Assembly (NCBI GenBank): GCA_947469885.1 | Contig: CANIQT010000009.1 | Span: 1-64,000, forward strand | From: Bacteroidota bacterium | GTDB taxonomy: Bacteria > Bacteroidota > Bacteroidia > 2-12-FULL-35-15 | Direction: 5' to 3' | Length of the DNA: 64,000 bases | Shown here: one piece after another, positions 1 through 64,000 of the stretch | How the letters are laid out: every line of letters starts with the position of its first letter | Position numbering within the stretch: the first letter of the stretch is position 1 | Position numbers and translations under genes: made by a program | Notes under the pieces: model-generated | What the model was told of the DNA's origin: nothing | What the model saw: the letters and a program-made list of their open reading frames with translations, nothing else | Databases searched by the model: none

Positions 1-38
1 ATCAATGGGACATCATTCCGATAGCCCATTGATATTTT
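1..38 (+). terminator. possible terminator hairpin of an upstream gene
   Basis: ATCAATGGG (1-9) pairs perfectly with CCCATTGAT (25-33) around a 15-base loop, followed by a short T-rich tail. It could end a gene lying left of the window. The T-run is weak and the upstream gene is not visible. Positions 39-216 hold no gene that I can see. Confidence 0.3.
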
Positions 39-216
39 TAGAGTTCCAGTATGCCTTAAAAAACTCACACAAATAATTTCCATAAACAATGACAAATTTA
101 ACCAGTTTTAACTCTTAAAAAGTGTCAACCTATATCAGGACAAGACAAAACGTGCTACGAACCATTAACGCAACGAAATAAATAATACTTTTACGAACAA
201 TTTAAAACAGAACAAT

Positions 217-876
217 ATGAATCAACAATTTTACATCGCAGTAAACGGACAACAAACAGGACCTTTTACTTATGACGAATTAAAAGCAAAAGGTATTCAA
301 CGCGACACGCTCCTATGGACAGAAGGGCTTGACAGTTGGACAAAAGCAGAACACGTTGCTTTAGTTAAAGACATTCTTCGTGCAACTCCACCACCTTTGC
401 CAAACGAAGAAAAGAAACAACAAGCACCGCCCCCACCTCCCATTCCACAACAACCAACAGGAAAATATTTTGGTTATGAATTAGCAAACAGATGGCAAAG
501 ATTCTATGCACATTTTTTAGGTTTCTTAATTTTAATAATACCATACCTTGTTTTAAGAAATGCTTTTATTGATGGTTCATCCGATGAAAGTGAATTCTTT
601 GATTTGTTCCTTTTCAATATAATGGTTTCTGCAATACTTGGAGCACTTTTTTATTCAATGTGGAGTGGTAACATCGGACATAGAATTATGGGATTAAAAG
701 TAATTTCTTCCATAAATGGTAGCGACAAAAAAAAAGCAGGTGCAGGGGCTTTGCGTGAAATACTAAAGTCAATATTTAGTATTGTAATTATTCCTTTTAT
801 ATGGTTGTTATGGGATAAAGACAATCAAAACCTTTATGACAAGGTTGCTAAAACATACGTTGTAAAAAAAAAGTAA
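217..876 (+). CDS. GYF_2 (DUF4339) and RDD domain membrane protein
   Basis: 219 aa. Residues about 4-55 form a GYF_2/DUF4339 domain (FYIAVNGQQTGPFTYDEL, then LLWTEGLDSW), a presumed proline-peptide-binding module. A proline-rich linker (57-80) follows. Residues 85-219 look like an RDD membrane domain with about three hydrophobic segments and the family-like stretch GNIGHRIMGLKVI. The ATG at 217 is the only good start. The gene ends in a run of nine A (864-872) that forms a perfect in-frame A AAA AAG slippery heptamer (867-873) directly before its TAA stop. The next gene lies in the -1 frame and lacks a normal start, so the two may make one GYF-RDD-M48 polypeptide. Domain calls are from motifs; the cellular role is unknown. 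Confidence 0.85.
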   Translation: MNQQFYIAVNGQQTGPFTYDELKAKGIQRDTLLWTEGLDSWTKAEHVALVKDILRATPPPLPNEEKKQQAPPPPPIPQQPTGKYFGYELANRWQRFYAHFLGFLILIIPYLVLRNAFIDGSSDESEFFDLFLFNIMVSAILGALFYSMWSGNIGHRIMGLKVISSINGSDKKKAGAGALREILKSIFSIVIIPFIWLLWDKDNQNLYDKVAKTYVVKKK

Positions 877-911
877 GTACGGTAAGAAATTTTTTTAGGG
901 GTTTCTTCGTA
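867..911 (+). promoter_or_regulatory. candidate -1 frameshift signal (slippery heptamer plus hairpin)
   Basis: A AAA AAG at 867-873 is phased exactly for -1 slippage in the GYF/RDD frame. The zero-frame stop TAA follows at 874-876. A stem pairs TACG (878-881) and AAGAAA (884-889) with TTTCTTCGTA (902-911): ten base pairs with a two-base bulge and a 12-base loop, starting four bases after the heptamer. After slippage the frame stays open through a membrane helix into the M48 domain. An indel in the A-run is the main alternative. Confidence 0.45.
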
Positions 912-1013
912 ATTGTTTTAACCTTTTTTCTTATCGGCTTCGTATCATTCTTTGGTGCAATTTATTTTTATATAAATGGTGTTCCTGCTGTTTCTAACTT
1001 TGCAGTAAATCAT

Positions 1014-1685
1014 TTGCCGACATCAATAGACAATGAAATCGGACAAGAAATAAGAAAAGAGATATTGCAAGTTGCACCTTTAGACCAAGAGAAAACAGAA
1101 CTTTTAAAACAGTTTTATAGTGAACTTAATTTTGATAGTAACACAAAAGTTTATGTTGTAAAAGCAAATGTATTTAACGCATTTTCATTACCCGACAATT
1201 CAATTTTTGTTTTTGATAAAGTATTACAAGATGTAAATTCATATTCAGAATTGTCTGCACTTATGGGACACGAATACTCACATATAAAATTTAGACACGG
1301 GATGAAAGGAATTGCTCAAAACCTTGCTTGGGGACTTATAGCAGAAGGTATGAATAGTGGCGACCATTCAGACAATGTTATTCGTTACGCTAATTTGCTT
1401 TTGACATCAAAGAACTCAAGAAAATTTGAAACACAAGCAGACCTCAATGGACTTAAATTATTAAGAGAACAACGCATTGACCAAAACGGAATGACTGATT
1501 TATTTAAGACAATACTTAAACAACCACAACCGAACGAACAAAACACTCCAGCATATTTAAGTACGCACCCAGAAACACAAGACCGTTTAGAAAAAGCAGA
1601 AGAAATAATTAAAGACAACCCAAGCGAACATAGCGAAAATGCACGACTTGCAGAACTATTTGGCGAACTAAAAGCAGGGGAATAA
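1014..1685 (+). CDS. M48 family zinc metalloprotease (start uncertain)
   Basis: The zinc motif HEYSH lies in LMGHEYSHIKFRH and a downstream FETQAD supplies the likely third ligand, as in M48 (HtpX/BepA-like) peptidases. NAFSLPDNSIFVFD resembles the conserved NAFALPGG segment. The only conventional start in frame is the TTG at 1014. However, the frame is open from 852 and encodes a strongly hydrophobic segment just upstream (about 903-975, including FFVIVLTFFLIGFVSFFGA), expected for a membrane-anchored M48 enzyme, with no ATG, GTG or TTG before it. The natural N-terminus therefore probably comes from the preceding GYF/RDD gene by -1 frameshift or by fusion; the joined product would be about 489 aa. 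A start at 1014 would lose the anchor. Confidence 0.8.
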   Translation: MPTSIDNEIGQEIRKEILQVAPLDQEKTELLKQFYSELNFDSNTKVYVVKANVFNAFSLPDNSIFVFDKVLQDVNSYSELSALMGHEYSHIKFRHGMKGIAQNLAWGLIAEGMNSGDHSDNVIRYANLLLTSKNSRKFETQADLNGLKLLREQRIDQNGMTDLFKTILKQPQPNEQNTPAYLSTHPETQDRLEKAEEIIKDNPSEHSENARLAELFGELKAGE

Positions 1686-1873
1686 TGAAACACAAAAGAC
1701 AAAACTACGGCTAACATAAGATTTATGAAATAAAAAAAAGGGGGGGCGACCTGCCAGTATGAAGTTTCAAGCATTTAATAACGTTTGTCGCGGGGCGAAA
1801 TGACATCCCCCGCTACGTCTTATTTAACAAGGCTTCCAGCCTTAAATTATTTTATTCCCCAGTGAGAACCGCC

Positions 1874-1936
1874 TGCCATCAATCTAGCCCAAATTACCAT
1901 CAATCTAGGGCAACTTACCATCAATTTCCCACCATC
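1874..1936. repeat. three 21-bp tandem units
   Basis: Units start at 1874, 1895 and 1916 with exact 21-bp spacing. Each carries CCATCAATYT, and the second contains TAGGGCAACTTACC. The word GGGCAA and the 21-bp period recur in the much longer array at 55442-55693, suggesting a degenerate relative. No coding role is seen. Confidence 0.55.
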
Positions 1937-1960
1937 AGAAAATAAAACCGCTTAGTTGAT

Positions 1961-1979
1961 ATGCCTTTTCGGCATTTTT
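1961..1979 (+). terminator. terminator-like hairpin
   Basis: ATGCC (1961-1965) pairs with GGCAT (1971-1975) around TTTTC, followed by a run of T. It would stop plus-strand transcription before it runs into the convergent msrB. The stem is short. Confidence 0.4.
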
Positions 1980-2071
1980 GCAACTCCTTTTCAGCCATTC
2001 TGTACCAGTTGCCAAAAATGGAACTCCGGGAACTTTAAAATTGAAATTACTCCCTCAATCAGAAGAACTGC

Positions 2072-2566
2072 TTATTTCTTTTTAAAATCAATAGAAACCG
2101 AATTGATACAATACCTCAGCCCTGTAGGTTTTGGACCATCATCAAACACATGACCAAGATGTCCCCCGCAGCGCGCACAGGTAATTTCGGTGCGAACCAT
2201 ACCTAACGATTTGTCTTTTGTATAAACCACTTTCGAAGAATCTACCACATCCGAAAAGCTGGGCCAGCCACAACCTGCATCAAACTTAGTATCCGAACGA
2301 AACAACTCAGCACCGCAGGCAGCACAAACATAAATTCCTTTTTCGGTATGCAAATAATATTTGCCTGTAAAAGGTCGCTCTGTTCCTTTTTCGCGCAACA
2401 CATCGTATTGCTGAGGGCTTAATACTTTTTTCCACTCTTCATCGGTTTTCACCACTTTGTCTTTATTTTCCATAGTATTAGTTGGTTTTGTGTTTGTATT
2501 ATTTTGACTATTACCATTGCATGCTGCAAGGCTAAATGTAATTAAAAGAAAGGCTATGTTTTTCAT
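2072..2566 (-). CDS. msrB: peptide-methionine (R)-S-oxide reductase, lipoprotein
   Basis: 164 aa. It reduces methionine-R-sulfoxide in proteins. Two CxxC zinc pairs are visible (CAAC near residue 90, CARC near 138), and the catalytic cysteine sits in RYCINS near the C-terminus. The N-terminus [16 protein letters not shown] is a lipoprotein signal with lipobox LAAC, so the enzyme probably works in the periplasm, anchored to a membrane. The MsrB domain (about residues 40-160) has the normal length. Heptamer repeats (2573-2600) begin just upstream of the start. The gene is read toward the empty interval on its left. Identification is firm; the exact membrane is inferred. Confidence 0.95.
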
Positions 2567-2572
2567 GCTTAT

Positions 2573-2640
2573 AAATTCTAAATTCTAAATCCTACATTGT
2601 ACAACAATTATCATTCCTAATTCCTAATTCCTAATTCATA
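2573..2640. repeat. 7-bp tandem repeats between msrB and yifB
   Basis: Two blocks with exact 7-bp period: AAATTCT, AAATTCT, AAATCCT, ACATTGT (2573-2600), and ATTCCTA three times followed by ATTCATA (2613-2640). The second ends a few bases before the yifB stop codon. The same unit recurs at 28245-28272 and inside uvrA. Confidence 0.85.
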
Positions 2641-2646
2641 ATTGAT

Positions 2647-4185
2647 TTACCCAGCCCATCCTTCTCTATCCAAACTCCGATATTGAATTGCTTCAGCCAA
2701 ATGATTGGTTTCTATCTTTTCACTCCCATCTAAATCAGCAATTGTTCGGGCAACTTTCAGTATTCTGTCGTAAGCCCGGGCAGATAAACCCAATCGCTCC
2801 ATCGCAGTTTTTAATAATTGATTTCCGGCTTCATCTATTTTACAAACTTCGCGCAATTGTTTCGAACTAATCTGTGCATTGCAGTGCACACCTTCTTTTG
2901 AGGCATATCTTTTTTCCTGTATTTCTCTTGCTCTCACCACTCGTTCTCTCACACTCACACTTTTTTCTGAAGTCCGCTCGGCCGATAATTCATTAAACGA
3001 AACAGGAGTAACTTCCACATGAATATCAATCCTATCTAACAATGGCCCTGAAATTTTATTCAAATATTTTTGTACCACTCCTGCACCGCACACACATTTT
3101 TTTTCGGGATGATTATAATATCCGCATGGGCAGGGATTCATAGAAGCCACCAGCATAAAACTTGCAGGATATTCCACCGAAAATTTAGCACGCGAAATGG
3201 TCACAACTCTATCCTCTAATGGTTGGCGCATTACTTCCAGCACTGTTCGTTTAAATTCGGGCAATTCATCTAAAAACAAAACACCATTATGTGCCAACGA
3301 AATTTCTCCGGGCTGAGGAACACCACCACCACCAACCAATGCCACATCGCTAATAGTATGATGAGGCGAACGAAACGGACGGGTGGAAACCAACCCGACA
3401 TTTTTTCCCATCTTGCCTGCCACACTGTGAATCTTTGTTGTTTCCAATGCTTCATGCAAATTCATTGGAGGCAAAATAGTAGGCAATCGTTTGGCAAGCA
3501 TTGTTTTTCCTGCTCCCGGAGGACCAATCAAAATAACATTGTGACCACCTGCTGCGGCTATTTCCAATGCCCGCTTAATATTTTCTTGACCCTTTACATC
3601 CGAAAAATCAAACTCTACATCATTTAATTTAGAGAAAAATTCATCTCTGGTATTTACAATAGTTTGTTCCAGTTCAATGTTATCATTAAAAAAATCAATT
3701 ACTTCCATTATGTTTTCTACCCCATACACTTCCAAACCATTAACAATGGCAGCTTCTTTGGCATTTTGTTTCGGAAGAATAATGCCTTTAAACTTTTCTT
3801 CCCGAGCCTGTATCGCAATAGGCAAAACTCCTTTTATAGGCTGCAATCCTCCATCAAGCGACAGTTCTCCCATAATAATATAGTCGTTTACTTTGTCGGC
3901 TTTCATTTGTTGCGAAGCAGCTAAAATGCCAACAGCAATAGTTAAATCGTAAGCAGAGCCTTCTTTTCGAATATCGGCAGGAGCCATGTTGATGACAATA
4001 CTCATGCCTGGCATTTTATGTTTATTGTTTCGCAATGCAGCGTCAATGCGTTTTTCGCTTTCCTTTACAGCACTATCGGGCAACCCAACAAGAAAAAAAT
4101 TCATCCCCGGGTTAATATTTGTTTCCACAGTTACTGTAGTAGCATTAATTCCGTACACCGCACTGCCGTAGGTTTTTACTAACAT
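2647..4185 (-). CDS. yifB: YifB/ComM family Mg-chelatase-like AAA+ ATPase
   Basis: 512 aa from the ATG at 4185 ([13 protein letters not shown], the family's usual N-terminus); the frame's first ATG, 13 codons upstream at 4224, gives an extension without family features. The N-terminal part resembles the ChlI fold (residues about 20-180). The AAA+ core has Walker [10 protein letters not shown] cysteine cluster ([18 protein letters not shown]) and a C-terminal Mg-chelatase domain follow. ComM homologues are helicases that promote branch migration during natural transformation; whether this organism is competent cannot be seen here. It lies downstream of, and divergent from, the T9SS gene at 4298. 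Confidence 0.93.
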
Positions 4186-4297
4186 AAATAATTCGTTTTG
4201 AAAAGTAAGTGAACGAAAGTACAAATTATTTTCAGGAAGAAAAGATTTTGAATATGATTTTATACTAATTTAGTCGCTCAATTTAAAACTTAAACAA

Positions 4298-6319
4298 ATG
4301 AAAAAACTAATTACTCTTACACTTGCATTGGTTGCAGGATTTACAATTACTAAAGCTCAAACATTTTCTGACGATTTCGAAACCTATACAGTAGGTTCTA
4401 AATTAGGTCCTCAATCAGCCGATTGGACAGTTTGGAGCGGAGCAACCGGTGAAAACGGGACTACCGACCCCGATGTTGCTAATACAGATAATCACACAAC
4501 AGGTGGTGCAAAGTCAATTTATTTCAGTTCAACATCTGCCACAGGCGGACCAGTTGATTGTGTATTACCCTTTGGTGGCAGTGTTTTAAACACAGGTCAG
4601 TTTTCGTTTACTGCGTGGTTCAAAGTGCCTTCAACCAAAACGGCTTACTTTAATTTTCAAGGAACACTTCCTCCTTATACAGGTGTTACAATGTACACAC
4701 TCGACTGCTGGCTAAATGCAGATGGAAGTTTGCTTATTGCAAATTCGGGAACACCAGTAATTACTACTACACATCCTGTTGGTTCCTGGTTCGAATTAAC
4801 TATCAATGCCAACTTAAATACAAACAGCTGGGATTTAGTGATTGACGGAATCACCATGGGAACATGGGCTAATGCTATTAATCAGGTAGGTGGTATTGAT
4901 ATTTATCCGGCTGATGCAAATGCAAGTTTTTGGGTAGATGATGTATCTTATAACATTGTGCCTTACACCTTACTTCCTTTAAATGGTGCTGTTACCAATG
5001 TTTCTGTTACTAACGGATTAGTAACTCAACAACGAACTGCAACTGCAATTGTAAGAAATTTGGGAACTACCGCTATCACTTCTTTTGATTTGAATATGGT
5101 TGCAAACGGTACACCAAGCAACCAAAGCGTAACAGGAGTAAACATTGCATCACTTGCTACTTATACGGTTACTGCTACCGCACCTTCTACTTTAATTGCA
5201 GGTGTAAATACGTTTTCAGCAACCATAAGCAATGTAAATGGTTTGGGTGCCGATGGAGATGCAAATGATGATACCAAAACTTTTACCATTACTCCTGTTC
5301 AGGCAGCTACTGGCAAAGTAGTGGTTGCAGAAGAAGCAACAGGTTGCTGGTGTCAGTGGTGCCCTAGAGGTGCTGTTTATATGGAATCAATGGCCACTAA
5401 ATACGATGGATATTTTGCAGGAATAGCAGTACATAATAATGATGTTATTACTGACAGTGCTTATAATGCTTTTATTGCTCCTCAAGTTCCGGGGTTTCCT
5501 TCTGCGTTAGTTGATCGACTTCCAGCTCTTGACCCATCTGCTATGGAGCCTGATTTTTTGACTCGTGTTCAAATTGCTCCAAAAGCTTTTATTACAAATT
5601 CTGAAACATATAACATCGGTACTCGTGCCTTGGATGTAACCATTACTACTACTTTTCAGCAGGCGGTGAGCGGTGATTACCGTTTGGCTTGTGTGTTAAC
5701 CGAAGATGATGTTCATGGAACAACTTCTGCTTATAATCAATCGAATGCTTATGCAGGTGGTGGTTCAGGAGTAATGGGTGGTTTTGAAACATTGCCAAAT
5801 CCTGTTCCTGCTGCTCAAATGTATTACGACCATGTAGCTCGCACCATCTCCCCTGACCCAACTGGAATTCCTAATAACTACGGTGCAAGCACTACAGTGG
5901 GGCAAGTGTTCACCAATACATTTAATTATGTGTTGCCTGCTGCCTGGAACCCTGCAAAAATTCATATTATCGGTTTGTTTATTGACCCAACAGGATTAAT
6001 TGATAATGCTTCTACTTCTATGATTTCGGAAGCGCAGCAAATTGGAATTGCTGAAATGGCTGGAAATAATAACGAAGTAACATTGTACCCAAATCCTTCT
6101 GGCAACAATTCAACTATATATTTGAATCTTCAAAAAGAAGCATCTGTTCAAGTGGCTATCTATAATGTAACCGGAGAATTGGTTGCTAAAAAAGAGTATG
6201 GTAAACTTACCGGTGGAATGATTTTGCCAATTGAATCTTCTCAATTCAGTTCAGGACTTTATTTTGTTAATGTGACGATTGATGGTAAATTAACTACTAA
6301 GAAATTAGTGAAACAATAA
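4298..6319 (+). CDS. Omp28-like secreted protein with T9SS sorting domain
   Basis: 673 aa. Signal peptide MKKLITLTLALVAGFTITKA. Residues about 24-215 look like a concanavalin/LamG-type beta domain. Residues about 345-560 match the Omp28-related family: VVAEEATGCWCQWCPRG carries a CxWC pair in a thioredoxin-like setting. The C-terminal ~75 residues form a type A T9SS sorting domain (VTLYPNPSGN, ending GKLTTKKLVKQ). It should pass the outer membrane by T9SS and end up surface-anchored or released. The target of the Omp28 part is unknown. Two strong hairpins follow the gene, so it is probably transcribed alone. Confidence 0.85.
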   Translation: MKKLITLTLALVAGFTITKAQTFSDDFETYTVGSKLGPQSADWTVWSGATGENGTTDPDVANTDNHTTGGAKSIYFSSTSATGGPVDCVLPFGGSVLNTGQFSFTAWFKVPSTKTAYFNFQGTLPPYTGVTMYTLDCWLNADGSLLIANSGTPVITTTHPVGSWFELTINANLNTNSWDLVIDGITMGTWANAINQVGGIDIYPADANASFWVDDVSYNIVPYTLLPLNGAVTNVSVTNGLVTQQRTATAIVRNLGTTAITSFDLNMVANGTPSNQSVTGVNIASLATYTVTATAPSTLIAGVNTFSATISNVNGLGADGDANDDTKTFTITPVQAATGKVVVAEEATGCWCQWCPRGAVYMESMATKYDGYFAGIAVHNNDVITDSAYNAFIAPQVPGFPSALVDRLPALDPSAMEPDFLTRVQIAPKAFITNSETYNIGTRALDVTITTTFQQAVSGDYRLACVLTEDDVHGTTSAYNQSNAYAGGGSGVMGGFETLPNPVPAAQMYYDHVARTISPDPTGIPNNYGASTTVGQVFTNTFNYVLPAAWNPAKIHIIGLFIDPTGLIDNASTSMISEAQQIGIAEMAGNNNEVTLYPNPSGNNSTIYLNLQKEASVQVAIYNVTGELVAKKEYGKLTGGMILPIESSQFSSGLYFVNVTIDGKLTTKKLVKQ

Positions 6320-6324
6320 ATGGA

Positions 6325-6397
6325 ATTGAAGGTGAAAACACCTTCAATGGCAAAAGAAAAAGAGGCTGTCTCAGAAGTGAGTCAGCCTCTTTTTTTT
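6325..6397 (+). terminator. tandem hairpin terminator
   Basis: First hairpin: ATTGAAGGTG (6325-6334) pairs perfectly with CACCTTCAAT (6339-6348). Second: AGAGGCTG (6361-6368) pairs with CAGCCTCT (6383-6390), with inner CTCA/TGAG pairing, and runs into eight or more T. The second is a textbook intrinsic terminator for the T9SS gene ending at 6319. Confidence 0.9.
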
Positions 6398-6415
6398 GCC
6401 CCTCAATTTATTTCT

Positions 6416-6423
6416 TACTTTTG
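6416..6423 (+). promoter_or_regulatory. Bacteroidota -7 box for pheT
   Basis: TACTTTTG matches TAnnTTTG, with TTTG ending at 6398 (17 bases upstream) as a -33 element. It lies 27 bases before the pheT ATG. Confidence 0.6.
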
Positions 6424-6449
6424 CACTTCGTTAAAACAAAAATTATAAA

Positions 6450-8900
6450 ATGAAAATTTCTTATAACTGGCTTAAACAATATATAAACACTGAACTTCCG
6501 GTCGAGCAAGTTGGAATACTTCTTACCAACTGCGGATTAGAAGTAGAGAGCATAGAAAAATACGAAACCATAAAAGGCGGTTTGAAAGGAGTGGTTGTAG
6601 GTGAAGTAATGACAAAAGAAAAACATCCCGATGCCGACAGATTGAGTGTAACAACGGTGGATGTGGGCACAGGAACTTTACTAAACATTGTTTGTGGAGG
6701 ACCAAATGTGGCAGCCGGACAAAAAGTGTTGATTGCAACCATTGGTTCTACTATCTATCCTATGACAGGAGAACCATTACAAATTAAAAAATCAAAGATA
6801 AGAGGTGCTGCAAGCGAAGGAATGATATGTGCTGAGGACGAATTAGGACTTGGTGTATCTCATGCAGGAGTAATGGTTTTGGATGCTGATGCAAAAGTGG
6901 GTACTCCTGCAAACGAATATTTTAAAATAGAAGAAGATTTTATTTTTGAAATAGGTTTGACACCTAACCGAGCCGATGCAGCTTCACATATAGGTGTGGC
7001 AAGAGATTTGGCGGTTGCAATAATTTCAAATTTCAAATTTCAAATTTCAAATTCTAAATTGGAGTTGCCCGATGTAAGTGCTTTTCAAGTTGATAGTTCT
7101 AATTTAGTTATTGAAGTTGTTGTTGAAGATAAAATTGCTTGCCCTCGTTATTCAGGACTTTCAATATGTAATATTAAAGTTGCTGAATCTCCTGAATGGC
7201 TTAAAACAAAGTTGAAATCTATTGGTGTAAGTCCCATTAATAATATTGTGGATGTTACTAATTATGTTCTTTTCGAAACTGGTCAGCCGATGCACGCTTT
7301 TGATGCTGATAAAATAATTGGCAAAAAAGTTATTGTAAAAAAACTGACTGATAAAACTAAATTCAAAACGCTGGATGAAGTGGAGCGCGAATTATCGTCA
7401 GAAGATTTAATGATTTGTAATGCTGAAAATGCCATGTGTATTGCTGGTGTATATGGAGGAATTGAGTCAGGTGTTACGGAAAAGACAGCAAATATATTTT
7501 TAGAATCTGCTTATTTTAATTCTACTTCCATTCGTAAAACTTCCAAACGTCATGGTTTGAAAACAGATGCTTCCTTTCGTTACGAAAGAGGAACTGACCC
7601 TAATATTACTGTTTATGCTTTAAAGCGCGCTGCATTATTAATTAAAGAAATTGCAGGAGGAGAAATTTCTTCTGAGATAATTGATATTTATCCTAAGAAA
7701 ATTGAGAATTTAAAAGTTCCTTTTTCATTTCAAAAATGTGAAGAACTGATTGGAAAACACATTGACCTGGAAATAGTAAAAAGTATTATCATTTCGCTTG
7801 GTATCGAAATAGCTCACGAAGGACATGATGCACTGTTGCTTTCTATTCCTCCATTTAAAGTGGATGTAACCCGCGAACAGGATGTGATAGAAGAGGTGCT
7901 TCGTATTTATGGATATAATAATATTGAAATTCCAACTACATTAAATTCTTCTATTTCCAATTCAGAAAAACCAGACAAACAAAAGATTCAAAACATAGTT
8001 TCTGAATTGTTGAGTAATAATGGGTTTTCGGAGATGATGTGTTTATCTTTAACCAAAGGTGAATACGCCACCAAACTAAAATCATTAAGCGAGGACAGAA
8101 GTGTGGCGATGATGAATCCCTTGAGTACCGACTTAAATGTGCTTCGTCAAACCCTCTTGTTTAGCGGGCTCGAAACAATAGCCTATAATCAAAACAGAAA
8201 AAATGCAGATTTGAAAATGTATGAATTTGGTAAAACCTACATGGCAATTAAAAATGATACGACCACAAAATACATTGAAACAAAACATTTATCTCTATTT
8301 ATCACCGGAAGAAAAAACGAAGAAACATGGAACGAAAAAAACAATGCTGTAAATTTTTATACCCTGAAAGGTATTGTTATAGCCATATTGCAACGGCTTG
8401 GGATTAATGATGCACGTACCACAGAAATAAATAATGATGCTTTTTCATCGGGATTAAGTTTCAATTTCAATAAAAAAACAATAGTTGAATTTGGTTCTGT
8501 TTCTAAATCTGTTTTAAAATTAATGGACATTAAACAGGAAGTTTTTTATGCTGACTTCAACTGGGATTTAATTATTGATGCTGTAAAGAAATCTAATATT
8601 CAATATTCTGAAGTACCTAAATTCCCTGAAGTAAGACGCGACTTAGCATTACTAATTGACAAAGCTATACAGTTTGAACAACTGGAACAATTGGCTTATC
8701 AATCGGAAAAAAGTATTTTGAAATCAGTAAATTTATTTGATGTTTACGAGGGCGACAAACTTCCTTCCGACAAAAAATCGTATGCGTTAAGTTTTATGTT
8801 GCAAGACGAAACGGCTACTCTCACTGATAAACAAATTGAGAAAACAATGGATAAGTTGATGAAGGTATTTAAAGAAAAGGCGGGGGCGGAGATACGTTAA
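6450..8900 (+). CDS. pheT: phenylalanyl-tRNA synthetase beta subunit
   Basis: 816 aa, full length. It charges tRNA-Phe together with PheS, which is not in this window. Domains in order: EMAP-like tRNA-binding domain (about 40-150, VVGEVMTKEKHPDADRLSV), B3/B4 editing region, B5 (about 400-480), and C-terminal FDX-ACB domain (about 720-816, EVPKFPEVRRDLALLID). Residues about 192-203 (SNFKFQISNSKL) are encoded by five 7-bp repeats (7023-7057) and look like an in-frame insertion in a linker after ARDLAVAI. It has its own promoter and follows a strong terminator. Confidence 0.97.
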   Translation: MKISYNWLKQYINTELPVEQVGILLTNCGLEVESIEKYETIKGGLKGVVVGEVMTKEKHPDADRLSVTTVDVGTGTLLNIVCGGPNVAAGQKVLIATIGSTIYPMTGEPLQIKKSKIRGAASEGMICAEDELGLGVSHAGVMVLDADAKVGTPANEYFKIEEDFIFEIGLTPNRADAASHIGVARDLAVAIISNFKFQISNSKLELPDVSAFQVDSSNLVIEVVVEDKIACPRYSGLSICNIKVAESPEWLKTKLKSIGVSPINNIVDVTNYVLFETGQPMHAFDADKIIGKKVIVKKLTDKTKFKTLDEVERELSSEDLMICNAENAMCIAGVYGGIESGVTEKTANIFLESAYFNSTSIRKTSKRHGLKTDASFRYERGTDPNITVYALKRAALLIKEIAGGEISSEIIDIYPKKIENLKVPFSFQKCEELIGKHIDLEIVKSIIISLGIEIAHEGHDALLLSIPPFKVDVTREQDVIEEVLRIYGYNNIEIPTTLNSSISNSEKPDKQKIQNIVSELLSNNGFSEMMCLSLTKGEYATKLKSLSEDRSVAMMNPLSTDLNVLRQTLLFSGLETIAYNQNRKNADLKMYEFGKTYMAIKNDTTTKYIETKHLSLFITGRKNEETWNEKNNAVNFYTLKGIVIAILQRLGINDARTTEINNDAFSSGLSFNFNKKTIVEFGSVSKSVLKLMDIKQEVFYADFNWDLIIDAVKKSNIQYSEVPKFPEVRRDLALLIDKAIQFEQLEQLAYQSEKSILKSVNLFDVYEGDKLPSDKKSYALSFMLQDETATLTDKQIEKTMDKLMKVFKEKAGAEIR
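7023..7057. repeat. 7-bp repeats inside pheT
   Basis: Four perfect ATTTCAA units and one ATTCTAA, 35 bp in all, within the reading frame of pheT. Related heptamer units lie before pruA (52639-52666). Confidence 0.9.
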
Positions 8901-8942
8901 TCATTGGTCAATAGTTCTTCCACAAATTAAACAATTGCCTAT

Positions 8943-11255
8943 TTATTCAACCTTATCCGAAGCAAGATGTCCGGCAATAGCAAATTTGATTTCGCTGTAG
9001 GTAAACTCATCGCCCAGCTCATTTTTTATCTGCCCGAAAAACAAAGTGTTTAATTTTTTTGCTGTTGCAATAATTTTTTCTGCCTTTGCATCCGAAATAA
9101 AATCACTGCCTTTCAATTCTCCTTTTGCAACATAATGCGCCAAATGCCCTTCTACAGTGCCTGTAGTCACTTTTCGTTCTTGTGCAATTTCCAAAATAGT
9201 TTTCCCTGCTTTGTAAAATTTAAGTGTTTCTAATTTAGTATCTATTTTTTCTTTCGGGTCTGCCTTCGGTTTCCGCACTCTTGGTTTGCGCTCTTTCACT
9301 ATCGTTTCTGTTCTTCCTTTTTTGCCTGTTTGCAGTGGCATATTATTTATCTGGCTCAGCAGCTCATCGCGCTCCGCGTTTTTATACAATCGTTTTACAT
9401 CAGCACCTGTAAACTCCTTATCCGAAATGGTGGTCTCCACAACAAATGCTGATTTGCTAATCATTTTCAACTGTTCATAAAACAAAATTTCCAAGTCCAA
9501 CAACTCTTGTAAGTATGTTTTAATTTTCTTTTCCGTTTTAATTTTTTCAATATGTTTAAATATATGTTTCGACAACAATCTCAATTCGGGTTTGAAATAA
9601 TCAGAGGCAGCAATTGTTCTTTTGTGCAGAAACTCCAAGTACCCTTCCTGTTTTCCTTCAATAATCTGCGCCACCTGAACTTTAAATTTATCGGCAATTG
9701 GCTTCATTTCTTCTACTTGTTTTTCCAAATCCTTTGCCCACGCATGGTGTTTTTGTTTCACCGATTTTGTTTCATCCACTTTTGTATAACTGTCAGCATG
9801 TTCCTGCACTTCCTTTAGTAATGCAGAAAAATCAAAACATTTCAGAATAAAACTTTTCAGATAAACAATTGTTTCGTTTGATAAAATATGCGAAAGGTTT
9901 TGCTCTTCACTTTGTGTTTTCGAATAATCAGCAATTTTCACATCATTGCTTATACTATTTCCATTTACCTGCGATGTAAGCACCAATCCACCAAGAGAGC
10001 GCAACCGCGAAAGAGCCACATACACCTGGCCAGGAGCAAACGCATCTCCAATATCAATAATAGCTTTGTCAAATGTGAGTCCCTGACTCTTGTGCACTGT
10101 TATTGCCCAAGCCAATTTAATCGGATATTGAATAAACTTTCCGCTAATACTTTCTTCAATTTCATTACTCGCCCCATTCATTTTATATCTAATATTTTCC
10201 CAAGTGTAAGGCTCCACAATAATTTTATTTCCAGTATCATTAAAAGTAACTTCAATACTCTCCTCTGTCAAGGATGATACCACACCAATCTTGCCATTAA
10301 AAAACCGCTGCTGACCTGTAGGGTCATTTTTTACAAACATTACTTGCGCTCCTTTTTTTAGTTCTAATGTTTTTTCGAGGGGATACGAATTTTCGTTAAA
10401 GTCGTCTTCAATTTTTGCATTAAACAAAAAAGAGTTGCCCGGCAATCGTTCAATAAAACTTTTATTCAACTCGTTTGCTTTGTAATTATGAGTCGTAAGT
10501 GTAATGTAATTTTCTTCGGGCGATGCTTTAAAATTAGGTTTGTAATAAGTATTCAATAAGGTGTAATCAGCTGTTGTCAAAACATTATCCCGCAGATGAG
10601 CCAACAGGGTAATAAAAGTTTCGTCTGCTTGCCGGTATATTTTAGCAAGTTCAATATATACTGGTTTAGTTTGCTGCAACACTCTTGAATCAAAAAAATA
10701 AATGCTTTTGTAAAAAGGTTTTAGCACTTCCCATTCATTGTCTTTTGCCACTGGTGGCAACTGCAACAAATCACCAATAAATAAAATCTGCACCCCCCCA
10801 AAAGGCAAATGATTTTTTCTTCTCACATGACGTAATATCAAATCAATGGCATCTAGCAAATCTGCCCGAAGCATACTTACTTCGTCAATAATTAATAATT
10901 CCAGTTCTCGCAACAATTTTCTTTTTGCATCAAACATTTGCAAATTCTTGATGAGAGAAGTGGGGTCGCTCACTCTCGAATGTTCGTTATAGGCTCTTGA
11001 TATTTGAATTTCGGGAATAAAATTTCCGAATGGCAATTGAAATAACGAATGTAGTGTTACTCCTTTTGCATTAATGGCAGCAATACCCGTTGGTGCAGCC
11101 ACAATACATTTTTTGTAAGTATTATTTACGATGTGATGAAGGAGGGTCGTTTTACCTGTTCCGGCCTTTCCGGTCAGAAATATATTTTTATTCGTTTGGC
11201 TGATAAATTTTGACACAAATTCAGCAGGCTCCAAATCAGTTTTTATAATTTCCAT
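8943..11255 (-). CDS. Pif1-like helicase with C-terminal helix-turn-helix
   Basis: 770 aa. The N-terminal ~430 residues are a superfamily 1 helicase of Pif1/RecD2 type: Walker A GKAGTGKTT, Walker B LIIDEVSML, and the C-terminal motif WAITVHKSQGLTFDKAIIDI with VALSRLRS. Residues about 480-620 are lysine-rich and probably helical. The C-terminus (about 685-770) contains an HTH_40-like domain (TLKFYKAGKTILEIAQERKV). It probably unwinds DNA at difficult structures. The start MEIIKTDLEPAEF is plausible. DUF1456 lies 9 bases upstream, so the two are likely cotranscribed. Family call firm, physiological role inferred. Confidence 0.88.
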   Translation of the reverse strand: MEIIKTDLEPAEFVSKFISQTNKNIFLTGKAGTGKTTLLHHIVNNTYKKCIVAAPTGIAAINAKGVTLHSLFQLPFGNFIPEIQISRAYNEHSRVSDPTSLIKNLQMFDAKRKLLRELELLIIDEVSMLRADLLDAIDLILRHVRRKNHLPFGGVQILFIGDLLQLPPVAKDNEWEVLKPFYKSIYFFDSRVLQQTKPVYIELAKIYRQADETFITLLAHLRDNVLTTADYTLLNTYYKPNFKASPEENYITLTTHNYKANELNKSFIERLPGNSFLFNAKIEDDFNENSYPLEKTLELKKGAQVMFVKNDPTGQQRFFNGKIGVVSSLTEESIEVTFNDTGNKIIVEPYTWENIRYKMNGASNEIEESISGKFIQYPIKLAWAITVHKSQGLTFDKAIIDIGDAFAPGQVYVALSRLRSLGGLVLTSQVNGNSISNDVKIADYSKTQSEEQNLSHILSNETIVYLKSFILKCFDFSALLKEVQEHADSYTKVDETKSVKQKHHAWAKDLEKQVEEMKPIADKFKVQVAQIIEGKQEGYLEFLHKRTIAASDYFKPELRLLSKHIFKHIEKIKTEKKIKTYLQELLDLEILFYEQLKMISKSAFVVETTISDKEFTGADVKRLYKNAERDELLSQINNMPLQTGKKGRTETIVKERKPRVRKPKADPKEKIDTKLETLKFYKAGKTILEIAQERKVTTGTVEGHLAHYVAKGELKGSDFISDAKAEKIIATAKKLNTLFFGQIKNELGDEFTYSEIKFAIAGHLASDKVE

Positions 11256-11264
11256 TACATAAAA

Positions 11265-11510
11265 TTATTTTTTCGGTTGATTTTTAGGAGGCATAGGTCC
11301 CCGCTTGTAAATAATCAACCCGTTAAGGAAATTACGCAACAACTGGTCTCCGCATTCGATATAATTAGGATGGTCGGGTTTGCGGTAGAGTGCATTCAAT
11401 TCGCTTTTCGAAATTTCGAAATCGGCTAATTTTAAAATCTTTACCACGTCCTCATCTTTTAATTCGAGAGCAACACGCAGTTTTTTTAGTATGTCATTAT
11501 TGGTTAACAT
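11265..11510 (-). CDS. DUF1456 family protein (YehS-like)
   Basis: 81 aa. MLTNNDILKKLRVALELKDEDVV followed by the tail SKSELNALYRKPDHPNY fits DUF1456, small proteins of unknown biochemical function; E. coli YehS has two copies of the module and this protein one. The lysine- and proline-rich C-terminus looks disordered. It is the first gene of a probable two-gene operon with the Pif1-like helicase. Confidence 0.85.
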   Translation of the reverse strand: MLTNNDILKKLRVALELKDEDVVKILKLADFEISKSELNALYRKPDHPNYIECGDQLLRNFLNGLIIYKRGPMPPKNQPKK

Positions 11511-11618
11511 GGTTGTTTTAGATTGTCTGTAAATGTAAAAATAAAAATTGGAACGGTTTATGTAATTAAACCTTTATCAAAAAATAAAGTCTTAGAGTTG
11601 TATTTAAAATTAAACAAA

Positions 11619-12821
11619 ATGAAAAAGTTATTTTTATCCATCGTCCTCATCGGAAGCAGTTTTATTACCTCTTCTGTTTATTCTCAAAGTCAGATTAAAG
11701 ATTCGCTTGGCTTGCCTGGTGATAACCTTAATCTTTATGGGGTGTTAGACCTCTTTCAGCAATCCAAAACATTGGAGGAATTCGAAAACAAATTAAATGC
11801 TCAGGATTCGAAAGTCAATAACCTTGATTTGAACGGAGATAATAAAATCGACTATATTAAAATAGTTGATAATGCGCAGGGTACCTCCCATGCCATTGTT
11901 TTGAAGGATGAGATTAGCGAAAAAGAATTGCAGGATGTTGCCGTAATAGAAGTAGATAAAGACAAGGACGGGAAGATTACCATGCAGATTGTTGGGGACG
12001 AAGAACTGTATGGAAAAAATTATATAGTGGAGCCCAAAGACGAAACTCCTAAAGACAACACTGCTGGTGGCACACCAAATCCGGGTTATACAGGTGGCAA
12101 CCAAACCACTGTAGTAAATAATACCACCAATAATTATTATGATAATGATAACTATCCTGATAATTATTATGGAGGTGCTGTTTACTATCCTGTAAACACT
12201 TGGTACATGTGGGATTTCCTCTATGCTCCAACTTATGTGGTATATGTGTCGCCATGGCATTGGGGTTATTATCCTCACTATTGGAATCCGTGGGTTCCTT
12301 GGTACTGGCACGAATATTATGGTTTTCATTACCATCATTATGCATATTATCACAGGTCGTATGCTTACCGTGCAACCGTTGCACATGGATTTTATGGTCC
12401 TCACAGAAGTGTTTCTGTAACGGTAGTTCAGCACCGGAATTCAGGAACCTACCGCACTACTTATCAAAGACGTGATTTATTAAATAAATCAATGAATGAA
12501 AATAAAGCAGTGAGAACTCGCGACCATAACCAGAACAAGCAGGAGCACCGAAGCAGGGATTCAAAAGAGCCGGATATTAATCAGCGGAGTGAACATAAAA
12601 CAAACGACATTTCTCAGCGCGATAACAAACAGGAGAGAACAAACGAGCCCAAAAACAATACAAGAGAGAATAAACAGGAAAGACATAATGAGCAGGCAAA
12701 ACCAAACCGCTCGGAGCGGAAGTCAGAGAAAACGCAACAACGTTCTCAGCAAAAATCTCAGCCGCAACAAAAAAGTCAGCCGAGACAAAACAATTCTGGT
12801 GGCGGAGGAAAAAGAAAGTAG
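11619..12821 (+). CDS. secreted protein with Ca-binding-like loops, His/Tyr/Trp-rich core and basic Gln tail
   Basis: 400 aa from the ATG at 11619; the frame opens at 11523, but the extension lacks a signal peptide while MKKLFLSIVLIGSSFITSSVYS is a clear one. Residues about 60-120 contain two EF-hand-like loops (DLNGDNKIDY, DKDKDGKIT). A middle block (about 165-260) is extremely rich in Tyr, Trp, His and Pro (WHWGYYPHYWNPWVPWYWHE). The last 110 residues are rich in Gln, Asn, Arg and Lys and probably disordered. No enzyme family recognised. Similar secreted proteins are common in Bacteroidota; function unknown. A bidirectional terminator follows. Confidence 0.8.
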   Translation: MKKLFLSIVLIGSSFITSSVYSQSQIKDSLGLPGDNLNLYGVLDLFQQSKTLEEFENKLNAQDSKVNNLDLNGDNKIDYIKIVDNAQGTSHAIVLKDEISEKELQDVAVIEVDKDKDGKITMQIVGDEELYGKNYIVEPKDETPKDNTAGGTPNPGYTGGNQTTVVNNTTNNYYDNDNYPDNYYGGAVYYPVNTWYMWDFLYAPTYVVYVSPWHWGYYPHYWNPWVPWYWHEYYGFHYHHYAYYHRSYAYRATVAHGFYGPHRSVSVTVVQHRNSGTYRTTYQRRDLLNKSMNENKAVRTRDHNQNKQEHRSRDSKEPDINQRSEHKTNDISQRDNKQERTNEPKNNTRENKQERHNEQAKPNRSERKSEKTQQRSQQKSQPQQKSQPRQNNSGGGGKRK

Positions 12822-12852
12822 AAGTTGATGTAAGTTATAATTAGAATAAAAT

Positions 12853-12883
12853 AAAAAGTCCTGCAAAATTGCAGGACTTTTTT
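12853..12883. terminator. bidirectional intrinsic terminator
   Basis: AAAGTCCTGCAA (12855-12866) pairs perfectly with TTGCAGGACTTT (12869-12880), flanked by A-run and T-run on the two sides. It separates the convergent gene ending at 12821 from the E1 gene ending at 12928 and can serve both. Confidence 0.9.
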
Positions 12884-12927
12884 AGTAATAAATCATTTTT
12901 AATTTGATAATTTGTGACACTGACTTT

Positions 12928-15030
12928 TTAGTAATTCAACAACTCCCCAATTGCTTTCGCAACCTTAGTTGCGTTGGGCAACATGGTTGTTTCCAAAGTT
13001 GAATTCAAAGGAATGGCAGGTAAATTTTCAGCACCAATGACTTCAACAGGAGCATCCAGAAATTCAAAACATAATTTCGAAATTCTTCCTGCCAGTGCCT
13101 GTGCAAATCCATTGTTATAAGGTTCTTCGGTAAGTACCATACATCTCCCATGTTTTATTACAGAAGCTAAAATGGTTTCTTCATCTAATGGCATGAGTGT
13201 ACGCAAATCAATTATTTCTACCTGTTCAGGAAAATCTTTTGCAGCATTTTTTGCCCAATATACTCCCATTCCATAAGTAATTATTGTGATTGTTGATTGT
13301 TGATTGTTGATTGTTGATTGTTGAACAACCCTTGCTTTTCCAAGCGGAATAATATAATCTTCATCTGGCTCAATTGTTTTTGCATCCTCTGTTCCTTTTA
13401 TTTTACTCCAATAAAGCCCTTTGTGTTCAAGCATGATTACAGGGTTAGGATCATAATAGGCAGCTTTCATCAACCCTTTCAAATCAGCACCTGTAGAAGG
13501 ATAACATATTTTTATTCCACGAATATTTGCCAGCACACTTTCCACACTTGACGAATGATAAGGACCACCACTACCATAAGCACCAATTGGCACACGGATA
13601 ATACAGCTCACAGGCCATTTGCCATTTGACAAATAACACGAACGGCTTACTTCAGTAAACAACTGATTTAGTCCGGGCCATATATAATCTGCAAACTGCA
13701 CTTCCACGATAGGTTTGCAGCCTGTGGCACTCATGCCCACTGTACTACCAATAATAAATGCTTCCTGAATAGGAGTATTAAAAACACGATGGTCGCCATA
13801 CGTTTGTGCTAATGTAGCTGCTTCACGAAACACTCCGCCCAGTCTGCCACCCACATCTTGTCCGTAAAGCAAACATTCAGGATGTTTTGCCATCAGTTCG
13901 CGAATCGCAAACAAAGCCGAATCTACCATTACTGTTTTTTCTTTGCCTGCCGGTTCCCGCTCTCCTTTTTCTTCGGTAACAGGAGTTGGCACAAAATCAT
14001 AATTAAATAAATCTTCGGGGCGGGGGTCTTCGGCAACCAATGCTTTTTGATAATCTTCTTCCACTTTTTCCTTAGCTCGCTTTTCAATCTCCTTTAATTC
14101 TTTCTCTTCAAAACCACTTGCCAGCATATAATTGCGCAGTTTCGGAAAAGGGTCTTTTGTTTGCGCTTCTTCCAAATCATCTCTGTACCACTCTTTACGA
14201 ACGCCCGAAGTATGATGATTGAGCAACGGAACTTTTGCATGAATCAAAAATGGTCTCCGCTCTTTGCGAATTATTTCTATGACTTCTTTTATGGTGTTAT
14301 AACATCTCTCAAAATTAGTTCCGTCAATAGTGCGTGTTTCCAGCCCTTTAAAGCCTCTTGCATATTCCGTTGCATCCTGCGCTCGTATCTCTTTTGCACT
14401 TGCCGAAATGTCCCATTCGTTATCCTGAACCAAATAAAGTATCGGCAATTTTTTTAATACTGCCATTTGAAATGCCTCCGAAACCTCACCTTCGGTAATA
14501 CATGCATCACCTAAAGAACAAACTGCAATTGCCCGCTCTTCTTCCTCTCCTTTGGAGATGGTTGAGGTGAGGTTCATTTTTTCTAAATATTGAATTCCCA
14601 TTGCAGCCCCTGTAGTGGGTATCGCCTGCATCCCTGTAGCACTCGACTGCATTGGAATTTTAGGCATATCATCTCTCTTCAAACTTGGATGACAATAGTA
14701 TAAACGCCCACCACTAAATGGGTCATCTCGTTTTGCCATCAATTGAAGCATCAACTCGTACGGCTTTATCCCAATGCCAAGCAACATACTGTCATCACGA
14801 TAGTATGCCGACAAAAAATCCTGTGGTTTCAATTGCAAACCCATCGCCAATTGTATTGCCTCATGTCCACGGGAAGTAGCATGTACATATTTTGCGGTTA
14901 CTTCTTTATTGGTTTCATATAGTTCAGTCATTGCTTTTGCTGTAAACATTAGCTCAAAAGCTTTCACTAATATTTCTTCATTAATAGAAGAATTTATTTT
15001 TCGTTTTTTATCTGTCATTATTTCCTGCAT
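12928..15030 (-). CDS. fused 2-oxoacid dehydrogenase E1 (alpha-beta), ThDP-dependent
   Basis: 700 aa. The N-terminal half (about 15-340) is E1-alpha, with the thiamine diphosphate motif beginning GDACITEGEVSEAF; the C-terminal half (about 365-700) is E1-beta (ALFAIRELMAKHPECLLYGQDVGGRLGGVF). It decarboxylates a 2-oxo acid and passes the acyl group to an E2 lipoyl protein; the branched-chain complex is most likely in Bacteroidota, but the substrate is not certain. Two in-frame repeat-derived insertions are visible: residues 152-165 (LTSTISKGEEEE) from a palindromic element, and 570-581 (QQSTINNQQSTI) from 7-bp repeats. An alternative ATG lies at 15018. Confidence 0.9.
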   Translation of the reverse strand: MQEIMTDKKRKINSSINEEILVKAFELMFTAKAMTELYETNKEVTAKYVHATSRGHEAIQLAMGLQLKPQDFLSAYYRDDSMLLGIGIKPYELMLQLMAKRDDPFSGGRLYYCHPSLKRDDMPKIPMQSSATGMQAIPTTGAAMGIQYLEKMNLTSTISKGEEEERAIAVCSLGDACITEGEVSEAFQMAVLKKLPILYLVQDNEWDISASAKEIRAQDATEYARGFKGLETRTIDGTNFERCYNTIKEVIEIIRKERRPFLIHAKVPLLNHHTSGVRKEWYRDDLEEAQTKDPFPKLRNYMLASGFEEKELKEIEKRAKEKVEEDYQKALVAEDPRPEDLFNYDFVPTPVTEEKGEREPAGKEKTVMVDSALFAIRELMAKHPECLLYGQDVGGRLGGVFREAATLAQTYGDHRVFNTPIQEAFIIGSTVGMSATGCKPIVEVQFADYIWPGLNQLFTEVSRSCYLSNGKWPVSCIIRVPIGAYGSGGPYHSSSVESVLANIRGIKICYPSTGADLKGLMKAAYYDPNPVIMLEHKGLYWSKIKGTEDAKTIEPDEDYIIPLGKARVVQQSTINNQQSTITIITYGMGVYWAKNAAKDFPEQVEIIDLRTLMPLDEETILASVIKHGRCMVLTEEPYNNGFAQALAGRISKLCFEFLDAPVEVIGAENLPAIPLNSTLETTMLPNATKVAKAIGELLNY
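13288..13322. repeat. 7-bp repeats inside the E1 gene
   Basis: Five perfect GATTGTT units (35 bp) in frame with the E1-beta half, encoding the Gln/Asn-rich stretch at residues 570-581. Confidence 0.9.
14536..14574. repeat. palindromic element inside the E1 gene
   Basis: On the coding strand it contains CCTCACCTCAACCATCTCC then AAAGGAGAGG, closely matching the CCTCACC...CTCC/GGAG palindromes between the AsmA-like gene and aroC (23310-23462). Encodes residues 152-165. Confidence 0.65.
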
Positions 15031-15122
15031 GGCATAAAAGAAATTTTTTTCCTGTCCGACAAAAGTAGAATAATAATTTTAGAATGAAAATTTACCATTA
15101 TTAAAAAGAGGATATTAATACC

Positions 15123-15130
15123 TACATTTG
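15123..15130 (+). promoter_or_regulatory. Bacteroidota -7 box
   Basis: TACATTTG matches TAnnTTTG, 21 bases before the ATG of the kelch T9SS gene. No clear -33 element. Confidence 0.5.
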
Positions 15131-15150
15131 TTGAAACAAAATTATACATC

Positions 15151-16359
15151 ATGTTCCAAAAGAAATTTATCACACTCCTATTCTTTATCACTCTTCAAAA
15201 AATTGTTCTCTCTCAGTTCTGGCAGCAGATAACTGATTTCCCGGGTCCTAGTCGGGATGACGGAACAAGTTTCGTTATTGGAAATAACGCATACTGCGGC
15301 ACAGGCTTGCAAGATTGGTTTGTTGCCAGCAATGATTTTTATTTGTTTGATATGAGCAATGAAACCTGGAATGCTATTGATTCTTTACCTTTTGGGTCGG
15401 TGCGACAATATGCAACAGGATTTTCAGATAACATATATGGTTATGTTTTTGGTGGAGTAAATGCAGGTATTTATTATAATGATTTATTTATGTATGACCC
15501 TACTACCGGCAACTGGCAAACCAAAACAACAATGCCAGCAACAGGTAGAGCAGGCTCTGCGTGTTTTGTAATAAACGATACTGCTTATATTATTGGGGGA
15601 AGAACAACAAGTGCGGTATCAATAAATGAAGTGTGGGCGTATTGTTTTACCACCGATACATGGATTCAGAAAAATAATTTTCCGTTTGGAGAACGATGGA
15701 GAGCTTCGGCTGTTGCGCAAAACAATAAGGGATATTTAATTTTCGGAATGGATGCAACTTATCATCGGCATAATGAATTAATAGAATACAATCCTACAAC
15801 AAGTATGTGGACTCAAATCAGTACATTCCCTAGCCTAGGCAGGTTGTATGCTTCAATGAAATCTATTTCGGGCGATTTGGTTGTACTCACCGGATTAGAT
15901 ACACTCAATACTTCTTATAATGATATGTGGCGCATCAACTCTACAGGATTGGCTTGGCAACAACTTTCGTCCATTCCATCGGCTGGAAGAAGAGGAGGAA
16001 TGTGTTTTAATAATACAACTACTTTATATTACACAACAGGAATTGACACAAGCAATACAAGATTAAAACAAACTTGGAAAGTAACTAACCCTACCTGCGT
16101 TGAAGAAAATAATTATTCATCAAACATTAGTTGTTATCCTAATCCTACTGATGGAAAATTTATAATTTCTATCCATCAATTGCCAAGTAATTTAAAGCAT
16201 ACGGTAACTATTTATAATTTGCTAGGAAAGATAATTCAATGCTTTGAAATAAACACATCTACGGTAACAATTGACATTAGTGCTCAACCCAAAGGGATGT
16301 ATTTAATAAAAATTCAAAATGAAAGAGGAATGAGAACAGAAAAAATTGTTTATGAATAA
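15151..16359 (+). CDS. kelch-repeat secreted protein with T9SS sorting domain
   Basis: 402 aa. N-terminal signal peptide (MFQKKFITLLFFITLQKIV). Residues about 25-310 hold five to six kelch-type beta-propeller blades (repeats of the type YVFGGVNAGIYYNDLFMYDP, each with GG and an aromatic or Asp-rich strand). The C-terminal ~75 residues form a type A T9SS sorting domain (SCYPNPTDGKF, KGMYLIKIQNERG). Predicted to be exported to the cell surface, where the propeller may bind a partner; its ligand is unknown. It stands alone with its own promoter and converges on yidC with an 18-base gap. Confidence 0.88.
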   Translation: MFQKKFITLLFFITLQKIVLSQFWQQITDFPGPSRDDGTSFVIGNNAYCGTGLQDWFVASNDFYLFDMSNETWNAIDSLPFGSVRQYATGFSDNIYGYVFGGVNAGIYYNDLFMYDPTTGNWQTKTTMPATGRAGSACFVINDTAYIIGGRTTSAVSINEVWAYCFTTDTWIQKNNFPFGERWRASAVAQNNKGYLIFGMDATYHRHNELIEYNPTTSMWTQISTFPSLGRLYASMKSISGDLVVLTGLDTLNTSYNDMWRINSTGLAWQQLSSIPSAGRRGGMCFNNTTTLYYTTGIDTSNTRLKQTWKVTNPTCVEENNYSSNISCYPNPTDGKFIISIHQLPSNLKHTVTIYNLLGKIIQCFEINTSTVTIDISAQPKGMYLIKIQNERGMRTEKIVYE

Positions 16360-16377
16360 ACAATAGTAAACTAATTA

Positions 16378-18270
16378 TTACTTCTTTTTATTAGAAGCCT
16401 GCGCTTGTCTTTCTTTTGTCATCTGTTCAAGCCGTGCCTGAAACTTAGATTGAGAAACAGGTTTCTTTTTATTCTCCTGAATTTTTGCGTGTAGTTTGTC
16501 ATGGTCAATCACATATTTCTGCATCACCCAAGTCTGCCCAAATGTAATCATGTTAGCAAGAAAATAATACCAACTCAATCCAGCTGAATAACTGTTCATA
16601 AACCCAAGAAACATGATTGGCATTAAATACATCATCCATTTCATTCCCGGCATTTGATTTTGTGTGCCCATCAACTGACTGTTGCTCCATGTATATAGCA
16701 ATGTGGAAACGGTCATTAACAAAGCAAATAAGCTAACATGGTCGCCATACCAAGGCACTGCAAATCCGAAGTTGTAAATAGAATCGTAGGTGGACAAATC
16801 GTGAGCCCACAGGAAACCTTGCTGACGCAATTCAATGGATGCAGGAAAGAAATTAAACAAAGCAATTAATATAGGCATTTGCAACAAAACCGGAATACAT
16901 CCTGCCATAGGATTCACACCTGCTTGTTTATACAAAGCCATTGTTGCTTGTTGTTTTTTTACAGCATCTTCGTTCTTAAATTTTTCGTTTATTTCATCTA
17001 TCTCTGGTTTCAATACTTTCATTTTAGCAGAAGAAAGAACTGTTTTGTAAGCAATAGGCAACAATAATAATTTAAGAATAATGGTTAATACCAAAATGAT
17101 GATACCATAATTCATGTGAAAGCTATCTAAGAAATTAAAAATAGGAATAACCAAAAAGCGATTTATCCAACCAAATATTTTCCATCCAAGCGCAATTTGC
17201 TTTTCTAATTCCAAATCATATTTCTTTAACGTTTTATAATGATTAGGACCAAAATAAAAACGCATTCCAAACGAACCATTCTGTTGAGGATTATAAGGAA
17301 TGGATAATTGTGCGGTATAATTTTTCACATACTTTGCCGAAGTATGTTCCATTGCCGTCTCCACTTCAGTATGTTTTTCAAAAGCGTTATCTGCAATAAT
17401 TACTGATGTGAAAAATTGTTGTTTGAATGCTACCCACTTTACCTTGGTGTCGAACGATTTTTTTTCTTCTGTCCCTTCACTTATTTTATCAATATCCTCT
17501 ACATTATTATAATAAACAGTTGATGCACGTTGCTGAGTTTGTTTGTTTTGTTCTTGCATTGGCGTTCGCATCTGCCAGTTGAACTTTAAATCAGAAGATG
17601 TATTGGCAATAATATCCTGCATTCCGGCAGTATTTATTCTGCACCCCATCATGTATTCGTTTCCGGTGATAGAATAAATGTATTCTATGTATTTGCCTTT
17701 GCTGCCCGCATACAAGCGCATAGAAAGGCTTTTGGAACTTGTGCCTGATACACTGAAAGATTCTGCATCAGGAGTAAAATAAAGAGAGTCAGTAGAAAAT
17801 GGTTTATTGTAGGCAGTAAAAGAAATATTTTGTGTAGATGAATCGGCATCAAATAAAATCAGAGGAGTACCGTCATATCGTTTGTAATTCTTTAATTGAA
17901 CAGAAGCAATGCGTCCGCCTTTAGCAGAAACATTTACTTTCATCACTTCATTTTCGATTGTAATTATTTTATTTTCTCCTTTTGAAGCATTAATAAAATC
18001 ACCATAAGCAGAATGCTCGAGTGCAGATTTTGCTGAATCGCTTAAAGTAATAGTTAAATCTGCAGCTGATGAAATGCTTTTATTTGCTGTTGATTTAGAT
18101 GTGCTGGTTTTAAGAGCAAGTTTTACCTTTTGAAGCGAATCGAATTGTACTACAGAATCTTGTAAATGTCTTACCCTTGCTTGCTCCTGTGCCGATGGTT
18201 TGGTAAAAAACATCCAACCTATTAAAATCCCACCAATTATTACGAGACCTATTACCGAATTTCTATCCAT
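16378..18270 (-). CDS. yidC: membrane protein insertase YidC
   Basis: 630 aa. It inserts and folds inner-membrane proteins with or without Sec. A membrane anchor (about 6-22) leads into a periplasmic beta domain (about 85-350), then the conserved Oxa1/YidC core (about 370-590) with segments such as GIIILVLTIILKLLLLPIAY, and a basic C-terminal tail (KKKPVSQSKFQARLEQMTKE). Length and layout fit Gram-negative YidC. A good -7 box lies about 35 bases before the start. The downstream neighbour is convergent. Confidence 0.97.
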   Translation of the reverse strand: MDRNSVIGLVIIGGILIGWMFFTKPSAQEQARVRHLQDSVVQFDSLQKVKLALKTSTSKSTANKSISSAADLTITLSDSAKSALEHSAYGDFINASKGENKIITIENEVMKVNVSAKGGRIASVQLKNYKRYDGTPLILFDADSSTQNISFTAYNKPFSTDSLYFTPDAESFSVSGTSSKSLSMRLYAGSKGKYIEYIYSITGNEYMMGCRINTAGMQDIIANTSSDLKFNWQMRTPMQEQNKQTQQRASTVYYNNVEDIDKISEGTEEKKSFDTKVKWVAFKQQFFTSVIIADNAFEKHTEVETAMEHTSAKYVKNYTAQLSIPYNPQQNGSFGMRFYFGPNHYKTLKKYDLELEKQIALGWKIFGWINRFLVIPIFNFLDSFHMNYGIIILVLTIILKLLLLPIAYKTVLSSAKMKVLKPEIDEINEKFKNEDAVKKQQATMALYKQAGVNPMAGCIPVLLQMPILIALFNFFPASIELRQQGFLWAHDLSTYDSIYNFGFAVPWYGDHVSLFALLMTVSTLLYTWSNSQLMGTQNQMPGMKWMMYLMPIMFLGFMNSYSAGLSWYYFLANMITFGQTWVMQKYVIDHDKLHAKIQENKKKPVSQSKFQARLEQMTKERQAQASNKKK

Positions 18271-18304
18271 TATTATTTATTGTAAATCTGAAAATTTAAG
18301 GGCG

Positions 18305-18312
18305 CAAAGATA
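18305..18312 (-). promoter_or_regulatory. Bacteroidota -7 box for yidC
   Basis: On the minus strand the sequence reads TATCTTTGCGCC, matching TAnnTTTG, 35 bases before the yidC ATG. No obvious -33 TTG. Confidence 0.55.
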
Positions 18313-18370
18313 GTAATAATTTGATGTGGGGTAGGGGTAATTCTATCTCGAAAAGGAAACTAAAATGGTG

Positions 18371-20377
18371 TTATTTCTCTACAATTTTAAACTCTGTGCG
18401 TCTGTTTTTTGCTCTACCTGCCAGAGTAGAATTATCGCCTATTGGTTTTGAAGAACCAAATCCTTTGAAGGCAACCAATCGGGTTTCTGCAATTCCTTTT
18501 GCAATCAGAATGTCACGAACAGTAAAGGCTCTGTCTGCAGATAAGGCAAGGTTTGATTTGTCGTTACCTACGTTATCAGTATGACCATATATTTCAATTT
18601 TAAGGGATGGATGTGCTCTTAAAAAATCAATAAACTCTTCCAGTACTATTACTGAACGCGGCTCCAATACCGATGAATTAGTTGGGTAGTAAATATCATT
18701 AATTGTATATGTTTGTCCCACTTTTATAGTATCCGTCACTATATTTACTTTAGCTGGTTTAGCATTCTTAATAGAATCTTTAGAAATCAATTGAGAGCTA
18801 AAAGCATAATTATCTTTTTTTACTGTTACAATTAAGTCGTTTTTCGTTTTGGTATTTACCACCACCGCATAACTTCCTGTTAATGTATCCACCATTGCTT
18901 TGGTTACTTTTTTAGTCACCGCATCTTTTACTTCTACTGTAAACTTTTTTAATTCACTGTTTCCTTTATCTTCTATTTTGCCTCTGATAAATGCAACTTC
19001 ATCAGGTCTTGCTTCCTTATATAAATCGAAAGAAAAAATATCTAGCCCACCTACTGATTTACCTTTTACATGTGCACTTGAGCCAGAAGTAAAGTAGCCA
19101 AGATGCCCGTCAGTACTAACAAAAAAACCTAAATCATCTGTATTGGTATTAATAGGTACACCAATGTTTTTAGGTTCTTGCCATTCTCCTTTATCATTTT
19201 TATGAGCAAAGAAAATATCGAATCCACCAACGCCCGGATGTCCTGTGGAGGAAAAATAAAGTGTTTGAAAATCGGAATGAATGAACGGACATTTCTCATC
19301 TCCGTTCGTGTTTATAGTTCTTCCCAAGTTAACCGGTTTACTCCATAGCCCGGTTACTTCATCTCTGGTAGTTACATATAAATCAATGCCTCCATAACCT
19401 CCCAATCTATCAGAAGCAAAGTACAATGTTTTACCATCCGAAGCCAGTGTAGGTTGCGAATCCCATCGTATAGGGTCGTTTATGCCTTCTATTGGTTTTG
19501 GCTTTGTCCATGCGCCATCTGTGAAATCAGAATAATAAATATCATAGTTAGGAAATCCGTTTTTCCCCATCTTGCCTACAGTAAAATACAAATGTTTGTT
19601 ATCAATACTGATGGTTGCACCGCCTTCGTTATCTCCCTGATTAAAGGGCATTGGCATTGGTCCTCCTTTATCAAACAATCCTGTTTTCATATCTCTCTTG
19701 CTTATGCTAAATACATCGTGCTCGTTATCTTCAGCACTATAAGTGGTGTTTCGGTCTTTAAATGCAACCTTACGCGTAAACAACATGGCTTCATCATCAG
19801 GTGCAATGATTGGCAAATACTCATCTCTATCTGTACATACGCCTTGAACAGCCTTTGGGTCGAAGGGAACAGGATGACCTAACAATTCGCTGAAAGCTTT
19901 TGCATACTTCATCATGTCTTTTGCTTGAGATAAAAATGCAGGATAATTTTTATTAAACTTAGTATCATCATCCGATTTGAAATTTAAAAACTGTTTGAGA
20001 TACTTGGTGCAACTGTCCCAACTTTCTTCTTCATAATAAATAAAACCAAGATAATAAGATGGGTCAGAATGAAGGGTGGGACATTGTTGCATCACCTTTT
20101 TAAAGTAGGACTCTGTGGGCTTAAACGATGCATCAGCCAATATAAACGTTTTTATCTTTTCTTCGGCATACGCAAAATTAGCTTCTGCATAATCGGGCTC
20201 TAGGTCCAATGCTTTTTTAAGAAAGTCTAACCGCTCTTCTTTTTTATATTTTTTATCTATTCCTTGCTGATAAAACTTAACAGCTTTTTCGTTGTCAGGC
20301 ACAGGGCATTTCTTTTCATCTTGCGAAAAGGCAGTAATGGAAATAAAAATAAAAAGAGTAAGTAATTTATTATTCAT
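18371..20377 (-). CDS. OmpA-family protein with TPR and WD40-like propeller (PorE-like)
   Basis: 668 aa. Signal peptide MNNKLLTLFIFISITAFSQ. Residues about 25-150 are TPR-like; about 195-430 form a PD40/WD40-like beta-propeller (repeats of the kind LYFASDRLGGYGGIDLYVTT); about 440-530 look like a carboxypeptidase-regulatory-like fold; and the C-terminus (about 560-668) is an OmpA peptidoglycan-binding domain (IEIYGHTDNVGNDKSN, RAKNRRTEF). This order of domains is that of PorE, the T9SS component linking the secretion ring to peptidoglycan. Paralogues with this architecture are frequent in Bacteroidota, so the symbol is withheld. It would fit the several T9SS cargo genes nearby. Confidence 0.88.
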   Translation of the reverse strand: MNNKLLTLFIFISITAFSQDEKKCPVPDNEKAVKFYQQGIDKKYKKEERLDFLKKALDLEPDYAEANFAYAEEKIKTFILADASFKPTESYFKKVMQQCPTLHSDPSYYLGFIYYEEESWDSCTKYLKQFLNFKSDDDTKFNKNYPAFLSQAKDMMKYAKAFSELLGHPVPFDPKAVQGVCTDRDEYLPIIAPDDEAMLFTRKVAFKDRNTTYSAEDNEHDVFSISKRDMKTGLFDKGGPMPMPFNQGDNEGGATISIDNKHLYFTVGKMGKNGFPNYDIYYSDFTDGAWTKPKPIEGINDPIRWDSQPTLASDGKTLYFASDRLGGYGGIDLYVTTRDEVTGLWSKPVNLGRTINTNGDEKCPFIHSDFQTLYFSSTGHPGVGGFDIFFAHKNDKGEWQEPKNIGVPINTNTDDLGFFVSTDGHLGYFTSGSSAHVKGKSVGGLDIFSFDLYKEARPDEVAFIRGKIEDKGNSELKKFTVEVKDAVTKKVTKAMVDTLTGSYAVVVNTKTKNDLIVTVKKDNYAFSSQLISKDSIKNAKPAKVNIVTDTIKVGQTYTINDIYYPTNSSVLEPRSVIVLEEFIDFLRAHPSLKIEIYGHTDNVGNDKSNLALSADRAFTVRDILIAKGIAETRLVAFKGFGSSKPIGDNSTLAGRAKNRRTEFKIVEK

Positions 20378-20443
20378 ATTTATAATAACGGAAAAAACTT
20401 AAAAAGATACACTTTGTTTGTGATTATTATTTAAGAGCAATAC

Positions 20444-20471
20444 CCTTGTCAGGGTTCAAAACCCTGACAGG
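20444..20471. repeat. CTGACAGG palindromic repeat, copy 1
   Basis: GTCAGGGTT (20448-20456) pairs with AACCCTGAC (20460-20468) around a 3-base loop, with CCT and AGG at the ends. It lies between the PorE-like and AsmA-like genes just downstream of the latter. Same family at 28143-28173 and 58046-58060. Confidence 0.85.
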
Positions 20472-20479
20472 AGTAAACC

Positions 20480-23284
20480 TTAATGCGCCAACTTCTTATC
20501 CGATTCTATTTTTGCTTTCGCTAAAATATCATCTGCTTTTTTGTTTGCTTCGTCCAATATCTGCTGCACTTTTTTATCAACTTCCCTTTTAGCAGCCGGG
20601 GATGCAGCATTGGCAGCCATTTTCTGCAAAGGGTTTTTAATATTGTTCACATTATTATCTATGGCTTCATAGCCTTCTTTTCTCGTTTTGTCAGACAGTG
20701 CTTTTGCCTCTATCCTTATCTTGTCGGCTTGTGCTTGTGCATCTTTTAGGATTTTATCTGCTTCTTCTTTGGCTTTATCTTTTGCCATGTCAATGCCTTT
20801 ATTCACAAGTTCTTTCACTTGTTCTTTTGGTGTTTGGTCGGAGTTATACAAATCTGTTTTAATGGTTGGTTTCATTATTGTTCCTCCAAACAAGGCTCTA
20901 ATCTTCAGTTTATCTCCCATCTTTACATTGGTTCCGGCTTGTTTATTAAACTGATCGAGCAAACCACCTGCCACCGCGTTTGCTTGAGAACCAAATTCCG
21001 AGCGGGGTATTTCCAAGTTCCAAGTGTAATCTATGGTTTGGTCAAATCCGGTGGAGCCATGCACCTTGCCTGTTATGTTGCCCGATTTTATTGGCATTTC
21101 CTGCACCTCCACTCTTCCGTCTTTAAATTCGTAAGTAGCATTTACATTTTCGAAACTCAACTTTTTATATTTATCCTGTTTCAATGCATCTGCTAATTTG
21201 TTGATGGGTTCAAAGCCTTCAACGGTCACACTTTTTGTTTCCAATTTTCCTCCTCCTGTTAGTGTTTTCATATCGGGCGACATGTGTTGGTCTAACGTGG
21301 TTACAAATTTTAATTGTGTTCCAAATTTACCTTTTGCATATTTACCAATAGGAGCAAGCTTTTGTACACTGTTAAATGTTTTAAATGTTTTCGGAATATC
21401 AAAGTTGGTTATGTCCACATCAAAATCAACACTTGGTTTTTTAATGTTTTGACTACTATATACACCTGTTAACTTCATTGTTCCTTCCAGTTCTTTCATG
21501 TCCATTTTCAAATTGCTCAACGACATTTTACTATCCTTTACACCCACACCACCACTTACGTTTGATATGTCTAAGTTATCATACAACATTCGGTTAATGT
21601 CAACATTCAAATGCACATCTAAGTTAGATGGTACTTCCACCACACTCATCTTTGCTGTATCAGCAACGGCTTTGGGCTTGGTGGTATCTGTGGTCATAAA
21701 CTGGTTGATGTCAATCATGGTTGATTTTAAATTAAACGAGCCTTTCAGCAATTCGCCTTTCATGGCGTATTGCAGGAAGTTTTCTATTTTTCCATCCAGC
21801 TTAAAATCACTTCTACCCACTTGTGCATCCAACTGCGAAAGGTCAACATACTTGGGTGTAAATTCCAATGCAAGTTTTTTAATTTGTGTAGGATAGTTTA
21901 AGGATTTCGATTTGTAATTCATATCGGTGATGGTCAAATGTCCTTTGGCATCAAAGTTTTCGTACTGTTGTTTTTCTATTGCACTCATTCTGCCTTTCAT
22001 CTTAATATCTGCATCCACTGTGCCGTTCAGCGCATCATCCTTTTCCATCGGAATAATATCTTTCATGGTTGCAAGGTTTATTTTTGCAATTACTTGGGCA
22101 ACTATATTGGCATCCGACACAGGTGTGGATACGTGTACCACAGCATCTACAGGGTTTCCGCCCATCTCCACATGAAATTTATTTAAGTCAATAATGGTTG
22201 CATCGGTTACTCCTGTTTTGTTATCTACCGCTAAATCAACTTGTATGTTGGTGGCTGCTTTTGGCAACGATGGATATTGAAACATAGCGTTGGCAATCAA
22301 TAATTTTATTCCGAAAGCAGGTAATGATTTATCATTATAAATACCTTTTGCAAAGCCATTCAATGATAGTGTTCCAGATGTTTTCACATTGCTGAAATCT
22401 TTGGTATAAACTCCCGGCACAAGCGACAAAATGTTTTTAAACTCTGTTTGGTTGGCTTTAAATTTCAAATCCAAATCCATGTCTTTCTTAGGCATTGCAA
22501 AGTATCCATCCAAACCAAGTGTTAACTCATTAAACGAAAATTCATTTTCTTTAAATGTAAATTTAAAGTTGGGCATATCTGCATCCAAATCAACTTTGAG
22601 GCGGGTCTTCACTTTGTTCATGTAAGTAATTCCACCATAACTCATCGTAAATTTTTCTATCTCTGTTAATGTTTCCAACAAGAAATTATCAGAAGTAAAA
22701 TCACCACTCAAGGTATGATTCATATCGTACAACTCCGCTTTGAAACCCATTGAAGCATCATCATACAAAATATAACCGTTTACTATTTTAAACTTCTTTA
22801 ACGTCATTTTAAATTTAGATGGCTCCTCTGGTGCGCCTTTGGTAGTATCTCCCGATGGTTTGGTTATATCCCAATTGGCCTTTCCATTCTTCATCACCAA
22901 CGCATGAATGCGAGGATGGTCTAAAACAATTTTATTGATTTTATAATTATCCCCCTTAATCACACTCATCAAATTGAGCCCTATAGTTAGGTTTTGGGTG
23001 GCTAACAAAGTGTCGCCCTGAAAATCGCCAACATTGGCAACACTTACACTATCAATGGATAAATTAAAATCGGGAAACGAGGAGAGCAACGATAAATCGA
23101 ACTTACCGAAATTAACTTTGGCATTTAAACTACTGTTTGCTTCATCTTTTACAAACTGAATGATTTGTTTTTTGAAAATAAACGGTGCTATTATTATTAA
23201 AATAATTAATACTAATAGTATTCTTCCTGTCCATTTAAGTATTCTGCGGAATAAACTCTTTTTCGGTTTTTGTTGTCTGCTCAT
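20480..23284 (-). CDS. AsmA-like inner-membrane-anchored protein
   Basis: 934 aa. After a basic N-terminus, one membrane helix (about 20-35, ILLVLIILIIIAPFIF) is followed by a long beta-rich periplasmic region typical of the AsmA/TamB-like bridge proteins that carry lipids between the membranes. The AsmA-type start (VNFGKFDLSLLSSFPDFNLSIDSVSV) and C-terminal AsmA_2-like region (about 600-800) are visible. The last ~110 residues form a lysine- and alanine-rich coiled coil (KAKEEADKILKDAQAQADKI). Function in lipid transport is inferred from the family. It lies upstream of the PorE-like gene in the same direction, but a palindrome separates them. Confidence 0.88.
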   Translation of the reverse strand: MSRQQKPKKSLFRRILKWTGRILLVLIILIIIAPFIFKKQIIQFVKDEANSSLNAKVNFGKFDLSLLSSFPDFNLSIDSVSVANVGDFQGDTLLATQNLTIGLNLMSVIKGDNYKINKIVLDHPRIHALVMKNGKANWDITKPSGDTTKGAPEEPSKFKMTLKKFKIVNGYILYDDASMGFKAELYDMNHTLSGDFTSDNFLLETLTEIEKFTMSYGGITYMNKVKTRLKVDLDADMPNFKFTFKENEFSFNELTLGLDGYFAMPKKDMDLDLKFKANQTEFKNILSLVPGVYTKDFSNVKTSGTLSLNGFAKGIYNDKSLPAFGIKLLIANAMFQYPSLPKAATNIQVDLAVDNKTGVTDATIIDLNKFHVEMGGNPVDAVVHVSTPVSDANIVAQVIAKINLATMKDIIPMEKDDALNGTVDADIKMKGRMSAIEKQQYENFDAKGHLTITDMNYKSKSLNYPTQIKKLALEFTPKYVDLSQLDAQVGRSDFKLDGKIENFLQYAMKGELLKGSFNLKSTMIDINQFMTTDTTKPKAVADTAKMSVVEVPSNLDVHLNVDINRMLYDNLDISNVSGGVGVKDSKMSLSNLKMDMKELEGTMKLTGVYSSQNIKKPSVDFDVDITNFDIPKTFKTFNSVQKLAPIGKYAKGKFGTQLKFVTTLDQHMSPDMKTLTGGGKLETKSVTVEGFEPINKLADALKQDKYKKLSFENVNATYEFKDGRVEVQEMPIKSGNITGKVHGSTGFDQTIDYTWNLEIPRSEFGSQANAVAGGLLDQFNKQAGTNVKMGDKLKIRALFGGTIMKPTIKTDLYNSDQTPKEQVKELVNKGIDMAKDKAKEEADKILKDAQAQADKIRIEAKALSDKTRKEGYEAIDNNVNNIKNPLQKMAANAASPAAKREVDKKVQQILDEANKKADDILAKAKIESDKKLAH

Positions 23285-23309
23285 AGTTGATTTGGTTTTG
23301 TTTGTAAGA

Positions 23310-23362
23310 CCTCACCCCCGACCCCTCCCCTTGAAGAAAGGGGAGGGGAGCCAAGGTGTGAA
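23310..23362. repeat. CCTCACCCC palindromic element, copy 1
   Basis: CCTCACC at 23310, then CCCCTCCCCTT (23322-23332) paired perfectly with AAGGGGAGGGG (23338-23348). It stands between aroC and the AsmA-like gene. Relatives lie inside the E1 gene and the ABC exporter gene. Confidence 0.85.
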
Positions 23363-23415
23363 GTACTTTGTAAATTTATATTCTTATTTTATTATTTTAA
23401 ATTTGTTTTAAGCTA

Positions 23416-23462
23416 CTCACCAGCTACCCCCTCTCTTTTGGAGAGGGGGTGAAGGGGTGAGG
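23416..23462. repeat. CCTCACCCC palindromic element, copy 2
   Basis: Outer arms CTCACC (23416-23421) and GGTGAG (23456-23461); inner arms ACCCCCTCTC (23426-23435) and GAGAGGGGGT (23441-23450). It ends three bases before the aroC stop codon and may also act as its transcription end. Confidence 0.85.
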
Positions 23463-23464
23463 CT

Positions 23465-24562
23465 TTACATCTTATTCGTTTTACTTCTCAATAAAAAATC
23501 TACCATCACCAATGCCGCCATTGCTTCCACAATGGGTACAGCACGAGGCACTACACAAGCATCGTGCCGTCCTTTTCCGTGCATCTCCACTGCTTCTCCT
23601 TTATTATTTATGGTGTCTTGCTTTTGCATAATAGATGCCACAGGTTTAAATGCTACTCTAAAATAAATATCTTCTCCATTGCTTATTCCTCCCTGTATTC
23701 CTCCACTATGATTGGTTTTTGTTCTTACTTCTCCGTTCTCCGTTCTCCGTTCTTCCGACTCTACAAACACATCATTATGCTCACTCCCCTTCATTTTCAC
23801 TCCTTCAAATCCACTGCCAAATTCAAAACCTTTTACAGCATTTATACTCAACATTGCTTTTCCCAAATCGGCATGAAGCTTATCAAACACAGGCTCACCA
23901 AGTCCGGCAGGAGTTCCTGTTATTACACAACTAATAATTCCACCGATGGTATCTCCTGTTTTTTTTATTTGTTCGATGTGATGAATCATTGTCTCCGCAA
24001 TCAATTCGTCAGGACAACGAACTGCATTTGTTTCTGTTTTTGTTAAATCCAAATCATGAACATCTTTCAATAATTTTATTTCGCCAACCTGAGAAGTATA
24101 AGCATTAACAGTAATTCCATGTTGTTTCAAAATTAATTTGGCAATTGCACCACCAACCACTCTGCTCACTGTTTCTCTTGCAGATGAACGACCTCCACCA
24201 CGATAATCTCTTATTCCATATTTTGCTTCATACGTGTAATCGGCATGAGATGGGCGATACACATCTTTTATATGTTCGTAATCTTTTTCTTTTTGATTTT
24301 CATTTTTAATAATAAAACCTATTGGTGTGCCGGTTGTAATACCATTAAATATACCCGACAAAAATTCAACTGTATCACTTTCTTTGCGTTGTGTTACTAT
24401 ACTTGATTGTCCTGGTTTACGTCTGTCCAATTCTTTTTGCACAAAATCAACATCCACAGTTAATCCCGCAGGACAACCATCAATCACCCCGCCCATAGCT
24501 ACCCCATGCGATTCGCCAAAAGTGGTAAGTGTAAATAGTTTTCCGAAAGAGTTGCCGCTCAT
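23465..24562 (-). CDS. aroC: chorismate synthase
   Basis: 365 aa. It makes chorismate from 5-enolpyruvylshikimate-3-phosphate, the last shared step of aromatic amino-acid synthesis, using reduced FMN. Signature segments visible: [18 protein letters not shown] near the N-terminus, [21 protein letters not shown] near residue 125, and the C-terminal [20 protein letters not shown]. Residues 269-280 ([12 protein letters not shown]) are encoded by 7-bp repeats and sit just before [16 protein letters not shown]; they look like a short insertion in a variable loop. Its promoter lies about 100 bases upstream of the start. Single gene; no other aro gene is nearby. Confidence 0.97.
23722..23757. repeat. 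7-bp repeats inside aroC
   Basis: TTCTTAC, TTCTCCG three times, then TTCTTCCG: five units over 36 bp, in frame with aroC residues 269-280. Confidence 0.85.
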
Positions 24563-24666
24563 GTTTTTTTATTTAGAATCAAGATGAAAGATTCAAAAAC
24601 CAGGAGACCATACTAATTAAGTTAGGTCCAAGTCTTGACTCTTGTATCTTGATACTTTTTCAGGCG

Positions 24667-24674
24667 CAAAAATA
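24667..24674 (-). promoter_or_regulatory. Bacteroidota -7 box for aroC
   Basis: The minus strand reads TATTTTTGCGCC, matching TAnnTTTG, 104 bases before the aroC ATG, which implies a leader of about 100 bases. Confidence 0.5.
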
Positions 24675-24711
24675 AGATAATAAGTTAGTGAAATTTCAAT
24701 CGTTAATAAAT

Positions 24712-24743
24712 AAAAAGCCCCGCATTGCTGCAAGGCTTTTCTT
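24712..24743 (-). terminator. intrinsic terminator of the orphan gene at 24763
   Basis: On the minus strand AAAAGCC pairs with GGCTTTT (24734-24740 with 24713-24719), with inner GCA/TGC pairing and a T-rich tail. It lies 20 bases after the stop codon of the gene ending at 24763. Confidence 0.8.
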
Positions 24744-24762
24744 TAAATTCTGAATCGTGTTT

Positions 24763-25737
24763 TTATAATGATTTTGTTTCCACCACAAACGTGGCATCAT
24801 TTACATCCGACATATTTTTGATGATAAAAAATGGATGCGCAACATCGCCATAGTCTTCTGCTTGTTTGCTTTTTTCTTTCAAAGGATTAATTATAATTCC
24901 TGTTCCCGGAACAGGTTCATCGTCTCGGTTGGCTGCAAAGTAGGCAATAATAACAGCATTGTCAGTTGTATTTTTAACAGTAATAACATGCTCGGCAGGA
25001 AACAACACATCAAATATCATCACCTTTTTATTAATAAGGATAGTACCACTTTTGGTAATGTGTGTATGGCGCACAGTGTTATATAATAGTGAAAAATTAA
25101 AATACTCCAGACATTCTGCAATATCGCCCGGAAATAACATGCCCACTGTGTGAATGGTGGTACATAAGTTTAATTCCAACGTAGTACGTGTTGAATTCCT
25201 GTCGCCACGTTTTGAACTCACTGTTCCTTTTTTGGTGTTTTGAGCGGCTTTTGCATTTGTCCACGATGTTTTAAAAGCCTGAAGAGTTGCAGTAAGTGTT
25301 TCGCCCAAGGCATCCGAATTGGCAGTGGCAGCAGTATTTACCCGTGTGGTGAGCGTAGTCATTTTATTTTGTCGGGCTTTCGAATATTCCGAAATTTTGT
25401 GAGGGTAAAATTCCATGAATGCAGGAGTGGTGCGTCCACCAAGAGCAGTTGCAATAAAAGGTTCCTGTTCACTCATTGTTCTTTTAAACAATGTTTGAAC
25501 TCCTTCCACTGTCATTGTTCCTCCTTTTTGCAGATTCAGTGCATTGTCCAGCCCACTTACATTTCCTGTAAAAGCAGGATAAGATGCATTTAATAATGCA
25601 AGCACAGCATCAAACCTGTTTCCGGTATTTTGAGTGCTTAGTTTTCCGATGGTATCTCCGGTGAAGGTAGCTAAGCGGTCGTTAGTAATTTTTACATTAT
25701 CAAATAAATTTCCAAATAAAGAATTTTCTGTAGTCAT
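24763..25737 (-). CDS. uncharacterised protein downstream of a 42-bp tandem array
   Basis: 324 aa, not recognised. There is no signal peptide and no membrane segment. The N-terminal half is Ala/Thr-rich and probably helical (e.g. TLTTRVNTAATANSDALGET); a short basic stretch (KKGTVSSKRGDRNSTRT, about 170-186) links it to a beta-rich C-terminal half (about 190-324, with strands such as HVITVKNTTDNAVIIAYFAA and a Pro/Gly turn PVPGTGIIINP). It seems a cytoplasmic two-domain protein. Its start lies 80 bases from an array of five 42-bp units that fills the space to the divergent HxlR-type regulator. A strong terminator follows, so it is monocistronic. Function unknown. Confidence 0.8.
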   Translation of the reverse strand: MTTENSLFGNLFDNVKITNDRLATFTGDTIGKLSTQNTGNRFDAVLALLNASYPAFTGNVSGLDNALNLQKGGTMTVEGVQTLFKRTMSEQEPFIATALGGRTTPAFMEFYPHKISEYSKARQNKMTTLTTRVNTAATANSDALGETLTATLQAFKTSWTNAKAAQNTKKGTVSSKRGDRNSTRTTLELNLCTTIHTVGMLFPGDIAECLEYFNFSLLYNTVRHTHITKSGTILINKKVMIFDVLFPAEHVITVKNTTDNAVIIAYFAANRDDEPVPGTGIIINPLKEKSKQAEDYGDVAHPFFIIKNMSDVNDATFVVETKSL

Positions 25738-26168
25738 GATTTTAATATTTAAGGTTTATTTATTGTTTATTGTTACTTATAGTAATAGTTGTTATTCTCC
25801 TTGATTATCGTGCGGTGCACCTATATCGCTTCCCGAAGCGATATACCTGAAACTTGTTACACCTATATCGCGTCCCGAAGCGATATGCCTGAAACGTGTT
25901 ACACCTATATCGCGTCCCAGAGCTATATGCCTGAAACGTGTTACACCTATATCGCGTCCCGGAGCTATATACCTGAAATGTGTTACACCTATATCGCGTC
26001 TCGAAGCGAAGTACCTGAAACTTGTTACACGGATATCAACTTTGAAGGCGATAAGTATGAACCAAATTTTAACATTCCAACCCTTTTGTGTTTTCTTCTG
26101 TTTTTTATGTAAAGACTGTTGTTTTTTTTTAACGGTTCAAAATTGTAGAATATAGTTTAATTAAAAAC
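25738..26168. other. divergent intergenic region with 42-bp array
   Basis: Apart from the tandem array (25818-26027) and its trailing partial unit, this stretch holds AT-rich DNA. The plus-strand open frame through the array (25789-26112) is a repeat translation (YTYIASRSDMPETC per unit) and is not accepted as a gene. Confidence 0.6.
25818..26027. repeat. five 42-bp tandem units with palindromic core
   Basis: Units start at 25818, 25860, 25902, 25944 and 25986 with exact 42-bp spacing; a sixth decays after CACGGATATC (26028). Unit 1 contains a perfect dyad, ATATCGCTTC and GAAGCGATAT around CC; in the other units the dyad is partly degraded. Most differences between units change the amino acid in the open frame, arguing against a selected protein. 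It lies between the orphan gene and the HxlR-type regulator. Confidence 0.92.
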
Positions 26169-26192
26169 TTTAGTGTCTTAAAAGATACTAAA
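26169..26192. promoter_or_regulatory. candidate operator dyad upstream of the HxlR-type gene
   Basis: TTTAGTGTCTTA (26169-26180) faces AAAGATACTAAA (26181-26192): 10 of the 11 outer pairs match, apart from the central two bases. The core TAGT...ACTA resembles operators described for YodB/HypR-type HxlR regulators. It ends 19 bases before a -7 box (26211), so a bound dimer would block the promoter. Confidence 0.5.
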
Positions 26193-26210
26193 CTATTTAT
26201 CTGTTTGAGA

Positions 26211-26218
26211 TATTTTTG
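26211..26218 (+). promoter_or_regulatory. Bacteroidota -7 box
   Basis: TATTTTTG matches TAnnTTTG and lies 25 bases before the likely ATG (26243) of the HxlR-type regulator. Confidence 0.5.
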
Positions 26219-26242
26219 AAACATAAATATAACGAACACAAC

Positions 26243-26647
26243 ATGAAAAAAAGTAATCAAGATAAAAACAAAAATAAAAGGGTAAAAGAGCAGTTAGTTT
26301 CATTTGATACTCTGCGGATTCTTCTTTTAATGAAATGGTATCCTGAAATTATTTATTGTTTATTAAATGAACCATTATATTTTACAGATATTTCATTAAA
26401 TGTAAAAATGAATGAAGAATTAAAAAATGGAAATAACAAAGAAGTAAAACTAATGACTAACCGTATATTAATGGCTTGTTTAATTTGTTTAGAAAATAAT
26501 TTCATAATCGAAAGAGTAGTTATTAATCCTAAAAGAATAACTAAAGGTTATGCACTCACAAAACATGGAATGGATTTGGTTGCAATTTTATTACCAATAA
26601 TTGAATTTTTGATTGAACACGATAAAAAGATGAGAGGGAAGTTATGA
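26243..26647 (+). CDS. HxlR-type winged-helix transcriptional regulator
   Basis: 134 aa from the ATG at 26243 (MKKSNQDK); the first frame start at 26216 overlaps the promoter. The pattern KWYPEIIYCLLNEPLYFTDI, then NRILMACLICLENNFIIE and KGYALTKHGMDLVAILLPI matches the HxlR fold: recognition helix, then the wing ending in Y-x-LT-x-x-G. The N-terminus is a lysine-rich tail. HxlR proteins act as dimers on short dyads, and one lies just upstream of the gene, suggesting autoregulation. The inducing signal is unknown. It is divergent from the orphan gene at 24763, with the 42-bp array between them. Confidence 0.75.
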   Translation: MKKSNQDKNKNKRVKEQLVSFDTLRILLLMKWYPEIIYCLLNEPLYFTDISLNVKMNEELKNGNNKEVKLMTNRILMACLICLENNFIIERVVINPKRITKGYALTKHGMDLVAILLPIIEFLIEHDKKMRGKL

Positions 26648-26718
26648 TTAATAATATTTCAATGTATTCATTATTTACTTTATCTTTGGTGAATAATCTT
26701 TTCTCTATACTTCTACTC

Positions 26719-28131
26719 ATGAAAAAAAATGTACTATTAATTTTATGTATAGTTGCTGTTGCTTTTATTAGTAAAGGGCAAACTACACAGTTGTGGGGGA
26801 TGACATCAAGTGGAGGAACATATAATGACGGCACAATTTTTAAAATAAATCCTGATGGAACAGGTTTTGTAAATTTATATAACCTTGTACATGGAGATGG
26901 ACATTCACCTTATGGTTATTTAATTCAAGCAAGTAATGGCAATATATACAGCACTACTTGGGGTGGGGGTAATAATTATAATGGAGGCACAATTTTCAAA
27001 TTCAACCCTGTTAATAATTTTTATGTCGATGAATTTGATTTTGATTTCCTTTTAACTGGCAATCACCCTTACAGTGGGGTTGTAGAAGCACAAAGTGGAA
27101 TGTTGTACGGTGTAACTACTTCTGGAATAAGTTGTCCCGGAGGAACAATTTACAGTTATAATCCAATAACAAATAGCCATTCAGATTTATTTAGTTTTGA
27201 TAGCGTTAGTGGTTTTAATGCATATCGTGTCCCTATACTAGGAAATAACAAACTTTTTGGAATGACTGGACTGGCAGGTGTTTTGGACTATGGTGTTATA
27301 TATAGTTTTGATATAATTACTAATTATTATAGTGTTTTATATAATTTCGATGGTTTAATGAATGGAGGTCTTCCTTATAGTAGTCCTCTTTTATTGGATA
27401 ATGGAAAATTATACGGAACTACTAGTATTGGTGGGGTAAACGGAGTGGGAGTACTTTTTAGTTATGATACACTAACTAATTTTTTTCAAAAACTATATGA
27501 CTTTGATAATATTAATGGACAAGGATTCGGAGGTTCGCTTATGCAAGCCGCTAACCATAAACTTTATGGTGTTTCTCATTCTGGAGGTACATTTGGTAAA
27601 GGAGTTATTTATAGTTTCGATTTAGCTATTGGTTCTTACACTAATCTTTATAATTTTGATTCAATAACTGGTTCTAACCCACAGTCAAGTCTTATTCAGT
27701 TATCAAATGGTATATTATATGGAACAACTTCTAAAGGAGGAGCTTTAGGTTGTGGAGTAGTTTTCTCTTTCGATTTAACTACTAACGCTTATACCGATTT
27801 ATTTGATTTTAATGGTACAAATGGTTTAATTCCCCAATGTGGTTTACTTGCCGTAACAACATCAGTTGGCATCTCCGACTTCAAATCATCCGATGATAGC
27901 ATTTCCATTTATCCAAACCCCGCAACATACAAGCTGAACATTAGTATCAATGATGCTAATTTTAATTCAGCAGAAATAAAAATTAATAATATTTTAGGAG
28001 AAAAAATTCTTCAAACAGCAATCACTAATCATCAGTCAACAATAGATATAAGTGCCCTTAGCAAAGGAATGTATTTTGCAGAAACAATTGTAGATGGAAA
28101 AAGAAGCGTGATGAAAATTATAAAAGAATAA
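26719..28131 (+). CDS. tandem-repeat (GloVer-type) secreted protein with T9SS sorting domain
   Basis: 470 aa from the ATG at 26719, which gives the signal peptide MKKNVLLILCIVAVAFISKG; the frame's first ATG at 26644 overlaps the regulator's end. Residues about 25-390 are eight or so repeats of 40-50 residues ending in LYGTTSKGG-type turns followed by GVVFSFD-type strands, as in proteins called choice-of-anchor GloVer repeats, probably a beta-propeller. The last ~80 residues are a type A sorting domain (SIYPNPATYKLNIS, KGMYFAETIVDGKRS). Surface export by T9SS predicted; function unknown. A palindromic repeat follows the stop. Confidence 0.87.
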   Translation: MKKNVLLILCIVAVAFISKGQTTQLWGMTSSGGTYNDGTIFKINPDGTGFVNLYNLVHGDGHSPYGYLIQASNGNIYSTTWGGGNNYNGGTIFKFNPVNNFYVDEFDFDFLLTGNHPYSGVVEAQSGMLYGVTTSGISCPGGTIYSYNPITNSHSDLFSFDSVSGFNAYRVPILGNNKLFGMTGLAGVLDYGVIYSFDIITNYYSVLYNFDGLMNGGLPYSSPLLLDNGKLYGTTSIGGVNGVGVLFSYDTLTNFFQKLYDFDNINGQGFGGSLMQAANHKLYGVSHSGGTFGKGVIYSFDLAIGSYTNLYNFDSITGSNPQSSLIQLSNGILYGTTSKGGALGCGVVFSFDLTTNAYTDLFDFNGTNGLIPQCGLLAVTTSVGISDFKSSDDSISIYPNPATYKLNISINDANFNSAEIKINNILGEKILQTAITNHQSTIDISALSKGMYFAETIVDGKRSVMKIIKE

Positions 28132-28142
28132 ATTAATTCCAA

Positions 28143-28173
28143 CCCCTGTCAGGGTTTAGAACCCTGACAGGGG
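28143..28173. repeat. CTGACAGG palindromic repeat, copy 2
   Basis: CCCCTGTCAGGGTT (28143-28156) pairs perfectly with AACCCTGACAGGGG (28160-28173), loop TAG. It lies 12 bases after the T9SS gene and may also act as a transcription end. Confidence 0.9.
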
Positions 28174-28225
28174 TAATACCCCAACAATAATAAATTTAAT
28201 TGCCCGCTATTCCGCCTTAGTTGTG

Positions 28226-28233
28226 TAGATTTG
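28226..28233 (+). promoter_or_regulatory. Bacteroidota -7 box for the DEAD-box helicase
   Basis: TAGATTTG matches TAnnTTTG, 40 bases before the TTG start. Heptamer repeats occupy most of the resulting leader. Confidence 0.5.
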
Positions 28234-28244
28234 CACCAAACAAT

Positions 28245-28272
28245 AATTCCTAATTCCTAATTCATAATTCCC
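28245..28272. repeat. 7-bp repeats abutting a start codon
   Basis: AATTCCT, AATTCCT, AATTCAT, AATTCCC: four units that end exactly where the TTG start of the DEAD-box gene begins (28273), so they form its 5' leader. Confidence 0.85.
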
Positions 28273-29592
28273 TTGTCGTTCGATAAACTAAATTTAAACA
28301 AAGCCCTCATTTCTTCTCTTGATGATTTGGGATACATAGAGCCTACTCCTATTCAGGAAAAAGCATTTCCAATTATCATGTCGGGCAAAGACATGATTGG
28401 CATTGCACAAACAGGAACCGGAAAAACATTTGCATACTTATTACCCATCCTTCGCAATCTAAAATTCTCCGACCAAAAACATCCAAGAGTATTAATAGTA
28501 GTGCCTACACGGGAACTGGTTTTACAGATTGTAAAAGAAATAGAAAAGCTAAGTACTTATACCAGCATTCGTTTTCTGGCTATATATGGAGGCACCAACA
28601 TGGCAACCCAAAAACAATTGGTATATAATGGTGTGGATATAATTGTAGCAACTCCCGGCAGATTAGTTGATTTATCATTGACAGGAATATTGCGTTTGAA
28701 AGACATAAAACAATTAGTAATTGACGAAGTGGACCAGATGTTTAGTCTTGGCTTTCGTCAGCAGTTGCTGAGTTTCCTCGAATCGTTGCCAAACAAACGG
28801 CAGAACCTGATGTTCTCTGCAACCATGAACGAAGAGATAGAAGCAGTGATTGCAAAGTATTTTTATCAGCCATTGAAAATTGAAGTTACTCCGCATGGCA
28901 CACCGTTAGAGAAAATTATACAGGTGTGTTACCACGTTCCTAACTTTAATACCAAGGTAAATTTGTTGGAATATTTATTAAAGAACGATGAATCATTGAA
29001 TAAAGTGTTGGTGTTTTCAGCAACCAAAAAATTAGCCGATAGTTTGTTTGATACATTGAAATTAAGGTTTCCGGATGATGTAGTGGTGATACATTCTAAT
29101 CTTTCTCAAACTGCACGTATCAATTCATTGAAACAATTTCATGAAGGAACCAAGCGTGTATTAGTAGCAACAGATATAGTTGCAAGAGGTTTGGATATAA
29201 CAGATGTTACTCACGTTATCAATTTTGATACACCCGAAACACCCGAAGATTATATACACAGGATAGGAAGAACAGGACGAGCAAACAAAGATGGAGTAGC
29301 AATTACTTTTATAAACGAAGCTGAGCAGGAATATCAGGTAGCTATCGAAACAATGATGAACAAAGCAATTCCGTATGAATCATTACCCGAAGGAGTTGTT
29401 GTTTCGAAAGTGCTGACTGATGATGAGTTGCCAAAAATGATTGATAAAATAAAGCAAAAGAAAGGAAAAGACAACTATGTTCCTGGTCCTGCATTCCACG
29501 AAAAGAAAGAGAAAAATAAAAAGGTAAACCTTGGCAGTGCATCACAAAAAGAAAAGCTGAAAGGGAAAATAAGAACGTACAGAAGGAATTAA
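28273..29592 (+). CDS. DEAD/DEAH-box RNA helicase (DEVD variant)
   Basis: 439 aa. Motifs: Q-motif PTPIQEKAFP, motif I AQTGTGKT, PTRELVLQI, TPGRLVD, motif II DEVD (in place of DEAD), SAT, ATDIVARGLD, HRIGRTGR. The C-terminal tail (about 385-439) is lysine-rich, as in RNA-binding extensions. It unwinds RNA in ribosome assembly or mRNA turnover; the exact role is unknown. The start is the TTG at 28273: it gives MSFDKLNLNKALISSL, typical of the family, and a stop (TAA at 28258) lies just upstream. Starting at TTG directly after heptamer repeats suggests the original upstream DNA was replaced. Confidence 0.93.
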   Translation: MSFDKLNLNKALISSLDDLGYIEPTPIQEKAFPIIMSGKDMIGIAQTGTGKTFAYLLPILRNLKFSDQKHPRVLIVVPTRELVLQIVKEIEKLSTYTSIRFLAIYGGTNMATQKQLVYNGVDIIVATPGRLVDLSLTGILRLKDIKQLVIDEVDQMFSLGFRQQLLSFLESLPNKRQNLMFSATMNEEIEAVIAKYFYQPLKIEVTPHGTPLEKIIQVCYHVPNFNTKVNLLEYLLKNDESLNKVLVFSATKKLADSLFDTLKLRFPDDVVVIHSNLSQTARINSLKQFHEGTKRVLVATDIVARGLDITDVTHVINFDTPETPEDYIHRIGRTGRANKDGVAITFINEAEQEYQVAIETMMNKAIPYESLPEGVVVSKVLTDDELPKMIDKIKQKKGKDNYVPGPAFHEKKEKNKKVNLGSASQKEKLKGKIRTYRRN

Positions 29593-29691
29593 AGAAACAA
29601 CCCTCTTTTCAACACAAGATAGTTACTATTTTTCTTGATTCACTCCAAGTCATTCTATACATATTCGTATCTTTCGCCTTTATTTGTATAG

Positions 29692-30942
29692 ATGAAAATC
29701 CTTATTAAAAACATTAAACAATTAGTTCAGGTGGAAGAAACTCCACGATTAAAAGTAGCAGGCAAAGACATGAATCATCTTGCCTGTATCGCAGATGCGT
29801 GGCTGGCTATTGAAGATGATAAAATTGTTGGTTTTGGCAAAATGGATGATTGGGAAGGTATTGCTGATTGGACTAACTTAACAGTAATAGATGCAACCGA
29901 TAAAATAGTAATGCCATCTTATTGCGACAGCCACACGCATATAGTTTATGCGGGAAGCAGAGAAGGAGAGTTTGTGGATAGAATAAGCGGATTGACATAC
30001 GAAGAAATATTTACGAGAGGAGGAGGAATATTAAATTCAGCAAACAAATTGCGCGAAGCATCAGAAGAAGAATTGATAGAGAGTGCCCTGAAACGATTGA
30101 ATGAAGTGATGTTGCAAGGCACAGGCGCTATCGAAATAAAATCAGGTTATGGTTTAAGTACCGAATCAGAATTAAAAATGTTGAGAGTAATAAAGAAATT
30201 AAAAACACTCTCACCATTAACCATTAAAGCTACCTTCCTTGGCGCACATGCTGTTCCGGCAGAATTTAAAAATAACAAACGAGCATACATTGATTTACTG
30301 ATAAATGAAATGATGCCCAAAATAGCAGAAGAGAAATTGGCTGATTATTGTGATGTGTTTTGTGAGCAGAATTATTTTACAAAAGCAGAAACCATTGAAA
30401 TACTTACTGCTGGAAAGAAACATGGCATGACACCCAAAGTGCATGCCGAACAGTTAAGTAACTTTGGCGGCACCTTGGCAGGGATAGAAGTTGGTGCCAT
30501 CAGTGTTGACCATTTAGAATTTGTTGGAGATGCAGAAATAGAAGCATTAAAAAATTCTCAAACTATGCCAACCATTTTGCCGGGTGCGCAATTCTTTCTT
30601 GGCTTACAACATCCACCAGCACGCAAAATGATTGATGCAGGCTTGGCAATTGCTGTTGCAAGCGATTATAATCCGGGCAGTAGTCCGTCAGGTAATATTA
30701 ATTTTATGATGTCCCTGAGTTGTATCAATTATAAGATGACTCCTGAAGAAGCAATAAATGCAACTACTATCAATAGTGCATATGCAATGGATCTAAGCAA
30801 AACGCATGGAAGCATTGCTATAGGAAAACAAGCGAATGTATTTATCACAAAAGAAATTCCGAGTTATAGTTTTATTCCTTATTCGTTTGGGAGTAATCTT
30901 ATTGAACAGGTGATAATTAATGGACAAATAATGAGTCAATAA
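29692..30942 (+). CDS. hutI: imidazolonepropionase (histidine degradation)
   Basis: 416 aa. It hydrolyses imidazolonepropionate to formiminoglutamate, step three of histidine breakdown. Amidohydrolase metal ligands are visible: SHTHIVYAGSREGEF near residue 80, HAEQLS near 255, and the conserved SDYNPGSSP near 325. Length is usual. It precedes ftcD, which uses its product; 101 bases with a palindromic CACTAAG repeat separate them. hutH and hutU are not in the window. A one-mismatch -7 box (TATCTTTC) may lie about 20 bases before the ATG. Confidence 0.96.
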   Translation: MKILIKNIKQLVQVEETPRLKVAGKDMNHLACIADAWLAIEDDKIVGFGKMDDWEGIADWTNLTVIDATDKIVMPSYCDSHTHIVYAGSREGEFVDRISGLTYEEIFTRGGGILNSANKLREASEEELIESALKRLNEVMLQGTGAIEIKSGYGLSTESELKMLRVIKKLKTLSPLTIKATFLGAHAVPAEFKNNKRAYIDLLINEMMPKIAEEKLADYCDVFCEQNYFTKAETIEILTAGKKHGMTPKVHAEQLSNFGGTLAGIEVGAISVDHLEFVGDAEIEALKNSQTMPTILPGAQFFLGLQHPPARKMIDAGLAIAVASDYNPGSSPSGNINFMMSLSCINYKMTPEEAINATTINSAYAMDLSKTHGSIAIGKQANVFITKEIPSYSFIPYSFGSNLIEQVIINGQIMSQ

Positions 30943-30945
30943 TTC

Positions 30946-31018
30946 ACCACTAAGACACTAAGAACACACAGAACCACTAAAACTTTGTGCAACTTAGTGA
31001 ACTTAGTGCCTTAGTGGT
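30946..31018. repeat. CACTAAG palindromic element between hutI and ftcD
   Basis: ACCACTAAGACACTAAG (30946-30962) faces CTTAGTGCCTTAGTGGT (31002-31018): 16 of 17 pairs. Between the arms lie AAAACTTTGTG and another CTTAGTG. The right half recurs inside the amidohydrolase gene at 50881-50913. Confidence 0.9.
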
Positions 31019-31043
31019 AAAAAACACAAAACACAAATAACAA

Positions 31044-32729
31044 ATGAATAAATTAATCGAATGTGTTCCTAATTTTAGCGAAGGGAACGACATGAACATC
31101 ATCAAACAAATTACCAACGAAATAGAATCGGTTGAAGGTGTAAAATTATTAAATGTTGACCCGGGCAAAGCAACCAACAGAACAGTAGTAACATTTGTTG
31201 GTAATCCCGAAGCGGTTATCAATGCTGCCTTTCTTGCAATAAAAAAAGCAAGCGAGCTGATTGATATGAGCAAACACAAAGGCGAACATCCTCGCATGGG
31301 TGCCACTGATGTTTGTCCTTTGATTCCGATTTCAAACATTTCCATGGAAGAAACAGCAGAATATGCAAAACAATTAGGAGCAAGAGTAGGCAAGGAGTTG
31401 AACATTGCAGTGTATTTATACGAAGCAGCACAGGTAAATAAAAACAGAAATAATCTTTCCGTTATTCGAGGTGGAGAATACGAAGGATTCTTTAAGAAAA
31501 TAAAATTACCGGAATGGAAACCAGATTATGGTCCTGCTGAACATTCAGTAAAATCAGGCTCTACAGTAATTGGCGCAAGAGACTTTTTAGTTGCTTATAA
31601 TGTAAATTTAAATACAACATCCACCCGAAGAGCCAATTCCATTGCTTTTGATGTACGCGAAGCAGGAAGAGTAAAACGGGAAGGCAACGCAGTAACAGGT
31701 AAAATTGTAACAGATGAAAAAGGAAATCCAGTAAACATTCCCGGCTCTTTAAAATCAGTGAAAGCAATTGGATGGTATATTGAAGAATATGGCATTGCAC
31801 AAATATCCATGAACTTAACCAACATCAATATAACTCCTGTCCATATTGCATTTGACGAAGTATGTAAAAAAGCTACAGAACGTGGAATAAGAGTTACAGG
31901 CTCAGAGTTGGTTGGACTTGTTCCTTTAAAATCTATGATCGATGCAGGAAAGTATTTTCTTGAAAAACAAAATCGTTCTATCGGTGTATCCGAAAAGGAG
32001 TTGATTAAAATTGCAGTAAAGTCTCTTGGTTTGGATGAGCTATCTCCTTTTAAACCTGAAGAAAGAATCATAGAATATTTATTAAAAGACATAACATCTG
32101 CTCGTTTAATAAATATGAATCTTATTGAATTTGCAAACGAAACAGCAAGCGAAAGTCCTGCACCGGGTGGTGGTTCCATTTCGGCTTATGTTGGTGCGTT
32201 AGGAATCTCATTAGGTACGATGGTTGCAAATCTTTCTTCTCACAAACCGGGTTGGGACGACCGCTGGAAAGAGTTTTCTGATTGGGCAGAAAAAGGGCAA
32301 CACTATAAAAATGAATTAATGAAATTAGTGGAGGAAGATACAACTGCTTTTAATAGAATAATGACTGCTTTTGGATTGCCAAAATCTACTGATGAAGAAA
32401 AAAAAGCAAGAACGCAGGCAATTCAGGAAGCTACAAAATATGCTACAGAAGTACCTTTCAAAGTAATGCAGCTTTGTTTTGATTCAATGGAAGTAATTAA
32501 AGCAATGGTCGAGTTTGGTAATCCAAATTCAATAACTGATGCTGGAGTTGGCGCATTATGCGCCCGTTCGGCAGTGATGGGTGCATATCTTAATGTAAAG
32601 ATAAATGCCTCCGGACTTACAGATAAAGACTTTGCAACGCAACTTATTTCTCAGGGACTCGTATTAGAAGGTAAGACACAAGCTTTGGAAGCTGAAATTC
32701 TGAAGTTGGTTAATTCCAAAATTAAATAA
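31044..32729 (+). CDS. ftcD: bifunctional glutamate formimidoyltransferase / cyclodeaminase
   Basis: 561 aa. The N-terminal two thirds (about 1-325, MNKLIECVPNFSEGNDMNII) transfer the formimino group from formiminoglutamate to tetrahydrofolate, releasing glutamate; the C-terminal domain (about 345-561, SPAPGGGSISAYVGALG) is the cyclodeaminase that makes methenyl-THF. The fusion is the animal-like FTCD form that is frequent in Bacteroidota. It follows hutI and completes histidine-to-glutamate conversion. Its stop is followed at once by the ATG of the patatin gene, so it heads a run of tightly packed genes. Confidence 0.96.
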   Translation: MNKLIECVPNFSEGNDMNIIKQITNEIESVEGVKLLNVDPGKATNRTVVTFVGNPEAVINAAFLAIKKASELIDMSKHKGEHPRMGATDVCPLIPISNISMEETAEYAKQLGARVGKELNIAVYLYEAAQVNKNRNNLSVIRGGEYEGFFKKIKLPEWKPDYGPAEHSVKSGSTVIGARDFLVAYNVNLNTTSTRRANSIAFDVREAGRVKREGNAVTGKIVTDEKGNPVNIPGSLKSVKAIGWYIEEYGIAQISMNLTNINITPVHIAFDEVCKKATERGIRVTGSELVGLVPLKSMIDAGKYFLEKQNRSIGVSEKELIKIAVKSLGLDELSPFKPEERIIEYLLKDITSARLINMNLIEFANETASESPAPGGGSISAYVGALGISLGTMVANLSSHKPGWDDRWKEFSDWAEKGQHYKNELMKLVEEDTTAFNRIMTAFGLPKSTDEEKKARTQAIQEATKYATEVPFKVMQLCFDSMEVIKAMVEFGNPNSITDAGVGALCARSAVMGAYLNVKINASGLTDKDFATQLISQGLVLEGKTQALEAEILKLVNSKIK

Positions 32730-35006
32730 ATGTCATTTAGTACAACAATAAGAAAACGAATAAAAAAACATCCTCTCTTCAGGAGGTTTTACTATTCCTT
32801 TCCTTTTCGCCTTTTTCTCCTCGATATAAAAAAGAATTCAATTCTTGTTCTTTTTTGGTTGCTTTTCTTTGGTGTCATCACTAATGCCATCTCACCGGCT
32901 TATGGTGTGGCTTTTCTTTTCTGGGGTCCCGAATATCTTGATAAATTAAATTTCTTTTCCTATTTCATTCTGGGCTTTTCTCTAGGTGGATTTATAATGG
33001 CTTACAACATTGCCAGCTTTATCAAAAACGCATTTCGCTTTCCTTTTCTCGCCTCTCTTCGTTTTCCGTTTATGAAATATTGCCTCAATAATTTTATTAT
33101 CACTCTCCTTTTTATTATAATGTATTGTTTCGAGATTTTCTTTTTTCTCAAAGGAGAGGACATCATGGGAACTGGCAATATTCTTTTTATGGTCTTTGCA
33201 TTTCTTTTTGGTATTGCAACCTTCTCAACCATTGCTTTAGGGTATTTTTACAATGCAAACAAAGATATGTTTCGTCTCTTCGGACATAAACACAGAGCCG
33301 AAATAAGCATTAATCCGGATGCAAAAATTAGTGGTGAGCGAAACCTCCGACTTGTTAAAGAATCCCGCGATTGGTATGTCGAAACGTATCTAAGTACACC
33401 CATTCATGTTCGGCTGGTGCGCTCTATGCATCATTACAAAAAAGAAATGCTAAAAGATGTCATTCGTCAAAATCAACATTCTGCTTTCTGGTTTCAGCTA
33501 ATTGTTATAGTAACCATTCTCGGTCTTGGCTTTTTTGGTGATAAAGATATTTTTCAACTTCCGGCTAGTGCTAGTTTGTTTCTTTTGTTCACCATGTTTA
33601 TCATGATTTTTAGTTCATTTTACAGGTGGTTCCGCGGTTGGTCCACACCAGTTTTTATTATTTTTCTTATAGGGTTCAACTACATTCATAAAATAGAATT
33701 CCTTTCTTCCGATCATGCCTTTGGCTTAAATTATAATGCTACAAAGGCTGATTACAGTTATGATAATTTTAAGAAAATGGATAAGCAGTACAATGTCTTT
33801 AAAGAAGATTATTTTCAAACTGTTGCCATTTTAGAAAAATGGAAAATAAAAAATGCAGATCCTGATAATCCCAATAAAAAACCAAAACTTTTTTTAATCA
33901 ATACCAGCGGTGGTGGTTTACGCTCGTCATTGTGGACGTTGTATACAATGATGTATGCTGATAGTTTAACCAATGGAAAATTCCTGAGTCAGATACAAAT
34001 GATTACTGGTTCATCGGGTGGAATGGTTGGTGCTGCTTATCTCCGAGAACTTTATTTGCAGAAACAAAAAGATAAACTGGCTTCATATTACAACAAAAGT
34101 TATTTAACCAATATTTCCAAAGACTTATTAAACCCTATCGCTTTCAAGGTAGCTACTAGTGAGTGGTTGTTTCCTATGCAAAGTTTTATGCTCAATGGTA
34201 ATCGTTATCCCAAAGACAGAGCTTATTCTTTTGAACAAAAACTTGAAGAAAATCTTGGTGGAGTATTTCGCAAAAAGTTGGGTGATTATAAATTACCTGA
34301 AGAAAATTCATACATACCTATGATGGTGTTTTCTCCTTCCATTGTTAACGATGGACGAAAACTTATGATTTCTCCCATTGGTATTTCCTATCTTTCTCAA
34401 AACACACGTACCTCTAAAACTATTTATAACAGGCTATTTGATGGTATCGAGTATTCTCGCTTTTTCAAAAAACAAGGTGCCGAAAACACTTTATTCACAA
34501 GCGTGTTGCGTATGTCTGCTACCTTTCCTTACATTTCCCCAGTTGTATCTCTTCCTTCCGAACCCCGCATAGAGATTGTAGATGCAGGACTACGCGACAA
34601 TTATGGATTAGAAACAAGTTTGCGTTTTATCAAAACTTTCAACGATTGGATTGAGCAAAACACAAGCGGTGTGGTCATTGTTCAGATTCGCGACAAACAT
34701 AAAAATATTCCAATTGACGACAACCCTTCACAAACATTGATGCAGGCACTTAGCCGACCACTTGGAAGTTTCTATGGTAATCTTTTCGAAGTTCAGGATT
34801 ACAATCAAAACCAGCAAATCATCGCTGCCGATCTATGGTGCAAATCCAAAATCGAAATTGTGGACTTACAATTACGCAACGACAAAACCGACCACATATC
34901 ACTTAGTTGGCACCTTACAAATAAAGAGAAAAGAAAAGTAATGGCTTCGCTCTACCTTCCCGAAAATCAGGAAGCGATTGATAGGATTGTCGAATTGCTT
35001 AAATAA
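32730..35006 (+). CDS. membrane-bound patatin-like phospholipase
   Basis: 758 aa. The N-terminal ~350 residues contain about six to eight membrane segments (FLLDIKKNSILVLFWLLFFG, then further helices up to residue 330). The patatin domain (about 390-740) shows an oxyanion loop (SGGGLRSS), the nucleophile motif GSSGG, and the dyad aspartate in DAGLRDNYG. It probably hydrolyses acyl esters at the membrane; the substrate is not predictable. The ATG directly follows the ftcD stop, and truA starts 3 bases after its end, so it is cotranscribed with both, although no metabolic link is obvious. Confidence 0.88.
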   Translation: MSFSTTIRKRIKKHPLFRRFYYSFPFRLFLLDIKKNSILVLFWLLFFGVITNAISPAYGVAFLFWGPEYLDKLNFFSYFILGFSLGGFIMAYNIASFIKNAFRFPFLASLRFPFMKYCLNNFIITLLFIIMYCFEIFFFLKGEDIMGTGNILFMVFAFLFGIATFSTIALGYFYNANKDMFRLFGHKHRAEISINPDAKISGERNLRLVKESRDWYVETYLSTPIHVRLVRSMHHYKKEMLKDVIRQNQHSAFWFQLIVIVTILGLGFFGDKDIFQLPASASLFLLFTMFIMIFSSFYRWFRGWSTPVFIIFLIGFNYIHKIEFLSSDHAFGLNYNATKADYSYDNFKKMDKQYNVFKEDYFQTVAILEKWKIKNADPDNPNKKPKLFLINTSGGGLRSSLWTLYTMMYADSLTNGKFLSQIQMITGSSGGMVGAAYLRELYLQKQKDKLASYYNKSYLTNISKDLLNPIAFKVATSEWLFPMQSFMLNGNRYPKDRAYSFEQKLEENLGGVFRKKLGDYKLPEENSYIPMMVFSPSIVNDGRKLMISPIGISYLSQNTRTSKTIYNRLFDGIEYSRFFKKQGAENTLFTSVLRMSATFPYISPVVSLPSEPRIEIVDAGLRDNYGLETSLRFIKTFNDWIEQNTSGVVIVQIRDKHKNIPIDDNPSQTLMQALSRPLGSFYGNLFEVQDYNQNQQIIAADLWCKSKIEIVDLQLRNDKTDHISLSWHLTNKEKRKVMASLYLPENQEAIDRIVELLK

Positions 35007-35009
35007 TAA

Positions 35010-35777
35010 ATGACTCAAAAACGTTTCTTCCTCCAACTCTCATACAACGGAACTGCTTACAGTGGTTGGCAAATCCAAAAAAATTCCCCTCACACCGTTC
35101 AACAAATTTTAAACGAAATGCTTTCCCGTTTATTAAACGAGCCAATTGCGGTAATGGGTTGCGGGCGCACCGATACTGGTGTTCATGCACGTGAATATTT
35201 TGCCCACTTCGATACTTCTAAGGAAGATTTAATAGAAAATCAGGCACATTGGATTCTTAAATTCAATCATGCATTGCCCAAGGATATTGCCATTCAGAGA
35301 ATCCTCAAAGTGGACGAAAAAGCAAATGCCCGTTACAATGCCATTTCCCGAACATATCAATACGTCATTACCAAAAAGAAAACTCCTTTCGAAATAGACA
35401 AAGCATATTTTCTTTACGGTAAACTCGATGTTGATTTAATGAATCAAGCAGCAAAAATATTATTCGAACATTCTGACTTTTCTGCCTTCGCAAAAAGCAA
35501 TACGCAAAACAAAACCAACATTTGCAGTTTATATAAAGCCGAATGGCACGAAACCGAAGACCTCATCACCTTCACCATTTCAGCCAATCGTTTTCTTCGT
35601 GATATGGTAAGGGCAATAGTGGGAACATCACTAGAAGTTGGCAAAGGAAAAATGACCTTAGATAAATTTAAAAAAGTAATAGATTCCAAAACCCGTTCCG
35701 CTGCTGGGCTGTCAGCCCCCGCCTGCGGATTGTATTTAATTAAAGTAGAATATAAGAAAGGAGTTTTAGAATTTTAG
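35010..35777 (+). CDS. truA: tRNA pseudouridine synthase A
   Basis: 255 aa. It forms pseudouridine at tRNA positions 38-40. The catalytic aspartate is in GRTDTGVHA near residue 53; FRDMVR-like FLRDMVRAIVG near residue 200 is also typical. The last codons (GVLEF) run into an octamer repeat that starts at 35764, so the C-terminus may have been altered by it. Third gene of the tight ftcD-patatin-truA run. Confidence 0.95.
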   Translation: MTQKRFFLQLSYNGTAYSGWQIQKNSPHTVQQILNEMLSRLLNEPIAVMGCGRTDTGVHAREYFAHFDTSKEDLIENQAHWILKFNHALPKDIAIQRILKVDEKANARYNAISRTYQYVITKKKTPFEIDKAYFLYGKLDVDLMNQAAKILFEHSDFSAFAKSNTQNKTNICSLYKAEWHETEDLITFTISANRFLRDMVRAIVGTSLEVGKGKMTLDKFKKVIDSKTRSAAGLSAPACGLYLIKVEYKKGVLEF

Positions 35778-35849
35778 GTTTGTAGAATATTAGAATGAAC
35801 TATTTTCCATTTTCAAATTTTCAAATCATCAAATTTTCAAATTAGCCAA
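35764..35849. repeat. 8-bp tandem repeats spanning the truA end
   Basis: First block: TTTTAGAA, TTTTAGGT, TTGTAGAA, TATTAGAA (35764-35795), starting within the last truA codons. Second: TTTTCAAA, TTTTCAAA, TCATCAAA, TTTTCAAA, TTAGCCAA (35810-35849), ending on the ATG of the ABC exporter. The period is eight, unlike the sevens elsewhere. Confidence 0.8.
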
Positions 35850-37672
35850 TGTCAAAAGAAAATAAAATAACCGGCAAAGCAGTCGACTTCAAAATACTTC
35901 GTAGAATTGTTTCTTATGGCAGAGCTTACAAAGCAAACTTTGCATTGGCTGTATTGGCAACTGTTACCTTTGCGTTCATTTCCCCTGTTCGTCCTATCAT
36001 TATTCAATATACATTCGATAATTTTGTGGCAAAACATAATCCTGAAATGCTTTTTAACATGACCATGATACTTGTCGGGTTATTAATACTAGAAGCCTTC
36101 ATGCAATTTGCCGATTCCTTCCTCACCAATCGTCTCGGACAAAACATAATAAAAGATTTACGAATTCAACTTTACTCCCACATCACCACATTGCGATTGA
36201 AATATTACGACAACACACCAATCGGTGCACTCGTTACTCGTGCCGTATCCGACATCGAAGTGGTGGCAGACATGTTTTCTGACGGACTCATTTCCATCAT
36301 TGGCGATTTGCTGAAACTCTTTGTCATACTCGGTGTAATGTTATTTCTCAATTACAGGCTAACATTAATCATACTTATCCCCATTCCTTTTTTATTAATT
36401 GCCACTTGGATATTCAAAAGAGCGGTTGCAGCTTCCTTTCAGGATGTGCGTACACAAGTAGCCCGCCTCAATGCCTTTGTACAGGAACACATCACAGGCA
36501 TGAACATCGTTCAGATATTTAATCGGGAAAAAGCAGAATCCCAAAAGTTTGACGAAATAAATACCAAACACCGAGATGCAAACATCCGTTCCATAAAAGC
36601 GTATTCCATTTTTTTTCCTGTTGTCGAAATCCTTTCGTCCGTTTCCCTTGGTTTACTCGTTTGGTGGGGTGGAAAAGAAATTTTGAAAGGCATCACCTCC
36701 ATGGGGCAGTTAGTCGAATTCATTATGTTCCTCAACATGATGTTTCGCCCCATTCGCCAATTAGCAGACCGTTTCAATACCCTCCAGATGGGAATGGTTT
36801 CTTCCGAGCGGGTCTTCAAAGTGCTCGATACTCACGAAATTATCGAAAACAAAGGCACTCACAATGCAGCCAATATAAAAGGAGATGTAGAAATAAAAAA
36901 TCTTTGGTTTGCTTATAACACTTCACCCCTTTCCTTTATTCAAGGAGAGGGGCAGGGGGTGAGGTCCAACCAAGATTGGGTCCTAAAAAATGTTTCTTTC
37001 TCTGTTAAACAAGGACAAACAGTTGCTCTCGTTGGTGCAACAGGTGCAGGCAAATCTTCCATCATCAATCTTCTCAACCGCTTTTACGAATACAACCAAG
37101 GCTCCATAACCATTGACGGTATTGACGTTCGCGATTACGAACTTTCTTCTCTCCGAAAAAACATCGGTGTGGTGTTGCAGGATGTTTTCCTCTTTTCCGA
37201 TTCTCTTGCCAATAATATTTCCTTAAACAATCCCGATATTTCCTTAGAAAAAATTATTGAATCAGCTAAAATCGTGGGTGCTCACCATTTTATTTCCAAG
37301 CTCCCAAACACTTATAATTACAATGCAATGGAGCGAGGTGCTATGCTATCGGTCGGGCAGCGCCAACTCATTTCTTTCATTCGTGCTTATGTTTATAATG
37401 CCCGCATTCTTGTCCTGGACGAAGCCACTTCTTCCATCGATACCGAATCCGAAAAGTTGATTCAAAATGCCATTGATATACTTACCAAAAATCGTACTTC
37501 CATCATCATTGCCCACCGTCTTGCTACCATCCAAAAAGCCGATAAAATTATTGTGCTCGACAAAGGCGAAATCATCGAAACTGGAAATCATCAGGAACTA
37601 CTTAAACTCAACGGACACTACAAACGCTTGTTCGAATTACAGTTTAAAGAGGAAGTGGTCCATCATTCCTAA
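35849..37672 (+). CDS. ABC exporter (fused permease-ATPase, MsbA-like)
   Basis: 607 aa. Membrane domain with six helices (about 25-320), then the nucleotide-binding domain (about 345-600): Walker A GATGAGKSS, Q-loop LQDVFLFSD, signature LSVGQRQL, Walker B ILVLDEATSS, and the switch His in AHRLAT. It works as a homo- or heterodimer that exports a lipid, peptide or drug; the substrate is unknown. Residues 358-374 (SPLSFIQGEGQGVRSNQ) lie between FAYN and WVLKNVSF, where relatives have only a short turn; they are encoded by a palindromic repeat (36921-36965). It starts 71 bases after truA. Confidence 0.93.
   Translation: MSKENKITGKAVDFKILRRIVSYGRAYKANFALAVLATVTFAFISPVRPIIIQYTFDNFVAKHNPEMLFNMTMILVGLLILEAFMQFADSFLTNRLGQNIIKDLRIQLYSHITTLRLKYYDNTPIGALVTRAVSDIEVVADMFSDGLISIIGDLLKLFVILGVMLFLNYRLTLIILIPIPFLLIATWIFKRAVAASFQDVRTQVARLNAFVQEHITGMNIVQIFNREKAESQKFDEINTKHRDANIRSIKAYSIFFPVVEILSSVSLGLLVWWGGKEILKGITSMGQLVEFIMFLNMMFRPIRQLADRFNTLQMGMVSSERVFKVLDTHEIIENKGTHNAANIKGDVEIKNLWFAYNTSPLSFIQGEGQGVRSNQDWVLKNVSFSVKQGQTVALVGATGAGKSSIINLLNRFYEYNQGSITIDGIDVRDYELSSLRKNIGVVLQDVFLFSDSLANNISLNNPDISLEKIIESAKIVGAHHFISKLPNTYNYNAMERGAMLSVGQRQLISFIRAYVYNARILVLDEATSSIDTESEKLIQNAIDILTKNRTSIIIAHRLATIQKADKIIVLDKGEIIETGNHQELLKLNGHYKRLFELQFKEEVVHHS
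36921..36965. repeat. palindromic element inside the ABC exporter gene
   Basis: CTTCACCCCTTTCCTTTATT then CAAGGAGAGGGG and GGGGGTGAGG: the same layout as the elements at 23310-23362 and 23416-23462 (CTCACC arm, CCTT/AAGG core, GGTGAGG arm). In frame, residues 358-374. Confidence 0.8.
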
Positions 37673-38001
37673 TTCTGTCATTCTGAGCTTGTCGAAGGAC
37701 CTAATTCCTTTTTCAATTCAATTCCAACATCTTTCCAATCTCAACTCACATCTTTCAAATCAAATTTGACATCGTTGCGTTCCCTTCCTTAATCCTCCAC
37801 ACCCCTTTACCATAAGGCGTTTCCAGCCAACATGCCAAATTCGAGCCATTTTGGCACATTTTTACTCCCAATAAGATTGTTCTGCTAATTTCTTTACTTT
37901 TTAAGACCCCAAAAAGTAGTTTTCTCCTGTAGTTTGCCTTTTGCCTATTCCCTAATTACTAATGCCCAATGACCAATGACCAATGCCAAATGACCAATTC
38001 C
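37673..38001. other. gene-free interval made largely of repeats
   Basis: No gene. It holds GTCATTCTGAGC followed by TTGTCGAAGGAC (37677-37700), a sequence type often seen as an interspersed bacterial repeat, a unique T/C-rich middle, and a heptamer array (37951-37999) that ends at the uvrA stop. Confidence 0.6.
37951..37999. repeat. 7-bp repeats downstream of uvrA
   Basis: Seven units of exact 7-bp period: CCTAATT, ACTAATG, CCCAATG, ACCAATG, ACCAATG, CCAAATG, ACCAATT. They end three bases from the uvrA stop codon. Confidence 0.85.
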
Positions 38002-40956
38002 TCAAATCTTCCCCTTCAAATACTCCCCCGTATAACTCCCTTTGCAATTAATCAAATCCTCAGGTGTCCCCTCAAAAACAATATTTCCTCCCCCGCTCCC
38101 TCCCTCAGGTCCCAAATCAATAACCCAGTCAGCGCACTTAATAATCTCCGCATTATGCTCTATCACAATCAAACTATGCCCCTGTTTCACCAACGCATTA
38201 AAAGCAAATAGCAATTTCGAAATATCATGAAAATGCAAACCCGTAGTAGGCTCATCAAAAATAAACAAAGTAGCAGCCACACTCGTTTGCCCAATTCCCA
38301 AAAACGAAGCCAGCTTTATCCGTTGCGCCTCCCCGCCACTAAGTGTCGAACTGCTCTGTCCCAGATGCACATAACCCAGCCCCACATCCATCAACGGCTG
38401 CAACTTCTGTACAATCTTCCGCAAGGTAGCATTCGGCTTATCACCCCTCGCAAAAAAATCAATCGCCTCTTCCACGGTCATATCCAGCACATCCGAAATG
38501 TTCTTATCATTATACATCACCTCCAGAATCTCCGCCTTATACCGCTTACCATTACAAGCCTCACACACCAGATGAATATCCGCCATAAACTGCATCTCAA
38601 TCTGCACTTCACCTTCCCCTTCACACACCTCACACCTTCCCCCGTCCACATTAAACGAAAACGAAGAAGGCTTATAACCACGGTGTTTAGCCAATCCTTG
38701 GTCGGCATACCATGCCCGTATTTCATCATACGCTTTTACATACGTCACCGGATTAGACCGCGTACTGCGCCCTATCGGGTTTTGGTCAATCATCTCCACA
38801 GCGTGAACACTGGTATAATCTCCACTCAATTTGTCAAAACTACCCGTTTGCTCCCCAAACCCACCATGTATTTTTTTCAAAGCAGGATACAACACTCGTT
38901 TTACCAACGATGTCTTCCCGCTCCCCGAAACTCCCGTCACCACAGTTATCGTATTCAATGGAAATTTAACCGTCACATTCTTCAAATTATTTTCCCGAAC
39001 TCCTGCCACCTCAATAAAATGGTTCCAGTTTCTTCTCCGCTCGGGCACCGCTATCTTTTCTTTCCCGTTCAAATACAAAGCCGTCAAACTCCTTTCTTCC
39101 CGTTCCAGCTCCGCATGATTCCCCTGAAACACCAGCTCTCCTCCATGTGTACCAGCCATCGGACCAATATCTATTACCTCATCAGCCGCCCGCATAATCT
39201 CCTCATCATGCTCCACCACAATCACCGTGTTGCCAATATCCCTCAACCGGTAAAGCACTTTTATCAATCGCTCCGTATCGCGGCTATGCAACCCAATACT
39301 AGGCTCATCCAAAATATACATAGACCCAACAAGGCTACTGCCCAATGATGTCGCAAGATTGATACGTTGACTCTCCCCACCCGATAAGGTATTTGATAAA
39401 CGATTCAACGTCAAATAACCCAGACCAACATCATTCAAAAACCCCAAACGATTAGTAATTTCAACCAATATTCGCTTACCAACTTCCGTGTCAAATTTAT
39501 TTAATTTAATTTCTTTAAAAAATTTCCACGCATTACTCACCGGCATCAGCACAATATCATTAATACTTTGCTCGTTTACCTTCACATACGTTGCATCCTT
39601 TCTCAATCGAGTGCCCATACACTCCGGACAAACTGTTTTTCCGCGATAGCGAGATAACATTACGCGATATTGAATTTTATAAGATTCCACTGTTAAATGT
39701 GTAAAAAAAGCATTCAATCCTTCAAAATATTTATTTCCGGTCCAAAGCAATTTTTTTTCTTCCGCAGATAAATCATAGTAAGCACGATGAACCGGAAAAT
39801 CAAACTTGTGCGAATTATTCACCAGCATATTTTTCCACTCCACCATCTTCTCACCTTTCCAGCAAACAATAGCTTCTTCAAACACCGATAGGTTTTTATT
39901 CGGAATTACCAAATCCAGATCAATGCCAATTACGCTACCAAATCCCTCACACCGTTTGCAAGCACCTATCGGATTATTAAAACTAAAAAAGTGAGTACTC
40001 GGCTCTTCAAACGTCATTCCGTCCAATTCAAACTTATTAGAGAAAAGGCGGTTGTTGGCTGTTTGTTGTTTGTTGTCGGTTGGTGCAGCTGTTATCTTTT
40101 TACTTCCCGCTTTCAACTTTGGACTTTCAACTTTCAACTTTGAACTTTTCTCTTTCCCCTTTTTACTCTCCTCTTCATTCCTAATTCCTAATTCATAATT
40201 CATAATTGAAATCACGCATTCCCCTTCCCCTTCATAAAAAGCAGTCTGCACCGAATCCGAAATCCTGTTATCATTATCTTCATCATCGGGTCGAACAGTT
40301 AAACGGTCAACCACAATATAAATTTGTTCTTTCTCCGAAAATTTTGTTTCAATAAATTCTTCCAGCTTATGCACCAAACCGTTTTGCTGAACACGGGTAA
40401 AACCTTGTTGCCCCAGCAACTCCAATTGTTTCTTAAATGTTTTGTCAAATTGTTTTTTTAGTGGAGATAAAATCAAAAACTTAGTATCTGCTTTTAACGA
40501 ACTGATATACTTAGCCACATCCTCCACCGTATCTCGCTTCACCTGATGACCCGACACAGGCGAAAAAGTTTTTCCTATTCTTGCAAACAACAATTTAAGG
40601 TAATCATATATTTCTGTAGAAGTACCCACTGTGGAGCGGGGGTTGCGCGAGTTTACTTTTTGTTCAATAGCAATAGCAGGCGAAATACCTTTTATATAAT
40701 CCACTTCAGGTTTATCTATTCGCCCCAAAAACTGACGGGCATAAGACGAAAGACTTTCCACATATCTCCGCTGACCTTCTGCATATAGCGTATCAAAAGC
40801 CAAAGACGACTTCCCCGAACCCGACAAACCAGTAATCACCACCAATTTATTTCTCGGAATAGCCACATCAATATTCTTAAGGTTATGCACTCGCGCGCCT
40901 TTAATAATGATATATTCCTTTGAACTTAATTCTTCTATCAGCTTCTGTTTTGCCAT
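38002..40956 (-). CDS. uvrA: excinuclease ABC subunit A
   Basis: 984 aa, somewhat longer than the usual ~940. It is the damage-recognition ATPase of nucleotide-excision repair. First Walker [10 protein letters not shown], second GVSGSGKTS; two ABC signatures ([18 protein letters not shown]); zinc-binding cysteine pairs in [17 protein letters not shown] and CEVCEGEG...CEACNGKR. Residues about 250-302 are an insertion ([15 protein letters not shown]..., ending NKQQTANNR) encoded entirely by heptamer repeats (40051-40207), lying before the conserved [12 protein letters not shown]. The repair core is intact, so the insertion is presumably tolerated as a loop. Divergent from the sigma factor. Confidence 0.97.
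40051..40207. repeat. long 7-bp repeat block inside uvrA
   Basis: Two phased blocks. 40051-40085: GTTGTTG, GCTGTTT, GTTGTTT, GTTGTCG, GTTGGTG. 40110-40207: fourteen consecutive units without slip, first CTTTCAA-type (CTTTCAA, CTTTGGA, CTTTCAA, CTTTCAA, CTTTGAA), later CCTAATT and CATAATT. Three unit families share one phase. All of it is translated in uvrA. Confidence 0.92.
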
Positions 40957-40976
40957 TCTTTATTTTAAAAAGTTCG

Positions 40977-40984
40977 CAAAATTA
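40977..40984 (-). promoter_or_regulatory. Bacteroidota -7 box for uvrA
   Basis: The minus strand reads TAATTTTGCG, matching TAnnTTTG, 21 bases before the uvrA ATG. Confidence 0.5.
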
Positions 40985-41060
40985 CTCAATTAACACAACC
41001 ATTGTATCAATTCACATTCTATAATTCTAAAATATATTTTGGTGTAATCAATAATTTTTA

Positions 41061-41068
41061 TAGTTTTG
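41061..41068 (+). promoter_or_regulatory. promoter of the sigma-factor gene
   Basis: TAGTTTTG at 41061-41068, with TTTG ending at 41041 and a 19-base spacer, gives a complete -33/-7 pair of Bacteroidota type. The leader to the ATG at 41209 would be about 135 bases. Confidence 0.6.
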
Positions 41069-41208
41069 CCATCGCTAATACGTTTATCAGCAATTACTGC
41101 GACCATAAATCAATATGTAATTTAACCTCAAAACCCTTACGATATAGATTAAACGACTACTTTTTTATTAATTACCATTCTATTAACCATTTAAAAAAGT
41201 AAGTATCT

Positions 41209-41880
41209 ATGTCTAATCAATTAGTCAGCGACAGCTATCTTGTCGCGCAATACGTTAACGGTGACGAATCAGCTCTTCTGGAATTATTAGAACGTCATCA
41301 GCTAAGAGTGTATTGCTACATTAATAACAACATCAAAAGTGCATGCGATGTTGACGATGTTTTTCAGGAAACATTTTTTAAGGTGATTATTGGACTCAAA
41401 AAGGGTGAATATAAAGAAAAAGAGAAATTTCTTAATTGGGTACTCTCCATCACTTATCACACTATAGTTGAATATTTCAGGGTTCAGAAAAAACTTCATA
41501 CTACGCATAGTACCATTAAAAATGCAGAAGGAAAAGTAGTAGATATTTTTACCAAAGTTATTATTCCTGAAACCGAGCATGAACAAACAGTTGAAGGCAA
41601 TCAGCAACGCAAACGCATCCGCAAACTCATTCGCCATCTCACTTTCGAACAACGACAAGTAATTATTCTTCGCCATTATTTTGGAATGAGTTTTTCTGAA
41701 ATTGCTATTCAGATGAATACAAATACAAATACAACATTAGGCAGAATGCGCCTTGGATTAAGAAACCTCAACAAGTTAATGAGACAGCCGGAAGGTAATT
41801 TTGAAGAAAAATTGGCAATAAATCGAAAAAAAATGGAGGAAAAAAATATTTATTTTGATTACCATACAATAAAATCGTAA
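41209..41880 (+). CDS. sigma-70 family (ECF-type) RNA polymerase sigma factor
   Basis: 223 aa. Region 2 (about 15-85, DVDDVFQETFFKVIIGL and WVLSITYHTIVEYFR) and region 4 (about 140-195, LTFEQRQVIILRHYFGMSFSEIAIQMN) are clear; regions 1.1 and 3 are absent, as in ECF sigmas. The C-terminus is extended by about 25 lysine- and glutamate-rich residues. No anti-sigma gene adjoins; instead a 61-residue protein starts 41 bases downstream. Targets unknown. Confidence 0.9.
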   Translation: MSNQLVSDSYLVAQYVNGDESALLELLERHQLRVYCYINNNIKSACDVDDVFQETFFKVIIGLKKGEYKEKEKFLNWVLSITYHTIVEYFRVQKKLHTTHSTIKNAEGKVVDIFTKVIIPETEHEQTVEGNQQRKRIRKLIRHLTFEQRQVIILRHYFGMSFSEIAIQMNTNTNTTLGRMRLGLRNLNKLMRQPEGNFEEKLAINRKKMEEKNIYFDYHTIKS

Positions 41881-41921
41881 TTTTTTCGTTTACTGATATT
41901 ATAAACCTAAACTTAAACTAT

Positions 41922-42107
41922 ATGGACAAAACAATTACTATCAAAAAATCATCAACAACAACTCAAAAAAATGAAACCAATGCCAATAACAAACCGATTA
42001 CCAACAAGCCTTCGCAGCAGGTTATTGACAATATTCTTAATTTTTCGAAAGCATTGAGCATTATTCCATCTTCTACGGTAGAGTTTGTGGAGGTGGTACT
42101 TAATTAA
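41922..42107 (+). CDS. small hypothetical protein next to the sigma factor
   Basis: 61 aa. The first half (TITIKKSSTTTQKNETNANN) is polar and probably disordered. The second half (QQVIDNILNFSKALSIIPSS then TVEFVEVVLN) looks like one amphipathic helix and a short strand. A tail of the type FILNFS...VEVVLN is, to my knowledge, seen in small Bacteroidota proteins beside sigma factors. A regulatory partner is possible but unproven. Clear ATG; no signal peptide. Confidence 0.6.
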   Translation: MDKTITIKKSSTTTQKNETNANNKPITNKPSQQVIDNILNFSKALSIIPSSTVEFVEVVLN

Positions 42108-42305
42108 TGGTACTCGTTTGGTTGTTATTATTTATTAAAGTAAATAGGGAACACTATTTGTTTTTGTAGGACAATTTTCTTTAGCAAAAAGGAAAGATAA
42201 GGCAACTTTTGTTGTATTCACGCCATTGTGCGGCTTTTTGGGCTATGTTCTGTTGCCTTTAATTTTCAAATGTAAGAATCACAGCATTGTTGAGGGTGAG
42301 AGGCG

Positions 42306-42644
42306 TTAACTAAAAATAAAAACTAACCCTGCTATTAAAATAACTGCACCGGCTGCAGTTATTCCGTAGAGCGAAAAACCGACATCGCCTCCATTAAGGT
42401 GGATAACGATGCAACTGATAAAGCCGATTCCTAAAAGCACCACACCTAGAAGAGAAAGGAGGCTTCCTGTTTTTGTACGCTTTCGGTTTCGGATACGTTT
42501 TACTTCTGTTAATATTTCAACTATCAATGATTCTTCGATGCCTTTTTGTTTTAATTTTTTTTCGATAGAATCATTGTTGTGCCCTTGCCGTATCATTGAC
42601 TGAACATCATCCAAATGTTGGCGTAAAGTGTTTGGTTTTTCCAT
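42306..42644 (-). CDS. small membrane protein, two C-terminal helices
   Basis: 112 aa, not recognised. Residues 1-55 are charged and helical (QSMIRQGHNNDSIEKKLKQK, then GIEESLIVEILTEVKRIRNR), resembling a UBA-like or short C-terminal-domain type helix pair. Two membrane segments follow (about 60-78 and 91-110). It is divergent from the efflux operon by 67 bases. The 198 bases on its other side (42108-42305) hold no gene, only an 8-bp inverted repeat (AAGGCAAC/GTTGCCTT). Confidence 0.65.
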   Translation of the reverse strand: MEKPNTLRQHLDDVQSMIRQGHNNDSIEKKLKQKGIEESLIVEILTEVKRIRNRKRTKTGSLLSLLGVVLLGIGFISCIVIHLNGGDVGFSLYGITAAGAVILIAGLVFIFS

Positions 42645-42697
42645 TATGATTTATATCATTGCACACAAAATTAAGATAAATATTCTTGATTAAGTAA

Positions 42698-42705
42698 TAT
42701 CTTTG
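42698..42705 (+). promoter_or_regulatory. Bacteroidota -7 box for the efflux operon
   Basis: TATCTTTG matches TAnnTTTG, 6 bases before the ATG at 42712, implying a very short or absent leader. Confidence 0.5.
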
Positions 42706-42711
42706 CAAACT

Positions 42712-43794
42712 ATGAAATCGAAATTACTACTAGCAATAATCTCAGTTACTTTGTTTTCGTGCAAAAGCAAAGTTGAAAAAATAAAACCCACAATAGAATC
42801 TATTTCGGAAGCCATTTATGCCTCAGGAACTGTAAAAAGTAAAAACCAATATCAGGCATTTGCAAGTGTTAATGGTATCATCAACCAAGTATTTGTGGTG
42901 GAAGGCGATTCTGTAAAAAAAGGCACTCCCATTTTATCAATTGTAAATGAAACACAGCAATTGAACAAAGAAAATGCTCGCCTGAGTGCAGCTTTTTCGG
43001 ATATCAATGCCAATCAAGGAAAATTAAATGAAGCCAAATTGATTATAGATTTATCGAGAAACAAAATGAATTACGATTCGGTTTTGTTTATGCGTCAAAA
43101 GTCGCTTTGGCAACAACAGATAGGAACAAAAGTAGAGTTAGAGCAACGCGAACTTGCTTACCAGAATTCAAAAACAACTTTTTTTTCTTCACTTGTTAAA
43201 TACGATGATTTAAAACGTCAGCTTGATTTAACTTCGAGTCAGGCAAAAAATAATTTGCAGATTTCGGCTAAAGCAGAAAGTGATTACACCCTTAAAAGTG
43301 AAATGGATGGTGTAGTTTATAGCCTCAACAAATTTAAAGGTGAAATAGTAAGTGCACAAACCCCGCTTGCCATAATTGGTGATGCAAAACATTTTATACT
43401 CGAAATGCAGGTGGATGAATTTGACATAATAAAAATAAAAAAGGACTTAACTGTTTTGGTTACGATGGATAGTTACAAAGGAAAGGTGTTTGAAGCTAAT
43501 ATAACCAAAATAAATCCGTTGATGAACGAAAGAAGCAAAACTTTTTTGGTGGAAGCAGAATTTGTTGGGCAGCCTCCGAAACTTTATCCCAATATTACAT
43601 TTGAAGCCAACATTGTTTTGCAATCGAAGGATAAAGTATTACTTCTTCCACGCAATTATGTTTTAAACGATTCGATAGTTGTAAAAAGTAATGGTGATAA
43701 AGTGATAGTGAAAACGGGGTTGAAAGATTACCAAAAAATAGAAATACTTTCGGGCATAACTGCAGATGACGAACTGATTCAACCTAAAGAATGA
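42712..43794 (+). CDS. membrane-fusion (MacA/HlyD-like) efflux adaptor, lipoprotein
   Basis: 360 aa from the ATG at 42712 (the frame's TTG at 42703 lies inside the -7 box). The signal MKSKLLLAIISVTLFSC has a lipobox (LFSC). A biotinyl-lipoyl-like half (EAIYASGTVKSKNQYQAFASV), a helical hairpin (about 85-180) and a beta-barrel domain (about 220-300, DEFDIIKIKKDLTVLVTMDS) follow the MacA order. It bridges the inner-membrane ABC transporter to an outer-membrane channel not encoded here. Its stop overlaps the permease start by four bases, so the two are translationally coupled. Confidence 0.9.
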   Translation: MKSKLLLAIISVTLFSCKSKVEKIKPTIESISEAIYASGTVKSKNQYQAFASVNGIINQVFVVEGDSVKKGTPILSIVNETQQLNKENARLSAAFSDINANQGKLNEAKLIIDLSRNKMNYDSVLFMRQKSLWQQQIGTKVELEQRELAYQNSKTTFFSSLVKYDDLKRQLDLTSSQAKNNLQISAKAESDYTLKSEMDGVVYSLNKFKGEIVSAQTPLAIIGDAKHFILEMQVDEFDIIKIKKDLTVLVTMDSYKGKVFEANITKINPLMNERSKTFLVEAEFVGQPPKLYPNITFEANIVLQSKDKVLLLPRNYVLNDSIVVKSNGDKVIVKTGLKDYQKIEILSGITADDELIQPKE

Positions 43795-45050
43795 ACTATA
43801 AACTAATAGCAAGTGTGTCTGTTTCTTTATTGATGGCTCGGTGGAAACAAACGTTGATAGCGGCTATTGGCGTTACATTTAGTATAACCATGTTTATCAC
43901 TCTCCTTAGTTTTATGGCAGGTTTAAATACACTGTTAGATGGACTTATTGGAAATCGAACTGCACACATACGATTATACAACGAAATTCAACCTTCCAAA
44001 ATGCAACCGGTAGACTTGCTTAACCAAGTTAAAAATCATCATAATTTTATTTCGTCAGTAAAACCCAAAAACGAAAAATTGGAAATTTACAGCAATGGTG
44101 CAGTAATGGAGGCATTAAAAAAAGATGAGCGTGTTTTAGGCGTTGCCCCTAAAATTATAGCTCAAGTTTTTTATAATGTGGGAGCCATAGATTTAACCGG
44201 AGTGATAAACGGAATTGATGTAGAAGCTGAAAGCAAATTGTTTTCGTTTAAAGACTATGTGACTTCGGGCGAAGCAATTGATTTACGAAATATACCGAAT
44301 AGTATAATATTAGGCAAAGGAGCAGCCGAAAAAATGCTTGCTAATATTGGAGATGTAATACAGGTTACTACCCCAAAAGGAGAACGAATGCAACTGAAAG
44401 TGGTAGGTTATTTTCAGTCGGGGATTCAGGATATAGATAAAATTCAAAGCTATACATCCATTATTACCGCTCAAAAACTAATCGGAGAATCGAACACTTA
44501 CATTACCGACATCCAAGTAAAATTAAAAAATATTTTATTGGCACCACCTATGGCAAAGGAATATGCTAAGCTATTCGATATTGAGGCAATAGATATTCAA
44601 TCAGCTAATTCGCAATTCGAAACCGGAAGTTCTATCCGTACCCTTATATCTTATGCAGTGGGCATTACGCTTTTGATAGTTGCGGGATTTGGTATTTACA
44701 ATATTTTGAACATGATGATATATGAGAAAATGGATAGTATTGCAATACTCAAGGCTACAGGATTTTCGGGCAAAGATGTGAATTGGATTTTTGTTACAAT
44801 TGCTTTAACTATCGGTATCTTTGGAGGATTGTTAGGACTTGTTTTTGGCTTTGGTTTATCTTCTGTTATTGACCAAATTCCTTTTAATACCGCTGCTTTG
44901 CCCACCATAAAAACATATCCTATTGATTACAATATTAAATTTTATTTCATTGGAACTGTTTTCTCCATTGTAACAACCTATTTCGCTGGGTTTTTTCCTT
45001 CGCGTAAGGCAAGCAAAATAGACCCTGTAATTATTATAAGAGGAAAGTAA
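43791..45050 (+). CDS. MacB/FtsX-type ABC permease
   Basis: 419 aa. An N-terminal membrane helix (about 20-45), a large periplasmic domain (about 50-270), and three C-terminal helices (about 280-410, SYAVGITLLIVAGFGIYNIL, ending FPSRKASKIDPVIIIRG) make the FtsX layout. MacB-type transporters drive efflux mechanically from the periplasm. It overlaps the adaptor gene by four bases and precedes its ATPase by two. Confidence 0.92.
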   Translation: MNYKLIASVSVSLLMARWKQTLIAAIGVTFSITMFITLLSFMAGLNTLLDGLIGNRTAHIRLYNEIQPSKMQPVDLLNQVKNHHNFISSVKPKNEKLEIYSNGAVMEALKKDERVLGVAPKIIAQVFYNVGAIDLTGVINGIDVEAESKLFSFKDYVTSGEAIDLRNIPNSIILGKGAAEKMLANIGDVIQVTTPKGERMQLKVVGYFQSGIQDIDKIQSYTSIITAQKLIGESNTYITDIQVKLKNILLAPPMAKEYAKLFDIEAIDIQSANSQFETGSSIRTLISYAVGITLLIVAGFGIYNILNMMIYEKMDSIAILKATGFSGKDVNWIFVTIALTIGIFGGLLGLVFGFGLSSVIDQIPFNTAALPTIKTYPIDYNIKFYFIGTVFSIVTTYFAGFFPSRKASKIDPVIIIRGK

Positions 45051-45052
45051 GG

Positions 45053-45745
45053 ATGAATGAAAAAATATTAGAAGCCAAAAATATCTCTAAGTACTTTCAC
45101 GACCCCATAAGTATTCAGGTGCTGAAAAATATTTCGTTTTCAATTCTTCAGGGCGAGTTTGTTTCGGTAATCGGCAAATCGGGATGTGGTAAATCTACAT
45201 TGCTTTATATACTATCCACAATGGATACCGATTATGAAGGTGACCTGCTGATTGATAACATACCTATGCGAAATAAAAAAGAGGCAGAGCTTGCACTTGT
45301 TAGAAGCGAAAAAATTGGCTTTGTTTTTCAGTTTCATTACCTGCTCAACGAATTTTCTGTGCTTCGCAATGTAATGCTGCCAGGGCTCAAGTTGGCAAAT
45401 TATTCTGAAAAAGAAGTGGAAGCCCGAGCCTATCAAAAGTTAAAAATATTAGGGATACAAGACGAAGCACTTAAAAATCCAAATCAACTTTCTGGTGGAC
45501 AAAAACAACGGGTTGCCATTGCCCGTTCTCTCATAAACGACCCTTTGATTCTCTTAGCTGATGAGCCAACCGGTAATCTTGATAAAAAAAATAGCGAAAT
45601 TGTATTCTCTATTTTTCAGGAACTTTCGGAAGTGTTTAATCAAGCCTTGTTGATAGTTACCCACGACAATGAGTTTGCTGAACGTACACAACGAATTATT
45701 GAAATGGAAGACGGGAAAATAATAAAAGATATTAGCAGGAACTAA
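45053..45745 (+). CDS. ABC transporter ATPase (LolD/MacB-type)
   Basis: 230 aa. Walker [11 protein letters not shown]-loop [10 protein letters not shown], signature [15 protein letters not shown], Walker [13 protein letters not shown], switch His THDNEFA. The DEPTGNLD form marks the LolD/MacB/FtsE group. It completes an adaptor-permease-ATPase operon. Exported substrate unknown (macrolides, peptides or lipoproteins are known for relatives). Confidence 0.93.
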
Positions 45746-45775
45746 CTCCTCTCACGGCATATCAAATCATTTTTC

Positions 45776-45783
45776 TACATTTG
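45776..45783 (+). promoter_or_regulatory. Bacteroidota -7 box
   Basis: TACATTTG matches TAnnTTTG, 23 bases before the permease ATG. Confidence 0.5.
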
Positions 45784-45805
45784 TTTTTCATTTTAAGAGC
45801 AGATT

Positions 45806-47473
45806 ATGAATTTTAAAAGTTTATTCCGAAAAAAATCAACAAGTATTTTATTACAGGAAGGCGGAGATGGAGAACATTCGGGGCTTCATAAAGTTTTAAC
45901 GGTTCGCGATTTAACTTTCTTTGGAATTGCGGCTATTATTGGTGGAGGTACATTCAGTGCCATTGGCAACGCGTGTTTTTCGGGAGGACCGGGTGTGGTG
46001 TTCCTATATATTATATGTGGAATTGCGTGTGGTTTCACAGCTTTGTGTTATGCCGAGTTTGCAGCACAGGTGCCTGTTTCGGGGAGCGCTTATACCTATG
46101 CTTATGTTTCGTTTGGAGAATTGTTTGCATGGATAATCGGCTGGGCATTGCTGATGGAATACTCTATTGGTAATATTTATATTGCTTTTTCATGGAGTGG
46201 TTATTTCACCAATCTGATGGATGGTTTCGGAATGCACTTACCTGAATGGTTGACTATAAATTACAAAGCAGCACATCAGGCATTTATTGATAGCAAAGCA
46301 GGAGAAGGGTTGTTGGCATGGACTAACGCACCGCAGATTGGAGGATTGCATATTATTTTTGATTTGCCGGCAGTGTTGGTAAATGTATTTATTACCTGGT
46401 TGGTATATAGAGGGACAAAAGAATCGCGCAACATTAGTAATGTGATGGTGATAATAAAATTGGTAATTATTGTTTTGGTAATTATTGTTGGTTGTACCTA
46501 TATTAATATTGACAACTGGACACCGTTTATGCCCAATGGTTTTGGAGGAGTGATGGGAGGTGTGTCGGCTGTGTTCTTTGCTTACATTGGTTTTGATGCA
46601 GTTTCCACACTAGCAGAAGAAAGCAAAAACCCTCAGCGTGATTTGCCAAGAGGAATGATTTATTCGTTAGTTATATGTACCGTTGTTTATATCATACTTG
46701 CGCTCGTACTCACTGGAATGGTTTCCTATTCATTATTGGGGGTAAGTGACCCGTTAGCAGAAATATTTAAAATCAAAGAAATTAAATGGATGATATTTAT
46801 TGTTTCCATAGCTGCTGTTGTTGCCATGACAAGTGTATTGTTGGTATTTCAAATGGGGCAACCTAGAATATGGATGAGCATGAGTCGTGATGGGTTGCTT
46901 CCGAAACGGTTTGCTTCCATTCATCCAAAATATAAAACTCCGGGATTTGCAACAATAATAACTGGTTTGGTAGTAGGTGTTCCATTATTTTTTACAGATG
47001 AAAATTTTGTGTTGGACTTTACAAGTATTGGAACTTTGTTCGCTTTTGTTTTGGTGTGTGCAGGTGTATTAACTCTTCCAAGTCAACAAGGAAACAATAA
47101 AGCTTCGGCTGTAAAAGGAAAGTTTCGATTACCTTATGTGAATTCAAAATACATCATGCCATTGATTACTATCTCCGTTTTTGCACTAGTAACTTATTTT
47201 GTTCCTGGATTTATTGCAAGTAAATTTATCATCACTACTGATAATGCAGCAAACAATATTCCTATGCTTGTATTTTTTGTTTTGTTAATTGTGATGGGGA
47301 TTTTATCATTTGTAAAAAATCTTTCATTAATTCCTGTTTTAGGTTTAATGTCGTGCTGTTATTTACTCACCGGTATGGCTGCAAGTAACTGGATATGGTT
47401 CTCCATGTGGTTAGCAGTTGGGTTGGTAGTTTATTTTTTATATAGTTACAAAAACAGTTCATTAAATAATTAG
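45806..47473 (+). CDS. APC-superfamily amino-acid permease
   Basis: 555 aa with about 13-14 membrane helices. The start of the transport core, LTFFGIAAIIGGGTFSAIGN, and FFAYIGFDAVSTLAEESKNP match the cationic amino-acid transporter (CAT/YfnA-like) branch. It takes up amino acids with protons or by exchange; specificity is not readable. It could feed the histidine and proline/glutamate breakdown enzymes in the window, which is inference only. Confidence 0.9.
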   Translation: MNFKSLFRKKSTSILLQEGGDGEHSGLHKVLTVRDLTFFGIAAIIGGGTFSAIGNACFSGGPGVVFLYIICGIACGFTALCYAEFAAQVPVSGSAYTYAYVSFGELFAWIIGWALLMEYSIGNIYIAFSWSGYFTNLMDGFGMHLPEWLTINYKAAHQAFIDSKAGEGLLAWTNAPQIGGLHIIFDLPAVLVNVFITWLVYRGTKESRNISNVMVIIKLVIIVLVIIVGCTYINIDNWTPFMPNGFGGVMGGVSAVFFAYIGFDAVSTLAEESKNPQRDLPRGMIYSLVICTVVYIILALVLTGMVSYSLLGVSDPLAEIFKIKEIKWMIFIVSIAAVVAMTSVLLVFQMGQPRIWMSMSRDGLLPKRFASIHPKYKTPGFATIITGLVVGVPLFFTDENFVLDFTSIGTLFAFVLVCAGVLTLPSQQGNNKASAVKGKFRLPYVNSKYIMPLITISVFALVTYFVPGFIASKFIITTDNAANNIPMLVFFVLLIVMGILSFVKNLSLIPVLGLMSCCYLLTGMAASNWIWFSMWLAVGLVVYFLYSYKNSSLNN

Positions 47474-47510
47474 TCTTTAGTATTAAATATTTTTTTAAAA
47501 ATTAGAAACT

Positions 47511-50045
47511 ATGAAAACCATCTTCTCATCCATTGGATTAACTGTGTTGCTATTTTTTTTACTAAATTTATTTCTTAATAATGAAAGCATTTTCAAAAAA
47601 AGAAATAGTGAAAAGGAAAACATAATGGAACCCAATGAACATATGTTATTGTTACGTTCCTATCCTGATGCACAATTTGATTTTGAAGCATTTCAAAATG
47701 CTCAAATGTCTGCTTATGTTGCTAATCAAAATAACCAAAGCAAATCATCACGTTCAATAAGTTGGAATATAGAAGGTCCAGGAAACATTGGAGGCCGATT
47801 TAATTGTTTAGCTGTTCATCCAACCAATAGTAATATAATATATGCAGGGGCAGCAACTGGAGGGATTTTTAAAACTAATGATGGAGGAGCTACTTGGAAT
47901 CCTATTTTTGATTCACAACCTTTTATTGCAATAGGTTGCATAACTATTGATAATCTTAATCCAAATACAATTTGGGTTGGAACAGGAGATGCCAATATTT
48001 CTGGCTTATGTTATATTGGTGACGGTATATATAAGAGCACAGATGCAGGAGCTACTTGGGTAAATATGGGGTTGAACAATCAAAAGGTTTTTTCTAAAAT
48101 TTGTGTTGACCCTACCAATTCAAATGTTATTTATGCTGCTTCAATGGGACAACCTTTTGTGAGGGATAATAATAGAGGTCTTTATAAGTCAACAGATGGA
48201 GGTTCTTCTTGGAATTCTATTTTATTTGTTAGTAATCAAGCAGGAATTATTGATATGGTCATTAATCCTACTAATCCACAAGTACTATATGTTTCAAGTT
48301 TTACGAGGATTAGAAATAATTTGGAAGCCATTGCTGCGGGTACTGATTCCAAAATTTGGAAAACTATTAATGGAGGAGCTAATTGGAATGTGCTATCTAA
48401 TGGTCTTCCTACTTATTCACTTTCTAGAATTGGTTTAACTATTTTTTCTGCTAATCCCAATATCCTTTATACTGTTATTACTGATTCAACGCAATATCTC
48501 CAAGGCATCTATAAAACTGTTGATGCTGGGGCTACTTGGACCTCAATTGATATTACAAATTTAAGTCCTTCAATTTACAATGGATATGGTTGGTACTTTG
48601 GTAAAATTTATGTTAACCCTTCAAATTCTAACCAAATTTATGTTTTGGGTGTAGATAGTTATACTACTTCTGACGGTGGGAATTCTTGGAATCCTGCCAC
48701 TCCGCCTTGGTGGCAATATGATGTACATGGCGACCACCATTATATGCACTTTATCAATGGCAATACCATTTTGTTATGTACCGATGGGGGTATATACAAG
48801 ACAACTGATAATTGCAATACTTGGACTGATATTGAAAACATTCCAGTTAATCAGGTATATCACTCCAATGAAAATCCAACAATACTAGAGGACTATTGGT
48901 GCGGTGTTCAGGATAATGGGACGACCAATGGTAATTCTTCTAATATTAATTCATGGCCAAGAGTTTATGGTGGTGACGGCTTTCAATCTTATGTTGACCC
49001 TATAACCAACAACGTTATTTATGCCGAAACCCAATGGGGAGGCATTGTTTTTTCGGACGATGGTGGTTTTAATTTTTATGATTGCACTAACGGAATTAAT
49101 GTTTCGGATCAAACCAATTGGGATATGCCTTATATAATAAGCAGTTTCGATCACACTATTCTTTATTCTGGAACAAATCAAGTTTATAAAATGTTGGGAG
49201 CACCTTATGGAACATGGAGTTCCATTAGCGGTGATTTAACTGATGGTTTGGATAATAATTTGAATGATTTGCATACCATTACTACCATTAGTGAATCACC
49301 ATTAAATCCAAATATTATTTATGCTGGTACGGCTGACGCTAATGTTTGGAATACATTAAACGGTGGAAATACTTGGAATAACGTTACAGGGTCCTTGCCG
49401 GTTAGGTATGTGACCTGTGTTTGCGCATCACCAAATCTTACCAATAATATTTATGTCACTCATTCGGGATATAGGGATGGCGATAACTTTTCTCATATTC
49501 ATAAATCTATAAATAGTGGAAATAGCTGGATAGATATCTCAGGAGATTTACCATCTTTTGCAATTAATAATGTCCTTGTTTCTAATCTTAATGAAAACAT
49601 TATTTTCATTGCCTCAGATGCTGGTGTATATTATACAACGGATGGTGGAGTAATTTGGCTAAGGCTTGGGAATAATATGCCGATGATGCCTGTATTTGAA
49701 ATTGAATTTAATACAGCACATACCAAAATAATTGCCAGTACTTTTGCACGATCGGTTCAAACAATTGATATTACTGGAATAACCACAGGAATAAACGAGG
49801 CAGGAGTGGATAGTGAGATTTTTGTTTTTCCTAATCCGGCAAGTGATTACATAAAGATAAATTTAAAAACAAATACTACTGTTGAATATTCTATATTCAA
49901 TTTGAATGGAAAATTGGTTAAATCGTCAACGCTCAATTTTAATAGTGGTAATTCAATCCAAATTCAAGATTTGAGTAAAGGAACATATATTTTGACTATG
50001 GAGATAAATCATGTCAAAACAACCAAACGATTTGTAAAATTGTAA
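47511..50045 (+). CDS. sialidase/VPS10-like propeller protein with T9SS sorting domain
   Basis: 844 aa. N-terminal membrane-type signal (MKTIFSSIGLTVLLFFLLN). Residues about 85-760 carry many BNR/Asp-box-like turns (STDGGSSWNS, KTNDGGATWNP, KSINSGNSWID), each after an IYAG-type strand, as in large multi-bladed sialidase or VPS10-like propellers. The C-terminal ~85 residues are a type A sorting domain (FVFPNPASDYIKIN, KGTYILTMEINHVKTTKRF). Predicted surface protein; catalytic activity is not supported by visible sialidase residues. Confidence 0.88.
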   Translation: MKTIFSSIGLTVLLFFLLNLFLNNESIFKKRNSEKENIMEPNEHMLLLRSYPDAQFDFEAFQNAQMSAYVANQNNQSKSSRSISWNIEGPGNIGGRFNCLAVHPTNSNIIYAGAATGGIFKTNDGGATWNPIFDSQPFIAIGCITIDNLNPNTIWVGTGDANISGLCYIGDGIYKSTDAGATWVNMGLNNQKVFSKICVDPTNSNVIYAASMGQPFVRDNNRGLYKSTDGGSSWNSILFVSNQAGIIDMVINPTNPQVLYVSSFTRIRNNLEAIAAGTDSKIWKTINGGANWNVLSNGLPTYSLSRIGLTIFSANPNILYTVITDSTQYLQGIYKTVDAGATWTSIDITNLSPSIYNGYGWYFGKIYVNPSNSNQIYVLGVDSYTTSDGGNSWNPATPPWWQYDVHGDHHYMHFINGNTILLCTDGGIYKTTDNCNTWTDIENIPVNQVYHSNENPTILEDYWCGVQDNGTTNGNSSNINSWPRVYGGDGFQSYVDPITNNVIYAETQWGGIVFSDDGGFNFYDCTNGINVSDQTNWDMPYIISSFDHTILYSGTNQVYKMLGAPYGTWSSISGDLTDGLDNNLNDLHTITTISESPLNPNIIYAGTADANVWNTLNGGNTWNNVTGSLPVRYVTCVCASPNLTNNIYVTHSGYRDGDNFSHIHKSINSGNSWIDISGDLPSFAINNVLVSNLNENIIFIASDAGVYYTTDGGVIWLRLGNNMPMMPVFEIEFNTAHTKIIASTFARSVQTIDITGITTGINEAGVDSEIFVFPNPASDYIKINLKTNTTVEYSIFNLNGKLVKSSTLNFNSGNSIQIQDLSKGTYILTMEINHVKTTKRFVKL

Positions 50046-50094
50046 TGAAAAATAAACTAACATCACATAACTAAATATCCCTCATCAATAAATT

Positions 50095-50853
50095 ATGATA
50101 GCATTTATAACAGGAGCAACAGCAGGAATAGGAAAAGCAACGGCAGAATTGTTCGCTAAAAACGGTTACAACATTATTATTACAGGCAGAAGAAAGGAAA
50201 GATTGGATGAATTTTCTGCTCATCTTAAATCTACTTATAAAGTGGAGGTGCTTTGTTTAAACTTTGATGTAAGAAATAATAAAGAGGTGGAAACTGCAAT
50301 AAAATCATTGACTAATGATTGGAAAAAAGTGGATGTATTAGTAAACAATGCAGGACTCGCGGTTGGTTTAAGTACAATTCAAGATGGTGATATTGATGAT
50401 TGGGAACGAATGATAGATACCAATATTAAAGGGTTATTATACATCACCCGTCATCTTTCTCCGATACTGATTTCGAATGGTTCAGGGCATATTATTAATA
50501 TTGGTTCCATTGCAGGTAAAGAAGTATATGCAAACGGAAATATTTATTGTGCCACTAAACACGCTGTGGATGCGCTTAGCAAAAGTATGCGGATAGATAT
50601 GCTTCCTTTTAATATTAAGGTAACAGCAATCAATCCTGGATTAGTTGAAACAGAATTTTCTGAAGTTCGTTTCAAAGGTGATAAGGAGCGAGCGAAAAAG
50701 CCTTACTTAGGAATTCAACCATTGATGGCAGAAGACATTGCAGAAACTATTTATTGGTGCGCCACTCGTCCTGCTCACGTAAATATTAATGACATAATTA
50801 TTACTCCTTCTGTGCAGGCAAATGCAACGAATACATTCAGGAAGAGTTCTTAA
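50095..50853 (+). CDS. short-chain dehydrogenase (SDR), YdfG-like
   Basis: 252 aa. NAD(P) motif TGATAGIGKAT, NNAG at about 85, catalytic Ser in INIGSIAG and YCATK (Tyr-x-x-x-Lys). Closest in pattern to YdfG-type serine/3-hydroxy-acid dehydrogenases (NPGLVETEFSEVRFKGD). The end lies 13 bases before the start of the amidohydrolase; the two may be cotranscribed. Confidence 0.92.
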   Translation: MIAFITGATAGIGKATAELFAKNGYNIIITGRRKERLDEFSAHLKSTYKVEVLCLNFDVRNNKEVETAIKSLTNDWKKVDVLVNNAGLAVGLSTIQDGDIDDWERMIDTNIKGLLYITRHLSPILISNGSGHIINIGSIAGKEVYANGNIYCATKHAVDALSKSMRIDMLPFNIKVTAINPGLVETEFSEVRFKGDKERAKKPYLGIQPLMAEDIAETIYWCATRPAHVNINDIIITPSVQANATNTFRKSS

Positions 50854-50866
50854 TAATTCACCAGCA

Positions 50867-52606
50867 ATGAAATTATATATAAAACTTTGTGTTGTTAGTG
50901 CCTTAGTGGTAAATTTATTTTCCTCCTGTTCCTACAAACAACAAGTTGATTTAATTGTTAGTAATGCAATTGTTTATACTGTTGATTCATCTTTATCTAA
51001 TGCAGAAAGTTTTGCGGTAAAGGATGGAAAATTTATTGAAGTTGGAAGTAATGATGCAATACAAAAAAAATATGAAGCAAAAGAAACAGTGGATGCAAAA
51101 GGCAAAGCAGTGTATCCCGGTTTCATTGATTCGCATTGTCATTTCTATGGTTATGGAAAAGGATTGGTGGAAGTTAATTTAGTTGGCACAAAATCTTTTG
51201 ATGAAGTTATTGAAAGAGTAAAAGAGTATTCCAAAACAAATAAATCAGAATGGATTATTGGAAGAGGATGGGACCAGAATGACTGGGAGATAAAAGAATT
51301 TCCTAATAGATATAAGCTCGATAAATTATTTCCTAACACCCCTGTTTTTCTTCAACGCATAGATGGACATGCAGCTCTTGTAAATCGAGAAGCGTTGAAA
51401 CGCGCAGAAATAATGGCAGACACAAAAGTGAAAGGTGGAGTAATTCAAATTGATTTAATAACAGAGGAAAATGGAGGGGAAGACGATTGGCTTAAAGAAG
51501 AATTAAACAAGGAAATCAGGAATATTAAATATCCTTTTTCCATGCCTAGCGGAATATTAATTGACAATGCAGTTGATTTGGTAAAAGATAAAATTACAAA
51601 ACCGACAACTAGTGAAGTTAAGAATGCTTTGCTTGCGGCTCAGCAAAATTGTTTAGCTGTGGGGCTTACTACTGTTGATGATGCAGGACTAGAAAAAAAC
51701 ATCGTTGATGAAATGGATGCACTACAAAAAGTTGGTGAGTTGAAGATACGTGTATATGCAATGCTTTCAGACAACAAAGAAAATCTGGATTATTATTTAC
51801 AAAATGGAATTTACAAAACAGATAGATTAAATGTTCGTTCGTTTAAGTTTTATGCTGATGGTTCTCTTGGTTCGAGAGGAGCATGTATGTTAAGTCCATA
51901 CACCGACAAACCCGAGCAACAAGGTTTTTTATTAAGTACTCCGGAACATTTTAAAGAGAGTGCAAAGAAAGTTTTTGACAAAGGATTTCAAATGAATACT
52001 CATTGTATTGGCGATTCGGCAGTAAGATTAATTTCTACAATTTACTTGAACACTTTAATTTCGAATAGCACCGCTAGTCCTGCGCCTCTGTCTTACAGAT
52101 GGAGAATTGAACATGCACAAGTGGTGAATGAGAATGACTTGAAGTTTTTTTCCGGCATCATTCCTTCAGTGCAGCCCACACATGCAACATCCGATATGTA
52201 TTGGGCAGAAGATAGAATAGGGGTGGAGCGAATGAGATATGCTTATGCTTACAATGATTTATTAAAGTCAACAGGCATGGTTGCTCTTGGCACTGACTTC
52301 CCTGTTGAAAATATAAATCCGCTTTATACTTTTTATGCTGCTGTGGCACGTATGGATTTGAACGGCTTTCCCGGCAATGGATTTAATAAAGAAAATGCAC
52401 TGTCAAGAGAAAACACCTTGAAAGGAATGACTATTTGGGGTGCTTATGCCAACTTTGAAGAAAAGGAAAAAGGAAGTATTGAAGCAGGTAAATTTGCTGA
52501 TTTTATTATTCTTGAGAATGATATTATGAAATGCGATATTGACAAACTACCCGCTACAAAAGTAATCTCCACTTATGTTAACGGAGAATGTGTTTATCAT
52601 AATTAA
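50867..52606 (+). CDS. amidohydrolase (YtcJ-like), lipoprotein
   Basis: 579 aa from the ATG at 50867; the upstream frame start at 50822 lies within the SDR gene. MKLYIKLCVVSALVVNLFSSC is a lipoprotein signal with the Cys at residue 21. Metal ligands: GFIDSHCHFYGYGKG, a later NTHCIGDSA, and GTDFPVENINP, as in the amidohydrolase_3 (YtcJ) group; substrate unknown. The region encoding the hydrophobic core of the signal (KLCVVSALVV) matches the right half of the CACTAAG repeat found between hutI and ftcD, so the export signal looks repeat-derived. Confidence 0.9.
   Translation: MKLYIKLCVVSALVVNLFSSCSYKQQVDLIVSNAIVYTVDSSLSNAESFAVKDGKFIEVGSNDAIQKKYEAKETVDAKGKAVYPGFIDSHCHFYGYGKGLVEVNLVGTKSFDEVIERVKEYSKTNKSEWIIGRGWDQNDWEIKEFPNRYKLDKLFPNTPVFLQRIDGHAALVNREALKRAEIMADTKVKGGVIQIDLITEENGGEDDWLKEELNKEIRNIKYPFSMPSGILIDNAVDLVKDKITKPTTSEVKNALLAAQQNCLAVGLTTVDDAGLEKNIVDEMDALQKVGELKIRVYAMLSDNKENLDYYLQNGIYKTDRLNVRSFKFYADGSLGSRGACMLSPYTDKPEQQGFLLSTPEHFKESAKKVFDKGFQMNTHCIGDSAVRLISTIYLNTLISNSTASPAPLSYRWRIEHAQVVNENDLKFFSGIIPSVQPTHATSDMYWAEDRIGVERMRYAYAYNDLLKSTGMVALGTDFPVENINPLYTFYAAVARMDLNGFPGNGFNKENALSRENTLKGMTIWGAYANFEEKEKGSIEAGKFADFIILENDIMKCDIDKLPATKVISTYVNGECVYHN
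50881..50913. repeat. CACTAAG-family repeat inside the amidohydrolase signal peptide
   Basis: AAAACTTTGTG (50881-50891) and TTAGTGCCTTAGTGGTAAA (50895-50913) are identical to 30979-30989 and 31003-31021, with ten bases missing between them. Confidence 0.85.
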
Positions 52607-52612
52607 ACTCAT

Positions 52613-52620
52613 TATCTTTG
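52613..52620 (+). promoter_or_regulatory. Bacteroidota -7 box for pruA
   Basis: TATCTTTG matches TAnnTTTG; the leader to the ATG at 52674 contains heptamer repeats. Confidence 0.55.
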
Positions 52621-52638
52621 CACCCCTATAATTTTTTT

Positions 52639-52673
52639 AATTTGAAATCTGAAATTTGTAATCTATAAAAACC
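52639..52673. repeat. 7-bp repeats in the pruA leader
   Basis: AATTTGA, AATCTGA, AATTTGT, AATCTAT, then AAAAACC, ending exactly at the ATG of pruA (52674). Confidence 0.75.
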
Positions 52674-54314
52674 ATGTCAAAAGGATTTTTTACAGTTCCC
52701 CCACCGGTGAACGAACCCATTAAAAGTTATGCACCCGGAAGTGCCGAAAGAAAAGAACTTCAGGCAATGCTAAAAGAGTCACGCTCCAAAGAGCTTGATA
52801 TTCCAATGTATATTGGAGGAAAAGAAGTAAGAAGTAACGAGAAAATTCGTCTTGCCCCTCCTCACGATCATAAACATACGTTAGGTTATTTTCATAAAAG
52901 TAACAAAGAGCATGTGCAACAGGCTATTGATGCTGCTTTGGCAGCTAAACCAAAATGGGAAGCATTGGATTGGGAACATCGTGCTACAATATTTTTGAAA
53001 GCTGCTGAACTGATTGCAGGACCGTATCGTGCTAAATTAAATGCTGCAACTATGTTGGGGCAAAGTAAAAATGCTTTTCAGGCAGAGATTGATAGTGCTT
53101 GCGAAATCATTGATTTCCTTCGCTTCAATGTCATGTACATGACTGAAATATATAAACAACAACCACCTGTAGCAGGCACTGGGTTTGGTGTTTGGAACCG
53201 TGTGGAGCAGCGACCATTGGAAGGTTTTATTTATGCACTTACTCCTTTCAACTTTACTGCCATTGCTGGCAATCTTCCTACATCATGCGCTATGATGGGC
53301 AATGTGGTGGTTTGGAAACCATCCAACACACAAGTATATGCAGCCAATGTGTTGATGGAAATATTTATGAAAGCGGGTGTTCCTGCAGGAGTTATTAATT
53401 TAATTTATCCTTCAGGACCAGATGCTGGTGAAGTTATTTTTGCTCATCCGGAGTTTGCTGGTATCCACTTTACCGGCTCCACTGCTGTGTTTCACGACAT
53501 CTGGAAATCAATAGGAAATAACATTGCTAAGTATAAATCGTATCCTCGCATTGTTGGAGAAACAGGAGGAAAGGATTTTGTAATTGCACATTCTTCTGCT
53601 AATCCTAAAGTAGTATGTACTGCTTTAAGCCGTGGTGCATTTGAATACCAGGGACAAAAATGTTCTGCTGCTTCCCGTGCTTATATTCCAAATAATATAT
53701 GGGAAGAAGTAAAAGGTTTATTGCAGGCTGATTTAAAGTCAATGAAGATGGGACCCACTGAAGACTTTACTAATTTTGTCAATGCAGTGATTGATGAAAA
53801 GTCGTTTGACAAATTGGCTAAATACATTGATGCTGCTAAGAAAGACAAAGAGTGTGAAATAATTGCAGGAGGTAATTACGATAAATCAAAAGGATATTTT
53901 ATTGAGCCAACTGTTATAAGAGTTAACGACCCATACTATGTAACCATGTGTGAAGAGCTGTTTGGACCTGTTTTGACACTCTATGTATATGATGCAGATA
54001 AATATGAAGAGACATTAAAGATAGTGGACAAAACTTCAATCTATGCTTTAACCGGAGCACTTATTGCAGAAGACCGTTATGCAATTGAGCAGGGAACAAA
54101 AGCTCTTAGAAATTCATCGGGTAATTTTTATATCAATGATAAACCAACGGGAGCAGTAGTGGGACAACAACCATTTGGCGGGGCACGTGCTTCGGGTACC
54201 AATGATAAAGCAGGAGCAATGATTAATTTATTGCGTTGGGTTTCTCCTCGTACCGTTCGCGAAACATTAAATCCACCAACTGATTACTGGTATCCGTTTT
54301 TGCAGGCGGATTAG
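52674..54314 (+). CDS. pruA: L-glutamate gamma-semialdehyde (P5C) dehydrogenase
   Basis: 546 aa. It oxidises glutamate semialdehyde to glutamate, the second step of proline use. FNFTAIAGNLP, then GETGGKDFVIAH and the catalytic Cys in FEYQGQKCSAASR mark the class 4 aldehyde dehydrogenase family; length is that of the single-function (mitochondria-like) enzyme, without the proline dehydrogenase domain of PutA. Its proline dehydrogenase partner is not here. Heptamer repeats lie on both sides of the gene. Confidence 0.96.
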   Translation: MSKGFFTVPPPVNEPIKSYAPGSAERKELQAMLKESRSKELDIPMYIGGKEVRSNEKIRLAPPHDHKHTLGYFHKSNKEHVQQAIDAALAAKPKWEALDWEHRATIFLKAAELIAGPYRAKLNAATMLGQSKNAFQAEIDSACEIIDFLRFNVMYMTEIYKQQPPVAGTGFGVWNRVEQRPLEGFIYALTPFNFTAIAGNLPTSCAMMGNVVVWKPSNTQVYAANVLMEIFMKAGVPAGVINLIYPSGPDAGEVIFAHPEFAGIHFTGSTAVFHDIWKSIGNNIAKYKSYPRIVGETGGKDFVIAHSSANPKVVCTALSRGAFEYQGQKCSAASRAYIPNNIWEEVKGLLQADLKSMKMGPTEDFTNFVNAVIDEKSFDKLAKYIDAAKKDKECEIIAGGNYDKSKGYFIEPTVIRVNDPYYVTMCEELFGPVLTLYVYDADKYEETLKIVDKTSIYALTGALIAEDRYAIEQGTKALRNSSGNFYINDKPTGAVVGQQPFGGARASGTNDKAGAMINLLRWVSPRTVRETLNPPTDYWYPFLQAD

Positions 54315-54319
54315 TTGAT

Positions 54320-54417
54320 TTAGGAATTAGGATTAAATGATTAAGGATTAAATTAATTTAGGATTTAGGATTGGTATTGCCATAATCTGTATTTAAAATC
54401 CTTAATTCCTAATTCTA
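54320..54417. repeat. inverted pair of 7-bp arrays between convergent genes
   Basis: Left arm 54320-54368, seven units such as TTAGGAA, TTAGGAT, TTAAGGA, GATTTAG. Right arm 54397-54417, AATCCTT, AATTCCT, AATTCTA, in the opposite orientation and including the stop codon of the next gene. The arms are roughly complementary and could fold back. Confidence 0.8.
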
Positions 54418-55254
54418 CTTCACCACCACCATTTTCTTCCCTGCCTTAAATCCACTTGCCGTTTGTAGTTGGTAATAATAAGTACCTGCATCCAGTTCGG
54501 CAGTACTTATAATAATATTATTAAAAGCATTGGTTACTTTAAACCGTTTTACTTCTTGTCCTTGTATGGTATAAAAAACTAAATCTCCATTTGTAATACC
54601 TTGTGGTAATTCATATTCAACGGTGGTTTCTCCTTTTGCAGGATTTGGGTAATTGGAAATGTTTCCTTCTTTTAAATTACTGTTATCGGTTGCTATACCT
54701 GTAATTACACCATTGGTGCAGTCGTGGCAAGGTAAAAAACCAGGTAAGGAGTAAACAGAAGCAGTTAGAGTATTTCCCAGATAAACAATCATTTTACAAC
54801 CAGACGTAGTGTATGAAATAAAATCTTCAAACCCACCAACCTGCATAACTGTTGACATATTGGTTGTGTCTTTTGAAAATAAAACATTGCCCAACTCGTC
54901 ATAAACTCTAGAGTGCCCTATACCATTTATATCTCCATAAAAAACAAAATATTCAACATCCGAAGGATTTGTATTAAATAACTCTTCACTAATATAATAA
55001 ACTTTGAGTTGCTGAAAATTTAAAAGTCCACCAGTAGGGGGAATATTAATAGTTTTAAAAACAGTGTGATTTAGGTTAAATAATGTGATAGTACTCGTAT
55101 CGTAAATTACATATTTATAACCTGAAGAACTTAATTTTACTAAACGAAGGTAGTCTTGGGGTACGTTTCCTGGGGCATAAATATTTTCAAGTGTAATCTG
55201 CGCGTAACTACTTCCCGAAGCAATTAACAGCAACATAATAATTAGTTTTTTCAT
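54415..55254 (-). CDS. secreted protein with T9SS sorting domain
   Basis: 279 aa. Signal peptide MKKLIIMLLLIASGSSYA. The central part (about 22-190) is beta-rich with no recognised family (e.g. VRVYDELGNVLFSK-like hairpins: HSRVYDELGNVLFSKDTT). The C-terminal ~80 residues form a type A sorting domain (ISNYPNPAKGETTVEYELPQ, ending FKAGKKMVVVK). Surface protein by T9SS; function unknown. Its stop codon lies within a heptamer unit. Confidence 0.82.
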   Translation of the reverse strand: MKKLIIMLLLIASGSSYAQITLENIYAPGNVPQDYLRLVKLSSSGYKYVIYDTSTITLFNLNHTVFKTINIPPTGGLLNFQQLKVYYISEELFNTNPSDVEYFVFYGDINGIGHSRVYDELGNVLFSKDTTNMSTVMQVGGFEDFISYTTSGCKMIVYLGNTLTASVYSLPGFLPCHDCTNGVITGIATDNSNLKEGNISNYPNPAKGETTVEYELPQGITNGDLVFYTIQGQEVKRFKVTNAFNNIIISTAELDAGTYYYQLQTASGFKAGKKMVVVK

Positions 55255-55415
55255 GATTTAAGTTTTTAGTGATGGATTTGTTATTACAATAGTAAGTATA
55301 AAAAATAAAAGAGAACTTTAACTTTCAATAATTTTATTTTACTTTTGTTATGCTGTTTGGCAAATGTATAAAAGCGATACTGGATTTTAAGGTAAAAGAA
55401 CTTTTATAATAAATA

Positions 55416-55694
55416 GTTAACCTTTTTTTAAGAGGGTAAGGGCGGAAACGAAAAACGGGAATGCGGAAAACTAAAGAGGAAGTGCGAAAACCATCGGGGC
55501 AAGAACGGAAATGAAAAAAGGAGGAGCGGAAATGAAAAAAGGAGGAGCGGAAATGAAAAACGGAGGAGCGGAAATGAAAAGAGGAAGAGCGGAAATGAAA
55601 AACGGAAGAGCGGAAATGGGAAAAGGAAGAGCGGAAATCATTGGGGCAAGACCGAAAGCCTTTAGGGCAAGACCGGAAATGCAAAAAGGTTAAC
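55416..55694. repeat. twelve 21-bp tandem units flanked by a 12-bp inverted repeat
   Basis: Units run from 55442 to 55693 with exact 21-bp steps and no indel. The commonest is GCGGAAATGAAAAACGGAAG plus A. The last three change to versions with GGGCAAGACC. GTTAACCTTTTT (55416-55427) and AAAAAGGTTAAC (55683-55694) form a perfect inverted flank; TAAA lies two bases outside both. Open frames through the array on either strand (7-residue repeats such as GAEMKKG) are by-products. The 161 bases left of it (55255-55415) hold no gene. Confidence 0.92.
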
Positions 55695-55744
55695 CGTTTA
55701 TATAAATCGTTCATTCGGGCATTATTTTCTTTGTTATTAACGGT

Positions 55745-56428
55745 TTGGATGAAACAACCGGTAAAAACAGTGATTCGGAATTAAGTTTAAAAGGATTAAA
55801 AATGCCCAAAAGAGCAAAAATTATTACAGACTTCAGGGAATACCCCGAAAGCGAACTATCGGATGCTGTAATGCTTATTATTAATTGCTTAAAAATGAAT
55901 TCTGACCTTTTTATTGGATTACCTGTGCCTGTAGTTTTGCTCAAAAAACAACTTGAAAAGTTTGACAAAATAAGAAACTCTCCTGTATATCAGGGGCAAA
56001 CTCCTGACACCAAAAAATCAAGGAGCGTTCTTCAAAAATCTCTTAGCGCAAATGGGAAATGGTTGAATGATATGGCTTATGGAAATGTTTCATTGCTTAC
56101 CAAAACTGGGTATCCTTTTCACGAGAAAAGTAAGGAACAGGGAATTTTACCTAAAACTGTTTTAACTTTAACTGCAACTAAATCCCGGGGCAGACTTAAA
56201 TTTACTATTTCAATAATCAGGATACAGAATATTCGTTATGGAATAATGTACACCTTTGCTGATAATCCTGAAAAAGACCCATCCAAATGGAGGTTTTATT
56301 ATTGTTCCAAAAAAGATGGAATTATTTCAGACCTCGTAAGCAAGAAGGAATATAAATTTGTTTCCTTTGGCATGGGTTCGGACAATAGATTACAATACAG
56401 CAACCCTGTATTTATGTCGGCTCTATAA
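55745..56428 (+). CDS. uncharacterised fn3-like protein downstream of the 21-bp array
   Basis: 227 aa from the TTG at 55745, or 208 aa from the ATG at 55802 (MPKRAKIITDFREYPESEL), which I think more likely. Residues 20-110 look helical, with a conserved-looking LSANGKWLNDMAYGNVSLL; the C-terminal ~95 residues (ILPKTVLTLTATKSRGRLKF, then KKEYKFVSFGMGSDNRLQYS) resemble a fibronectin type III domain. No signal peptide. Proteins of this two-part build are common in Bacteroidota, without known function to my knowledge. The gene starts 50-110 bases after the 21-bp array, an arrangement that recalls the orphan gene at 24763. Confidence 0.7.
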   Translation: MDETTGKNSDSELSLKGLKMPKRAKIITDFREYPESELSDAVMLIINCLKMNSDLFIGLPVPVVLLKKQLEKFDKIRNSPVYQGQTPDTKKSRSVLQKSLSANGKWLNDMAYGNVSLLTKTGYPFHEKSKEQGILPKTVLTLTATKSRGRLKFTISIIRIQNIRYGIMYTFADNPEKDPSKWRFYYCSKKDGIISDLVSKKEYKFVSFGMGSDNRLQYSNPVFMSAL

Positions 56429-56463
56429 ACTTATCCTAACTAGCTTTTTGAAATATTTTTTTC

Positions 56464-57396
56464 TTACAACTTCACCACTTCATACTCACTAATCTTTCTC
56501 AAATCCTGGGATGTTTGTCCTTTAGAATTAGTGCTAAATACAGAAATAAACTTAGCACCGTAAATCAACTCCTCATGGGTATAAGAATATCGTGAATTAA
56601 CAGTCTGGGAAAATGTATCATCAAAACCTGTTAACGAAATAAGGAATTCTACATCTGCTTCTACCATATCGGCCAAGGTCATGCCCCACAGCGGACTATC
56701 TTCATTGATAGGATGATTGATGGTCCAGGTCATAGGAAAGAAAATGATGTTTTTTAATTCCAGTGCAAGAGGCCGGAAACGCCTCATTTTAACTCCGTTT
56801 TCGGTTTCATATAATGCAACTGTCACCCGGCAAGTCATATCTGTGATTTGTGAATTACGCATTTTATTGGCAAGCCGAAATTGGAACGCTTTCTCGTCTT
56901 TAAAAGGAGCTATAATAGCATTTTTACTAAACATTAGTCGTGCAACGGGTCGTGAAAAACGTCCGTAAAGCAAACCGGTAGCTAATGCTAGACCTAATAA
57001 ACCAACCAATGATTCGATGGCTGCAATACTGCTTGATAAATTATTGCCAGGACTGATACGTCCGAAACCTACAGTACTAAAGGTTTGCGTGCTAAAGAAA
57101 AATGCTTCCAGAAATTTATCTGTTTCATTATTTGCTTCCCATCCCTTCAATCCTTCCATGCCGGAAAAATAATACAAAAAGGCAAAAAACAAATTAATAA
57201 CAACAAAATAAATGAAAACGATAAAATTGAATTTTCTCCAACTCATAGAAATCAAAAGGTGATAAACACTTGTTGATCCCCAATTTGATTGTTCAATACG
57301 ATTTATATTAAACGAACCATCTTTATTAATCAATCTTGATTTTTGTCCGGTGGTTTTACTTCCGAAACCCAATTCATTTTCTTCTTTCTTTTTCAT
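56464..57396 (-). CDS. inward-rectifier (Kir-type) potassium channel
   Basis: 310 aa. Two membrane helices (about 55-75 and 125-150) surround the pore, whose filter reads TVGFG instead of the common TVGYG. The C-terminal cytoplasmic domain (about 160-310) matches KirBac: FRLANKMRNSQITDMTCRVT, then PMTWTINHPINEDSPLWG. It forms a tetramer conducting potassium, gated through the cytoplasmic domain. Single gene. Confidence 0.92.
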   Translation of the reverse strand: MKKKEENELGFGSKTTGQKSRLINKDGSFNINRIEQSNWGSTSVYHLLISMSWRKFNFIVFIYFVVINLFFAFLYYFSGMEGLKGWEANNETDKFLEAFFFSTQTFSTVGFGRISPGNNLSSSIAAIESLVGLLGLALATGLLYGRFSRPVARLMFSKNAIIAPFKDEKAFQFRLANKMRNSQITDMTCRVTVALYETENGVKMRRFRPLALELKNIIFFPMTWTINHPINEDSPLWGMTLADMVEADVEFLISLTGFDDTFSQTVNSRYSYTHEELIYGAKFISVFSTNSKGQTSQDLRKISEYEVVKL

Positions 57397-57499
57397 TGTA
57401 TATTAAATTGCAGAGTCGCAAAGTTAGAATTAATTGATAATTTTGCTGACATTCTTTTAATTGGGAATTGATTTAAATAAATAATTTAGAATATTAGTC

Positions 57500-58039
57500 A
57501 TGGTATATATTGGTAAACGAATAAGCATAAAAAGCAGCGAGAACGAAATAAGTATCGTCATCATTTCATTAAAAGAAAAAACAAAAAATATTCTCTTAAC
57601 CATTTATCTTTTTCTTTGGTCAATAAGCGGAATAATTGTATTTTCTCAGTACCTTACTGTTTCCGACCCGAATACAAAACTGGCAATGCTGTTATGGATG
57701 GCTTTTTGGGCATACTTTGAGTACAAAATTTTTAAAGCCTACATGTGGAGAAAATTTGGAGTGGAAAAAATAAAACTGCGTAACGGAAGTTTTTTATACA
57801 AAAGAGACAGGGCAGGAAAAGGAAAAATTATAACTTTTGAATTTGATTTCATTAAAGAATTAAGATATGTGGAACCAAAAGAAAATTCTTTTTTCGAAAA
57901 CATAAACAATTCGTATTGGGTAATAGCAGGGGAGAGGCTGGCATTTGATTATTACGGCAGAGAAATAAAATTCGGAATTCAATTGGACGAAGCCGATGCA
58001 AAAGCATTATTGAAATTGATAAACAAAGAAATTAAGTAA
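57500..58039 (+). CDS. hypothetical membrane protein, two helices
   Basis: 179 aa, not recognised. Two membrane segments (about 31-52 and 62-80, LTIYLFLWSISGIIVFSQYL) are followed by a soluble part (90-179) with alternating strands (FGVEKIKLRNGSFLYKRD, FDYYGREIKFGIQLDE) and a final helix, resembling a PH-like membrane-anchored fold. It faces mpl, 45 bases downstream, across a CTGACAGG half-palindrome. Confidence 0.65.
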   Translation: MVYIGKRISIKSSENEISIVIISLKEKTKNILLTIYLFLWSISGIIVFSQYLTVSDPNTKLAMLLWMAFWAYFEYKIFKAYMWRKFGVEKIKLRNGSFLYKRDRAGKGKIITFEFDFIKELRYVEPKENSFFENINNSYWVIAGERLAFDYYGREIKFGIQLDEADAKALLKLINKEIK

Positions 58040-58045
58040 CAGCAA

Positions 58046-58060
58046 AACCCTGACAGGGTT
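58046..58060. repeat. CTGACAGG palindromic repeat, half copy
   Basis: AACCC, TGACA, GGGTT: the core of the family seen in full at 20444-20471 and 28143-28173. Confidence 0.65.
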
Positions 58061-58084
58061 AAAAAGAGCGCGAAACAAGAAATT

Positions 58085-59452
58085 ATGAAAGTACATCTTA
58101 TCGCCATTGGCGGTAGTGCAATGCACAACATGGCAATTGCCATGCACAAAAAAGGTTTTACAGTTACAGGTTCTGATGATGAAATACTCGAGCCTTCCAA
58201 AAGTCGTTTAGCCAAATATAATTTACTACCAGCAAAAATTGGTTGGAATGTAAGTGCTATTCGCAGCGAATTAGATGCAGTAATCCTAGGTATGCACGCC
58301 CGTGCGGATAATCCGGAATTAATAAAAGCACAGGAATTAGGTTTAAAAATATATTCTTATCCCGAATACATTTACGAACAAACGAAAGATAAAACAAGAA
58401 TTGTGGTGGGTGGAAGTCATGGTAAAACAACAATTACAGCCATGATACTTCACGTTTTACATTTTCATAACATTGATTGCGACTATTTGGTAGGAGCACA
58501 GTTGGAGGGGTTTGACACCATGGTGAAACTTTCTAAAGAAGCAAAGATAGCGGTGATTGAAGGAGATGAGTATCTTTCATCACCTATAGACAGAAGACCA
58601 AAGTTTCATTTATACAAACCTAACATTGCTATTCTTAGTGGCATTGCCTGGGACCATATTAATGTGTTTCCCACTTTTGAAAATTATGTAGAGCAGTTCA
58701 AAATATTTATTGATTTGATAGAACCTAACGGAAGCCTTGTGTATTGCGAGTTAGATAAGGAAGTAAAAAAAGTTTGTGAAACAGCAAGAGCAGACATAAA
58801 GAAAATGCCTTATTCAATCCCTCCACATAAAATTGAAAATGGAATTACAATTTTATCTTCCCAACAACTAACAACCAATAACTATCAACTAAACATTTTC
58901 GGAGACCACAACCTAATGAACCTAAACGGTGCCCGATTGGTTTGCAATCAAATTAATATTACCGATAAAAAATTTTACGAAGCAATACAAAGTTTCAAAG
59001 GGGCTGCAAAACGTCTGGAATTAGTAAAGAAGAATAATGTGACTGCGGTGTATAAAGATTTTGCTCATTCTCCATCCAAACTAAAAGCAACTACACAAGC
59101 TGTTAAAAAACAATTTCCAAACCGACAATTAACTGCCTGTATGGAACTGCATACTTTTAGCAGTTTGAACGAAGATTTCCTAAAAGAGTACGATGGATCA
59201 ATGGCATTGGCTGATGAGGCAATTGTTTATTTTAATCCACACACCATCGAACATAAAAAATTAAAAGCAATTACCGAAGAGCAGGTAAAAAAGGCATTTG
59301 GCGGTGGCAATGTGAAAGTTTATACCAACTCCAAACAATTGCTTGAAGATTTATTGAAAATGAATTTCAAAAACAAAAACCTGTTAATGATGAGTTCCGG
59401 TAACTTTGACGGAATTGATTTTAAAGAGTTGGGAGAGGAGGTAGTGAAATAG
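58085..59452 (+). CDS. mpl: UDP-N-acetylmuramate--tripeptide ligase (Mpl)
   Basis: 455 aa. A Mur ligase that attaches the recycled tripeptide L-Ala-D-Glu-mDAP to UDP-MurNAc. N-terminal Rossmann part MKVHLIAIGGSAMHNMAIAM, ATP motif GGSHGKTT, central VIEGDEYLSSPID, C-terminal DFAHSPSKLKATTQA. The HNMAIA start separates Mpl-like enzymes from MurC. Residues about 260-271 (SQQLTTNNYQLN) are encoded by five 7-bp repeats, before the conserved IFGDHNLMN. Confidence 0.9.
   Translation: MKVHLIAIGGSAMHNMAIAMHKKGFTVTGSDDEILEPSKSRLAKYNLLPAKIGWNVSAIRSELDAVILGMHARADNPELIKAQELGLKIYSYPEYIYEQTKDKTRIVVGGSHGKTTITAMILHVLHFHNIDCDYLVGAQLEGFDTMVKLSKEAKIAVIEGDEYLSSPIDRRPKFHLYKPNIAILSGIAWDHINVFPTFENYVEQFKIFIDLIEPNGSLVYCELDKEVKKVCETARADIKKMPYSIPPHKIENGITILSSQQLTTNNYQLNIFGDHNLMNLNGARLVCNQINITDKKFYEAIQSFKGAAKRLELVKKNNVTAVYKDFAHSPSKLKATTQAVKKQFPNRQLTACMELHTFSSLNEDFLKEYDGSMALADEAIVYFNPHTIEHKKLKAITEEQVKKAFGGGNVKVYTNSKQLLEDLLKMNFKNKNLLMMSSGNFDGIDFKELGEEVVK
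58862..58896. repeat. 7-bp repeats inside mpl
   Basis: CAACAAC, TAACAAC, CAATAAC, TATCAAC and a decaying fifth unit, in frame with mpl. Confidence 0.75.
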
Positions 59453-59454
59453 AT

Positions 59455-59967
59455 TTAGTTTTCACTAAACGGAATCGTAGGATTTTTCTTTCTCAAAATT
59501 GCACTCGATAATAATGACAAAATAACTCCCATTATTACAGTTGACATAAACATACGGAACGAACCAAAATAACTCCTGATTACTTCCATGTTTTTTCCAA
59601 TTTCTTCTTCTTTTACTTTTGCATCCTGCATGGTTTTTTTCGCTTCGTTCAAAAAGTAATCAACAGCATCCACTGCAATAAACTTATAATATAGAAAATT
59701 GAATATCCCTAAAAACGCAGCCAACACAAGAGTATAAAGAAACCCTGTTTTCAATCCTTCTTTAAAATGAATAAATCCGTTTTGATTTTTACGCTCGAAA
59801 TAAATGGAAATAAAAATGCCGATAAGCAGAAGTAACAAGGTTACATAATACCGATATTGGTCAACAGCGATGGTATAATTGCCGAATATTTTTGAAAAAA
59901 CAAACCATGCAATGCAATTTATTACCCCAGCCCCTATTCCTAATTTAACATTTAATGGAAGTTTCAT
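59455..59967 (-). CDS. DUF4199 membrane protein
   Basis: 170 aa with four membrane segments (about 8-28, 38-55, 75-95, 137-157). The pattern (FIHFKEGLKTGFLYTLVLAA) is typical of DUF4199, a Bacteroidota family of unknown function. It converges on mpl with two bases between the stops and is followed upstream by rho in the same direction. Confidence 0.85.
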   Translation of the reverse strand: MKLPLNVKLGIGAGVINCIAWFVFSKIFGNYTIAVDQYRYYVTLLLLLIGIFISIYFERKNQNGFIHFKEGLKTGFLYTLVLAAFLGIFNFLYYKFIAVDAVDYFLNEAKKTMQDAKVKEEEIGKNMEVIRSYFGSFRMFMSTVIMGVILSLLSSAILRKKNPTIPFSEN

Positions 59968-59983
59968 CTTATTCCTTTTTTAT

Positions 59984-60025
59984 CTAATACCAACTAATGA
60001 ACCAATGACTAATCACCAATGAACT
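59984..60025. repeat. 7-bp repeats downstream of rho
   Basis: Units such as CTAATAC, CAACTAA, TGAACCA, ATGACTA, ATCACCA, ATGAACT fill the gap between rho and the DUF4199 gene and touch the rho stop codon. Confidence 0.75.
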
Positions 60026-61622
60026 AACCATTCATCGAAATCAAAAACTCCTCATTTGTTTGAGTGTTCTTCATCCGGTCTCTCATAAATTCCATTGCTT
60101 CTACAGGATTCATATCCGATAAGTGTTTACGAAGAATCCACACACGTTGTTGTGTTTCTTTATCCACCAATAAATCATCTCTTCTTGTACTCGAAGCAAC
60201 AATATCAATGGCAGGATAAACACGTTTGTTAGCCAGTTTACGGTCAAGTTGAATTTCCGAATTACCTGTTCCTTTAAATTCTTCAAAGATAACTTCATCC
60301 ATTTTCGAACCTGTATCAGTCAGTGCAGTAGCAATAATAGTAAGTGAACCGCCATTTTCAATTTTACGGGCAGCACCAAAAAAACGTTTTGGTTTATGCA
60401 AAGCATTTGCATCCACACCACCACTTAACACTTTTCCTGATGCAGGTTGAACGGTATTGTAAGCACGAGCTAAACGAGTAATAGAATCTAACAAAATACA
60501 AACATCATGTCCGCATTCCACCATCCGTTTTGCTTTTTCTAAAACGATATTTGCAATCCGCACGTGACGGTCAGCAGGCTCATCAAAAGTAGAAGCAATC
60601 ACTTCTGCTTTCACGCTACGTGCCATATCTGTTACCTCTTCTGGACGCTCATCAATCAATAAAATAATTAAATACGTTTCAGGATGATTGGCAGCAATTG
60701 CATTTGCAATATCTTTCAACAATACAGTTTTACCAGTTTTGGGTTGCGCCACAATTAAGGCACGTTGTCCTTTTCCAATCGGAGTAATTAAATCAAAAAC
60801 ACGAGATGATAAATTTTGTTGTGGATGTCCTGTCAGTTTGAATTTCTCGTAAGGAAACAAGGGAGTAAGATAATCAAACGGAACTCTGTCTCTAACAAAA
60901 GCCGGCTCACGGCCATTTATTTTTTCTACTTTAATTAAAGGGAAATATTTCTCCCCTTCTTTTGGTGGACGAATAGTACCTCTCACCAAATCCCCTGTTT
61001 TCAATCCAAAAAGTTTTATTTGCGATTGCGAAACATAAATATCATCAGGCGAATTCAAATAATTATAATCGGCAGAGCGTAAAAAACCATAACCATCAGG
61101 CATTGATTCCAAAACACCCTCACTCGAAATAATTCCATCAAAATTAAATTGTTCAGTAGGACGTGTATTGCTGTAACGGTTTCTGCTTTCTCTCCGCTCG
61201 TTCCCTCGGTTGTCATTTTCATTATAACCTTCGTTATTATTTTCGTTTTCCTGAGCAGCCTGATTTGTAGTAGTTTCATTCGATTCAGCACTTGCTTCCA
61301 CAGTAGGTGCTTCTGCTTCTGCCGTTGGTTTTACTTCCGATGAAGAAAAATCATCATCATTAAAAAAAGAAGGTTCTTCTGTTTCGTTTATTTTTGGCTC
61401 ACTATCGGCAGTCTCTGTTCTCGGCCTTCTTGGTCTCAGCACACGCTCTTCGCTTTTGGGTTTTTCTTCGCTTCCCGAACTCGGGTTAATTGCTTGGTGG
61501 TCCAGAATTTTGTAAATCAGTTCTTGCTTTTTCAAAGCATCCCAGTTTGCAATGTTCAGGTTCTTAGCAATGTCTTTTAGCTCGCCAACAAGCTTGTTGT
61601 TCAATTCAATAATGTCGTACAT
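60024..61622 (-). CDS. rho: transcription termination factor Rho
   Basis: 532 aa, longer than the ~420 of E. coli Rho. Rho_N motif at the start ([20 protein letters not shown]), then an acidic, Asn/Glu-rich insertion (about 50-145) usual in Bacteroidota, the RNA-binding cold-shock-like domain (about 165-235), and the ATPase with Walker A AQPKTGKT, Walker [12 protein letters not shown], and secondary RNA-contact [20 protein letters not shown]. Its promoter appears to lie about 150 bases upstream, which leaves a long leader for autoregulation. Confidence 0.97.
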
Positions 61623-61782
61623 AAGTTGTTAATTAGGTTAATAGATCAATTCGGATGATTGATAGTTAAGAAAGGATAATAAATAAATTTATTTGTTTGG
61701 TATTAATGATGAATAAGATAGTAATTGTTGATTGTGCTTTTGTTAGTTGAATACATAACAGCGGAAACGCTTGGCAAAAATA
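61623..61782 (-). promoter_or_regulatory. rho leader and promoter
   Basis: On the minus strand TATTTTTG (61782-61775) with a TTG 18 bases upstream gives a Bacteroidota promoter; transcription would begin near 61768, leaving about 145 untranslated bases. The leader is AT-rich and without an evident gene. A Rho-controlled leader is plausible by analogy to other bacteria, not shown. Confidence 0.5.
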
Positions 61783-61823
61783 CAAACATTTTTTTACCTA
61801 CAACTATTTTTTTGATTTTATTT

Positions 61824-62321
61824 TCATCCCCGATCACCCAATTCAATCACTTCAAGGTCCTTTATTTTATCACCATCTATGGTAAAACGCACCATAGTTT
61901 TCACCTTATGAAAGCCATGAATGCCCGCAGCCCCCGGATTAATATGTAGCAGGTTATACTGCTTATCAAACATAACTTTTAAAATATGCGAATGCCCACA
62001 AATAAACAACTGAGGCGGTTTCTCCTTTATCAACGCTCGTGCTTCAGCCGAATAATTATTTGGATAACCACCAATATGAGTCATCAAGACATCCACCTTT
62101 TCACACATCCACCGTTCATTCTTTTTATACACACTCCTCACATCCTGCCCGTCAATATTGCCATACACACCCACCACAGGTTTTATTTTTCTCAGCTCAT
62201 CCATAATCCCGATGGTACCCACATCCCCTGCATGCCATATCTGGTCGCACGTTTCAAAGTACTTAAAAATCTTCGGGTCTAAATAATTATGCGTATCCGA
62301 AAGTAAAGCTATTCGCTGCAT
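61824..62321 (-). CDS. YfcE/MJ0936-type metallophosphoesterase
   Basis: 165 aa. Motifs of the calcineurin-like fold: SDTHNYLD, HAGDVG, GNIDGQD, MTHIGGYPN, CGHSHIL. These compact enzymes hydrolyse phosphodiesters with two metal ions; the natural substrate is not known. Start MQRIALLSDTHN is clear. It lies 38 bases downstream of batE in the same direction. Confidence 0.92.
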   Translation of the reverse strand: MQRIALLSDTHNYLDPKIFKYFETCDQIWHAGDVGTIGIMDELRKIKPVVGVYGNIDGQDVRSVYKKNERWMCEKVDVLMTHIGGYPNNYSAEARALIKEKPPQLFICGHSHILKVMFDKQYNLLHINPGAAGIHGFHKVKTMVRFTIDGDKIKDLEVIELGDRG

Positions 62322-62359
62322 TTAGTAAGGGATTGTTTCAAAGGGAATAATTGCAGAAA

Positions 62360-63118
62360 CTAAATAGCACTCAAACTTTTCACTGGCAACCAGCCAACAT
62401 TTCCATTCGCTATTTTTATTTCAGTCCAGCCACCATCTTCCTCATTAATATTTACTTTGGTTCCTTCGTGAAGAATAAATAATTTGGTTCCCTTCTCATT
62501 TGGCGAGCCATAAACAGTTACAGCAGCCGAGGTAATAACAGCAGTGGTGCTTGTTTGGGTTAGTTCGTATTTATGTTTTGCAATAAAGTAAATAGCAATG
62601 GTGGTTACCATCAAAAAACAGCCACCAAAGAAACCAATTTGTTTTATTGCTTTATTGGAAGTGAAAATATAAATGATAAATAATAAGAGTGCAAATACAT
62701 TTAACAGGATGCACAATTCCGACCAGCCCTTTTCACTCATCAAGTCTACCAACCCGTTTTTCCAAGTAGTTAAAAATAATTGTGGTGCAGCTTCTATTTT
62801 ATCTTCAGTTTTTTGATTCGCTAATTTTAAATTTACAGTAATATCATCATCATCAGGCGAAAGCTTTTTTGCACGCTCATAATTCAAAATAGCATAACCA
62901 ATATTATTTGATTTGTAATATGCATTACCAAGGTTGAAATAGAGTTCAGGGGCTGTTTGTCCTTGTATAATTATGGTTTCATACAATTTTATCGCCTTCT
63001 CATAATTTCCTTTTGCATAAGCAACATTGGCGCTATCCAATGTTATATTATTATCGTTTGCCATACACGACAATGAAAACAGGAATAAAAATAATATAAA
63101 TAACCTATTTAATTTCAT
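62360..63118 (-). CDS. batE: TPR and SH3 protein of the Bat operon (BatE)
   Basis: 252 aa. An N-terminal signal (MKLNRLFILFLFLFSLSC) precedes two or three TPR units (about 25-100, YAKGNYEKAIKLYETII), two membrane helices (about 137-175), and a bacterial SH3 domain (about 190-250, GTKVNINEEDGGWTEIKIAN). This layout and the overlap with batD (14 bases) identify BatE of the aerotolerance (Bat) operon. Its role in oxidative stress tolerance is from the family. Confidence 0.85.
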   Translation of the reverse strand: MKLNRLFILFLFLFSLSCMANDNNITLDSANVAYAKGNYEKAIKLYETIIIQGQTAPELYFNLGNAYYKSNNIGYAILNYERAKKLSPDDDDITVNLKLANQKTEDKIEAAPQLFLTTWKNGLVDLMSEKGWSELCILLNVFALLLFIIYIFTSNKAIKQIGFFGGCFLMVTTIAIYFIAKHKYELTQTSTTAVITSAAVTVYGSPNEKGTKLFILHEGTKVNINEEDGGWTEIKIANGNVGWLPVKSLSAI

Positions 63119-64000
63119 CTTCTATTTTAGTAATCAGTTGAACCGTATTATCATAAATATTTTTTAAATCCCCAGAAACTGCACTGGGTGCATAATGTGC
63201 AAACTCGCAATTATCAAGCGTACTTAGCAATTGCTGAATGGTTGTTTCGGAAACATTTTTTATTTTCAGCGAATCGGTAATTGTTTCTTTATTCAGATTG
63301 GCGGTAGGGATATTTAATTTATTACTCAAGTAACCATACAAGGCTTTAAATATCTCCACATAAAACAATTCTTTATTGTTCGATTTTAAATGTTTCTCTG
63401 CAACCAATAGTTGTTTCTTAGCCATTTTAGTTGCTTTCCGGCTTTTCACTGCCACCACATCTTTGTTTTGTTCAATCCGTTTTCTTCTCACAAAAATAAA
63501 TGCAAAGAACAAAACGAAAGGCATTATTAAACCTAAATAAAATAATCCTGAACCAAAAAAATAATTTTCTTTCGGCAGAAGTTGAATGTTATTTGTTTTG
63601 ATGTAACGGATATCATTTCCTAATACTTTAACATCTTCCTTGTTTCTCGGGTTAAATATATTGGCACCGCCATCACCATCTTTCCCTTTATCCACATGAA
63701 TTTTAAATTCAGGTGACGGAAGTGTAATATATTGTTTTTTCTCCGGGTCAAAATAACTGAAATCAATATGGTCTATTGCATAATCACCTTCGTGACGTGG
63801 TATAACAAGGTAATCAAATGTTTTACTTCCGCTAACTCCTGTTGCACCCGTTGTAATATTTTCTTTTGTTTTTGCATCATACGTTTCGAAATCTTCCGGG
63901 AAATTAACTTTCAGCGGGTCAATCAATTTTATATTTCCTTTGCCGTTTATAGTAACGGTCAGGTTTATCGCATCATTTGCTTTTACCTTATCTTTATTTA
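63105..64000 (-). CDS. batD: BatD family protein, partial (5' end outside window)
   Basis: About 297 C-terminal residues; the frame is open to the window edge, so the start is missing. Beta-rich periplasmic domain (KVNFPEDFETYDAKTKENIT), a membrane helix (FYLGLIMPFVLFFAFIF), then a charged cytoplasmic tail (about the last 115 residues). BatD (oxygen-tolerance) with BatE overlapping by 14 bases; batA, batB and batC would be expected beyond the right edge. Confidence 0.88.
   Translation of the reverse strand, partial: NKDKVKANDAINLTVTINGKGNIKLIDPLKVNFPEDFETYDAKTKENITTGATGVSGSKTFDYLVIPRHEGDYAIDHIDFSYFDPEKKQYITLPSPEFKIHVDKGKDGDGGANIFNPRNKEDVKVLGNDIRYIKTNNIQLLPKENYFFGSGLFYLGLIMPFVLFFAFIFVRRKRIEQNKDVVAVKSRKATKMAKKQLLVAEKHLKSNNKELFYVEIFKALYGYLSNKLNIPTANLNKETITDSLKIKNVSETTIQQLLSTLDNCEFAHYAPSAVSGDLKNIYDNTVQLITKIEDEIK

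Follow-up and report, generated by a model that had tools for sequence, protein, structure and literature searches.

Dispersed heptanucleotide tandem repeats in a Bacteroidota genome, some of them in core-gene loops that appear to have been overwritten at unchanged length

When examining a 64-kb window (positions 1 to 64,000 of contig CANIQT010000009.1) of GCA_947469885.1, the genome of an uncultured Bacteroidota species that is here denoted G000, and further parts of the same genome, we observed that tandem repeats with a period of exactly seven bases are scattered over many sites, at a load that is specific to this species, and that a few repeat units recur at many loci. The arrays are biased toward intergenic DNA and also enter variable loops of core genes, where the relatives carry different units or none. 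Judging from the alignments, some of these loops appear to have been overwritten without a change in length, and an unusual mutation process acting locally may be hinted at by this pattern.

The period-7 excess

The sample analysed, 464 kb or 11% of a genome that is 91% complete, is non-random and consists of the window and parts of two large contigs. It contains 39 exact lag-7 runs with at least 11 matches, compared to 0 to 6 runs at every other period from 3 to 13 (on average, 2.1 for periods 5, 6 and 8 to 13), so that the excess over neighboring lags, for which a previous sequence-only reading of the window had proposed an autocorrelation check, is genome-wide. Degenerate segments number 74 at lag 7 and 0 to 16 at lags 4 to 6 and 8 to 13, and are also abundant at the multiples of seven (42 at lag 14 and 41 at lag 21). 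In the window, there are 13 exact lag-7 runs of at least 10 matches, or 12 places when the overlapping pair at 40177-40207 is merged, whereas none of the remaining lags between 2 and 13 has more than 2 (range 0 to 2); exact runs at lags 14 and 21 number 4 and 11, respectively. The 14- and 21-base higher-order repeats within arrays point to multi-unit copying. The signal is confined to discrete arrays: in masked DNA, the match frequency at lag 7 (0.2702) lies between those at lag 4 (0.2817) and lag 10 (0.2616), and a diffuse effect outside the arrays was rejected. An argument from array length, namely that short doublets are absent, was dropped because the excess is also seen among short lag-7 runs.

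Three window arrays are intergenic, at 2572..2598 (TAAATTC; exact lag-7 run of 12, also detected by TRF), 2613..2643 (ATTCCTA, of the AATTAGG class, then ATTCATA; run of 18) and 28244..28271 (TAATTCC/TAATTCA; run of 13), the last one upstream of a DEAD-box helicase ORF recognised by its DEAD domain. Variable loops harbor arrays in pheT (7022..7060, plus strand, ORF 6450-8900; AAATTTC class, run of 25; TIGR00472 and loop alignment), in a PDH E1-like gene (13287..13324, minus strand, ORF 12928-15030; AACAATC class, run of 31; E1_dh and transketolase domains) and in aroC (23729..23753, minus strand, ORF 23465-24562; AACGGAG class, run of 18; NF003793/TIGR00033). In uvrA, on the minus strand, a degenerate GGTTGTT/TGTTTGT array (40050..40082; TRF, lag-7 segment with a score of 16) is accompanied, in an insertion loop evident from alignment with relatives, by a CTTTCAA-type array (40103..40148; run of 12) and by ATTCCTA followed by ATTCATA (40177..40207; runs of 11 and 12). 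Directly after the uvrA stop codon, a degenerate lag-7 segment with a score of 33 (37933..37998) mixes TTTGCCT, ATTCCCT, AATTACT, AATGCCC and AATGACC.

The sequence-only reading had named about twelve exact loci, and its units ATTCCTA, ATTTCAA, GATTGTT, TTCTCCG, CTTTCAA and ACCAATG were all recovered at their positions. The runs at 31021..31037 (AAAACAC) and 54356..54372 (ATTTAGG) are weak, with only 10 matches each, near chance, and the last two loci of that reading are degenerate rather than exact. The CAACTAA locus (58863..58892) is an AACAACT array of degenerate form, lies within ORF 58085-59452, which is Mur-ligase-like by its domains, and has 73% matches at period 7 according to TRF, and 59992-60027, for which TRF gives a period of 15, belongs to a stretch at the rho stop codon (59981..60029; Rho) that is AATGACC-like by direct reading.

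Genomic placement and load

Although approximately 90% of the DNA is coding, 21 of the 39 arrays are intergenic (P = 1e-11; ORFs and coding fraction by a simple length rule); the other 18 lie within ORFs, in agreement with the earlier observation that arrays enter genes. By eye, the 39 arrays share no flanks or ends, and a few directly precede start codons or terminator-like hairpins.

The array load is species-specific: 84 per Mb in G000 as against 8.3 to 12.5 per Mb in four congeners (G009, G010, G011 and G026), a difference of approximately 7- to 10-fold, with one genome per species and congener samples of 220 to 420 kb each from regions that were not matched. Even in the low-load G011, period 7 is weakly ahead, with 5 runs versus 0 to 3 at other periods up to 20. 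Genome G146, chosen for its 8 AATGACC doublet places, nevertheless has a low load, 10 per Mb; G060 has a high load, 50 per Mb, and there period-8 runs outnumber period-7 runs, 22 to 10.

Recurrence of the units

Exact runs in the 464-kb sample fall into 27 unit classes, and a few of these account for many places in the genome. The commonest doublet, AATTAGG, occurs at 67 places in G000 (44 loci), whereas 27 of 35 congeners lack it altogether and only the other 8 have at least one match. AATGACC follows with 24 places, AACAATC with 21 (12 loci), including bshC and the PDH-like gene, and GTCCAAA with 14; the loci totals (44, 20, 12 and 10) are our own counts from listings. The GTCCAAA doublet is also present in G005 (6), G026 (5), G014 and G012 (2 each) and G017 (1), with none in the 30 remaining congeners. 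The largest class in the 464-kb sample spans 12 loci, a figure reached in 0 of 3000 draws under either null model; when AATTAGG is set aside, the stricter null gives a borderline value for recurrence over several loci (P = 0.06), and the looser one gives strong support. Single copies of AATTAGG show a small surplus (968 versus 802 expected, 197 of them within repeats), and doubled AACAACT, the reversed control of the AACAATC search, has 39 matches in the genome. Because a few units recur at many loci, the unit sequence is not free: the contention that length rather than sequence is conserved holds for the constant seven only, and the units cannot be called unrelated.

The view that several families in uvrA keep a single phase over 14 units was not borne out. 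No indel is needed to divide the segment 40103-40207 into 15 heptamers, but this does not establish a common phase because lag 7 is silent on the phase between different units, and the step from CTTTCAA to ATTCCTA has a phase rank of 4 (0 is best, 3 is expected). Over eight pairs of neighboring different units in G000, the mean rank is 2.0, with the best phase in four, and a shared phase is not supported. The best phase was found in all six cyanobacterial pairs and in the single G060 pair; four of the former and the latter differ by one base and overlap or abut.

Arrays inside core genes

Alignments of pheT, the PDH-like gene, aroC, uvrA, truB and bshC, all of which carry arrays within variable loops, show other units or none in the same loop of the relatives. 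The set as a whole is therefore not a case of ordinary conservation. These comparisons used loci as cut out by the search, a part of all matches (30 each for truB, aroC and pheT, 29 for the PDH-like gene), with 3 of the 30 pheT loci unparsed for loop length.

In aroC, bshC and the PDH-like gene, the loop is as long as in the nearest congeners and appears to have been replaced at unchanged length. The PDH-like loop comprises 19 amino acids in G000, as it does in 17 of 28 congener loci, and its units differ among G000, G011 and G016, the latter two having longer loops. The aroC loop is equally long in G000, G005 and G026, with a different unit in G005; in 17 of 30 congener loci, it lacks six residues, which means that the long form was itself acquired at some point. 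Five congener loci have a TTTTGAT-type run at or flanking aroC. The length of bshC is the same in G000, G005, G026, G014 and G004, and the unit in G014 differs from that in G000.

Other loops changed in length. In pheT, G000 is one residue shorter than G005, G026 and G004. The truB and uvrA loops are longer rather than length-neutral; truB carries different units in G000, G026, G016 and G001, and locus L006, assigned to the uvrA loop from its translation and DNA, contains AATTAGG-, AAATTTC- and AAATCTG-class runs. An array is also present in tilS, and we do not count it as a replacement because G026 has a decayed form of it. Of the 39 arrays, one (C2:100746) corresponds to protein sequence that is conserved in both G010 and G011.

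Relationship to known heptamer repeats

Like the arrays of G000, the cyanobacterial STRR heptanucleotides have a period of 7, are dispersed and include several units, whereas the main unit in G000 is AATTAGG. AATGACC, which we take to be the STRR unit TTGGTCA, leads the units of our sample of cyanobacterial plasmids, with 7 of 36 runs, and ranks second in G000 (4 of 48). Three classes are common to the two unit lists, all from one family (P 0.006-0.015); a vocabulary shared beyond that family is not supported, with 9 near matches versus 9.0 expected. The cyanobacterial load is probably an upper estimate because the stretches were chosen around BLAST hits. The mixed array at 37933..37998 has its best match in a Nostoc plasmid (82.5% over 57 bp), and its matches fall in 87 records, including 46 from Enterococcus, 11 from Nostoc, 7 from Rhizobium and 5 from Shewanella; a 66-base query from another array had no match in the plasmids.

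Two published systems are close in other respects. PMC4679880 describes TAACTGA direct repeats in marine Beggiatoaceae, cyanobacteria and five Bacteroidetes, so it was too strong to call such repeats poorly described in Bacteroidota, and refers to a survey that found heptamers to be more numerous than any other class in the majority of genomes. These repeats are likewise dispersed and sporadic, with other heptamers alongside in some Bacteroidetes; as described in that paper, however, related heptamers are seldom repeated in the main genome and the copies that fall in coding DNA are mostly located at the ends of proteins, whereas in G000 several units coexist and are located inside core proteins. 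TAACTGA does not figure among the 27 unit classes to which the exact runs of the 464-kb sample belong, and one degenerate segment there contains two separate copies. The long SSR/GGGAATC repeats of Xanthomonas and Nostoc, according to PMC4692102, share with our arrays the excess of heptamers over other long periods, the many degenerate arrays and the extensive change between close species, but are G-rich, of the G-quadruplex type and described as intergenic. Thus, heptamer repeats, including those of Bacteroidota, are already in print, and it is the length-neutral replacement in core genes that may be new: among the literature matches listed in our few searches, there was no account of coding, length-neutral heptamer arrays, and PMC4679880 came closest among the 8 of 136 matches listed for in-frame repeats.

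Origin of the arrays

The explanation we favor, to which we give roughly an even chance, is that the arrays belong with the dispersed heptanucleotide repeats known as cyanobacterial STRR or long SSR, and that slippage and spread in trans produced them in a species-specific burst. Arrays would lengthen, shorten and homogenise by steps of 7 bases or of several units (14, 21) through misalignment during copying, and a small, partly clade-inherited set of units would spread in trans to new sites, most likely by the copying-in of short single-strand patches after imperfect annealing to the template of the lagging strand; such patch copying would account for replacement at unchanged length. Selection would retain harmless copies, either intergenic or in length-tolerant protein loops with the frame kept, and the arrays would be mutational debris without a dedicated machine, some of which could have been co-opted. 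Short-patch double illegitimate recombination would have a similar outcome, in that short segments would be replaced with sequence from other parts of the genome and the length would hardly be altered. Against the favored explanation, some loops did change in length, recurrence within the sample of units other than AATTAGG is strong under one of the two nulls only, loops under length selection could retain only rare length-neutral sets of ordinary events, and slippage alone does not say why the step is 7 rather than 6 or 8. More doubtful, and advanced tentatively, is the stronger proposition that a length-neutral process writes 7-base-periodic patches, taken from genome-specific units present at other loci, over tolerant DNA, and that each sister species has in this way had surface loops of its housekeeping proteins rewritten independently, with the frame kept.

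Local polymerase slippage alone, with a preferred 7-base step, a separate seed for each array and no transfer between sites, seems somewhat unlikely. Slippage is the printed explanation for the over-representation of heptamers, which is seen in many bacteria, and it has been proposed that the polymerase contacts a length of 7 (as cited in PMC4679880 and PMC4692102); the higher-order structure of the arrays and the slight lead of period 7 in G011 are in its favor. Independent seeds, however, would not be expected to place one unit at 67 sites or to yield the 12-locus class, and 7-base steps shift the frame, yet the aroC, bshC and PDH-like arrays are found at unchanged length. It is improbable that small mobile elements of the REP or MITE type constitute or carry the arrays, with inverted pairs as the recognisable form. 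When eight samples are pooled, an inverted partner is located no more than 200 bp away at 19 of 140 array loci, compared to 3 of 140 in the complement control (P = 0.0005), and insertion-like gain is apparent in uvrA, in truB and in the PDH loops of G011 and G016; in G000 alone, however, the pairs number 5 of 62 versus 2 of 62 (15 versus 9 of 74 in a looser test), common flanks or ends were not seen by eye, and length-neutral replacement is unlike insertion.

Selected binding or regulatory sites in DNA or RNA, as proposed for the TAACTGA repeats of Beggiatoaceae, would fit the intergenic bias and the few arrays that, by eye, lie next to hairpins or starts, but the 27 unit classes, the 18 arrays in ORFs, the lack of common flanks and the load difference among congeners make this reading, and the binding mechanism suggested before, quite improbable. 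The templating mechanism, in which a reverse transcriptase or telomerase-like enzyme would copy a 7-base template, fares worse still. The exact period and the units that differ at few positions would suit it; many units and 14- and 21-base repeats misfit a single template, and RVT_1 has no match in G000 (91% complete; enzymes too distant for RVT_1, or encoded in the missing part, could escape). Of 36 genomes of the genus, 17 have a match, with one each in the low-load G009 and G010 and none in G011 and G026. Chance or protein-level conservation applies to C2:100746 and might extend to the TTTTGAT-type aroC runs and the tilS array; for the set as a whole, the scarcity of runs at other periods leaves it hardly tenable. 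The sequence-only reading is thus upheld with regard to constant length, genome-wide occurrence and entry into genes, and not with regard to free sequence, single phase, templating or binding.

Implications

We know of no tested answer to the question of why heptamers dominate the long repeats of many bacteria. Arrays in core genes, where a single 7-base step would shift the frame, tell slippage and length-neutral copying apart much more clearly than intergenic ones do, and the genus offers a contrast of one high-load species with four low-load congeners in which the same genes can be compared. If length-neutral copying is real, conserved proteins could acquire new peptide sequence through it.

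Heptamer arrays and their units

The sequence-only reading had described about twelve loci with a seven-base period and several unrelated units, and had suggested that a templating or binding mechanism acts across the genome. The period is evident in the window, which contains 13 exact lag-7 runs (consecutive matches of a base to the base 7 positions on; at least 10 matches) compared with 0-2 for each other lag from 2 to 13. In the source genome (4.07 Mb in 50 contigs, 91% complete, with the window on contig 9), a sample of 464 kb comprising the window and 400 kb more bears out the genome-wide excess: there are 39 runs of at least 11 matches at period 7, as against 5, 5, 1 and 6 at periods 3, 4, 5 and 6 and 4, 2, 0, 1, 3 and 0 at periods 8-13. 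When mismatches were allowed, 74 segments were scored at lag 7 in this sample versus 0-16 at lags 4-6 and 8-13. No lag-7 excess was left after masking of repetitive segments, so the signal is confined to discrete arrays. Multiples of seven are elevated as well (24 runs at period 14 and 69 at period 21); within the heptamer arrays, repeats of a higher order, 14 and 21 bases long, point to copying of several units together, and a portion of the period-21 runs is a separate matter, namely, 21-bp arrays in their own right.

The units, by contrast with the original claim, are not unrelated, given that the same ones recur. The 48 runs of at least 10 matches in the sample fall into 27 unit classes, with AATTAGG accounting for 14, and the AATTAGG doublet (the unit twice in tandem) has 67 matches across the genome versus 2 for the reversed control. 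This doublet is present in 8 of 35 congeners, including G005 with 6 matches and G032 with 15, all in one array. AATGACC has 24 matches in the source genome, which is one of 14 genomes with this unit among the 149 screened from the class; AACAATC has 21 matches, at 12 loci by manual count, and the reversed control of the latter search, which is the CAACTAA unit of the sequence-only reading doubled, has 39. The reversed control pattern of the AATGACC search is also a heptamer doublet; it matches 32 times in one genome of the class (G101) and 4 times in another (G131). Other genomes seem to have dominant units of their own. GTCCAAA has 14 matches in the source genome, 6 in G005, 5 in G026, 2 each in G014 and G012, 1 in G017 and 0 in the other 30 genomes. 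The five species nearest to the source genome by pheT are G005, G026, G012, G014 and G004, and this unit occurs in the first four and is missing from G004, so the unit set is partly clade-level and heavily amplified in the source genome. A common phase between differing adjacent units was not demonstrable in this genome.

Under an equal count rule, the source genome has 84.1 lag-7 runs per Mb, and the congeners G010, G011, G009 and G026 have 11.9, 12.5, 8.3 and 9.1, respectively. Two other Bacteroidota chosen by one unit have 50 and 10 per Mb, and cyanobacterial plasmids (400 kb from seven strains, in stretches picked near matches) have 75; the heptamer load is therefore sporadic. In the 200-kb sample of the Bacteroidota genome with 50 per Mb (G060), period-8 runs (22) outnumber period-7 runs (10) at a threshold of at least 11 matches.

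Other repeats in the same genome

A second set of tandem arrays in the source genome has a 21-bp period and many units unrelated to one another (window 1876-1925 and 55501-55680), several with a palindromic core by eye, and there are 42-bp units at window 25818-26037. Period-21 runs of at least 14 matches number 46 in 464 kb of the source genome and 22 in 220 kb of G026, with fewer than 3 in each of G009, G010 and G011. Among 23 period-21 loci of the source genome (runs of at least 12), 15 are without heptamer substructure, and 8 of these are intergenic by the ORF rule. A short repeat-like stretch of the CATTCTGAGCTTGTCGAAGGAC type, similar to stretches that are common in other MAGs, adjoins heptamer arrays at window 37661-37710 and in truB (C1:127500, on another large contig of the source genome).

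Arrays in core genes

Although about 90% of the DNA is coding, 21 of the 39 arrays are intergenic (P = 1e-11). The remaining 18 lie inside ORFs, several in housekeeping genes; those identified by family models are pheT, aroC, uvrA, bshC, truB, a fused PDH E1-like protein and tilS. AATTAGG arrays at C1:98196 and C2:46367 adjoin a PNPATN motif that lies close to the C-terminal end of 568- and 640-aa proteins and resembles a type IX secretion sorting domain.

The sequence-only reading counted the same arrays at the same sites in distant relatives (ordinary conservation) as evidence against it. The sites are common to relatives but the arrays mostly are not. The uvrA loop has units of the CTTTCAA, ATTCCTA and TGTTTGT types in the source genome, AATTAGG, AAATTTC and AAATCTG types in one relative (L006) and the AAAAGTC type in another (L004). 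The truB units are AAGAATC and AACAACC in the source genome, AAATCCG and, by eye, GAGGTCG in G026, AAAAGTC in G016 and CCAACAT in G001. One 18-residue loop of aroC carries GAACGGA in the source genome and AAGTCCA in G005, and a degenerate stretch, seven-periodic in part by eye, in G026. The bshC units are ATCAACA in the source genome and ATTACAG/ATTACAA in G014. The PDH-like gene has AACAATC in the source genome and AATGGAA in both G011 and G016. The exceptions are C2:100746, a conserved protein sequence, and tilS, with a decayed array in common with G026.

Several of these loops are unchanged in length. The PDH-like loop has 19 residues in the source genome. This length recurs at 17 of 28 congener loci, none of the 17 with a lag-7 run of at least 10, and the loop is 14 residues (six heptamers) longer in G011 and G016. 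The length of bshC is identical in the source genome, G005, G026, G014 and G004; for aroC, G005 and G026 match the source genome, with 17 of 30 loci six residues shorter. In the source genome, pheT is one residue shorter than in G005, G026 and G004. The greater length of uvrA and truB than in relatives, like that of the PDH-like loops of G011 and G016, speaks against replacement. Two isoleucines of bshC, 21 bases apart, are conserved in all five species compared, suggesting that this loop is probably under protein selection.

Origin of the arrays

The genome-wide templating suggested by the sequence-only reading found no backing: RT copying of a template RNA is unlikely, with no match to the reverse transcriptase model RVT_1 in the 91% complete source genome; among low-load congeners, G009 and G010 have one such match each and G011 and G026 none. 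Local 7-base slippage as the sole cause leaves the presence of one unit at 67 places unaccounted for. Moreover, any single 7-base step is a frameshift, so plain slippage would not easily produce the unchanged-length arrays of core genes; such arrays reflect either length-neutral copying or selection keeping rare compensated events. The favoured explanation combines array growth, which would proceed by 7-base slippage, with the spread of units, which short patches transferred between sites may bring about, and with selection that would remove arrays harmful to genes. Patch transfer is suggested by the recurrence of units together with loop replacement at unchanged length, and resembles short-patch illegitimate recombination. 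An inverted partner lies within 200 bp of the array at 19 of 140 loci versus 3 of 140 for the complement control (P = 0.0005, eight samples pooled), at 5 of 62 versus 2 of 62 in the source genome alone, and at 15 of 74 versus 9 of 74 in a looser test.

Heptamer repeats in bacteria, five Bacteroidetes included, are already published (PMC4679880, PMC4692102), and both papers cite the idea of slippage for their growth. As far as the literature search shows, a many-unit heptamer burst in one Bacteroidota species is new, and so are core-gene loops replaced at unchanged length with differing units in sister species. C-rich, partly palindromic stretches of the CCCCTCTCC...GGAGAGGGG type occupy the uvrA loop of another relative (L008) and the aroC loops of G035 and G013, so these same loops also receive other repeats. 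The differing units in equivalent loops of sister species indicate that change-tolerant loops gain heptamers time and again, and that each species has its own unit to supply.
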